This document shows, piece by piece, positions 1-64,000 of a stretch of 64,000 nucleotides of DNA. The DNA is from Brachycybe producta. Lineage: Eukaryota > Arthropoda > Diplopoda > Playtdesmida > Andrognathidae. Both the position numbers and the translations under genes were made by a program. The stretch lies in the NCBI GenBank assembly GCA_036925085.1, contig JAUPFP010000169.1, positions 1-64,000 of the forward strand, given 5' to 3'. The stretch's first letter is position 1. Each line of letters begins with the position of its first letter. Under the pieces are notes generated by a model. The model did not search any database and had not been told where the DNA came from. It saw nothing but the letters and a program-made list of their open reading frames with translations.

Positions 1-3000
1 GGGAAAATGGGGAGGGGAAATGAGAGAAAATGAGGGGAAATGGGGGAAAAATGGGAGAAATATGGGAAAAAATGAAGGGAAATGGGGGAATGGGGGAAAA
101 TGAGGGGAAATGGGGTGAAAAAAATGGGGGGATATGGGGGAAAAATGGGGGGAAATCGGGAAATCGGGGGAAAAAAATGGGGGAAAATGGAGGAATGGGG
201 AAATGGGGGGAAAATGAGGAGGGGAAATGGGGGAAATGGGGAGGAAATGGGGAAAAAAATGGGGGGAAATGGGAGGGAAATGGGGGGAAATAAGGGGGAA
301 ATAAGGGGGGAAATGGGGAGGAATGGAGGAAATGGGGGAAAATGAGGGGGAAAATGGGGTGGAAAAATGAGGAAAAAAGGGGGAAAACTAGGGGAATGGG
401 GGAAAAATGGGGGTAAAAAATTGAGGGGAAAAAGGGGGTGGAAAAAATGGGGTAAAAATGGGGAGGGGGAAAACCTGGTGAGGGTGAATTGGGAAGAAAA
501 AAATGGGAGGGAATGGGGGAAATGGGGAGAAAAATGGGGGGGGAAATTGAGGGAAAAAAGGGGGGAAAGGAAGGGGAAAATGGAGAAAATGGGGTGATAA
601 AATAGGGGGAAAACTGGGGGGAATGCTGGAAATGGGGGAAAATGAGAGGAGAAAATGGAGGGAAAAAGAGGGGGAAATGGGGGAAAAGGGGGAATGAGAA
701 GGAAAAAATGGGAGAAAATGGGGGGAGAATGGGGAGGGAAATGGGGGAAATGGAAGGGAGAAATGGGGAGGAAAAATGAAAGGGGGAAATGGGGGAGGAA
801 AATGGGGAAAATGGGGTGAAAAAATGGGGGGGAACGGGGGAACTACGGGGGAAAAATGGGGATAAAATGGGAGAAATGAGGGAGGAAAATGGGGGAAATG
901 AAGAGGAAATAATGGGGCGAAATGGAAAAAAAAATGGGGGGAAATGGGGGGAAATAAGGGAAAATAGGGAAATAAGGGAAAATGGGAGGGAAAATGGGAG
1001 AAATGGGGTGGAAAAATGGGGAGAAATGGGGAAAACTGGGGAGAATAGGAAGAAATGGGGGGAAATGGGGAGGGGTGAAATGGGGGAAAACGGGGGGAAA
1101 ATGGGGAGAATGGGGGAAAAATGAGGGGGAAATGGGGGAGAAATGGGGGAAATGGGGGGAATGGGGAGAAATGGGGGAAATGAGGAATGGGGAGAAATGG
1201 GGGAATGGGGGAAATGAGGGAATGGGGAGAAATGGGGGAATGGGGGAAAATGGAGGGGGAAAAATGGGGGAGAAATGGAGGGAAAAAACAGGGGAAAAAT
1301 GGGGGGAACAAAATGGGGGAAATGGGGGGAAAGGGGGAAATGGGGGAGAAAATGAGGGGAAAATGGAAGGAAATGGTGTGGAAAAAATGGAGAAAAAATG
1401 GGGGGAAACTGGAGGAACAGGGAGAACTGGGGGGAATAGGGGGAGGGAAATTTGGAGGGGGAAATGAGAAAAATGGGGAAATGGGGAGGAAACAGGTGGG
1501 GAAATGGGGGAAAAATTGGGGGGAAAAATAGGGGAAACAAATGGGGGAACAAATTGAAAAAAAATGAGGGGGAGAATGGGGGAAAATATGGAGGGTGAAA
1601 ATGAAAGGGATAAAATGGGGGAAATGGGGGAGAAAATGAAGGGGGGAAATGGTGAGGAAATGGGGAAAAAAAATGGGGGGAATGGAGGGAAATGGGGTAA
1701 AAAATGGGAGGGGAAACTGGGAGGAACTAGAAGAGGAAATGGGGAAAAAAATGGGAGAGAAAAAATGGGGAAAAATGAGGGGGAAAAATGGGAGGGAAAT
1801 GAGGAGGGAAATAAAGGGGAAAAAATGGGGAGGGGAAATGGGAGGACATGGGGAAAAAATGGGGGGAAAATGGGGGAAATGGGGTGGAAATAATGTGGAC
1901 AAAAATGAGGGAAAAATGGGGAGGGAGAAAACCTGGTGAGGGTGAATTTGGAAGAAAAAATGGGGGGGGAAATGGGGAGAAGAAATGGGAAAAAAATGGG
2001 GGGGGGAAATTGAGGGAAAAAAGGGGGAAAGGAAGAGGGGAAATAGGGAGAATGGGGTAAAAAAATGGAGAGAAAACTGGGGGGAAATGGAAGGAAATGG
2101 AGAAAACAGGAGGGGGAAATGGAGGGAAAAAGGGGGAAATGGGGAGAAAGGGGGAATGAGAAGGAAAAATTGGGGAAAATGGGAAGGGAAATGGGGAGAA
2201 AATGGGGAGAAATGGAAGGGAGAAATGGGGAGGAAAAATGAAAGGGGGAAATGGGGGAGGAAAAATGAGGGGAAATGGGGTGAAAACATGGGGGGAAACA
2301 AGGGAACTAGGGGGAAAAATGGGGGGAAATGGAGAAATGAGGGAGGAAAATGGGAAAAAATAAGGGGAAAATGGGGGGAAATGGGGGAAATAGGAGAGAA
2401 AATGGAGGGAAATGAGGTAGAAAAATGGGGAGAAATGGGGGAAACTGGGGGAATGGGGAGAAATGGAGGAAAATGCAGAGGGGAAATGGGGAAAATGGGG
2501 GAAAAATGAGGGAAAATGGGGGGAAAATGAGGGGAAATGGGGAAAAATGGGAAAAAAATGCGGGGGGAAAACGGGGGAGGGAGAAATGGGAAAAACTGGG
2601 GAGAACAAAATTGGGGAAATTGGAAGGAAAATGGGGGAAATGGGGAGAAACTAGGAAATGGGAGGGAAAATGGAAGGGGAAAATAGGGAAAAATGGGGGG
2701 TGGGAAATGGGGGAAATGGGGAGGAATGGTGTGGAAAAATAGGGTAAATGGGGGGAAACTGGATGAACCGGGAGAACTGGGGAAATAGGGGAGGGAAATT
2801 TGGGGGGAAATGGGGAAAATGGGAGAAAATGGGGGAAATGAGGGGAAATAGGTGGGGGAAATGGGGCGAAAAATTGGGGGGGAAATGGGGGAAACAAATG
2901 GGGAACAAATTGAAAGAAAAACGGGAGGAAAATGGGGGAAAATATGGAGGGGAAAAATGAAGGGGATAAAATGGGGGAAATGAAGGAAAAGGAAAGAAGA

Positions 3001-6000
3001 AATGGGGGATAAAATGAAGGGGGAAATAGTGGAGAAATGAGGAGAAAAAATGGGGGGGGAATGGGGGGAAATGGGGTAAAAAAAATGGGAGGGGAAACTG
3101 GGGGAATCTAGAAGGGGAAATGGGGAGAAAAATGGGAGAAAAAAAATGGGGAGAAATGAGGGGGAAAAATGGGGGAGAATGGGGGAATGAAGGGGGAAAA
3201 ATGGGGGGAAGTGGGGGAAAATGGGAGGAAAATGAGGGGGGAATTGGGGTGGAAAAAATGGGGGGAAAAAATGAAGGAAATGAGAGGGGAAAAATGGGGG
3301 GAAAAAATTGAGGGAAAAAAGGGGAAAATGTGGAGAAAAATGGAAGGGGAAATGGGAAAAATGTGGGAAAAAATGGGGGAATGGGGGGAGAAATGGGGGA
3401 AATGTTTTAAAATGGAGGAAAAATGGGGGAAATGAGGGGGAAATGGGGGGAGAAAAAACAGGAGGGAGAAAAAATAGGGGGGGAAATAGGAGGGAAATGG
3501 GAAAAAAGGGAAAATGGGGGGAAAAAAATGGGCGGGAAAAATGGGGGAAATGGGTGGAAAAAAATGGGGAGAAGGGGGAAAATGGGGGGCAAAAAACGGA
3601 GGAAAAATGGGGGAAAAATGGTGGGGGAAATGGAAGAAATGGGAGAAAAAATGGGAGGAAAAGGGGGAAAATGGGGAAAATGTGGGGAAAAACGGAATGA
3701 AAATGGGAGAAAAATAGGGGAAATATGGGGAGAAAAATGGGAGAAAAAATTTGGAGAGAAAGAAAAAAATTGGGGTGGAAAATGGGGAGAAAAATTGGGG
3801 GGAAAATAGGGGGGGAAAGGAGGGAAAGGGAGAAAAAATGGAAGGAAAATGGGGGAATGGGGAAAATAGGGGAAATTGGGGGGGTGGGGGAAATGGGGGA
3901 AAATGAAGAGAAAAAATGGGGGGGAAATGGGGAGAACAAAATGGGGGAAATGGGAGGAAAATGGGAAGAAATGGAGGAAAGGGGGAAATGGGGAAAAAAT
4001 GGGAAAAATGGAGGGGAAATGGGGTGAAAAAAATGGGGAAAAAATGGGGGGAAACTGGAAAAATAGGGGGGAAACTGGGAAGAATAGGGGGAAACAAAAT
4101 GGGGGAAATGGGGGAAATGGAAAAAATGAAGGGAATTGGGGAAATGGGTGGGGGAAATGGGGGGGGGGAAATTGGAGGAAAAAATGGGGGGAAACAAATG
4201 GGGGGAAAAATTGAAAAAAAACTGGGGGAAATGGGGGAAAATATCTGGGAAAAAATGAAAGGGATAAAATGGGGAAAATGGGGAGGGGAAATGGGGGGGA
4301 AATGGGAGAAATGGGGTAAAAAAATGGGAGGGGAACCTGGGGAGAAATGGGAGAGAAAAAATTGGCAGGAAAAATGGGGAAGAAATGGGGTGAAAAAATG
4401 GGGGAGAAATGGGGAGAAAAAATGGGGAGAAATGGGGGAAAAGGGAAAAAATGGAGGAAAAATGGGAGAAAAAAGGGGGAAAATGGGGGAAAAATGGTGG
4501 AGGGAAAAAAAGGGAAAAAGGTGAAATGGAAAAAAAATGTGGGAAAAAATGTGGGGAAAAATGGGGGAAAAAAATGGAGGGGGAAATGGGGAAAAAAATG
4601 GGGGAAATATTGGGAGAAAAAATGGGGGGAGAAAAAATGGGAAAAAAATGGGAGAAAAAATGGGAAAAAATTGGGGGAGAAAGATGGGGGAAATAGGAGG
4701 AAAAGAGGGGAAAAGGAAGGGCAAATGAGAGAATGGGGAGAAATGGAGGAGAAAAAGGGGAGAAATGGGAGAAAATAGAAAAAATTAGGAGGGAAATGGG
4801 GAAGAAATGGAGGGAAAATGAAGGGAAAAAAATGGGAGGAAATGGGAGGAAAAAATGGGGGAAAAAATGGGGGGAAATGGGATGGAAAAATGGGGGGGAA
4901 AATAAGGGGAAAATGGGGGAGAAAATGGGGAGAAAAAATGGGGGGAAATGGGGGAAACTGGGGGAGGAAATGGGAAGGGAAAAATGGATGGAAAAAATAG
5001 GGGGAAGTTGGAGGGGGGAAAATGGGAGGAAATGGGTAGAAAAAATCGGGGGGAAATGGGGGAATAGGGTGGGGGAAATGAGGGGAATGGAAAGAAAAAT
5101 GGGGGAAATGGGAGAAAAAATGGGGGGGGGGAAATTGAGGGAAAAAAGGGAGGGAAAAATGAGGAGAAAAAATAGGGGGAAAAAATGGGGAGAAAAAATA
5201 AGGAGAAAAAAATGGGGGAAATGGGGGAAAATGGGAAGAGGAAATGGGAAAAAGTGGTAGAAAAATGGGGGGAAACAAATGGCAGGAAAAAATTGAGGGA
5301 AAAAAATGGGGGGAAATGGGAGGAAAAAAGGGAAGAAAATGGGGGAAAATGGGGTGAAAAAATGGGGAAAAAATGGGGAGAAAAAAATGGGGGGAAAATG
5401 GGGGAGGGAACTGGGGTGAAAAAATGGAGGGGGAAAATGAGGGAAAAATGGGGGAGAAATGAAGGAGAAAAATGGTAAAAAGAATAGGGGAAAAATGGAG
5501 GGAAACTGGAGGGAAATGGGGGGGAATTGAGAGAATGAAAAGGTGTGGAAAAAAATGGGGGAAACACTGGAGGAATGGGAATAAAAATGGGGGGAATGGG
5601 GACAAAAGTGGGGGGAAAAATTGAGGGAAAAAGGGAGGAGGAAAGATTGGGAGAAAAAATGTGGAGAAAAAATGGAGAAAAAAAATGGGAAGAAAAAATG
5701 GGGAGAAAAAAATGGGGGGAATGGGGTGAAAAAATGGAGGGAGAAATGGGGGAAAATGGGGGGAAAATGGAGAGAAAAATGGAGGGAAAATGGGGGGAAA
5801 TGAGAAAAAATGGGGGGGTGGGAAAAGAGGTGGAAATGGGGGAGAAAATGGGGGAAAATGGGGGAAAATGGGAAGAATGGGGTGGAAAAAAATGGATGGG
5901 TAAAAAATGGGAAGGGGAAACTGGGGAAGAAAATGGGGGGAAATGGGGGAAAATGGGGGGAAATGGGAGGAAATGGGGAGGAAAAATGGGTGGGAAAAAT

Positions 6001-9000
6001 GGGGGAAAAAATTTGGGGGAAAATGGGTGGAAACAAATGGAAGGGGAAATGGGGAGAAAAATGGGAGAAAAAATGGGGGAAAATGAGGGGGAAAAATGGG
6101 GGGAAAATGGGGGAATGGGGGAATGAAGGGGAAAAATGGTGGGAGAAAGTGGGGAAAAAACGGGGGAAAATGAAGGGGAAAATGGGGTGAAAAAAAATGG
6201 GGTAAAAAAATGGGGGAAAAATGGAGAGGGAAAACTGGGGAGGGTGAATTGGTTGGAAAAATGGGGGGGGGGGGAAAATGAGGGAATGGGGGGTAAAAAT
6301 GGGGAGAAAAATGGGGGGAAAAAATTAAGAAAAAAGGGGGGAAATGTGAAGAAAAATGGAAGGGGGAAATGGGGAGAATGGGGTGAAAAAATGGGACGAA
6401 AAAATGGGGGAAAATGGGAGAAAAAATGGGTGGAAAATGAGGGGGGAAAATGGGAGATAAATAATGTGGGAAAAAATAAGGGGAACATGGGGAGAAAAAT
6501 GGGAGGGAAATGGGGGGGAGAAATGAAGGAAATGGGGGGAACTGGGGGGAAAAATGGGGGAAATGAGGGGGGAAATGGAGGGGAGAAAAAATGGGGGGGA
6601 AAATAAGAGGGAAATGGGAGGAAATGGGGGAAACAAGGGGGAAATGGGGGAAAAATGAGTGGAAAAAATGGGGGGGGAATGGGTGGGAACACTGGGGGAA
6701 ATGTGGGAAAAAAATGTGGGGAAAAATGGGGGAAAAATGGAATGGAAATGGGGGAAAAATAGGGGAAATATGGAGAGAAAAAATCTGAGAAAAAATGGGA
6801 AAAAATTGGGGGGGGGAATAGGGGAAAAAGGGGGAAAAAAGGAGGAAAAATGAAAGAAAAAAGGGGGAATGGGGGAACAAAATGGGGGAAATGGGGGGGA
6901 AATGGGAAGAAATGGGGGGAAAAGAGAAAGGGAAATGGGGAGAAAATGGGAAAAAAATGGAGAGGGAAATGGGGAAAAATGGGGGAAATGGGGTGGATAA
7001 ATTGGGAAAAATGGGGGGAAACTGGGGGAATATGGGGGAAACTGGGGGAATAGAGGGAAACTGGGGGAATAAGGGAAAAGAAATGGGGGAAATGTGAGAA
7101 ATGGGGGAAAATGGGGAGGGAATGGGGGAAATGGGTGGGGGAAAGGGGGGAAAAATTGGGGGAAAATGGGGGAAACAAATGGGGGAAAAATTGAAAGAAA
7201 AACGGGGGGGGAATGGGGAAAAATATCTGAAAAAAATGAAGGGGATAAAATGGGGAGAAATGGGGGAGAAAATGGGGGGAAATGAAGGAGGAAATGAAGG
7301 GGAAATGTTGGAAAAATGGGGAGGGAAACCAGGGAGGAAAATGGGAGAAATGGGGTAAAAAAATGGGAGGGAAAACTGGGAGAACTAGAAGGGAATGGGA
7401 GAAAATGGGAGAAGGGAAAAAGTGGGAGGAAATAGAGGGGGAAATGGAGGGGAATGGGGGAATGAGGGGGAATGAAGGGGGAAAATGGGGGATGGCTGAA
7501 AATGGGGGGAAAATGAAGGGGGGAAATGGGGTGGAAAAAATGGGGGGAAAATAGGGAGGGGGGAAACTAGGGAGGGTGAATTGGGAGGAAAAATGAGGAA
7601 AAAATGGGAGGAAATGGGGGGAAAAATTGGGGGAAAAGTGGGGAAAAAAATTAAGGGGAAAAAAGGGGGGAAGGTGGGGGAAAAATGGAAGGGGGAAATG
7701 GGGGAGAATGGAGTAAAAAATGGGGGAAATAATGGGGGGAATGGGGAAAAAATGGGTGGAAAATGAAGGGGAAAATGGGGGAGAGAAATAGGGGAAAATG
7801 GGGGAGAAAAAATGGGGGGGGAAAAATTGGAGGGGAAAATGCGGGAATAGGGAAAGGAAATAGAGGGAAAATGGGGAAAATAGGGGAAAATGGGGAACTG
7901 AGGGGGAAATGGGGGAGAAAAAATGGGGGAAAAATAGGGGGAAATGGGGGGAAAATGGGGGAAAATGGGAGAGAAAAAATGGGTGGAAAAAATGGGGGAA
8001 AAGGGTGGAAAAATGGGGGAAATGAGGGGGAAAAGGGGAAAAATTGGTGGAAAATGGGGGAAAAGAGATGGAAGGGAAATGGGGAATGGGGGGAAATGGG
8101 GGGAATGGAGAGAAAAAATGGGGGGAAAAGGGAAGAAAAATGGGGAAAATGGGGGAAAATGTAGGGGAAAATGTGAGGGAAAAATGGGGAAAAAATGGAG
8201 GGGGACATGGAAAAAAAAATGGGGGAAATATTGGGAGAAAAAATGGGGCAAAAAATGGGAAAGAAATTGGGGGGAAATGGGGGGAAAATGGGGGAAATTG
8301 GGGAAAATAGGAAAAATTGGGGAGAATAGAGAAGAAATGGGGGGAAAATGAAGGGAAAAAATGGGGAGAAATGGGAGGAAAAAATGGGGAAAAAATGGGG
8401 GGAAAATGAAAGGGAAAAATGGAAGGTAAAATAAGGGGGGAAATGGGTGGGGAAATAGGGTAGAAAATGGGGAGAAAAAATGGGGGAAATGGGGGGAAAT
8501 GGGAAGGAAAAAATGGGTGGGAAAAATAGGGGGGAAATTGGAGAGGGGAAAAATGGGAGGGGGAAATAGGGGGAAATGAGGGAAAAAATGGGAAAAAATT
8601 GGGGGGAAAATGTTGAGAAAAAATGGGGGGAAATAGGAGAAAAAAGGGGGAAAAAGGGAGGGAATGGGGGGAATGGGGAGGAGAAATGGAGGGGAAAATG
8701 GGGGTAATGGGGAATAGGAAATATTGGGGGGAATGGGGAAGAATGGGGGAAATGAAGGGAAAAATGGGGGAAAATGGGAGGAAAAAATGGGGGGAAAAGG
8801 CAAAAAATGGGGAAATGGGAGGGGAATGGGGTAGAAAATGGGTGAAAAAATAAGGGGAAATGGAGGGATGGAGGGAGAGAATGGGTGGGAAAAAATGGGT
8901 GGGAAAAATAGGGGAGGGAAATTGGGGGGAAAATAGGGGAATGGGGAGAAAAATGGGGAGAAAAAATTGAGGGAAAAAAGGGACGGGAAAAATGAGAAAA

Positions 9001-11290
9001 AAAAATAGGGGAAAAAATGAAAAAATAGAGAAAAAAATGGGGAGAAATGGGGGAAAATGGGAAGGGGGAAATGGGGAAAGTGGGGGGAAAATGGGGGAAA
9101 CAAATGACAAAATGGAAAAAAAATTGGAGGGGAAAAAAATGGGGGAAAAGGGGAAATGGAGGAAATGGGGAGAAAAAATGGGAAAAAATGGGGGAAAATG
9201 GGGAGGAAAATGGGGGGGAAAATGGGGGGAAAATGGGGGGAAAATGGAAGGGGGAAAATGGTGGAAAAAATGGGGGAAAAATGGGGTAAAATGGGGGAAA
9301 TGGGAAAAATGAGGGAAAACTGGGGGAAAAATGGGAGGGGAAAAATGGAGAAGAAAGTGGGGGGAAAATGGAGAAAGAAATGGGGGGAACAAATGGAGGG
9401 AAAAAGAGGAATGAGGAGGAATGAGGGGAAAAGAGGAGGGAAAATGAGAAGGAAAAAATGGGGGAAAATGAAGGGGAAAAGGGAAATGGGGGAAATGGGG
9501 GAAGAAAATGGGGGAAATGGGGTGAAAATGGGGGGATTGGCGTAAAAATGGAGGGGAAATGGGGGAAAAATGGGGGGAAATGGGGGAAAATGGGGAGGAC
9601 ATGGGGTGAAATTGGAGGAGGAAGTGGGGAAAATGAGGGGAAAAATGGGGGGAAATGGAAAGAAAAATAGGGGGGAAATGGGAAAAAAATAGGGGGAAAT
9701 GGGGAAAAAAAAGGAAAATGGGGGGAAATTGGGAAAAAATGGAGGAATGGAGAAATGGAGAAAATGGGAAAATGGGGGAGAAATGGGGAGAAATGGGAGA
9801 AATGGGAGAAAATGGGAGGAATGAGGAAACTGGGAGAATGGGGGAAAATGAGGGAATGGGGAGGGAAAATAGGGAAAATGGGGAAAAAATGGGGGAAATG
9901 GGGAAAAATGGGGGAAAAATGGGGAAAATGGAAGGAAATGGGGGAAATGGGGGAAATGGGAGGGAAATGGGGAGGGAATTTCAGGGAAGGAAATGGGGTG
10001 GAAAAAAATGGGGGGGAAACTGGGGAATGGGGAGAAAAATGGGGGGAATGGGGGAAATGGGGGAAAAAATTGAGGGAAAAGAAAAAAGGAGGGGAAAAAT
10101 GGAGAGAAAAAATGGGGGGAAGAATGGGGGGAAATGGGGTGAAAAAATGGAGGAGAAAATGGGGGAAAATGGGGGAAAATGGGGAGAAATTTAGAAAAAA
10201 TGGGGGGAATGGGGGTGGGGAAAGAGGTGGAAATGGGGAAGAAAATGGGGGGAAAATGGGGTGGGAAATGGGGAGGGAAATGGGGGAGGAAATGAAGGGG
10301 GAAATGGGGGAATGGGGAGGAACAATGGGGGAAAATGGGGTGAAAAAATGGGAGGGAAAACTGGAAGAACTAAAAGAGGAAATGGGGGGAAAATGGGGAA
10401 AAAAATGATGGGAAATGAGGAGGAAAATGGGGGAAACGGGGAGAAATGGGAGAGGAAAATGGGGGAATGAAGGGAAAAAATGAGGTGGGAAATGGGGGGA
10501 GAAAATAGGGGAAAATGGGGGAAACGGGGGAAAACAAGGGGAAATGGGAGGAAAATGGGGGAATGAAGGGAAAAAAATGAGGGGAGAAATGGAAGAGAAA
10601 ATAGGGGGAAATGGGAGGGAAATGGGGGAAAATGGGGGGAAAAATGGGGGTGAAAAAATGGGGGAAATGAAAAAAATGGGGGGGGAAAAATGGGGAGGGC
10701 AAATGAGAAAAAAAAGGGGGGAAAATGGGGGGGACAAAATTGAGGAAAATGGGGAGAATGGGGGTGAAAAAGATGGGGAAGGGAGAATGGGGGAGAAAAA
10801 ATGGGGGAAAAATGAGGGGAGAAATGGGGAAAATGAGAGGGAAATGGGGAGAATTGGGGAAAAATGGAGGGAACATGGTGGGAAAAAAGAGGGAAAAAGG
10901 GGGGGAAACATGGGGGAAAATGGAGGGAAAAAGTGGGGGGAAAATGGGGGGAAATAAATGGGGAGAAAAATGGGGGAAAAAATGGAGGGAAAAATGGGGG
11001 AAATGGGGAGAAAAATGGGGGAAATGAGGAAAATGGGGGAGAAAATGGGGGGAAATGGAGGGAAAAAAAGGGAAAAAAGGGAGAAAAAGGGAAGGGTGGA
11101 AAAAAGGTGGGAAAAGGGGGAAAAGAGGAAAAAGGAGGAAAATTGGGGAAAAAAGGGGGAAAAAGGGAAAAAAGGAGGGAAAAGGAGGAAAAAGGGAAAA
11201 GGGAGAAAAGAGGGGAAAGAGGGAAAAGAAGGGGGAAAAAAGTGGGAAATAAGGGGGGGAAAGGAGAAAAAAGGGGAAAAAAGGGGGAAA
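1..11290. repeat. Purine-rich G/A satellite with higher-order structure
   Basis: The whole stretch is built from short units such as GGGGAAATGGGGGAAAAATG. On the given strand it is nearly all G and A, T occurs almost only in ATG, and C is very rare. It continues beyond the left edge. Superimposed on the short units is a longer, diverged period. The phrase AGGGTGAATT recurs at 481, 1939, 6241 and 7573. The phrase GGGATAAAATGGGG recurs at 1607, 2963, 4261 and 7242, so spacings are about 1.3-1.5 kb or multiples. Very long open frames on the minus strand (Phe/Pro/Ser/His-rich) are a by-product of the composition, since a C/T-rich strand hardly contains stop codons. No gene is supported. Confidence 0.95.
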
Positions 11291-11698
11291 AAGGATGCCA
11301 AGGATGCCAAGGATGGCAATGATGCCAAGGACGAAACGACGAAACGACGAATGGACGAAGGATGACTGGATGACTGGATGAATGGATGAATGGATGAAAG
11401 GATGAATGGATGAATGGATGAATGGATGAAAGGATGAAAAGGATGAAAAGATGAAATTATGAAAGGATGAAAAGATGAAAAGATGAAAGGATGAAAGGAT
11501 GAAAGGATGAAAGGATGAAAGGATGAAAGGATGAATGGATGAATGGATGAATGGATGAATGGATGAAAGGATGAAAAGATGAAAGGATGAAAGGATGAAA
11601 AGATGAAATTATGAAAGGATGAAAAGATGAAAGGATGAAAGGATGAAAGGATGAAAGGATGAAAAGATGAAAGGATGAAAGGATGACAAGGATGACAA
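11291..11698. repeat. Short tandem arrays, mainly GGATGAAA (8 bp)
   Basis: The purine satellite passes into a few copies of AAGGATGCC and CGAAACGA, then about 45 copies of an 8-bp unit, GGATGAAA or GGATGAAT. The transition is gradual, which suggests the arrays grew next to each other by slippage rather than by separate insertion. Confidence 0.9.
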
Positions 11699-11699
11699 G

Positions 11700-11930
11700 G
11701 ACACAAAATAGTGGTAAAAAGTGGACACAAAATGATAACAAAAATGGACACAAAATTACTGGGGAAAATGGACACAAATTGACGGCAAAAATAGACACAA
11801 AATGGCGGCGAAAATAGGCACAAAATGGTTTCGAAAATGAACACAAAATGGCTGCAAAATTGAAAACAATATGGTGGCAAAAATACACACAAAATGGCGT
11901 CGAAAATTTACACAAAATGGCGGGGGAAGG
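11700..11930. repeat. 23-24 bp tandem repeat with CACAAAATGG core
   Basis: About nine diverged copies of a unit resembling ACACAAAATGGCGGCGAAAA lie at the right-hand boundary of the satellite block. Beyond 11930 the DNA becomes ordinary AT-rich sequence. From there to 12251 I see no gene. Confidence 0.8.
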
Positions 11931-12251
11931 GAGACTTAAGTTTCTCAAAAAAAAAAAAGAAAACGATTTTTTTTTATTGTCAGTTTGGTTATTTTTCAAG
12001 TTTCAATCTCTTGATTATTCTGTTTTTTCTGTTTTAGCAAAATCATGACATCATTTGGGAGAAAGAAAAAAAATTTAGTTTTATTTCCCAGTTCCGTCCT
12101 TACATTATAAAAATCGAATCGGTTAATTTTCCGATTATTAATCGGAATCGGAATCGATACATCCGTTGTGAATGAATCGATTCAACAAACAAATTTGGCC
12201 ATCTTTACCTGAAACAATGTGGCTTTATAAAATTGTAACTTTGATTCTTTA

Positions 12252-12442
12252 CAGGCATCTGTAGACAGCTTCAGAATTTCTTTGGCTCTGCCCTTTTATG
12301 AGCGACATCAATTTCTAATTGGTTTGTTATTTGGTCTGATGTCACATGATCCGCCCTTTTTATTTCTAATTGGTTGATATTTGGTCTGACGCTCATAAAA
12401 GGGCAGAGCTAAAATAAATTTGAAGCTGTCTACAGATGCCTG
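12252..12442. mobile_element. Foldback element, Mutator-like, TIR subfamily A
   Basis: The ends are inverted copies: CAGGCATCTGTAGACAGC on the left and GCTGTCTACAGATGCCTG on the right. The flanks are an 11-bp direct repeat (TTGATTCTTTA at 12241-12251, TTGATTCTTCA at 12443-12453; one mismatch). A 9-11 bp duplication with long inverted ends suits Mutator-like elements. The interior carries the CCGCCCTTTT and CTAATTGGTT words shared with the elements at 27025, 43516 and 57707. No coding capacity. Confidence 0.8.
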
Positions 12443-12728
12443 TTGATTCTTCATTCCTGTTTGTTTCTAAACATGGAAAGTTGTTGCTAAGCTGCTACAA
12501 AAATAACTTACAAAGGTCAAACAACTGAGTCCTGACTCATAGCCACGGGAATTTATCAACTCACATAGAGTCACACCTAAATTTATAAAGAAAACGCATC
12601 CATTAAAGTAAAATAAAACAATCCAAAGTTTGCTGATAAGGGGAGAAGCTAGAATTTTAGAGGCTAGAAAATAAAAAGTTTTTACAAACTGAAAAGGAAG
12701 GAAGAAAACAACAATCTTGAAATCTTGA

Positions 12729-13009
12729 AAGTTTTTCTTTAAAATTTTTGCTTTAAAAGTTTTTCTTTAAAAGTTTTTCTTTAAAAGTTCTTCTTTAAAA
12801 GATTTTCTTTAAAAGGTTTTCTTTAAAAGTTTTTCTTTAAAAGTTTTTCTTGAAAAGTTTTTCTTGAAAAGTTTTTCTTGAAAAGTTTTTCTTGAAAAGT
12901 TTTTCTTGAAAAGTTTTTTCTTGAAAAGTTTTTCTTTAAAAGTTTTTCTTTAAAAGTTTTTCTATAAAAGTTTTTTTTTTTGAAAGTTTTTTCAAAGTTT
13001 TTCAATCAA
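12729..13009. repeat. 14-bp minisatellite abutting the DM9 start codon
   Basis: About 19 copies of AAAAGTTTTTCTTT, with a run of CTTGAAAAGTTTTT variants in the middle, end only 8 bp before the ATG at 13018. It must lie in the 5' untranslated region or promoter of the DM9 gene. Confidence 0.85.
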
Positions 13010-13017
13010 AAGCAAAA

Positions 13018-13755
13018 ATGTGTCAACCAAATCGTTGCTGTTGGATTCCAATGCAAAATGGAGAACATCCAGCTTATGCACTTCAAGCTGGAGTTGATGG
13101 AAATTCAAAATTATTTGTAATAAGAGTTCATTATGGAGGTGGAATAATTCCAGGGAAATTGCATGTGGGTTACAAAACTGCATATATTCCGTAAGTTTTG
13201 CAATTTTTTGCCATTTAAAAAAAAAAAAAAACATGTGAATCTTACTGATTTTTTTAAATATATTTTTTTAAAAAAATATTGCAGTTTTAACATGAAAGAG
13301 GTTGAGACGAAGCAATACGAGGTAAATTTTTAGACTTTTAATTGTTCTAAAAGCTACTGCAAAGGATGAGAGATGATAACGTTTAAATAGAAGATATGTT
13401 TTGTAATCTTTTTGTGTATAAAAATATTTTGAAAGATAAACATGAAAATAATATAAAATGATTCAGGTGTTCGGTTTTCATTTATATTAGGTTGGTAGGA
13501 AAATAATTGCGGTTTTTGTTTACTGTAATTGAAACTCAATTGTTTTCAATATACATGTAAGTGTATAATTACATCTTAGACCATATTACTCTCTGGGACT
13601 GGCAACTGTGAAAATCTAGTGTGACGATAGAGTGGTGACCCTAGACCATGGTGGTGACAGCAGTCAGTGGCGTAGCCAAAGGGTCTATATAAAAGGTCTA
13701 TATACATGTACATACCAAAAAGAGCTTTGTTTATATTTGATAGTTTTTTTCTCAG

Positions 13756-13798
<43 letters not shown>

Positions 13799-15240
13799 AA
13801 CCTGTACCTTCAGAACTCATTTTGTCCCACCACCATAATAAATGCTCTATTAAGGGACTTTTCAGCTAGTTGCCAACTACAGCGGGCAGTGCCATGCTGC
13901 CCCAAACCACCATGTGAAACATTCCATCTGAGACCCAGCGCATATACTATATATGCACCACCAGAACTCCGCCACTTATTGAAGACAACTTAAATGCTCA
14001 GCTTCACCTGAGAAAACAAGAACCGCAATTATTTTCCTACCGACCTAATACTTTGTTTCACTCAAAAGTTATTTTTTAAAATGTAATTTATAATGCAATA
14101 AGCACTCAAAGATAATGTCTATATTGACTGATTGCTATTTGCTAACCAAACTTTTTATTGTTTATTTTTAATTTTGATTATTTTATTCCATAGACAATTA
14201 GTTCATTTCTAATCATCTATGGAAATTGACATACATGTACATATTGGTTTTTTAGGCAATTGGTAACGTTGATTATCAACAAGGAGGGGGGGGGGACACC
14301 TTAGTATATTATTATTTATTAATAACTCTGCTCAAAAGTAGCCCCCCATTAATCAATAGTGATCGTTGAACTGAAATTTAAAATAGGCAGCCCCCCTGGA
14401 CAAGATTCTTAATTTGGAAGTCCACATGGAGAGTTTCCTCTCAGTTTCTTGGATTATCTGAGAGCATTCTTGTATCAATGCATTTTCAATCAGCATGTGA
14501 AACTTTCAAAATACTCTTAATAAGCATTGTGCCAAGGTTTCACAAAAGGTGCATGCACACGGCACACTAGTGTGCCACGAAATTTCGAATGTGTTAAATA
14601 TGGATTTAATATTTTTTTTAAATAAATTTTAACTTTATTGAAAAAAAGGCAAAATAAACTAAACTTTCCTATTAGGCGTAGTACACGTACTCACTAAACC
14701 TGTGTTTTGCTAAGCGTGCTGCAGTTTATTCGAGCAAAACATACTGTGCCAAGAGCAAAAAAAAAGAGAAAAGTTTGAGAACCACTTCTGCTAAAAAAAA
14801 AGCAAAACTACTAAAATTATTAATGGTATATCTCTTTTAGGTCCTGGTGGCACCTCCAGAAACCTTGAGTTGGATCAGTGCTCAAGGTGGGAATATTCCT
14901 CCAGATGCTATTCAGGGAGGAGTTGATCCAAGTGGTGAAACATACTACATTGGACGTGTTTTGCATAACAACACAGTCACAATTGGGAAGGTGCATCCGA
15001 GTCACGGAGGGTGTTACATTCCCTATGGTGAGAAATGGTTTACCTCTTCAAAGTTGGGTGCAAAGGACAGAATTTACAACAGATTTTGAAATCATTTAAT
15101 TGATTGAAATTATGAGTATTTATACAAATTAAACTAATTTGTTAACTTTTTTTTTTGCTGCAACAGGTGGAAAAGAACACCATTATGCTAATTTTGAAAT
15201 TCTGGTTCGAAACGCATTGGGAAAATCAATGCAAGTTTGA
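13018..15240 (+). CDS. DM9-repeat (DUF3421) protein
   Basis: Spliced gene, exons 13018-13190, 13285-13321, 14841-15027 and 15167-15240, giving 156 residues. All introns are GT-AG and the phases agree. The product has two DM9 repeats, roughly residues 8-75 and 76-156, with the typical words QAGVDG, IIPGKLH, WISAQGG, IPPDAIQGGVD, YIGRV and HGGCYIPYGG. There is no signal peptide or membrane segment, so a cytosolic protein is expected. In other invertebrates DM9 proteins bind sugars (a mannose-binding oyster lectin is known) and respond to infection; that role here is inference. The start was chosen as the first ATG, directly after the minisatellite. Intron 2 (13322-14840) was enlarged by a mariner-type insertion. 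Codons and splice sites look intact, so I consider it functional. Confidence 0.92.
13487..14048. mobile_element. Cecropia-type mariner-derived non-autonomous element
   Basis: Ends are TTAGGTTGGTAGGAAAATAA and its inverse TTATTTTCCTACCGACCTAA, followed internally by TTGCGGTT, which resembles the Hsmar1/MADE1 terminal repeat. Both ends sit on TA (13485-13486 and 14049-14050). The 562-bp interior has a CT microsatellite (about 13757-13798) and no transposase frame. It lies in intron 2 of the DM9 gene. Confidence 0.88.
14049..14840. other. Rest of DM9 intron 2, no gene seen
   Basis: AT-rich intron sequence with G and C runs near 14285 and 14390. The segment ending at about 14795 (AGTTTGAGAACCACTTCTGC) resembles the outer end of a hAT element, but a matching left end was not found. 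Confidence 0.5.
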
Positions 15241-15346
15241 AAACTTGTGATAACGTCAATGTTAACGACTTCGGAAACCTCCTTCCTTCTCTAGACTTAA
15301 CTTTGTCTCTAAATTTGTTCTAATATTTTTTGAGAAATTTGTCCTA

Positions 15347-15352
15347 AATAAA
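15347..15352 (+). terminator. AATAAA polyadenylation signal of the DM9 gene
   Basis: AATAAA lies 107 bp after the DM9 stop codon, the first such hexamer downstream. Confidence 0.65.
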
Positions 15353-15540
15353 TTTTTTGTCGCTCAAAACTCGCTTGTTTAAGAAAATTTAAATTTGCAA
15401 TATTATTTTTGTTTTAACAATTTAATTATTTCGACGTTTAAACTATTGAAATAAAAATAAAACAAATATCAGGAAGTGAATTATGACTTAATTATTTATT
15501 CATTCATCCGTTCATTTTTTTGTTATAAAAATAAGGATGT

Positions 15541-16160
15541 TGTAACACCCTGTAATTCGTGATCCCGCCAAAACCATAGCCCAGGGGGGGGGGGTGGTAA
15601 ACAGCTCTCAACCGTCCCTCCCTCCCCTCTGACTCACCTTTCTGACTCATACCCAAGCGGCGGATTAATACACATAGGACCATGGTCACTTGGACCTGGT
15701 TACACCTCGCAGGTGTACACGGGTCCAAGGTATAAAAGGGCCGTGCTCCTCTTTGTAGTTAGTTCTTGTCCTTGCCTTTGTATTACGTTGCCTTTGTATT
15801 CTGTGTTTCTATACAAATGATGAATAAAAGCGTTATAATAAGAAACAGCGTGGTCTTTATGTTTCTGTAATCAACTTCTCTTCAGAGGCCGGAGACTCCA
15901 TAAGGCAGGAGGTATACAATTCTTTAGCAGCTACAACATCTTCTCTTGTCGGTGTACCGAAAGGAGAAGATGTATATCAGCATCGACCGGAAGAGAGATG
16001 GCCGCCACTCTGCTGCATAGATTTCACCCCCATGCAGAAGGGTGACCACAATCCATCTCCATCCAACTCTCTCTGCAGCTCGAATCTTCTCCGTGCGGGC
16101 ACCGCGCGGTTCAGAGAAGAATCGAGGTACAGAAGATGTAATCTAAAGGTTGGTAAAATA
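15541..16160 (+). mobile_element. LTR-like fossil, copy 1
   Basis: Begins TGTAACACCC, then has a TATAAAAG box (about 15733) and an AATAAA (about 15823), the order expected in an LTR, followed by about 300 bp of downstream sequence. The same arrangement recurs at 45169-45733, and the downstream part alone at 57916-58285. It looks like a broken remnant of an LTR-type element; the family was not resolved. Divergence between copies suggests moderate age. Confidence 0.5.
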
Positions 16161-16392
16161 AAATGGTCGATGTCAAAAGCTCACAATGTTTTCATTTAAT
16201 TCACCCCCCCCCCCCCCCAAAAAAAAGGTTTCTTTCAACTGATCGTGTTTTTAAGCATTTAGCATTCAATTTCAACTGTTAGAAATTCATGCTTAGAAGG
16301 CGTTTATGAAAAATACACTTGTACAACGTGTCCTCCAATGATGTGGACATATAGTAAGAAAAGAAAGTAGAAAATCAAAATAAAGTTACAAT

Positions 16393-16830
16393 TATAGAGG
16401 TGGGACGAATTCTAAATTTTCTCGAATCCGAAAAGATTGTTGAATCCCTCGAATCTGCCGAATCTCGAATCTCTCAAATTCTTCATATACAAATCACATA
16501 TTATTCATTAAGAAGATAAAAATAAATGAAATAATATTAAATATTAAATTATTAATAATAGAAAAAGAAGTGTGGCACTCAGGGTCAGGCCACAAAGTGA
16601 TATTGGTGATCCGGATACCACCGAAATTGCAACAATTGCCGGTTTTTTTTTGTTAGTGAACGCTTCTATTGGACGTCAATGGAGTTAAAACTAATTTTAT
16701 CAAAGTTTTTAACAGTTTTTTTTAAGGTTAAGATTCGAAAGATGAAAAAAGCACGAAGATTCAAGTTTTCAATTCTCGAATATTTTTTGTAAGATTCGCG
16801 GAATTCGAGGATTCGAATGTCCCATCCCTA
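16393..16830. mobile_element. hAT-type MITE, family 1, copy 1
   Basis: Ends are TAGAGGTGGGACGAAT and ATTCGAATGTCCCATCCCTA, an imperfect inverted pair. The 8-bp sequence GTTACAAT flanks both sides (16385-16392 and 16831-16838), the duplication size of hAT. Related copies are at 29928 and 61624. No transposase. Confidence 0.85.
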
Positions 16831-17686
16831 GTTACAATAGTTGAAAAAAAATAATTTTTCAAAAACTGAAACAAAATAAACTAATCAACTTTCGAAAGCA
16901 ATTTTAGTTATTTTTTTTTTAAAGTAATAGTTTCTTTAAAAATAACTAAAATTGCTTTTGAAAGTTGATCAAAGGTGACCATACTTTTATAAAAGTTTTT
17001 TTTTTGGTATAGAAAAGTTTGTAGACAGTTACAGTGACGTAACTTCAAAAGTTAATTTTAAAGGCAAACTTTTAAAAAAAATATTTCCAATAACAGAAAA
17101 CTTTATATATTTGCGGTACCTGAGGTACCCGATTATTGTGTCTCCCGAGACCTAGGTAACAACCACACAGCCGTATGTTACAGGCAAAAGAGCTGAGTCT
17201 CGGACGCTTCCGTAGGACACGTCAACATGACCTCGAGAAGTCTCTCTCGTGGCCGACAGAATAGCGGAAATTATGAAAATAATTTGAAATTTTTCAGAAT
17301 GTTGTTTCTAAAAAATAAACGTTCGCATGACGTTTTGACATCTAAATTTTACAACAACGTCTATGGAGTTTAGCATTAGCCACTGCATCTGGGGGAGGGG
17401 GGTTAAAAACAAAATAAATATCTATCCACCCACATTAAGAGAGCTTTTTTTTTTGCTTCCATAAACACATTTATCGTATTTGAAACATTTACCATTCGAT
17501 TTCTACCCACACTTAAGTATTTCATGAAAAATACAATGTGTCCTCCAATGATGTGGACAGTGGACATCCAGGCAGCAAGAAGAGTAGAAGAAAATCTACT
17601 TTTTTTAAGGAGATATATATTTTTTTAAACATAAATTAAAGAAGTTAATCAACTTTCAAAAGTAAGTATACACTGTAGTTGTTTTT
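16831..17686. other. Intergenic, no gene seen
   Basis: AT-rich DNA with a short hairpin at about 16885-16971 (CAACTTTCGAAAGCAATTTT inverted after 25 bp) and GC-richer unrecognised sequence near 17115-17270. No open frame with family features. Confidence 0.6.
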
Positions 17687-18490
17687 AAGAGGCTACCATC
17701 GCAAAATTACTTTGAAAAATCTCTGCAGAGAGCGCTAGCATCGTTTTTCTATTGAACCCATAGTCCCCGATGTTAAAGAAGAAACGTTAATTTTTAAAAT
17801 ACACAGTCAAGGCGGCAATATGTTTATTTTTCATATTTAAAGTTGTCCAATTTTGATGGTTCAAAGTGCAATGTGAACCTTAAATATATGTTCATCTTTT
17901 GATAGAATGACAAAAAATTGGAAAGTGTTCATCTATTTTTAAAAACTATTTCAAAATCGCGAATTTCTAACTCTTATGTTAATCTCCATTGAGTACGTGC
18001 TCGTAAGAAAAAAAAAATCATCCATTAAAATGTTGGTAAAAATACCTAAAAAAAACACAAATAAATCACAGTAAAACCAACACACTGGCGCACGTGCTGC
18101 TTTTTTCCTGGTTTTTTAAAATTATTTTTAGGTATTTTTACAAGCATTTTAATGGATTTTTTTTTCTTATGAGCGCGCGTACTCAATGGAGTGTAACGTA
18201 CAGTGTAAGAGTTAGAAATTCGCAATTTTGAAATAGTTTATAACCGCACTTATCAATTTTTTGTCATTCTATCACTCGATCCGCTTATATTTAAGGTGCA
18301 CATTGCACTTTGAACCATGAAAATTGGACAACTTTAAATTTGAAAAATAAACATATTGCCGCCGCGACAGTAAATTTTAAAAATTAACGTTTCTTCTTTA
18401 ACATCGGGTCTATGGCCTCAATAGAAAAACGAGGCTAGCGCTCTTTGCGGAGATTTTTCAAAGTAATTTTGCCATGGTAGCCTCTTAAGA
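17687..18490. mobile_element. Long foldback element, about 800 bp
   Basis: The left arm starts TTAAGAGGCTACCATCGC and the right arm ends GCCATGGTAGCCTCTTAA. The arms (about 360 bp each) mirror each other, including words such as AAAATTACTTTGAAAAATCT and TTCATATTTAAAGTTGTCC. A central spacer of roughly 75 bp separates them. Arm divergence indicates an old copy. No coding capacity. Confidence 0.75.
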
Positions 18491-19079
18491 TTTTTTCTCA
18501 AAATAAACTTTTGCCTGGCAACTTTGTCAATATTTTCTAAAACTTGCTAATACAAAATATAGTTTAAAAAAACACACCCTGTATAATAAACCCGACAATA
18601 AATAACACCTTTGCAAAAAAAAAATCGATAATATTTACTAATAAACACACTTTTCTTTATTTAAGTTAACCTGCAATTACACCACTTAAATGTTCTTAAG
18701 AAATTAGATACCGCACAATTTAAAACTTAGGTTAGCTAATATTTATGCGTTATTATTTATATCGAGGACTGTATTTTCTTTCAAGTGCATTTTTGAAATA
18801 AAATTATAAATAATAGCAATTATATAAATAGAGAGTTAAGACCTCCCCCCCACCCCACCCCCCCAAAAAAAAAGAGAAAGAAGAAAACAATAATTTCTTT
18901 AGTCTGCTTTTTCATTTCTTCAAATTCGCAAACGATTCTAATTCGAGACAAGTAAAAAAAAATTATCAGAATTTTGCAACATTTTTTGTTGTTGTTACAT
19001 TTTTGTTTTAAAAGTGTTTACAAAATTGTTTTCTTCTTCTTCTTCTTCAAAAAAAAAAGATATTAAATTCACAACTAAA
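18491..19079. other. Upstream region of the CD36-family gene
   Basis: AT-rich with a C run at 18844-18864 and a TTC microsatellite just before the coding start. The promoter must lie here, but no TATA box or other site could be assigned with confidence. Confidence 0.5.
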
Positions 19080-30754
<11,675 letters not shown>

Positions 30755-30897
30755 TATGTAAATTGCAATGTAACTCACACTGTAACACACACAAAAAAAT
30801 TGTCGTCCTTTTAAATTTGTTGTAATTTGGTTGACTGCAATTGTGAAGAGGTGTTTAATCGTAAAGTTTTAAATATAGTTATAATTTAATTTTGAAA

Positions 30898-30903
30898 AAT
30901 AAA
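30898..30903 (+). terminator. AATAAA polyadenylation signal of the CD36-family gene
   Basis: A clear AATAAA 144 bp after the stop codon. Confidence 0.6.
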
Positions 30904-30967
30904 AAAAATAGTATTTAATGTTTTGGGTTGGGCAGAAATTTATTTTGAAAATACATTCTTCTGTAAG

Positions 30968-31760
30968 GCCGTGTTTGGGTGAAAATTTGAACTTTTTGAA
31001 CTTTATTAACGAGTTGAAATCTTCGAAAAAGTTCAAATTTTCGCCCTAGTGGAAACAAGGCTTGGAAATTGGGGTGAAAATTTGAACTTTTTGAACTTTA
31101 TTCAATTTTTCACCAGTTGAAATCTTCAAAAAGTTAAAATTTTCGCCCTAGTGGAAACAAGGCTTGGAAATTGGGATGAAAATTTGAACTTTTTGAACTT
31201 TATTCAATTTTTCACCAGTTGAAATCTTCAAAAAGTTCAAATTTTTGCCCTATAGTGGAAACAAGGCTTGGAAATTAAGGTGAAAATTTGAACTTTTTGA
31301 ACTTTATTCAATTTGTCACCAGTTGAAATCTTCAAAAAGTTCAACTTTTTGCCCTAGTGGAAACAAGGCTTGGAAATTAAGGTGAAAATTTGAACTTTTT
31401 GAACTTTATTCAATTTTTCACCAGTTGAAATCTTCAAAAAGTTCAAATTTTTGCCCTAGTGGAAACAAGGCTTGGAAATTGGGGTGAAAATTTGAACTTT
31501 TTGAAAATTTCAACTGGTGAAAAATGGGACACACGTCGCCTCCGCCTATTCGCTATCATAATCGGAAGCCACGTGCGTCAAAAAGTTAAAAAGTTAAAAA
31601 ATTTTGAACTTTTTGAAAATTTCAACTGATGAAAAACAGAAGAAACGTGGCCCGCGCCTATTCACTAAGACGGGTCCACGTTGTCTCTGTGTTTTACTTT
31701 CAGGTTGAAATTTTCAAAAAGTTTAAAATTTTAAACTCAGCGAAAACAAAGCCTTAAACA
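30968..31760. repeat. About 102-bp tandem repeat, each unit a hairpin
   Basis: The word CTTGGAAATT recurs at 31061, 31163, 31267, 31369 and 31471. Each unit contains GTGAAAATTTGAACTTTTTG and a near-inverse CAAAAAGTTCAAATTTT, so single units can fold. The right side (31530-31760) has more diverged arms and GC-richer spacers. The arm sequence is the same as the foldback at 39429-39612, so the array probably grew from such an element. Confidence 0.85.
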
Positions 31761-31769
31761 TAAAGTATT

Positions 31770-32049
31770 TGAAATACATTTACTATATTTTTTTTTGAAA
31801 ATAAATTTTGTTTACAAAATGTATGTATTTCAATACAAAATGGTATTTATTTGGATGTTTGTATTTTCCAATACATTTTAAAATATTTTGCTCAACCGGC
31901 CTGTTTAATGTTGTGAAAATTATATTATGTACGAATTATTATTAAAAACGTTTATATTCTATGTTAATAAAAAAAAATCTGCGAACATTTTTAGTTTGTT
32001 TCATGAGCTTAATATTATTTTGAAATAGTGCACAAATCAAGTAGGCCTA
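31770..32049. other. Intergenic, no gene seen
   Basis: AT-rich DNA between the CD36-family gene and the Tigger-like element. Confidence 0.5.
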
Positions 32050-32951
32050 CAGTAGAGCGTAAAATTATCGGAACGTTGGTTATCGGAACCGTCGATAATT
32101 TTTTTTTACTTATTGTCATTGAAATATTACTTATGGAAATAAAAAAAGTCTTTGAAATCGTTTATCTTTCTTACTTTCCTCCATTTTTTTAATGGGAGTG
32201 TGATTATATGAACCAGGGGTGCCCACGGGGGGGGGGGGGGGGGGTAGTCTGGTGAGCAACTCGCCATTTGCCTTTTTTTTGGGGGGGGGAGGGGGTGATT
32301 GAAATTTTGTATTAAAATATTTTTATAATAATCAGAATGGGCGAAAATCCAAATTTTATTATTTTATTATTTAATTTATATTTTAAAAGAAAGTTGTTAT
32401 ACGTGATATACGTCATATTATAAGTGCTGTTTTTACGGCTCGCTACGCTCGCCTAAATTGATACCAAGAGTGTACTATAAAATAATTGCTTGCTCGCTAC
32501 GCTCGCGAAATAGGGAAAATGTTAATGTTTTCCAAAGATTAAAGACTTTGTTTCAAACGTTTCATTCACAAAACGTTTATGCAAACAATGTAAAATTCGA
32601 TCATTTTAAAGTTAAAAAAAACGCTTTCGGCATTTGAACCGGGGGGGGGGGGGAAGGGGTCGGGTGGGGTGGGGTGAATTCTCCACTGGCTTTTTTTGGG
32701 GGGGGGCACCCCTGATATGAACGTTTGATTATCGGAACTATGCTATGTCCGACATTAGTTCCGATAATCGTAACCAATTCTTTTATTCTTATGGAAATAC
32801 TATTTATGGAAATAATAAAAAAAGATTTCTTTGCAATTCGTTTTCTTCTTATTTTTTTCCACTTTTTTTAATGGAAGTTCGATTATATGAACTTTCGATT
32901 ATCAAGAACTATGTATGTCCGACATTGGTTCCGATAATTGACGTTCTACTG
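32050..32951. mobile_element. Pogo/Tigger-like MITE split by a hAT insertion
   Basis: Ends CAGTAGAGCGTAAAATTATC and GATAATTGACGTTCTACTG flanked by TA on both sides, as in pogo/Tigger elements. Without the nested element it is about 393 bp. An internal stretch of roughly 190 bp (GATTATATGAAC ... TCCGATAAT) is present twice, a partial internal duplication. Confidence 0.75.
32214..32714. mobile_element. hAT-type element with CAGGGGTGCCC ends
   Basis: Perfect short inverted ends CAGGGGTGCCC and GGGCACCCCTG, with an exact 8-bp duplication ATATGAAC (32206-32213 and 32715-32722). The ends are followed inward by long G runs. It is nested in the Tigger-like element, so it is younger. No transposase. 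Confidence 0.9.
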
Positions 32952-33230
32952 TAAAACTATTAACTATTTTTAAATGTACTGTAAGTCCATGTAATATGTT
33001 ATTTTGTTAATAAAAAATATGTAATAGTTAAGATGGTTTATTAACAGCTGATTTTCAAACTCTGATTATTCTGTTTTTTTTTTCAGAAAAAACAAAATGA
33101 AGAGAAACTATAGAATGTGTAGCATGTACGATATCGTACACGCCCTTGAGTATCTAATCTCTTTATAACGTTTTGAATCGTCTTTTCCATTGAAAACAAC
33201 TGTTTGCCAATATTGTATTTCATTATATAA

Positions 33231-33588
33231 CTAGTGGGGTAACCCGTCATAAATGATGGGAGCAAAATTCAAAGGCAATTGTGCGCATGCGCGTCGTTTT
33301 TTCCTTTTTTTACTCCTTTCATTTCAATTTCAGTCACCCCTCCCACTTTTCTCTCTCTCCCCCTTCTACACTTTCCAACCTTTTCCCCTCACCCCCTCCC
33401 ACTTGTCTCTCTCCCCCCCTTCTACACTTTCCAAAGGAAGAGTTCAACATATAGTTGACCTTGAGAAAAAAAAAACGGTTCATTTATTCAAATTTATATA
33501 AATTCCAACGTGCTTCAATGGTTTTGTACAGTTGTTACTCCACACACACACACACACACACAGACCTGGGATATTATATATATAATAT
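33231..33588 (-). mobile_element. Helentron/Helitron-like element, copy 2 (short form)
   Basis: Reverse orientation: CTAGTGGGGTAACCCGTCAT starts the 3' end, and CACACACAGACCTGGGATAT plus AT repeats end it. It lacks the inner foldback, as do copies 4 and 5. It ends about 175 bp beyond the stop codon of the minus-strand acid phosphatase, so transcripts of that gene may run into it. Confidence 0.75.
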
Positions 33589-33764
33589 AATAATTTGTGA
33601 TGTGGCCAATAAACCATAGGCTCCTTGTATTTATTTGCAAAACGCTTTTCGAGAACCAGTTGAGAACCATTTAGCTGAATTTCTGGCCACAAAATTAAAA
33701 AAAAAAGATCTTTCATCAAGAACACAATTTTACCAGTACCATCATTATCTTACCAAACAAATGT

Positions 33765-36700
33765 TTATTTTTTAGACAAATCGTTTGTAATTGCACATTC
33801 AGCAACAACATCATCCGATATGACATTTCTCGTGAGATCCACCAACTGATCCAAAGGACACGTACTAGTACAATTTGGAACCGTCAGTACGAACGGTTCT
33901 GCTGTGGTCGAATTACGATACGAAAACTACAAGAGAAAATAAAATACAAATCAAATGTAATGACTTCGTTAGAGTTAACATCATATTTATGTAGTAAAAG
34001 GGTTCCTGCAAATAGGAAAATAACATCAGAGTATTAATTTGAATATAAACAAATGATTTTGTCTTAATAAAAAATTAAGCCAATTTCAACTTTTTTTTTT
34101 TGACAAGCAACTTCGCTCAGAATTTGAAATTTCTAGAATAATTCTTTTTTGTCTAATTTTCGGTATGTTTGTATCAGTATCACCTTTATGGTCGATTTCA
34201 CACAGACCACTTTCTGAAACTACTACTACTATGTGGTTAATGTGGCTTCGTTCACATGGATCACCATTGGAAATAATGGTCCACTGCTAGTGTGGCCACT
34301 GGTATAACCTTGATCATCACTGATAAACAAGGCGGTGGTTGCCACTTGTGGCTGAACTCAACCACTCATCAAAACTGTGGCAATGAACCACTCATTGCCA
34401 CTGTGGTGTAAAAATGTGCAAAAGGGTGGTGTTCACATGAACCACCACCACCACCACCACCACCACGCTGGTGGATCATGTGAACACCACCCTATGCAAT
34501 CAGTGGTTTGTTAATTAGACCACTTTATGTGGCGCCACGTCTTTAGATAAATGTTGAGTCACGTTATTGTTAAGAGACGTTAAAAATATTAAGACAATTC
34601 TATTTGGTAATTTATTAAACAATAATGAAATTTTTAACAATTTTCATCCATGTGGTTTTAGAGCAAACGACCCTTTAGGGAAAATAGTTTAAGGGCAAAT
34701 GTCCCTTTTGGTCAAATGGTTTTAGGGCAAAGGTCCCTTTACGGCAAATGATTTCAGGGCAACTGTCTTTAGGGCAAGTGTCCCTTTAGGGCAAATGGTT
34801 TTATTGCAATTGTCCCTTTAGGGCAAACGGTTTTAGGTCAAATGTTCCTTTAGGGCAAATGGTTGTAGGGCAAATATTTTAAGGCCAAGTGTCTATAGGG
34901 CAAATGTCTCTTTAGGGCAACTGTCCGTACGGCAAGTGTTTTTAGAGCAAATGTCACACACCCGAATTGACTAAATTTCGTATGAAACCAAACCGAAAAA
35001 AAGAAGTAAAAAAATAGTGATAAACAGCACCTGAACTCCATAAGATCCACTTGGATCTTTAAGAAGTTCCACAAACACGGCACTCGCATACGGTGGTGCT
35101 AAATTGTCATAAACGCCCAATGATGACATGAGTGCCGAAACTAAAGTGTCGTGCTGTATAAAAACAAACAAAAGAGAGATTTTTTTTTTGGTGAATTTTG
35201 CTTAAAATGGCTTATGAACAGCTGATTTTCGAACTCTTGATTATTCTGTATTTCAGAAGCAGAATTATAAATTATAATTTGGATGTTTTCGAAAGATAAC
35301 CTGTGTGTGCTCAATGTGATCGCGAATTGATCACAGGATTTAAGAGAAAATAGAAAGTGTTTTAGAAAATAGAAAGGTAGCTCAATCACTTAAAAAAAAA
35401 GTCTATTCAAATAAATATCTTTCAAAATAAGCTTTTTATGCGAGTTCGAAATTGATCCAACTCTAAGCAGGAATATATAGCTTGAAGACTGGGACACACT
35501 TGTGTGTCCAACGTTGGACCCATATTTGTCTCCAACATTTACCAGTTGGACACTTCTGAACCGGATAGACTGTATATGTGTGACCGAGTCACCAATGGTG
35601 GGGTGAACACATTCAAATGTTGGAGGGGGGCCCTTTGAGGCGGAACAAGAAAAATCGACAAATGCCCGAATGCCTTTCAAAACTTTCCAATGTCAAAGAA
35701 CCGACTCATTCTTCCAGCGCTGGAAGGCATTCGACATACTATGTGTCTCAGGCATTATCAGGCGATATTTCTTTTTAATTTTTGTGTATAAAAAAGTTTA
35801 TTTTGAAAGATATCGACATAAAAATACCTTGAAGCGATTGAGCTAAACTTCTAGTTTTTAAAATACTTTCTAGTTTCACTTAATTTTGCTTCAGAAAGAC
35901 AGAATAAGCAGAGTTCAATGGGAGTTCACGCAATAAAACCAATTTAATTATTTACAAAAAAAAATTATTTATTATAATTTACCGAAGAATAAAAAAATGC
36001 TTTTTGAGCCGGCAAAGATCCGTTAACTTTTTTTGCAATGTTTTCCAATAGTCGACCCAATAAAGGACCTAAAGTAAAAAAAAAACGATGAAAATAAAAT
36101 ATATTAAATTTGTTCCAAATGGTTTAAAATGAAAAATCACCTCCTAAAAGCCGACACATTTCCAATGTTTTCGACCGAAATACAAACTTTACATCTTCGC
36201 AATGAGCCATTCGAGAATAAATGCTCGGAGTTGCCCATTCGGGTAAAGACAGATTATGACATTTCTAGAAAATAATATGGAAAAAAAAAAGTTGTGTTCT
36301 CAACATAAAACAAAAGCTAAATAATAAATTTTTCATGTACAATTTTTTTTTTGTTCAGAAAATTGAAGATTTTTTTTTATTGTGCAACTATTTCTAAGGC
36401 ATAGTTTAAGGGACCATTTTAAAGTGGTGCCATATTTTTTTAAACATTTTAAGGCGACTGTAGACATTGCGAGTTTGCCTCGCGAGGCAGTTTCGCGAAT
36501 CAAATCTCGCATGTTCTAGACTATTCCTCGCCCTGAGTCTCCCCTCCACTTGACTCGCTTGGCTGAATCACTCCCCATCCGCGCACTAGTCGGCAAACAC
36601 CCTGCATCATAGACGTTTCGCGGTCGAACCTCGCGGCGTGTAGACCGAAAATGAACCAGGCCGAGGCAATCAGACTCATCGACGTTTACAGTAATTACCG

Positions 36701-39700
36701 ATTATTGTATAACCCCTCAAGACAACTGTCCGCTCACCCTTGTATCACGTAGATTCGCGAAACACATTCTGGATCGCCTCGCGCCTGCCTCGCTAGGGAT
36801 ACTCGCTATTGAGATTCGCGAGGAAAAACTCGCAATGTCTACAGGCCCCTTTTATATAAATAAAACTTTTTCCTTACAGCAGCTAAAAGATTCGAAAAAA
36901 CGGTTCCGACTTTCGAAATATTATAAATTGTTAATCCGGTCTCTCGAGTCAGAAGTTCGTACAGATCCTTCGAGAGAGAAAAAAGAGAAAAACATTTTTT
37001 AAAAAAAAAAAAATCACTAAAGCGCCGTAATTTGTTAGCAAAACCTGATTTTCTCGATCGATCTCTTTCATCTCCGGCGATTGATACTGTTCATGAAGCA
37101 ATTCGTCGTATTTCGGACACGGTGCCGCATCGTCGAATACGTAATCGATGCTCGTAGGCAGAGTGTGAATCGGAATCGGTTGCCACAGAAGATCCTCGTT
37201 CCAGATCTCGGAGTCTTCCGGTGGATACATTCCGGCCATGTTGCATTCGGCACTCATCAGAGTACGATCGACGTCCGTACTCTGAACGTAAATTTCGCTC
37301 CTGTTGTAAATGTCGTTCAGATAATTTTTGTATCTGTTTCTTATAAACTGGCCTAGTCTGTAATGTTGCTCTTTGCCAATCTGTCAAGAAATACCATGCA
37401 AAAAAAATTAAAATAGTGGTCATCAGAGCCCGGTATATTTATCGGTCAAGGCGAATGAGGTGCCTGCCACGGGCGCCGCGCATATGCCGCGTCTCTCGCT
37501 AGTTTTGCTCTTGCTTACGGAGCGCAAAACTTAGTGGCGCAACGTAACTGGATTGATAATACTAAGGGGGCACCAGTTTTATTCTTGCCTCAGGTGCAAA
37601 ATTAGCTAGTTATGGCTCTGTCTAGAAATTAAAGAATTTGCTATTTTCTGTAAAGAAAAAAAGAAAATCGTGTCTCGGGAACAACGTTTTCTATAAAGAA
37701 AAAAAATGTTTGGGAATTATGTTTTAGCTCCGCCTACCCCTTTTCTCAAGAAAGCAAATATCTCCTAAACCATATACCTGCTTTGTCCAAAAGATTAAAT
37801 TAAGTATGGTGATCTTCAGAATGTCAAGAATGTGCATCTTTTAGACTTAGTAGTGTTTGCACCAATGGTCACTTCTATTTGAGACTTTCTAAGGCATCAT
37901 GTTTGAAATTGGAACAGACTAATCGTAGGTCACTAGGTGACCTACACTTTACAACAGTAGGTCACTCAGTGACCTACACTTTTGAACTTTTTTTCTGTGG
38001 TGATTAGGTGGAGTTGTTAAATTAAGCTTGCTGTAGAAGGTCTGTGCCTACCAGAATATAAAAGTGTAGGTCACTGAGTGGCTCCACAGTTCTTCTCAAA
38101 ATAACTACCTGAAAGTGTAGGTCACTTAGTGATCTAAGATTAGTATGTCCCTCGGAAATTCTTTTATTTTAAAGAATTGTCAAGGCGGTGAATTACAATG
38201 AATCGCCTTTAGAGGAGACCAGAGTTTTATTCCCAATGTTTTCTTTCAGTAGTGAGTGGGGTATGTGGTTCAAGTCCACGGCAATTACATTTGTAAGTTG
38301 TCCGAATCCGATCGTCAGCCACGTATTCATGTTAGGATCTGTTGGAAACGGTTTTGTCGGAGTCCGATCTCCATGCCGATACACCTGCAACATCAAATTA
38401 ATTAATTTTTGCTATTTATTTTTTGTAGCTATTAGAAAACATTTTCATCCGGAAATGTTAAGTCTATTCGCTGTGGTTATCATATATAAACATGCTGGAC
38501 CTTAAGGTTCCTCTGCCATAGGTCTAATGGGCTGCTAGCAGAGTATACTTTGTATTTGTAATTGTAATATATAAAAATGCACTTGTACAATAAATAAAAC
38601 AATTAAATTTGCCCAAAAATATTTAAAAAGTTACTGAATTTTAAAAAACTGAAGTGTTGTCCTTATAGCCAACCACTTTGTATCTTTCCATAGAAAATAC
38701 ACTGCAACCAGGCGAAAAGTGGTAAAAAAAAAAGAGGTTTGTTTATTCAAACCATAAGAGAAAATATATTTTTAAACCTCGTATTTTAAATTCAAAAACT
38801 TTTTTTTTTTAAATTTTCTACCAAATTTATATAATTTATTTTGTAAAATTGCATATGTTTTGTCAACAAGCACCTTAGGGCATTCTCAGACCAGCGACTT
38901 TTAGTGATCGAGATGGAATGTGGAAAAAGTGAAAAGTGCGTGGTCAAAATCGACCACAAGAGTCACCTCTATACAACCACTTTTTTCAGTTCATTCAGCT
39001 ACACAAGGACCACTTTCTTCCAACAGCTAGCTGGCAGCTAGTCAACTCGAATGTTCGGTTTCGGCCACATGTCAACCACATTTTGCAGTAAATCTCTACC
39101 ATTAAAATTTTCAAATGTGTAGCTGTTATAGTTTTTTTTTTAGTTTCAATTCAAAACAATTGACTTTGCAACCCAAATTCAATTTAATAAAATACTTTGG
39201 GCCTGGTGCCCGTCTGGGACATTCTGTATATTGAGCTCATCAAGGGCACAAAGCTCCTTTATACACAGGCCACTTTTTGACGGCATAATGATGTCGGATT
39301 GTCGTCAAAACCGACCGTCTTGTATCTTTCCATAGAAAATATAGTGCAACCACTGCCCAACCACCTTCGACTTCGTTTTGCAGGAGAAAAGTGGCCAAAA
39401 AAAAGTGGTCTGTGTATTCCAACCCTAAGGGCCTTGTTTTCATTCGGGTGAAAATTTGAACTTTTTGAAAATTTCAACTGGTGAAAAATAGAACAAAAGT
39501 GGCCCCCGTCTAATCATAATTATAGGCGGGGGGGGGGGGGGCACTTGTGTTCTATTTTTCACCAGTTGAAATTTTCAAAAAGTTCAAATTTTCACCCCAT
39601 TGGAAACAAGGTTTTAAAGGTGCATTTTCGCAATAAAAAAAATGTTGACCAACAACAAACGTTGCCAATTTCACTTAGTTTTTTTTTAATTTGAAAAATC

Positions 39701-40189
39701 ACTCTGCAAGCGGGCAAAAAGTGCCTGTGACAGAGGGACAGAAGTTCAACTGCAGCATGTGAAATGCATTTCAAAACCCAAACAAAATAAAATTGATCAA
39801 TTTCTGAAAATTCTTTTTGTTTTTGAAAGAATTTAGCATAAAATAAATCCAAATTCAAGTAGATAACTCGACAATCTAAATCCAAATTGTACCCGCGCCT
39901 CTAAAAAGGTTCCAACTAAAAAAAAACTAATATTTTATTTAAAACCATTGCACAGGAGTTTTTTTAGTTAGAAGCTTTTTTTAAAGGGTTCAATTTATAT
40001 TTCAAGTGGCAAAGTTTCCTTCTTGAATTTGGACCTTATGACACTTTTTAATATTATATGAAAAACAATAATACTCACAATTTGCAACAGTTCCAATTGT
40101 GATTTGGCCGCAAAAGTGTGTCGGATGTTAAAAGCAATTAAAATACACAGCATGTAAATTGTCATTTTAAAATTCAACTCAGCAGACAT
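33765..40189 (-). CDS. Secreted histidine acid phosphatase (ACPP/ACP2 family), active-site intact
   Basis: Eight exons in reading order: 40189-40079, 38384-38289, 37380-37045, 36967-36878, 36264-36141, 36068-35983, 35153-35031, 33926-33765. All are GT-AG with agreeing phases, giving 375 residues. The signal peptide is near residues 9-27 (MTIYMLCILIAF). The catalytic motif VYRHGDRTP is at the exon 2 start. GFGQLTN, STDVDRTLMSA (holding the Arg79 equivalent of human prostatic acid phosphatase), LWQPIPIHTLP, FYSSHDT (His-Asp proton donor pair) and APPYASA follow. Cysteines match most family disulfides, but the partner at APPYASA is Ala. There is no C-terminal membrane segment, so it is secreted or free in the lysosome. 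It should hydrolyse phosphomonoesters at acid pH. The TAA stop overlaps an AATAAA. Confidence 0.95.
34192..34545. mobile_element. Relative of the GTGTGAA/CACTTTGTG foldback family
   Basis: Starts near TTTCACACAGACCACTTTCT and ends near ACCACTTTATGTGGCGCCAC; ACCACC repeats lie in the middle. It resembles 28467-29314 and 46329-47310. Exact ends are uncertain. It is in the last intron of the minus-strand acid phosphatase. Confidence 0.5.
34665..34960. repeat. Degenerate minisatellite, TTTAGGGCAAATGTCCC type
   Basis: About 15 imperfect copies of a roughly 18-20 bp unit containing AGGGCAAATG in the last intron of the minus-strand acid phosphatase. Confidence 0.8.
35180..35925. repeat. Dispersed palindromic repeat, copy 1
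   Basis: Words such as AAATAGAAAGGTAGCTCAAT and the inverse ATTGAGCTAAACTTCTAG, and ATTTTGAAAGATATCGACAT, mark an inverted structure also seen at 51545-52165, with a fragment near 33030-33110. Between the arms (about 35484-35755) lies a second segment with GGGACACACTTGTGTGTCC. Family unknown. In intron 6 of the minus-strand acid phosphatase. Confidence 0.5.
36451..36850. mobile_element. Foldback MITE, TAGACATTGCGAG arms
   Basis: The left arm CTGTAGACATTGCGAGTTTG mirrors AAACTCGCAATGTCTACAGG. CG-rich words (CTCGCGAGGC) are inside. The flanks TTA/TTTA fit a Harbinger-like TWA target. In intron 4 of the minus-strand acid phosphatase. Confidence 0.7.
37925..38135. repeat. Cluster of AGGTCA palindromes
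   Basis: AGGTCACTAGGTGACCT (37927), AGGTCACTCAGTGACCT (37959), and two half-decayed copies near 38068 and 38119, each followed or preceded by TACACTTT. AGGTCA is the nuclear-receptor half-site, but a transposon origin is equally possible. In intron 2 of the minus-strand acid phosphatase. Confidence 0.6.
38520..39428. other. Intron 1 sequence with diverged repeats, no gene
   Basis: Contains two copies of TTGTATCTTTCCATAGAAAA (about 38678 and 39320) with CAACCA... and AAAAGTGG words, probably two diverged ends or copies of one element. No open frame of interest. Confidence 0.45.
39429..39612. mobile_element. Foldback MITE, GGGCCTTGTTTTC arms
   Basis: The arms GTGAAAATTTGAACTTTTTG and CAAAAAGTTCAAATTTTCAC, preceded by GCCTTGTTTTCATTCGGG, are separated by a G-run spacer. 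Arms match the 102-bp repeat units at 30968-31760 and the start at 63933. In intron 1 of the minus-strand acid phosphatase. Confidence 0.75.
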
Positions 40190-40880
40190 TCTAATTACAA
40201 AAAAATCATAAAATCAAAAGTATGAAAGTAATAAGAAAAAGTCACATAGAATTGAAATTTTGGACAGCTGCAGCTTTTAACTACAGACAAAATGTCTAAA
40301 ATATAACAAACACACAAAAAAAAAAAATTCAAGTACCCAATATTGAACTCTGGGAAATAAAATTATCAAAACGTCAAAGATAAATAAAATTACAGGGTGT
40401 CTCCAAAGGAAGTATCTGATATCAATTATACACACACACGCGCGCATAGGCGTAAATGGAGGGGGAGGGGGGGGGCACAGGATGGCGGTCGCCACCCCAA
40501 AGAAATTAAAATGCTTTTCTTTTTTTTTAAAAAAGCAAATTATTTCAATTTTTTTAGACGTTTAACTTGCAAATTTTGCAATAAAACAGGATACAAGTTC
40601 ACGCATTTGTCACCAATTTATATCCAATTTATAAAAAACTTGGTCTTTTTTGTTCTTGGTCCCCCAACTCTTGGCCACCCCACTTTTTAATCCCATTTTA
40701 CGCCTATGCACACACACCATTTCACGGTCACGATACTCTATAATTTTTTTTTGTTGTAAAATTGATTATATAGGCCTAAATTTGTAAATAAAATTCATTT
40801 TTGGTATTTCTCTTTGTGTATATATAGTCAATGAACATTTAAATAATTAACATAACTGTTGTCTGAAAAACATACACAAT
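40190..40880. other. Shared upstream region of the acid phosphatase pair, left part
   Basis: AT-rich; holds TACAGGGTGTCTCC at about 40394 (a Tc1/mariner-type end without a clear partner) and a G run near 40460. The promoter of the minus-strand acid phosphatase must be here; no box could be assigned. Confidence 0.45.
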
Positions 40881-40985
40881 ATAGCCATAAATTAAGATAC
40901 TATCTTCGTTTAAACTAAAGGCTAATGTTTCGACTATATTATAGCCATCATCAGTGCCTATATACAATATTATAAAAATTATGAA
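40880..40985 (-). mobile_element. Possible Penelope-like element end with a hammerhead-like core
   Basis: On the minus strand the segment reads CTGATGATGGCTATAATATA then GTCGAAAC. CTGATGA and GAAAC separated by a foldable GGCTAT/ATAGTC stem resemble the hammerhead-ribozyme core carried by Penelope-like elements. No reverse transcriptase is seen nearby. Confidence 0.35.
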
Positions 40986-41029
40986 AAAATATAGAAACTA
41001 CGGAAATTATAAAAAATTATAAAAATTAT

Positions 41030-41690
41030 AAAAAATGAGAAAAATGAGAAAAATGAGAAAAATCAGAAAATTCAGAAAATTCAGAAAATTCAGAAAAAAA
41101 AAACAGAAAAATCAGAAAAATCAGAAAAATCAGAAAAAATCAGAAAAAAAACAGAAAAATCAGAAAAATCAGAAAAATCAGAATTATCAGAATTATCAGA
41201 AAAATCACAAAAATTAGAAAAATCAGAACAATCAGAAAAATCAGAAAAAAAACAGAAAAATCCGAAAAATCAGAAAAAAAACAGAAAAATCAGAAAAATC
41301 AGAAAAAAAACAGAAAAATCAGAAAAATCAGAAAAATCAGAATTATCAGAAAAATCACAAAAATTAGAAAAAATTAAAAAAATTAAGAAAATTAGAAAAA
41401 TTAAGAAAATTAGAAAAATTAAGAAAATTACAAAAGTTAAGAAAATTACAAAAATTAAGAAAATTAAAAAATTAACAAAACTGGAAAAATAAAAAAAATT
41501 AACAAAATTAAAAAAACAAAAAAAAAATTAAAAAAAACAACAAAATTAGAAAAATTTAACAAAATTAGAAAAATTTAACAAAATTAGAAAAATTTAACAA
41601 AAAAATTTAACAAAATTAGAAAAATTTAACAAAAAATTTAACAAAATTAGAAAAATTATAAAACTTATAAAAATTATTAAAATTAGGAAA
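41030..41690. repeat. A-rich arrays (AAAAATCAG, then AAATTAGAAAAATTTAAC)
   Basis: A 9-bp unit AAAAATCAG with variants to about 41370, then AATTAAGAAAATTAG and AGAAAAATTTAAC units. No gene. Confidence 0.9.
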
Positions 41691-41894
41691 ACTATAACTA
41701 GAAACATACAAAAAGCTCAACATACCAAAAATGAAGATGTAATACACTGTGCTAACAGTACAGAACACCATTTGCAACACATTTATCTGTATTGTAGAGA
41801 GCATTACAATGTTCTAGTCTTAGTTGCACAGCAGTTGTTGCAACAAATAAGAAGACGAAATTAAATAATAAGACTACAAAAGTCACAATGAATA

Positions 41895-42332
41895 TACAGG
41901 GTGGCTATAGTGTCTGAAACCATACGCTGATATACATAATTATAAGTGGTTTATTGATATGACATTTACAAGGACATCTTGAATCATAATAAAAAAAATA
42001 GCACACTATCTAGGTTTCCAGACTTTATGGCAACACTGTATCTTTGTATTTGGCTAACTGTGAACATAACTCAGTCAGTCCAACACTTCATACAAATAAA
42101 AAAATTAAAAAAAATATGCGCATTGATTTCATAAATTATGCAATTTATGCAAAGTTCTAGCCTTGAGTTCTATCCTTTTGTAATCTTTTCATTTGTATAT
42201 ATTTTGCAATAGCTAATTATACAAAAAAATTATATATATATTAAAATGGTGTTTTTAATCGACAATTGTCTGATGAAATTTATTAAAATGCTACTTTTCG
42301 AAACCATTTACTTGTCAAACAAGACACCCTGT
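41895..42332. mobile_element. Small TA-flanked element with CAGGGTG ends (Tc1/mariner-like)
   Basis: Starts TACAGGGTGGC and ends GACACCCTGTA. Short inverted ends next to TA suggest Tc1/mariner. No transposase. Confidence 0.5.
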
Positions 42333-42527
42333 AACAATTACAATTAAGTTCTTTGTGTATTTGAGTCTTTTCTTTGCAAAGAAAATTTGACAAATTAAAA
42401 TATCACGCATATTATTTTTTTTTTCAACTGCATGACGCATTTTTAATTTGAGGCTTACAATGAGAACATTCAAACATGACAATATTAAAGTTTAAAAAAG
42501 ATTTCGTTATTGTAGAAAATTTAACTA

Positions 42528-43033
42528 CAACTCCATCTTGTCGTTTTGAGCAGACGACAACAAGACAAATGAGTGTTACTATATGGGGTTACTAAAATTG
42601 CAAGAAATATAGTCTCACAATCGTTCAATTAAAATACATTAAAGCGCAAAATGTAATAGAAAGTATTGTTCATTAAGTGGTCGATTTATATAAATTTTGA
42701 AAAGGTCTTTCTATTTTTTAAATAATGCTTAAAGTCTTTAACTTCATCAGCTATGTTGAATCCCATAGGATAGAAAAAAAGCATTCAACAAAAAGTTTGA
42801 AGAACTCTCGTTAAAAATGATTTAGAGCAATAACAAACAAATTAACACGTGCTTCCATGTAATGGCTTCCAGATGATTCCTTTTTATAAGCTTAGCACGT
42901 GCAATTATTTTTCTATTAATTTCTATGTGAGTTCATACGTGGACAAAAACCATTCAAAACCCATTTTTACATCAAAAACGATCGCAGCGCCTACATTCAG
43001 AGAGATTTTGCACTAAACACTGTATCTAGGCTC
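42528..43033. mobile_element. TTAA-type element, truncated copy
   Basis: Closely follows 19539-20043 (CTCCATCTTGTCGTTTTGAG ... CTGTATCTAGGCTC) but lacks the left inverted end. Confidence 0.75.
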
Positions 43034-43515
43034 TTATTAGAGCTTTATTTCTAGTAGTTGAACTTGTACCTTTTAGCAATCTATATCTGTCTGACTAGCA
43101 TTTATTCCCTAGAAATTGCTATTGCTTTTTTTGTTGTAATTTGAAGGGCTTAGCCCTAAGTTCAACAATGAGGTTCAACTCTGAATGAGCTTTCAAACAA
43201 ATCACATCACATTCTGTCATGTCAACAGCTAATTGTAACTAACCTGTGTAAAACAGGCTATTGGATTTCATCATTTGAAGTGGATTGAATGAATCCAACT
43301 CTCCAATTGTATAACATTTCAAAATCAAATCCAAATAATTAAAAATGTTTATGAAATCTAATATCTAGCAAAAACATTTTCAAAACCAAATCCAAATCAA
43401 ATATTCTTAATTTTTGATTAGTAAATGCTAGCAAACTCTTACAACTTTTGCATTTCAATTGCAAAATCCTTAAAGAATATTATTTTTGAATCTTGTTTTA
43501 AGTTTGCAAATAACA
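43034..43515. other. Intergenic, no gene seen
   Basis: AT-rich DNA. A stretch near 43150-43200 (GGGCTTAGCCCTAAG) is palindromic. Nothing else recognised. Confidence 0.45.
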
Positions 43516-43706
43516 CAGGCATCTGTAGACAGCTTCAGAATTTTTCTGGCTCCGATCTTTTATGAGGGTCATCAATTTCTAATTGGTTTGCTACTGGGTC
43601 TGATGTCACATGCCCCGCCCTTTTTATTTCTAATTGGTTGGTATTTGGTCTGACGGTGATAAAAGGGCGGAGCCAAAAAAATTCTGAAACTGTCTACAGA
43701 TGCCGG
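43516..43706. mobile_element. Foldback element, Mutator-like, TIR subfamily A, copy 2
   Basis: Same ends as 12252-12442. The flanks are TGCAAATAACA (43505-43515) and TGCAAATAACT (43707-43717), identical over 10 bp, which supports a 10-11 bp target duplication. Confidence 0.85.
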
Positions 43707-44228
43707 TGCAAATAACTGCCAACTTCTATATATTGATACATTAAGGCTGGTTTTCATTGTTTAGTTAATTTTAGTTAACTTACATACTGAAATACATTGG
43801 TGCCCAGATTGCCTTTTACATCGAAATTAGATTTTTGTTCTCTGTAAGAAAAAAAAAAGTGACACACTTGTGATTCTTCATTTGCTTTCCTCACCTTTGT
43901 TAGCACGTGCTGTTCTATACAACCAGATTTACATTGTATAAAACGCACTGCAGAGAGCAACTCCACCGTACTCCTAATTTATCTCAAGTGATGTCCAAAA
44001 AGGCCCCATTGTCTTGCAAATGCTTACAAACTGTGCCACGCTGTGGAGTCCAGCCTTGGAGTGCAATGCAGCAAGTTTAATTTTTCTAACTGGCCGAATT
44101 GTAGAAAAAACATTGGCTAAACTCAAAATTTCAGCAAATTTCAGCCGAAACGAGCCGAATTCAGCCGACTGGCCGAAAAGTGACCAAATGGCAAAAATAA
44201 TAAATGAATTAAAAACAAACTAATTATT

Positions 44229-44804
44229 ATATGTATATTAAGCCAGGTCTCTGTGTGTGTGATCTAACGCTGTAGAAACAAGGACAAAAACCTTGAAGCA
44301 CGTCGGAATTTATATAAATTTAAATGAATAAATGAACCGCTTTTTTTCTCACGGTCAACTATATGCTGCACACTCCCCATCCAAGAACCCCATTGATATT
44401 AAATTGGAGACGGGAAAAGGTTGGAAAGTGTAGAAGGGGAGAGAGAGAAACGTGGAGAGGGAAAAAGTGGGAGGGGGTGACTGAAATTGAAATGAAAGAA
44501 GTAAAAAAGGAACAAACGACGCGCATGCGCACACCAGAGAAAATGAAAATCTCATTTTCTCTTTCAAACATAAAAAGGGGAGGGGATAATAGTAGCAAAA
44601 TGAAACTAGAATTTATCACGGGCAACTAACTGTGCCCAGCATTAGACTTTCTTTTCCTCTGCCCTTTTATGAACGTCATCAATTTCTAATTGGGTTTGTT
44701 ACTTGGTCTGACGTCATAAAAGGGCGGAGGAAAAGAAATTCTAATGCTGGGCACAATTGCGTGTGAATTTTGCTCCCGTCATTTATGACGGGTTACCCCA
44801 CTAG
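44229..44804 (+). mobile_element. Helentron/Helitron-like element, copy 3 (long form)
   Basis: Starts ATGTATATTAAGCCAGGTCT, carries the inner foldback (about 44622-44763, GTGCCCAGCATTAGA arms), and ends with the hairpin CCCGTCATTTATGACGGG and CTAG. Confidence 0.8.
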
Positions 44805-45168
44805 TATATTCATACTCAGTGACCAAAACATCTCCTTCCTATGTTACACAATTTTAAATTTGATGCATAATTGATTTGACTGACAACGCACATGTGAACT
44901 GAATTCGGCCAGGTCAGTCGAATTCAAGGAATTTTCTTAAAAAAAAACAATTCATAAAAATAAAAAGCATATCAATTATGTAAATGATGTAATCTATTGT
45001 ATCCCATAGAAAAATATGAAATTAATAAAAAAAAGTTTGTAACTGCATAGTCAGCAGCCACAATTCCTCCCACTCCCACCCCTTCCTTTATGTCAAAGAA
45101 ACCTAAACGACAAATTAGTATGCTGGTCGTTTTGTAAATTGGCCTTTGAATGAATGAATGAATGAATT

Positions 45169-45733
45169 GTAACACCCAGTAACTCCCGATCCCGGCAAAA
45201 CCATAGCCTGGGGGGCAAACAACTCCTGCTTGTCCCTCCCTCCTCTCCTAATTAATATTCTAGTGGCGGATTGATACTCTCAGGACCATGGTCACTTGGA
45301 CCTGGTTACACCTCGTAGGTGTACACAGGTCCAAGGTATAAAAGAACCGTGTTCCTCTTTGTTGTCCTTATTTTGCTTAAACTTGTACTACGTAGATCTT
45401 TATCCATACCACATCATGGGCACGAGGACGCACCTTTAATCAACAATATTCATTCTTGTACTCTTGATGTTTCTGAGCAAGGATGAATAAAAGCTTTACA
45501 ATGAGAAACTGCGTTGTCTTTATGTCTGGAAACTAATACTTCTCTAAACAGGCCGGAGACACCATAAGGCGAGGAGACATACAGATCCTGGAGCAGCTAC
45601 AGCATCTTCAATCGGTAACAACAAAGGAAGATGCATATCAGCGTCGATCAGGAGAGATGGCCACCATCCTTCTGCAAAGATTACACCCCTGCACAGAAGG
45701 ATGATCGCAATCGATCGCCATCCGACTCTTTCT
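45169..45733 (+). mobile_element. LTR-like fossil, copy 2
   Basis: Same order as copy 1: TGTAACACCC start, TATAAAAG box, AATAAA, then the shared downstream part, here cut by a piece of foldback element at 45735. Broken; family unresolved. Confidence 0.5.
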
Positions 45734-45734
45734 G

Positions 45735-45825
45735 TAATTCGTTATGTACCAACCAATTAGAAGTTGCCGGTCGTCATAACAAGGGCGGAGCCAACTGAAG
45801 TTCTCCCCGATTTCTAACCGCATGT
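45735..45825. mobile_element. Half of a subfamily-B Mutator-like foldback
   Basis: Matches the right arm of 27025-27230 (AACCAATTAGAAGTTGCC, GTCGTCATAACAAGGGCGGA, TTTCTAACCGCATG). The left arm is missing. Confidence 0.7.
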
Positions 45826-46328
45826 CATTGCAATTGTTATTTGGTTTTATATCTTCGCATGGTGTGGCAATTGGACTTCTGTCCCTCTGCCACATGCCTT
45901 CAATGCTACTCGCAGAGCAATTTTTCAAAATTCAAATTCAAATATGTTTCCGCTACTAGACAAATCGATGAATATCGAAATGGGCGTTTGTGTTCGGTTT
46001 TAATGTGCGCTACATTAAAAACCAACACAAACACAGCTGGAATATGTTAATAAAATTCTGAATGTAAAAACTTTAATATCAGTCCCCCCCCCCAAAAAAA
46101 ACCTTCAAAATTATTTTTTAAAATGGCTTTAAGCCAATATTTTGCAATTTTAACTGAAAAAAAAAAAACACAAATCAGTGACCCTGATTTCTTTTTAATA
46201 AACTGCAATTTTTCAAGTTCGTGGTTTCCATCAAATCAATCAATAATCACAAATGACATTAATCAATCACACTCCATACTACTCTCCTGCCACACACATA
46301 CACACCCATAAGTGGCCATACTTTACTT

Positions 46329-47310
46329 AGGACCGGTTTCACACTGACCACTTTGTGTCGCTACGAAGTGGTTGATGCGGCTTGCTTCACACGAACCACT
46401 CGGTGGCTCGTGTGAAGTAAACCATATAAAACTATGGCTCGGATTTTTATGGAATATCAAGCAAACGTTTCTCAATCTGTGGCCCACGAGATAATTACTG
46501 TGAAGTAACAGCTAACAAACTGATTTCAATCAAAAAATACTGATCAGAGGCTAAAATTCTAGTTGACAACTGATTGTAACCAGACAGCCTAGCCTCTAAC
46601 CAGCCTTTTTGATTAAAAAAGCAGCATAATTGCAGTTGCTCTAATGATGAATCATGATAATTACATCACAATTGCCACTTGAGCCAAAAATTGAGAAACA
46701 TGTGGTTGATATATTACAATAAAATTCGAAGCTTTATTGATCACCATTGACAAACATCCGGTGGTCACCACTTGTGGCAGGACTCAACCACACATCGCCA
46801 CTGTGGTGAAAAGAAGAAAAAAAAACCAGTGGCGGTGGCAAGTGTGAACACCTTCAATATAATCTCAGTGGTCTAGAAGGCCTCTGTCAGACCAGGCCAC
46901 TCGAGTGGCACCACGCATCCCTGCGCCACTCCGTTGTTTAGCTACTTGACTCACAACGTCTAGTAGCCACAAGCAAAATTAGTTGAAAAATGGACGTTAA
47001 AGAAATAGCTAGCTGCGCTCGCTTACTCAAAAAAAAAATTTCAACGTCAAGTTCTGCTTGATGCATTGCAGTGGTCGTTTCAGTTCGGAGTCGTGTGACA
47101 GGCTGAACTGAACAACACAGAGGCACCACATGAAAGTGGCGACCAAAGTCGCTGTAGGTCGACCTTAGCGTTCTATATGGGAAGTGGCGCCACTCCATGT
47201 GTACAGAACATCTACACTGTTCAAATGAATGTGTGGCGCCACACGAGTGGCTCTCGTCTACCAGAGGCCTAAACATGAATACTTTTGGTGGTGCCACAAA
47301 GTGGTCAGTC
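46329..47310. mobile_element. GTTTCACAC/CACTTTGTG element with nested insertions
   Basis: The left part GGTTTCACACTGACCACTTT pairs with GTGGTGCCACAAAGTGGTCA on the right. It holds a fragment of the hAT family seen at 62043 (46434-46735). It also holds a third unit at about 46877-47269 whose ends AGGCCTCTG and CAGAGGCCT are inverted. Boundaries are approximate. Confidence 0.55.
46434..46735. mobile_element. hAT family 2 fragment
   Basis: Starts GGCTCGGATTTTTATGGAAT and follows the element at 62043-62732, but lacks the 400-bp middle found there and has a worn right end. Confidence 0.7.
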
Positions 47311-47580
47311 AAAAAAAATGTTTTTTTTTTGATAGTTTTGATATGAAAAATATATTGGAAATAAACCAGAAGAACTTTAGAATCATACAATTTGAAATAA
47401 AGTTCAAAAGGGCACATTCACTCTCATATACAGTAGATAAGAGGAAATCAAATGACATTTCGTAAATTTCTAATTGACAGTTTATCTAAAATGTATATTT
47501 CTGTTTAAATCGCAAATGATGGAAGTTTGAATTTATTAATTGTGTAAAAACCACATCAAAATAAAAAACTGCAAACAACC

Positions 47581-50500
47581 ATGACAAATTTAATAGTTAT
47601 TTTACTAAGTTTGTTAAGTTTTCATTCATTGCACGGATGTGAGTGGGATCATCAACCTTTGACACTTAAACTGGTTCAAGTAGTAAGTTTTTTTTTCTCC
47701 AATTTTACAAGAATAGGTTATTTTTTTTTTTTTAGAAAATATATGCAAATCAGAAAAAAGAACATATTCTTGTTTATTCTGTATTACTGTATTTTTCAGA
47801 AACAGACATTAGGAATAAAATTTCATGTGATTTTAGCAACTAATATTTTCAAAATGAATTATATCCTCCTTAAGTGGATTTCCAAATTTCGTGTGACAAT
47901 ATGTCAAATTTCGAAAAACTTCCAACTGTCAGAAACCTTTATTTGCATATTAATAAGGGGCGTACTATTAGTCTATCACCTATTACTCAAGTTTCAAAAT
48001 TCTAACATAAATCCTTTAATGTAACATAACATACTTTATTTCAAGTAGATGCCAAAAATTGTTGAAATTAAAAATATTTTTAATGATTTTCACCACGAAA
48101 AATGCTTTTTTTTTTGTGTACAGTCACCATCCTGTTTAGAGAGAAACTGGACACAAGACAAACTTAAAAAAACTAATAATTTCAAAGAACAATTAAAAAC
48201 TAGATTATTGTAACAGTGTGTGAAGCCCATGTTAAGGAACTCAGGTCAGAATCTTCTTTATTTTGGGCAGAAACCGCTTTAGATTTGGAGAAAATGTTGT
48301 ATTTTTTGGACTGATCTAATCTGGTGCTGAGGGACCGGTCTCCCAGATGTGTCACACTATCCAAAAGCTTGACTGGATAAGAGCTGGAGTGAACAAAAGC
48401 TGAAATGAACATTAACTAACTTGACTGAACGAAAGGCTAGAATATACAATGGCTAAAACTAGACTAGAGATTTACAGAACAATTAAAAGCTAAACTGTGC
48501 AAAAGCTGGACTGGACAAGAGCTTGACAGAACAATTAAAAGCTAGACTATACAAAAGCTGGACTGGGTAAGAGCTTGGCAGAACATTTCAGAGCTGGACT
48601 TGGCAAAACCTTGACTAGACAAGAACTTGATAGAACAATTGAGGGTGGTATTCTTAATGATAGCTTAGCCAAAGTTTGAGCTAAACTCTTGAACTTTATG
48701 GGTTTAGCTCAAACTTTGGCTAAGCAGTCATTAAGAATACCACCATAAGAGATAAGACTATACAAGAGCTGGACTGGGCAAGAGCTGGACTTTACAAATC
48801 CTGGAATGAACAAAAGCTGGACAAGAAAAGAGCTATACAAAATAATTAACAGCAAAATTTACTGCTAAAATATTTCAGCTACATGTCCACGGAGCTTGTT
48901 CTTTCGGTCCATCAGTTTCGAGCGAAGACAAACTAAAAAGCATTGAAACATCACAATTAACAAATGTAAGCCATATTGAAAATTGAAGCGTAGAATCAAA
49001 GCAAATGTTTAAAAAAATATGCACTTCTTTTAAATATACAATTTACAGGCAGCTAAACAAGAACAATACGCATTCGGAACTTATCTACGAGAGAAGTACA
49101 ATGATTTATTGGGCGATGTGTACAACCGAAGTCTGACGGTTGCTCGTAGTTCGGATTACGACAAAACACTGACCAGTGCCTACTGTGTCCTAGCCGGTCT
49201 CTTTCCACCGAAAGCGAAACAAATTTGGAATAAAGCTTTCAAATGGCAACCTATTCCTGTTCATACTGTGCCAAACCATCAAGATTATGTATTTTATAAT
49301 AGAAGTTGCAAAATATTGTGATGTTTTATTTTGAAAAATAACATAACAATGGGTGTTTTTAATAAAATTGAGTATCTGCTCATTGCTCAAGTTTTTAGAG
49401 CAGGTGCTCGCATTTGTGTGAATAAACAGGTGCTCTCTCATTGGTGTGAATAAAATGCGTGAGTAGATGTTTAAACTTGATAGCACATTTTTCATGTTGT
49501 AAGCACCTGCTCAAGTTGCGAGTATGTGCTTCATTTTTCATATGAATAAAAATGAGAAGATGCTCTACATTTTTTTTAATTGGTTAGAGACCAGTTTCAC
49601 GATGTGAGAGTGAGCACTTACATTGCCATAATAGGTGCTCCGTTTCTTTTAAAAAAAAACATTATTCATATGAAAATTGAGCACATACTCATTTTTTGAG
49701 CATCTACTCCGCTTCTATATTTGAGTAGCTACTGCTCAGAAAACGTTGAACTTTATTAATACCACCCATTGGTGCTTAGTTTTTCGTATAAATAAACATG
49801 AGCAGGTGCTCCAGATTTTGTGAATCGGCTAGGGGCCAAGTTTTATGTGAGAGTTACTCACATTGCCAGAGTAGGTGCTCCGTTTTCTTAAGGCAACTTT
49901 ATTCATATGAAAATTGAGGGCACATAAGTTATTTCTTGAGCTCCTACTCCACTTCTTTTTGAGTAGCTGCTCGTGAGTACCTGCTCAACTTTATTAATAC
50001 CACTCAAATAATATGTTTGCATTCCAATAGTTGCTCGACATAAATTCGCACTGCGAATTGTATAATCAACTATACAGTCAACTAAAACTAGGAAAAAATG
50101 AAATGGTAAATTTTCTAACAAAAAAAAAAACAGAATTATATATATATTAAGCCAGGTCTGTTTGTGTGGTTGTGTGTGTGTGTGTGTGTCACAAAAAACC
50201 TTGAAGCGCGTCGAAATTCATATAAATTTAAATGAATAAATGAACCGCTTTTTTTCTCAAGGTCAACTATATGACCATGATATTAAATAGGAGGGGGGGG
50301 AAGGTTGGAAAGTGTCGAGGGGGGAGAGAAACGTGGAGGGGGAAAAAGTGGAAAGGGGGAAACTGAAATGAAAGGAGTAAAAAAAGGAAAAAAAAAAACG
50401 ACGCACATGCGTACAATTGCCTGTGAATTTTGCTCCCGTCATTTATGACGGGTTACCCCACTAGTAAAATAATAAATGTGATTCTTTTTGTTGATAATGA

Positions 50501-50963
50501 CATATAGCTATGGACTGTATCTTTCAAAATATAATTATAGTCGTTAATAAAAGAAACAGTGTTAAAAACACATAGTCATAATAATTAACTGCAACATCTG
50601 ATAACCTTAAAAAATGAGACCAGCCAACCTCGTAGATATTAAACACTAGTGGGGTAACTCGTCATAAATGACGGGAGCAAAATTCACAGGCAATTGTGCG
50701 CATGCGCGTCGTTTTTTCCCTTTTTTACTCCTTTCATTTCAATTTCAGTCACCCCCTCCCACTTTTTTCCCCCTCCACGTTTCTCTCTCTCCCCTCTACA
50801 CTTTCCAACCTTTTCCCCCTCTCCAATTTAATATCAATGGGGTTCTTGGATGGGAAGGGTGCAACATATAGTTGACCTTGAGAAAAAAAGCGGTTCATTT
50901 ATTCATTTAAATTTATATAAATTCCGACGTGCTTCAAGGTTGTACAGCGTTATCACAGACAGA

Positions 50964-50998
<35 letters not shown>

Positions 50999-53900
50999 CT
51001 GGCTTAATATATATATAATTTTATTGCTTTATAGCATTTTATACTGATTTTTTAAATATTTTTTGACCATTGTTAACAACTAAGTATATTCATCAATTTT
51101 TAAACTTTAAAGTTTAACTTTAAATTTTTTTTTTAAAAAATGAAAAAGATAAAAATTAATAATATTTTTTTTTTCTATTTTTCCCTTAGGAATTTACAGA
51201 TTATTTAAAGAACATAATTGAACGAGAAACCATAGGATTAAAAGAAATGGGATTTATTGCTGAATACTTAACTTATTCAGTAATTATTCTAATCAATTTT
51301 AAGCTTTTTTTTTTTAAAAAAAAAGTAAACCCGGCGATTAAATTTAATTTTCAATTTTGGTTTAGAAAAACTTTAGCTCGGACATTCTCCAATGGGCCAA
51401 TGAAAATGGACATTCTGTTGCAGATTTAGCCAAAAAGGCAATTCGAAAATTGTTCGAAACTCAAAAATTACAATTTCTAAAAAGTGGTGGGTAAAAAAAA
51501 AGAGTAATTTCAATTTAAAAAAGGCAAATAAAATTTGAAAGTGTTTTTAAAAATTAGAAGGGTAAGCTCAATCACATTAGGATATTTTTCCAATATTAAG
51601 ATTTTTCAAAATAAACTTTTTATGTGAGTTTCAAAACGCCCCAAATCTTAAGCAGACATGTTAAATTTTGTCTATAAAAGGTTTATTTTGAAAGATATCA
51701 ATATGAAAATACTCTCAAGTAATTGAGCTACCCTTCTAGTTCCTAAAACACTTTCTAGTTTCTTTTAATTTTGCTACTGAAAGACAGACTGTTCCATAAA
51801 CCATCTTCAGGTAATTTTAAAGCGTAAACATCACTCGAACTTTGATTATTCTTGTCTTTCCGAACGGAAAAATTAAAAGAAACTAGGTAGTGTTTTAGAA
51901 ACTAGAAGGGTAGCTCAATCACATTCGGGTAGTTTTCAATGTTGATATCTTTCAAAATAAACTTTTTATGCGAGTTTGAATATGACTCAACTTTAAGCAG
52001 ACGATATGTTACATTTTTGTCTATAAAAGTTTTTATTTTGAAAGATATCAACGTGAAAATACTATTAAGTGATTCACAGTTGCCGTTCTAGTCTCTAACC
52101 TACTTTTTAATTTCTCTTTAGTGTTGCTTCTGAAACGCAGAGTTCGAAAAGCAACTGTTCATAAAACATAACTGAAAATATTATTGAAACATGCTTTTCC
52201 AAAACGTTGTCCTTCACTTCAAAGTACAAAAACGTTGTAAATGCCAACATGCAACATATGTGCTGACAAGTTGTCACTATAGTGACATTGTCGACATTTA
52301 CAACCGTATTACAGTCACTAAGTGACTGGCCATGTTGCCACTCGAATTACTATTGGCTGTTACAACGTTATGACTTGCAAAACAATTCTACTTCAGTTTT
52401 TTTTTACCACTAAAGCCTCGTTTTCACGATGGTAGTTTTCACGATAGTTGCTGTCATAAGAGTAGCAACTATCGCTAGAACTATCATCGTGCAGACCACA
52501 TGATAGTCACTATTGCACTGTTGCGATAGCACTATCACACTATCTCGTTTGACTAGATATTTGATAGTACTATTGCGACAGTGATAGTTGTTGAGTGACC
52601 AATTATAGGGAAATATTCACTTTGTAGGGAAATTTGGCTTCTGGAGGGGGAGAGAGAGAGAGAGACAACACTGTTGTTGACTCAATGATATCTGTGAAGT
52701 AGACGTCACACTGTCATGTGACAGACAACTATCACGTTATTTCAAGACATGGTAGACAGTTGCTATCGTGAAAGTGAACTATCGCAACTTTCATGACAGC
52801 TACTCTGACTATCGCCGTGAAAACGAGGCTTAAGAACAGCACTTTTGTGACAAGGAAATTTCCCTGCAAAAAAACATGGCGTTTACAACCCATTTTCGAT
52901 TAAAAACGTATTTTACCCTAATGTGGCATTTACAACGTTATGGAAATGCAAGCCTTGATTAATTTTTTTTCACAATTTTTTTTTTAAAGTTAATTTAAAT
53001 TTTAAAAACTTAACAAAAGAAATTAGAAAATTCTTGAAAATAAACTTTTTATGCAGTTTATTTTTTAAAATTCCAATTTTATCTTTGTAAACTACTATAA
53101 AAAAACGTTTAAATTAAAAAACCATCATCATAAAATTATTACTTAATTCATTATCTATTTAAAAAAAAAGGCAAATTAAGCATCAAAGTTCAATCAAACA
53201 ATATCGGTAATTTATGGGCAACATAATTATGAAACTAGAAAAATTACAACATTTTTAAAATGTTGCTTAAAATAAAGCTAAGCTAAATTACAACATTTGT
53301 GCTGTATTATAATTTAAAAAAAAAAATCCAGTTACAACTTTCTAAAATGTTGCTTAAAATAAAGCTAAGCTTAAAACAGCACAAGACAAGACTAGTCCTA
53401 TATTGAGTCTACACAGAATTTGAAACTGAATTCGTTATTATATAATTTTAAAGTTGCTTCTAAAATATTGTTGATTAAAATAAAACAAAACTTTAAAAAA
53501 TAATACAGAACTCAATATAGTGAGTCTATCGAGTTTTTATGTTTAAATCCATTTAAAGCTTACCTTTACCTCAAAGCAACGTTTTAAAATACGACCGGAT
53601 ATATTTTTTTTTTATAAATCTACCATAAAATAATTTAAATAAATGTAAGACTTGGGTATAAAATATAGACATATATTAATATTTTGTCTATTCAAATTTC
53701 GCAAATGATTTAATTACATTTATGTATATTGCAAGAGTTCCTTACACAATTATAGCTGCCAAAATTACAAGCATTGTTTATATGAAGGACTTCGAAATCA
53801 TATTTTACGGGTTTTCTTTTTTCATTTCTTCATATTTTGTAATATTTTATAACTTTTATGAGATTCTTGCCAGAACTTTATCTGATACCGTTGGACTAAT

Positions 53901-56900
53901 TTGTTTTTAGTCGCTTTGGTTTTTTTTAATAACTTAATTGAATATTAATTCAATAAAGGTTATTAAAGAAAATTAAGTCTAGAATTACAAGAATAACTCT
54001 GCAAACAACCTACAACAGCGAGTGTTTTGATCAAATTTGCAATCAAAATTGCGCTTTTGCTTGAAATCAGGAACTGGCGCTTTATTCAAGCTTAAGATTA
54101 CTGTTTGAACTTGAGCAAGATCTTGTGTCTTGCTAAAGCAAGTTATAAGCATATTGCTTGTATTCAGCAATAGCTTGTGCTTTGCTCAAGATAAAGATTG
54201 TAGCTTGAATTCAGTTCAGCTTCTGTTCTACTCAACTTCAACTGAATTATTATTCTAACCAAGCGCAAATTGTGTTTTAGTCCAGCTATTATTGATTGAT
54301 TTCAGCAAAAAACTTGTAATTTCGACTAAAGTTTATTCATTGAACTCAAGTCTCAAAGAGTCCAACTGCTCTTCTGCTGAACCAAGCACAAATTTTGTTT
54401 TATTCAAGCTTAAAACTTATTGTTTAAACTGAAGAAAATCTTGTGTTATGTTATGTTATTGCTTGAATTCAGCCTATTGTGTTTTACGCAAGCTTTTTTT
54501 ATATGGGTTTCGAAATTCATGAAGCCTTTGATTGATAAGTAGTAAACCTTTTACGGCTTACAATCATCAAGGTTTCTTAAAAGCACCTTATAATTCAGAT
54601 GCAGCTAAAGGAGTGCGTTCAATCACTAAGCTTTAAATTAAGCTGCTCAAGTAGCTTTCAAAGTATGAGGCAAAGTTAATGTAAAAATCAAACATCCATC
54701 CCATTTTTTTTTTGCAATAAAAGACGCTTCATACATTAAAGCACCTTTCGCAGCTTCAAATTGGGCTTAGAAACTGAACCCCTTGCATTGATTCCAATGT
54801 ATTTTTATAAAATTATCTTAAAAGGTATGTTCTTGAAGGAAATCATTGGCAATATTCAAAGAAAACTGAACTCTTCGGATCCTTTTGACAATGACAAAAG
54901 GTTGTTTCTTTATACTTCGGTAAGAAATCCATTGCTAATTCTAAAATTTAAAATAATTCATATTTTAATATATATTTTTTTCTTTGTTACAAAATTAGAA
55001 TGATCTGCTTCTGTATGCATTCACATCTCTGTTAAATTTAACAAATGGGGCAGAAATCCAGATTAACGACAAATCAGCTTTAATTATAGAATTACTTCAA
55101 GCCTCGAATGAAACACTTTTCATAAAGGTATAAATAAGAAAACAAAATCTGATTTTATCCAAATCAATACAGATTTTTAAGGTTTAAGGCCCTGTTTCCA
55201 CTTGACGAAAATCGAGGGTAAAAAGTAGGTTCAAAGTATAAAGTTGAATAATTTCAAGTTTTCAACTAGTTTGAATTTGTTTTTTGTTTTTTTAACTTTG
55301 TGAGCTTCTATTATTCAGTATTTCAGGTAATTTAATGTAATTTAATGCATTTTAATTATATTTAAATATCGAAGGTTCTTTTTTCTCTCATGTTCGTCGT
55401 CGCGCTACCTTCGTCTTTGCCGATCAACAATTTTAACTAGCTTTTGACGACTTTCGGGTTGCCGAAAGCTATCCGAACGAGATCTTCGTTTCTCGCTTAC
55501 TCTAGCTGCTGACTCCGCAATCTATATTTGGAGGCAAAATAAGACAAACGTGAGTCAAGATTCCCAATTTATTGTGACGACCTGAAAAATATGTTTTCAG
55601 GGTGTCACAACACTTATTTCAATCGAAATATTGACAAGAAATGACAATTTAAGGTTTAGTTAAAGTGGTAGGGCGATAGGGGTTTTCCCCGCTTCAATTG
55701 ACCTAACGTCATAAAGCAAACCAAAATACTGAGAAGGCAGGCCACATTTGCTCTCTCATCTTGAATAGCTTTTCTCCTAATAGTGATATTATTTGGATAA
55801 CAGACCATAAATAAGCTGTCATTTTCTCCAGTTTAAATCTTCACTGTTTAATAATTTGTGTCAAGTGGAAACAGGGCTTCATCTGTTCACTTTATTTAAT
55901 ATCAGAAATATCTTTGCAGTTTCTTTATCGTAACGACACGACAGGAATAACTAAAGTGTTACAAGTACTGGGATGCGAGGCCTTTTGTCAATGGGAAAAG
56001 TTTTTAAAACTTACGAAACAATTCATGTCAAAAGATATCGCAAATGAATGCAAGTCAAACGCTTTGACTGAATTTCATGGAAGTGATAACACGGCAAAAG
56101 GCAACTCAGATTTCATTCTTTCTTCTTCTTACTTTTCGTAAAATTTGTTAAAATATTTTAAATTTTAATAATTTAGAGAGAAAAAAACAACAAGATTTTT
56201 GTATATAATTATAAAATTTATATTAAAATTGATGAAGTTCAAAATTTTATAACTTTTTTTTATATTACTAAACTTCAAATTTAATAAATACACGTTTTAT
56301 AAAAATAACGTTTCATAAAAATTTTATTTTAAAAAAATTCATAATTTTCTAAAAATTATCTTTTATAAAATTTATTTTCTAAAATTTATTCATTCAAATA
56401 TAATTCAGAATTTGGTAAAAAAAAAATTATACTTTATAAAAGTTCAAGATTTCACAAACTTTACTTCTATTGAATAAAATTCAAAATTGTATAAAATTTA
56501 TTAGAAAATTCAAAATTTCATAAAAATTTATTGTTTCTATTAAATAAAATTCATTATTTCAGAAAAATTATAATTGGTAAATGTAAATTGTAAATCTGTA
56601 TAATGTCGAACTTTATAAAACTATGATTTTTTTTAAAATATAAATTTTATAAAATTATGAATTTTTTAAAAAATATAAATTTTATAAAATTACGAATTTT
56701 TTAAAATATAATTCTTTTTTTTTATAAAATTATGAATTTTAAAATATAAATTTTATAAAATTACGAATTTTTTAAATATAAATTTTCGAAAATTATGAAT
56801 TTTTCAAAATATAAATTTTATAAAACTATGATTTTTTTAAAATTGTTTTATAAAATTATGAATTTTTTATAATATAAATTTTATAAAATATAAAATTCAA

Positions 56901-57405
56901 ATTTTATAAAATATAAAATTCAAATTTTATAAAATATAAAATTCAAATTTTATAAAATATAAAATTCAAGTTTTATAAAATATAAAATTCAAGTTTTAGA
57001 AAATTATAAAATTTAAATATTTTTAAACTTAAAAAAAATGTATGGTTTCTATTGAATAAATAAAATAAAAAATGTATTTCTTTAGAAAAATCAAAACTTT
57101 CATAAAATTAATTTTTCTCATTGAATATAAATAATTCAGGAATTAAATAAGAGGTAGATATCTTTATAAAATTCAACATTTCAAAAATTACATTCACAGA
57201 AAATTGTTTTAATTTAAAAAAAAAATCCTTTTAAAATATTTGTCATAAATTTTTTGCAGGTTCTCCATTGGATTTTCGACTTATCACTTTTGCGGGAACC
57301 GCTGCCGTCGTAACGATAGGAATCATGGCTGCAGTTTATAGCGTATTACGCAAAAGAAATCGTAACATTTTACGAATTCGAAGCAACTACACAGAAATAA
57401 AATAA
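47581..57405 (+). CDS. Histidine acid phosphatase-like pseudoenzyme with C-terminal membrane anchor
   Basis: Exons 47581-47682, 48879-48965, 49049-about 49288 (or stop at 49321), 51190-51279, 51366-51486, 54825-54919, 54999-55127, 55920-56082, 57260-57405. Exon sizes mirror the minus-strand paralogue (exon 4 is 90 bp in both). The signal peptide is residues 1-19. Compared with human prostatic acid phosphatase, Arg11, Arg15, Arg79 and His257 are Val, Cys, Lys and Asn (motifs LHVHGACS, SSDYDKTL, YTSNDLL); only His12 and Asp258 remain, so catalysis is unlikely. The last exon gives a membrane segment (LITFAGTAAVVTIGIMAAVY) and a tail ending NYTEIK, a YxxphI motif as in lysosomal acid phosphatase. 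Exon 3 reads into TGA at 49319; about 22 family codons and the donor are gone. A GTATTT at 49289 is the nearest phase-matching donor and would give 390 residues. Reading past the exon 8 donor gives a short soluble form ending at 56141. It may be a pseudoenzyme or a decaying gene. Confidence 0.75.
48390..48860. repeat. Degenerate AAAGCTGGACTGGACAAGAG repeat
   Basis: Many imperfect copies of AGCTGGACT, ACAAGAGCTT and GAACAATTAAAAGCTAGAC fill intron 1 of the pseudoenzyme gene. Similar words occur at 29325-29465 in the CD36-family gene. A foldback at 48643-48744 lies within it. Confidence 0.7.
48643..48744. mobile_element. Short foldback MITE
   Basis: Near-perfect 100-bp hairpin: GGTGGTATTCTTAATGA and TCATTAAGAATACCACC, then TTAGCCAAAGTTTGAGCTAA and its inverse. 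Low divergence suggests a recent copy. Confidence 0.8.
49350..50006. mobile_element. TIR element with GAGCAGGTGCTC words, beside the cut exon
   Basis: The left end GGGTGTTTTTAATAAAATTG mirrors CTTTATTAATACCACCCATT near 49770, and a second partial unit runs to TTTATTAATACCACTC near 50006. It starts about 30 bp after the TGA in exon 3 of the pseudoenzyme gene. Related words occur at 26820-27000. Confidence 0.65.
50137..50464 (+). mobile_element. Helentron/Helitron-like element, copy 4 (short form)
   Basis: Starts TATATATATTAAGCCAGGTC, ends with the CCCGTCATTTATGACGGG hairpin and CTAG. The inner foldback is absent: ATGCGTACAATTGCCTGTGA joins the two sides directly. Confidence 0.8.
50646..51018 (-). 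mobile_element. Helentron/Helitron-like element, copy 5 (short form)
   Basis: Reverse orientation: CTAGTGGGGTAACTCGTCAT to CAGACCTGGCTTAATATATA. Tail-to-tail with copy 4, 181 bp apart. It has the same internal junction as copies 2 and 4. Confidence 0.8.
51545..52165. repeat. Dispersed palindromic repeat, copy 2
   Basis: Several inverted units with AGAAGGGTAGCTCAATCACA, AAATAAACTTTTTATGCGAG and the inverse ATTGAGCTACCCTTCTAG, as at 35180-35925. Family unknown. Confidence 0.6.
52193..52953. mobile_element. Foldback element with AACGTTGTAAATGCC arms, split by a nested MITE
   Basis: The left arm GCTTTTCCAAAACGTTGT mirrors AACGTTATGGAAATGCAAGC on the right, with palindromic inner words (GTCACTATAGTGAC). 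The MITE 52414-52830 is inserted in it. Confidence 0.6.
52414..52830. mobile_element. TAA-flanked Harbinger-like foldback MITE
   Basis: Ends AGCCTCGTTTTCACG and CGTGAAAACGAGGCT are inverse copies. TAA flanks both sides (52411-52413 and 52831-52833). Internal ACTATCG/CGATAGT words repeat. No transposase. Confidence 0.8.
52954..54824. other. Intron 5 of the pseudoenzyme gene, no further gene
   Basis: AT-rich. A repeated phrase TTGCTTAAAATAAAGCTAAG occurs at about 53262 and 53344. The part 54030-54480 repeats CTTGTGTTTTGCTCAAGCTT-like words. A 62-codon frame at 53722-53910 has no family features. Confidence 0.5.
55186..55879. mobile_element. Element with AAGGCCCTGTTTCCACTTG ends
   Basis: AAGGCCCTGTTTCCACTTGA and TCAAGTGGAAACAGGGCTT are inverted ends of a roughly 690-bp element in intron 7 of the pseudoenzyme gene. 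Its end is only 41 bp before exon 8. The terminus resembles 39429 and 63933. No transposase. Confidence 0.75.
56590..57000. repeat. AT-rich tandem repeats
   Basis: Units like ATAAATTTTATAAAATTATG, then about five copies of a 23-bp unit AAAATATAAAATTCAAATTT in intron 8 of the pseudoenzyme gene. Confidence 0.85.
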
Positions 57406-57417
57406 CTATAAATGTAA

Positions 57418-57423
57418 AATAAA
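57418..57423 (+). terminator. AATAAA polyadenylation signal of the pseudoenzyme gene
   Basis: AATAAA 12 bp after the stop codon, with a second CAATAAAAAC at about 57479. Confidence 0.6.
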
Positions 57424-57706
57424 ACTTCTGTATGTACTATTGATATTCCATCTACTGTTGTAATTAGTGTAACCTAATCAATAAAAACTATTAAGTGTTT
57501 TTATAGAACACCCAACACGAAAAAAAAAATAATTCTGAGAAAATACCGATAAACCTACATATAATATGATAAAACTTTGCACGGCTTTTAAAATAAATTA
57601 TTATTCCTAAAACTGACCAAATTTCCAGCAGACAGAAAAAAATCCATTAATACTTATTCAATTTCGAGAACCTTGTGGCAGAGAGAAACAATTCCCAATC
57701 AAAAGA

Positions 57707-57915
57707 CAGGCATTTAGAAATCGGGACGAACACAAGTTGGCTCCGCCCTTTTTATGACGAATACAAACACATCTTCTAATTGGTTGGTTATGTAGTCTGA
57801 TATCACATGCTCCGCCCTTTTCAACGTCGAACCACACAACAAACCAATTACAAGTTGCCGGTCGTCATAAAAAGGGCGGAGCCAACTTGTGTTCGTCCCG
57901 ATTTCTAAATGCCTG
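57707..57915. mobile_element. Foldback element, Mutator-like, TIR subfamily B, copy 2
   Basis: The arms CAGGCATTTAGAAATCGGGA and TCCCGATTTCTAAATGCCTG are perfect inverses for at least 20 bp. The flanks AATCAAAAGA and TATCACAAGA agree at 8 of 10 positions. Confidence 0.8.
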
Positions 57916-58285
57916 TATCACAAGAGGTTGTCACTGAGACGAGGTGCAGACATCATCGTGTGAGTTTTTAACATCGACTATTATTTTTGACCAACCTTGT
58001 AGGTGTTGATTTCTATAGCTCGTTTCTTCTCTGTATCGCGCGGTGCCCGCACGGAGAAGATTCAAGCTATAGAAAGAGTTGGATGGAGTTGGATTACGAT
58101 CATCCTCCTGCATGGGGATGAAATCGATGCAGAAGGATGGTGGCCATCCTTCTCTCCGTCGACACTGATATGCATCTTCCCTCGTGGTGATTACCATTCT
58201 TGAAGACGCTGTAGCTGCTTCAGGACCGTATGTCTCCTGCCTTATGGTGTCTCCGGCCTCTGTAGAGAAGTTAGTAGTTACCGAA
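57916..58285 (-). mobile_element. LTR-like fossil, copy 3 (partial)
   Basis: Reverse-strand match to the downstream part of copies 1 and 2 (GGCCGGAGACACCATAAGG onward). The TGTAACACCC part is absent. It looks broken; family unresolved. Confidence 0.5.
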
Positions 58286-58288
58286 CAT

Positions 58289-58509
58289 AAGAGGTCTGTT
58301 ATTTTAACAGGCAGTTGGATCCAGCATATACTAATCGTTTACCCCGCCCTTTTACAAGTGTCAGACTAAATATCAACCAATTAGAAATCCCGGTTCCTCT
58401 ATCCTCATGCCAACAGATGGCGCTGATACTCATAAGATGGCTGCAAAAGGGCGGTGCAAACGAATAGTATGTGCTGGATCCAACTGCCTGTTAAAATAAC
58501 AGACCTCTT
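58289..58509. mobile_element. Foldback MITE, TIR subfamily D, inserted in a LINE
   Basis: The arms AAGAGGTCTGTTATTTTAAC plus CAGGCAGTTGGATCC mirror the right side exactly. It shares CCGCCCTTTT and CAACCAATTAGAA with the Mutator-like foldbacks. It interrupts the LINE frame on its right. Confidence 0.75.
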
Positions 58510-58745
58510 TTACATTTTCTTTACAATATTTCAACGCCCTTTGTACGAACTGCATTCTTTGATTGGCTTTGCTAACTGCGTTCGTTATATGTTCCTTCCA
58601 AAAAAAATCTTTGGAGAGAGTTAAACCAAGATATTTAAAAGTATCCACGTGATCCAACAGATTAACAACAAATACATAGTCTGCCTCATTTAGATTACGT
58701 TTACGGGAGCCATGCATTTACTACCTGAGGTTGCTACAACCGGGT
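58510..58745 (-). mobile_element. LINE reverse transcriptase fragment (Jockey/CR1-like)
   Basis: The minus strand encodes VDTFKYLGLTLSKDFFWKEH and SKANQRMQFVQRALK, the conserved end of the non-LTR reverse transcriptase thumb region. The frame is open for about 75 residues and is then cut by the foldback at 58509. Confidence 0.85.
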
Positions 58746-58837
58746 TTGACTGTATTTGAAAAAATATATTCATCCAAACATTAGTCAGTTCTGAATTTGA
58801 ATAAATAATAAATAATTTTCGTAAATAAATATATTAT

Positions 58838-59369
58838 TATATATATAATATCCCAGGTCTGTCCGTGTGTGTGGGTGTCTTTCCTCTAACGCTGGACAAA
58901 CACCTTTGTCAGAACTTATATAAATTTGAATAAATGAAGTGCTTTTTTTTTCTCAAGGTCAACTATTTGTTGCACCCTTCCCATCAAAGAAGCCCATGAT
59001 ATTAAATTGGAAAGGGGAAAAGGTTTATAAAGTGTAGAGGGGGGAGAGAGAAACGTGGAGGGAGGAAAAAAGGTGGAGGGGGTGACTGAAATTGAAATGA
59101 AAGGAGTAAAAAAGGAACAAAGGATGCGCATGCGCCACCAGAAAAAGGGGAGGGGATAATAGTAGCAAAATTAAACTACAGTTTATCACGGGCAATTGTG
59201 CCCAGCATTAGAATTTTTTTTGCTCCGCCCTTTTATGAACGTCATCAATTTCTAATTGGTTTGTTATTTGGTCTGATGTCATAAAAGGGCAGAGGAAAAG
59301 AGATTCTAATGCTGGGCACAATTGCCTATGAATTTTGCTACCGTCATTTATGACGGGTTACCCCACTAG
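58838..59369 (+). mobile_element. Helentron/Helitron-like element, copy 6 (long form)
   Basis: Starts ATATATAATATCCCAGGTCT, carries the inner foldback (about 59190-59330), and ends with the hairpin CCGTCATTTATGACGG and CTAG at 59366-59369. Copy 7 begins one base later. Confidence 0.8.
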
Positions 59370-59370
59370 T

Positions 59371-59915
59371 ATATATATATATATTAAGCCAGGTCTGTGT
59401 TTATGTGTGTGGAGTAACCCTGTACAAAAGCCTTGTGGCACATCGGAATTTATTTTTTTCTCAAGGTCAACTATATGTTGCACCCTTCCCATCCAAGAAC
59501 CCCATGATATTAAATTGGAGAGGGGAAAAGGTTGGAAAGTGTAGAGGGAGAGAGAGAGACGTGGATGGAGAAAAAAGTGGGAGGGGGTGACTGAAATTGA
59601 AATGAAAGGAGTAAAAAAAAAAGGAAAAAACGACACGCATGCGCACACCAGAGAAAAAGGAAAACTCATTTTCTCTTTTAAACATAAAAAAGGGGAGGGG
59701 ATAATAGTAGCAAAATTAAACTAGAATTTATCACGGGCAACTGTGCCCAGCAATGGAATTTCTTTTGCTCAGCCCTTTTATGAACGTCATCAATTTCTAA
59801 TTGGGTTTGTTACTTGGTCTGACGTCATAAAAGCCCTGAGGAAAAGAAATTCTAATGCTGGGCACATTTGCTTGTGAATTTGGTTCCCGTCATTTATGAC
59901 GGGTTACCCCACTAG
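59371..59915 (+). mobile_element. Helentron/Helitron-like element, copy 7 (long form)
   Basis: Starts with an AT run and ATTAAGCCAGGTCTGTG directly after the CTAG of copy 6. The inner foldback is at about 59740-59872, and it ends CTAG at 59912-59915. Confidence 0.8.
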
Positions 59916-59919
59916 TTCT

Positions 59920-60540
59920 ATAAATTTTGGAATTGTAAAAGAAAATAATCGAAAATAATTCTTCACCTTTTAACTTCGCTTCCCACATTTAATTAATAAT
60001 TTACAGGTGATCCATTCAACATATCAATATGTAATTAAATATAAAACAATAAGTTACAGAAAAAGAAAAAAAAAACATTAGAAGTCTTTTGCAAACTTGT
60101 AATTTCACAAGAAGAAAATTAAGAAATTATTACAAACGTCCTCTTTTAATAGCACTAGATCGACTCTTGCGCCAAAAGTGAGCAAAGAGTCGTGTCTTTT
60201 TTTCTACTTTAAGCATGTCAGCAGTGCCGGCTTTTGCACGACATAATGTAGAGAAGTCGTTTGAAAATTATTAAAAAAATACTTTTCTCATAGCTGCAAA
60301 AGAACGACTAACTGCTAAAATGGCATTTAGTTGCAGCTGACGATTGGTTACTAATCATCGGAATTGAACACTGAATTCCGATGCATATCACAAATTAATC
60401 ATAAATGGCTGCGTGTGTTAGGTGAAATTCACTCTCGCTTACAATAACTTCCACGACATTTATAGAGAAGTCGAGTAATTGCAGCAAACAAAAAGCTTTA
60501 TCAAAATGTAGTAGACTACGGAAGTATTTTTAGAGCCCTT
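59920..60540. other. Intergenic, no gene seen
   Basis: AT-rich. A CAAAGAGTCGT/GACTCTTGCG word pair near 60160-60200 is a weak inverted repeat. Nothing else recognised. Confidence 0.45.
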
Positions 60541-61065
60541 GATTTTGTGCTTCACTAGAGTACTTCTGCGCTTGATGTAGCACTTCACTCAAGCATTTCT
60601 AAGCTTGATCTTGTGCTTTACCCGAACACTTCTACGCTTGATCTTGCGCTTTAACCGAGCACTTCTGCACATGAACCTTGTGCTTTACCCGAGCACTTCT
60701 GAGCTTGATCTTGTGCTTCACCCGAGCACTTCTGAGCTTGATCTTGTGCTTCACCCGCGCACTTCTACACTTCATCTTGCACTTCACTCACCCACTTCTG
60801 CGCTTGATCTTGCGCTTTAACCGAGCACTTCTGCGCTTGATCTTGCGCTTTAACCGAGCACTTCTGCACATGAACCTTGTGCTTTACCCGAGCACTTCTG
60901 AGCTTGATCTTGTGCTTCACCCGAGCACTTCTACACTTCATCTTGCACTTCACTCGAGCACTTCTGTGCTTGATCTTGCACTACACTCTGAGCATGTCTG
61001 CGCTTTAACCGAGCACTTCTGCGCTTGATCTTGTGCTTTACCCGAGCACTTCTGCACTTGGTCTT
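60541..61065. repeat. 33-bp tandem repeat
   Basis: About 16 copies of a unit beginning GAGCACTTCTGAGCTTGATC and continuing TTGTGCTTCACCC. Because 33 is a multiple of three, an 11-residue repeat frame stays open for 116 codons; no start, family or codon evidence supports a gene. Confidence 0.92.
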
Positions 61066-61623
61066 GCACTTTTTATACGTTTATACTTCAAAACGAATTC
61101 AGTTTTAAAAGAATTTTTATGCTATTTTAAGAGGACCGGATCGAAAATACATTTAGTGTTATCCGTTTCGTTTTAAATGGTTTTCCATTGTATATACTTC
61201 CTGCACGAAAATAACATTTTCGTAAAAGTACAATTCACTTATAATTTTATTAAGAGTCACTCACGGACTCCTTTACAGACACTGTAAGAATTACGATTAC
61301 TATTATGACGATTTTCAGACAATTTTGTAACCCATAAAATGTAATTTCATAAGTTTCAATAAATGTTGTACAAAAATATTTTCTCTGTTGTTTTCTACTC
61401 ACTACATTTTGTTATCAATTAAAAAAAATGTTTTCGTAATGTGCAATATTATTTATGTATAGCGCAATGATAAGGAATGAAAATTTAAGAGAAATTTTTA
61501 CGGTGGCACATCAATAAATTTACTAAATATTAACAAAAAAAATTGAATTTAAACCATTAATTAATAAGCAATTTCAAGAAAACGTTAAAAACTAGAACAA
61601 TGTGAAGTATTTTTTATTATAAT
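61066..61623. other. Intergenic, no gene seen
   Basis: AT-rich unique-looking DNA with an AATAAATG near 61360. No supported frame. Confidence 0.45.
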
Positions 61624-62024
61624 TAGCGGTGGGACGAATCCTAAATTTTCTCGAATCCGAATCCTAAAAGGTTCTCGAATCCTTCATATAAGAATCTTAT
61701 ATTATTCATTAAGAAGATACAAATAAATTAAATAATATTAAATATTAAATTATTAATAATAAAAAAAACCACAAGCGTGGCACTCAGGGTCGCCACAAGG
61801 TGATATTGGTGATCCAGGTGCCACCGAAATTGCAACAATCGCCGGTTTTTTTTTCTTAGTGAACGCTTCTATTGGACGTCAATAGAGTTAAAACTAATTT
61901 TACCAAAGTTTTTAACAGGTTTTTTAGGCTAGGATTCGAGAAGGACAAAAAAAAGCGCGAAGATTCGAGTTTTCAAATCTCGAATATTTTTCAAGATTCG
62001 CGGGATTCGAACGGCCCATCCCTA
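61624..62024. mobile_element. hAT-type MITE, family 1, copy 3
   Basis: Ends TAGCGGTGGGACGAATCC and GGCCCATCCCTA, with an exact 8-bp duplication ATTATAAT at 61616-61623 and 62025-62032. Confidence 0.9.
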
Positions 62025-62042
62025 ATTATAATATATAATTAT

Positions 62043-62732
62043 TAGGGCTCGGATTTTTATGCAACATTAAGCAAATGTTTCTCAATCTGTGGCTCAAGAG
62101 CCAATTGTGATTAATAACATTTAGATCAAAATACAAAACCACTGGTAAAGGTTGAATTTTTTTAGGAGCGACCACGACATGACTTGTTTCAATAGTTCTA
62201 TATTTGAGCCGTTACTTTGACGGGAACGCGACCAGCGATCAGAGTGCGCGACCGGCGTCTCAACTGTGCGACTGCGGCTATCCTGCTCTTAGAGCAGTCT
62301 GGTCGCTGTCGTGGTGGTAAAAGGTTCTAGTGTCGAGGTTATTTATGCCTGTTGTTTTGTTGGCGTGTCTACGTGTCCAAAACACAAAAAAGATCTGAAC
62401 AATAGGCAAGTTGACCCACGACTTATGATACTAGGCATGAGGGGACCTCTGCCAGGAATCACGGTGAGGCGCGCGCATGACTATGGTTGTGACAGACTGC
62501 AGTCGCGGTTGCAAACCAATGATCGCGGTCGCTCTTGAAGAATCCCACCTTCAGAGGCTAAAACTCTAGTTGACAACTGATACTAACCATGCATTTAGCT
62601 TCTAACTAGCCATTTTTTAATTAAACAAAGCATAACTCTAATTGCTCTAATGATGATTTTACTTCAAAATTGGCACTTGGGCTACAAATTGAGAAACACT
62701 TGCTTGAAATTGCATTAAAAATCCGAGCCCTA
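62043..62732. mobile_element. hAT-type MITE, family 2, full copy
   Basis: Ends TAGGGCTCGGATTTTTATG and TTAAAAATCCGAGCCCTA, with an exact 8-bp duplication ATAATTAT at 62035-62042 and 62733-62740. About 400 bp in the middle (near 62150-62550, with GGTCGCTGTCGTGGTGG) is absent from the relative at 46434. No transposase frame. Confidence 0.9.
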
Positions 62733-62740
62733 ATAATTAT

Positions 62741-63482
62741 TATTTATTGCAGTTTGAAAGTTTTAATTTACAAACTTGTAACTTGTAAAAAAAATCGTCA
62801 AATTGTTATAAATTATGATCAATTTGACAAACTACCCAAAAAGGTTTAATTTGCATAATGTTGTCATTAAAAAAACATTGTTTTATTTACTAGTCTAGTT
62901 TTTTTTTCTCTCTCTGTAAAGTTACTTCTAGGAAATAAGTTCGCATTCGCTTTATATAACGAGAATTCCAGTGTGAGATCAAACTATTTTTAAAAGCTAT
63001 AAATTAAAATTACCAATTACCATACTTTTTTAAAAAAAAAAAGAAATTAATTCCAATTAATCCCTTTTTTTTCTTCTCAAAGTAATTTAATTACTTTTCA
63101 AAAAAGATCTTTATTAAATATGAATAGAAACGGCGTCTCATAATTTTCAACGAACAGATGTTTCATGTTTGTCCTGTCAAAACACTGTGGTTCCACAGGT
63201 GCACCGAAATTCGAGTGGAGTGTTTTGTATACAAACAATGTTTGCATTTTACTCTCAATGTTTGGACTTTTTTCTTTTCACCCATTCATAAAATCTTATG
63301 TTATCTCTCGGGTTTAATCGGGTTCGGACCAAATATCAATTTTCTTTCTAATCCGTTGTCATCCAGAATGAAAATACACAAAAAAATTCAGTCGAAGTGG
63401 CGTAGCACGGAATGTTTTTAAACCTTTAGAATACATGAAAGTCATTCCAATCCAATGAGCAGAGCAAGAGAATATGTGAGGC
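62741..63482. other. Intergenic; weak trace of a zinc-finger frame
   Basis: Mostly AT-rich. On the minus strand near 63190-63290 a frame reads RVKCKHCLYTKHSTRISVHL, a C-x2-C ... H pattern like a BED finger of hAT transposases, but it is short and closed on both sides. Confidence 0.3.
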
Positions 63483-63828
63483 CGGCCCTAGACTTAACGT
63501 TTAACTGCACATGTCAACTGCTCAGGTCCAAGTCACCACCCCTCCTCCTAGACGATACAAGAATATCGCTGCAAGTTTAGCTCAGTTGTGAGGAAAACAA
63601 TAACAGCAAAACTGAATCTTCGAAGATTGCACAAACTCCCTCCAAAACACGCTCCGTGGTGTGCAGCTGGACTTGCACAGGTATGAAGCGAATAAATAAA
63701 ACCAGTCACTTGCAAAATTGTCTAAAACAGCACAGTTTTCGCTCACCTACACGATCATGTATACTTACGACGAAAGACCATGTGCAGTTAATATTGCGCA
63801 GTTAAATGTTACGTCTAGAGCTGACCTT
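63483..63828. mobile_element. Foldback MITE with CTAGACTTAACGTTTAACTG arms
   Basis: The left CCCTAGACTTAACGTTTAAC mirrors GTTAAATGTTACGTCTAGAG on the right, imperfectly. About 345 bp, no coding capacity. Confidence 0.6.
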
Positions 63829-63932
63829 AGTGAATTTGTAATTTTGGATGTCTTGCAATGATGGCTGCTTAAAAAAATGTTATTTGAAAAGTTTTTAAAT
63901 TTCTAAAATGTCTATAAAAAAAAAGTCATAGT

Positions 63933-64000
63933 AAGGCCCTGTTTCCATCGGGGCGAAAATTTCAACTGTTAAAAAAATAACAGTGTTTCCTATGGAGGAA
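63933..64000. mobile_element. Left end of an AAGGCCCTGTTTCC element, cut by the window
   Basis: TAAGGCCCTGTTTCCATCGG followed by GGCGAAAATTTCAACTG, as in the elements at 39429 and 55186. It continues past the right edge. Confidence 0.6.

Follow-up and report, generated by a model that had tools for sequence, protein, structure and literature searches.

The 64,000-nucleotide window analysed here (positions 1 to 64,000 of contig JAUPFP010000169.1 of Brachycybe producta) carries two acid phosphatase genes in divergent, head-to-head orientation, the minus-strand gene at 40165-33765 and the plus-strand gene at 47581-57405, in agreement with the first-pass annotation. Both belong by descent to histidine phosphatase superfamily branch 2 (PF00328), membership being defined by a His_Phos_2 score above the curated Pfam cut-off of 23.6: the minus gene scores 130.7 bits and the plus gene 66.8. 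Prostatic acid phosphatase (PAP, ACP3; PDB 1nd5, 1cvi), an active dimer, is the closest solved relative of both genes, with E 3.2e-80 for the minus and 1.1e-30 for the plus gene, and human PAP shares 41% and 26% identity with them, respectively. No Rfam match at gathering thresholds was found within 12-64 kb of the window. Single exons compared with viral and prokaryotic contigs gave pattern matches to 10, 6 and 49 stretches, and tblastn returned no relative. The exons of the two genes are as follows.

47581..47682, plus strand: plus exon 1, start codon and hydrophobic N-terminus, ending at the equivalent of PAP residue 8
48879..48965, plus strand: plus exon 2, VYRHGDR replaced by LHVHGAC; R11V, H12 kept, R15 replaced by Cys or a gap
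49049..49288, plus strand: plus exon 3a, SSDYDK with Arg79 replaced by Lys (codon 49163-49165); WQPIPVHTVP at 49244-49273
50031..50105, plus strand: plus exon 3b, overlooked earlier; holds Cys129, partner of Cys340
51190..51279, plus strand: plus exon 4
51366..51486, plus strand: plus exon 5, phase 1 end, as in the minus gene
54825..54919, plus strand: plus exon 6
54999..55127, plus strand: plus exon 7, ND (54999-55004) in place of HD; His257 replaced by Asn, Asp258 kept
55920..56082, plus strand: plus exon 8, Cys315, Cys319 and Cys340; its donor is the sole phase-1 GT past Cys340
57260..57405, plus strand: plus exon 9, transmembrane segment, then cytoplasmic tail ending in NYTEIK
40079..40165, minus strand: minus exon 1
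38289..38384, minus strand: minus exon 2, VYRHGDRTP
37045..37380, minus strand: minus exon 3, STDVDRTLMS (Arg79); 3a and 3b fused, intron lost
36878..36967, minus strand: minus exon 4
36141..36264, minus strand: minus exon 5
35983..36068, minus strand: minus exon 6
35031..35153, minus strand: minus exon 7, HDTLV (His257, Asp258)
33765..33926, minus strand: minus exon 8, NDLSKK, then stop

The ten exons of the plus gene join into one open protein of 415 residues, with no stop in 415 codons, GT..AG boundaries at all nine introns and an AATAAA at 57418, past exon 9. All seven introns of the minus gene have counterparts in the plus gene in identical phases, as had been claimed, and the boundary between plus exons 1 and 2 falls at the same residue as in human PAP, where exon 1 is reported to end after residue 8 (PMC3676848). 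The plus gene introns contain repeats. Open frames had previously been assigned to only seven of nine exons. This count was mistaken: what was taken for exon 3 is a pair of exons, 49049-49288 and 50031-50105, and every one of the ten exons is open; the candidate reading of a pseudogene with a broken exon 3 was rejected, the stop after RSCKIL being intronic. The similarity of exon 3b is by itself merely suggestive: its score was reached by 86 of 1500 shuffled introns (23 of 1500 with the cysteine in place) and, in a separate run, by 14 of 300 shuffles and by 3 of 24 blocks from elsewhere in the window. Exon 3b is chosen when the gene is aligned, with splicing allowed, to the minus protein (score 299, against 38 and 39 for two reversed controls); the corresponding alignment to human PAP scores 219 and prefers other segments. 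We accept the exon because an intron at this position is common to seven of the eight modelled paralogues, C52C being the exception and five C113 genes having been read only upstream of this point. The plus gene is thus better preserved than was first held.

Alignment with human PAP bears out the catalytic residues described for both genes. The minus gene has R11, H12, R15, R79, H257 and D258, with the RHGxRxP motif of active histidine acid phosphatases (Arg11, His12, Arg15) intact, and is a complete histidine acid phosphatase. At the same six positions the plus gene has V, H, C or a gap (depending on the alignment), K, N and D. Four of the six residues are therefore replaced, among them Arg79 and one member of the His257-Asp258 pair; the motif is broken, and His12, the phosphate acceptor, and Asp258 are retained. 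The catalytic loop is three residues shorter, and exon 2 has only 8 of 29 residues in common with the minus gene. Relative to the remaining sites shared by PAP and the minus gene, the loop is not significantly worse kept (3/12 vs 58/125, Fisher p 0.23), nor is exon 2 as a whole (6/18 vs 55/119, p 0.45). Arg15 and Arg79 have a phosphate-binding role. In PAP, His12 is reported to act as phosphate acceptor and Asp258 as proton donor, His12 and Arg11 to be essential, and substitution of Arg15, Arg79, His257 or Asp258 to impair activity severely (PMC3676848). With three catalytic arginines and His257 gone, hydrolysis of phosphomonoesters by the plus protein is not expected, and the six frames of the window hold no further RHG.R that could mark a second, catalytic first half of the gene.

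The genome encodes at least 15 histidine acid phosphatases, and the catalytic loss is unique to the plus gene among the 15 found: all 14 others keep R11, H12, R15 and R79, with RHGxR intact, and H257 is kept in all nine in which exon 7 was read. The coding sequence of the plus gene has nevertheless been constrained. In a branch model its omega is 0.146, against 0.193 for the background, and neutrality is worse by 14.2 lnL units. The resulting 2 delta lnL of 28.4 (26.3 without exon 3b) lies above the values of eight neutral simulations (0.05-6.6) and within those of eight simulations with one omega (8.2-55). A neutral dN/dS, named beforehand as a mark of a plain pseudogene, is rejected for the plus branch, a long one over which the test averages. 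This branch measures 1.6-2.0 substitutions per site, compared with 0.43 for the minus gene, and synonymous sites are near saturation, so that the omega is an average that includes any active past. The tree supports the position of the plus gene only weakly (34%). The loss of catalytic residues under purifying selection (as a branch average), set against 14 of 14 other genes with intact RHGxR and Arg79, upholds the reading of the plus gene as a pseudoenzyme.

Of the sites invariant in ten relatives, the plus protein retains 19 of the 25 that are non-catalytic and 1 of the 5 that are catalytic; for sites invariant in seven PAP-like relatives, the counts are 36 of 57 and 1 of 5. The several cysteines attributed to it are in place: Cys129, Cys315, Cys319 and Cys340, the cysteines of both PAP disulfides, are all present. 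Its best-conserved segment is WQPIPVHTVP, which contains Trp106 and His112, two residues reported to regulate PAP dimerisation (PMC3676848). The best 15-residue windows start at PAP positions 106-108 in the plus protein and at 72-80, around Arg79, in the minus protein and in the paralogue C1B (contig C1, about 20.49-20.50 Mb), which has all six catalytic residues intact. A peak at another position does not in itself establish a new role, because in the active paralogue C1A, too, the best window is displaced, to PAP 260-264.

Exon 9 of the plus gene encodes a membrane segment with a mean hydropathy of 2.14 over 19 residues, followed by a short tail in which YTEI fits the YXXPhi sorting motif. 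Together with an N-terminus that resembles a signal peptide when judged by eye, this gives the plus protein the layout of lysosomal acid phosphatase (LAP, ACP2) and testicular ACPT, in which a signal peptide precedes the luminal phosphatase domain and a transmembrane segment with a tail follows it. The membrane segment occupies its own last exon, as that of LAP is reported to do in exon 11 (PMC3676848). LAP is catalytic, whereas four catalytic residues are missing from the plus protein. The first-pass annotation left it undecided whether the tail had been gained or kept. It looks ancestral, since the active paralogue C1B also has a phase-1 membrane exon and a like tail; retention is favoured and gain is not. 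The membrane exon candidates listed for the minus gene all lie 3.7 kb or more downstream, none of them adjacent.

We consider the plus protein to be probably a type I membrane pseudophosphatase with a binding or pseudo-subunit role, and infer its inactivity, location, dimerisation and ligand binding from these features. The earlier suggestion of a binding or decoy protein stands in its first part, binding being the likeliest role, and is weakened in its second by the membrane anchor.

A close precedent is found in fleas. XcAP-1, -2 and -3 of Xenopsylla cheopis and their kin (PDB 8gdl) likewise combine the histidine acid phosphatase fold with loss of catalytic residues, which is reported to have followed duplication and divergence; they are inactive on pNPP and sequester small molecules, binding leukotrienes and biogenic amines, with serotonin in the XcAP-1 crystal (PMC10728186). 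A ligand-binding scavenger of this kind would account for the fold and the loss of catalysis in the plus protein, which lacks His257; in some flea transcripts, likewise, RHG is intact and the second histidine alone is missing (PMC10728186). The losses nevertheless differ, affecting His12 and His257 in XcAP-1 to -3, and three catalytic arginines and His257, with His12 kept, in the plus protein. The flea proteins are salivary, whereas the plus protein carries a membrane segment with a tail; XcAP-1 has lost beta-strand 3, the dimer strand, and is proposed to be monomeric (PMC10728186), whereas the plus protein retains the Trp106-His112 segment. Our trees contained no flea sequences, and the plus protein has no match to 8gdl at E 0.001, the minus protein matching weakly (E 0.00056). 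We regard a flea-like scavenger as rather unlikely.

Retention of His12 and Asp258, the reported acceptor and donor of PAP (PMC3676848), means that residual or altered activity may persist, and the flea study notes that activity can survive the loss of a catalytic residue (PMC10728186). A changed enzyme, in which these two residues with Lys79, Cys15 and Asn257 would form a new active site for another substrate, is nonetheless improbable given the loss of Arg11, reported as essential, and of Arg15 and Arg79, and the shortened loop. Equally hard to credit is a young pseudogene, functional until recently and now decaying with its frames still open: the long branch and the intronic repeats would suit it, but neutrality is rejected, all nine introns keep GT..AG, four catalytic replacements and so divergent an exon 2 are implausible in so short a time, and 415 codons free of stops have a probability of 0.019 after 0.05 neutral substitutions per site (stops alone) or 0.028 after 0.02 (indels added at an assumed rate), figures that are partly set by construction, exon 3a having been ended before a stop.

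As a membrane pseudophosphatase, the plus protein would descend from a histidine acid phosphatase of the lysosomal (ACP2-like) type whose membrane tail is ancestral, and would have kept the luminal fold, the disulfide cysteines, the segment implicated in dimerisation and the tyrosine-based tail motif. It would act by binding, whether in the endolysosome or on the cell surface: the altered pocket would hold a ligand, or the Trp106-His112 segment would pair the protein with itself or with an active paralogue, as a pseudo-subunit. Such a protein would represent a second route for re-use of the acid phosphatase fold, membrane-anchored and with the dimerisation segment and lysosomal-type tail kept; in the parts of the open-access literature that we covered, inactive histidine acid phosphatases are described only as flea salivary binders. 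More speculatively, the plus protein might be a dedicated pseudo-subunit that pairs through Trp106-His112 with the minus product or C1B, a narrower proposal that we hold to be unlikely but somewhat less so than a scavenger. It would then anchor, sort or damp its active partners, making up an acid phosphatase heterodimer in which one subunit is regulatory. Regulatory subunits in acid phosphatase heterodimers are an older question, raised in PMC3676848, which two neighbouring genes would make testable. The plus gene itself aside, C1B is the genome's best match to plus exon 3a (54%).

Two histidine acid phosphatase genes are arranged head to head in the window, which spans bases 1-64000 of contig C169 in a searched genome of 295.3 Mb and 442 contigs. 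Some 7.4 kb separates their start codons, a distance that gives no reason to infer a common promoter.

40165-33765, minus strand: histidine acid phosphatase gene, eight exons, 367 residues (the minus gene)
47581-57405, plus strand: histidine acid phosphatase gene, ten exons, 415 residues (the plus gene)
20184-26913, plus strand: CD36/LIMP-2-type scavenger receptor gene (PF01130)

Both phosphatase proteins match the histidine phosphatase family PF00328 in a profile search, have prostatic acid phosphatases as their best solved relatives, and are identical at 108 of 366 aligned positions (30%). In the numbering of mature human prostatic acid phosphatase (PAP), the minus protein displays all of Arg11, His12, Arg15, Arg79, His257 and Asp258. 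The plus protein carries Val, His, Cys or a gap (depending on which of two alignments is used), Lys, Asn and Asp at these positions, as the first-pass annotation correctly read them (VHGAC, Lys and ND). Four of the six catalytic residues are thus replaced; the two that remain are His12, which accepts the phosphate, and Asp258, which donates the proton. For PAP, Arg11 and His12 are reported to be essential, and substitution at any of the remaining four positions severely impairs activity (PMC3676848).

Sequences of the type of plus exon 3a occur at no fewer than 15 places in the genome: five on contig C1, five on C113, three on C52 and two in the window. This count is a lower bound, and contigs C5, C13 and C23 carry further, more distant PF00328 matches that fall outside the set. 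RHGxR and Arg79 are intact in all 14 genes other than the plus gene, and His257 is kept in all nine in which its region was read, the five C113 genes having been read in exons 1-3a only. Therefore, among the 15 genes found, the plus gene alone has lost these catalytic residues. Asp258 is kept in eight of the nine; the exception, paralogue C1A (G000:C1:20447237-20456452), has His-Glu in place of His-Asp, and its activity may be altered. The genome also yields eight matches over cut-off to the odorant receptor family 7tm_6, which is generally regarded as insect-specific.

The plus gene had been described as a nine-exon gene in which two exons lacked an open frame. Its third exon is in fact two exons, 3a (49049-49288) and 3b (50031-50105), and the intron between them (49289-50030) contains a tandem pair of MITE-like repeats that are 76% alike. 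Similarity alone is only suggestive of exon 3b, whose score was reached in 86 of 1500 shuffles, and in 23 of 1500 when the cysteine also had to be present. In spliced alignments to the plus strand, the minus protein picks exon 3b and human PAP is placed on different segments. The exon is settled by the presence of the same intron across the family. In the eight paralogues modelled (the reading of the five C113 genes stopped at exon 3a), C1A-E and C52A have a phase-0 intron after the same residue (minus residue 141), C52B has it one residue further on, and the gene model of C52C is without it. The minus gene, with a fused exon at 37045-37380 on the minus strand, has lost this intron, which is retained in the plus gene and in seven of the eight paralogues. 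Exon 3b restores Cys129, the partner of Cys340, and with it the plus protein keeps all four cysteines of both PAP disulfides (Cys315 in our numbering is Cys314 in PMC3676848). All nine plus introns display GT..AG, all seven minus introns have plus counterparts of identical phase, and AATAAA follows the plus stop codon at 57418. The plus intron at 50106-51189, between exons 3b and 4, contains a copy of a fold-back repeat of several hundred bases, with other copies at 23709-24224, 33219-33586, 44211-44814 and 58823-59916.

Neutral decay of the plus gene is disfavoured. Under an AT-rich neutral model, in which 6.4% of substitutions would create a stop, the 415 codons would stay free of stops with a probability of 0.019 at a neutral divergence of 0.05 substitutions per site if stops alone are counted, and of 0.028 at 0.02 substitutions per site with indels at an assumed rate; the stop-free frame is partly so by construction, exon 3a being ended ahead of a stop. 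A codon branch model of seven genes and 327 codon columns, excluding C113, C52 and human PAP, gives an omega of 0.146 on the plus branch against 0.193 elsewhere; the former averages over a near-saturated branch, the longest of the seven genes, and includes any active past. Fixing omega at 1 on this branch costs 14.2 lnL units. The observed 2 delta lnL of 28.4 (26.3 without exon 3b) exceeds the range simulated under the fitted neutral model (0.05-6.6, n=8) and falls within that of the one-omega model (8.2-55, n=8). By these omegas and simulations, the ratio of amino acid to silent change in the plus gene is about equal to that of its active relatives. Of the non-catalytic sites that are invariant in ten relatives, the plus protein keeps 19 of 25, and of those invariant in seven PAP-like relatives it keeps 36 of 57, against one of five catalytic sites in either set. 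Special relaxation of the loop was not significant: sites shared by PAP and the minus protein are kept at 3 of 12 positions in the loop and 58 of 125 elsewhere (p 0.23). We regard the finding as real, and the first-pass reading of the plus protein as a pseudoenzyme is supported, at the level of sequence, by the lost catalytic residues, the open frames and the constraint on its branch.

In plus exon 9, a hydrophobic segment whose hydropathy averages 2.14 across 19 residues precedes RKRNRNILRIRSNYTEIK. A phase-1 exon at the equivalent place in the active paralogue C1B encodes a transmembrane segment and a tail, and in human lysosomal acid phosphatase exon 11 codes for the membrane segment (PMC3676848). 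For these reasons the tail looks ancestral: of the two origins proposed earlier, gained or kept, the sequences point to retention. The scan for hydrophobic segments also listed unjudged candidates, such as a phase-1 segment some 440 bases into C1E. It found none at C1D and no adjacent membrane-exon candidate for the minus gene, where candidates lie at least 3.7 kb downstream.

The plus protein comes nearest to the family majority in WQPIPVHTVP (PAP 106-115). The best-conserved windows lie around Arg79 in the minus protein and C1B, and at 260-264 in C1A; as C1A is active, displacement of the peak is no proof by itself. For PAP, a regulatory role in dimerisation is reported for Trp106 and His112, and the monomer has very low activity (PMC3676848). 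Inactive histidine acid phosphatase relatives are already known among flea salivary proteins, and flea acid phosphatase-like proteins bind small ligands (PMC10728186). Both catalytic histidines are replaced in XcAP-1 to -3 of Xenopsylla cheopis; other flea transcripts keep RHG and are without the second histidine (PMC10728186). We favour the plus protein as a membrane-anchored binding protein, possibly still dimerising, because the dimer segment is kept, Trp106 and His112 are reported to act in dimerisation, and inactive flea relatives bind ligands; its location, dimer and ligand are our inference. On the boldest reading, it might form a heterodimer with an active paralogue. The flea proteins are salivary and XcAP-1 is without beta-strand 3 of the dimer (PMC10728186), whereas the plus protein would add to the known inactive forms one that is membrane-anchored and keeps the dimer segment. 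Among the papers listed by searches of an open-access library, and in passages of PMC10728186, PMC3676848 and PMC11889141, no inactive case outside fleas was found; most subscription journals lie outside this scope.

The CD36/LIMP-2-type gene is oriented towards the minus gene, and five of its nine submitted frames match PF01130, three of them over cut-off. An open frame at 58433-58717 on the minus strand, with two weak Pfam matches below cut-off, resembles a LINE reverse-transcriptase fragment. Positions 30263-30500 hold a long (ATT)n trinucleotide run. The region 1-12000 is minisatellite-like, with one strand made up almost entirely of purines and a GC skew above 0.9. Reverse frames in it run without a stop for as many as 1978 residues and look like repeat artefacts.
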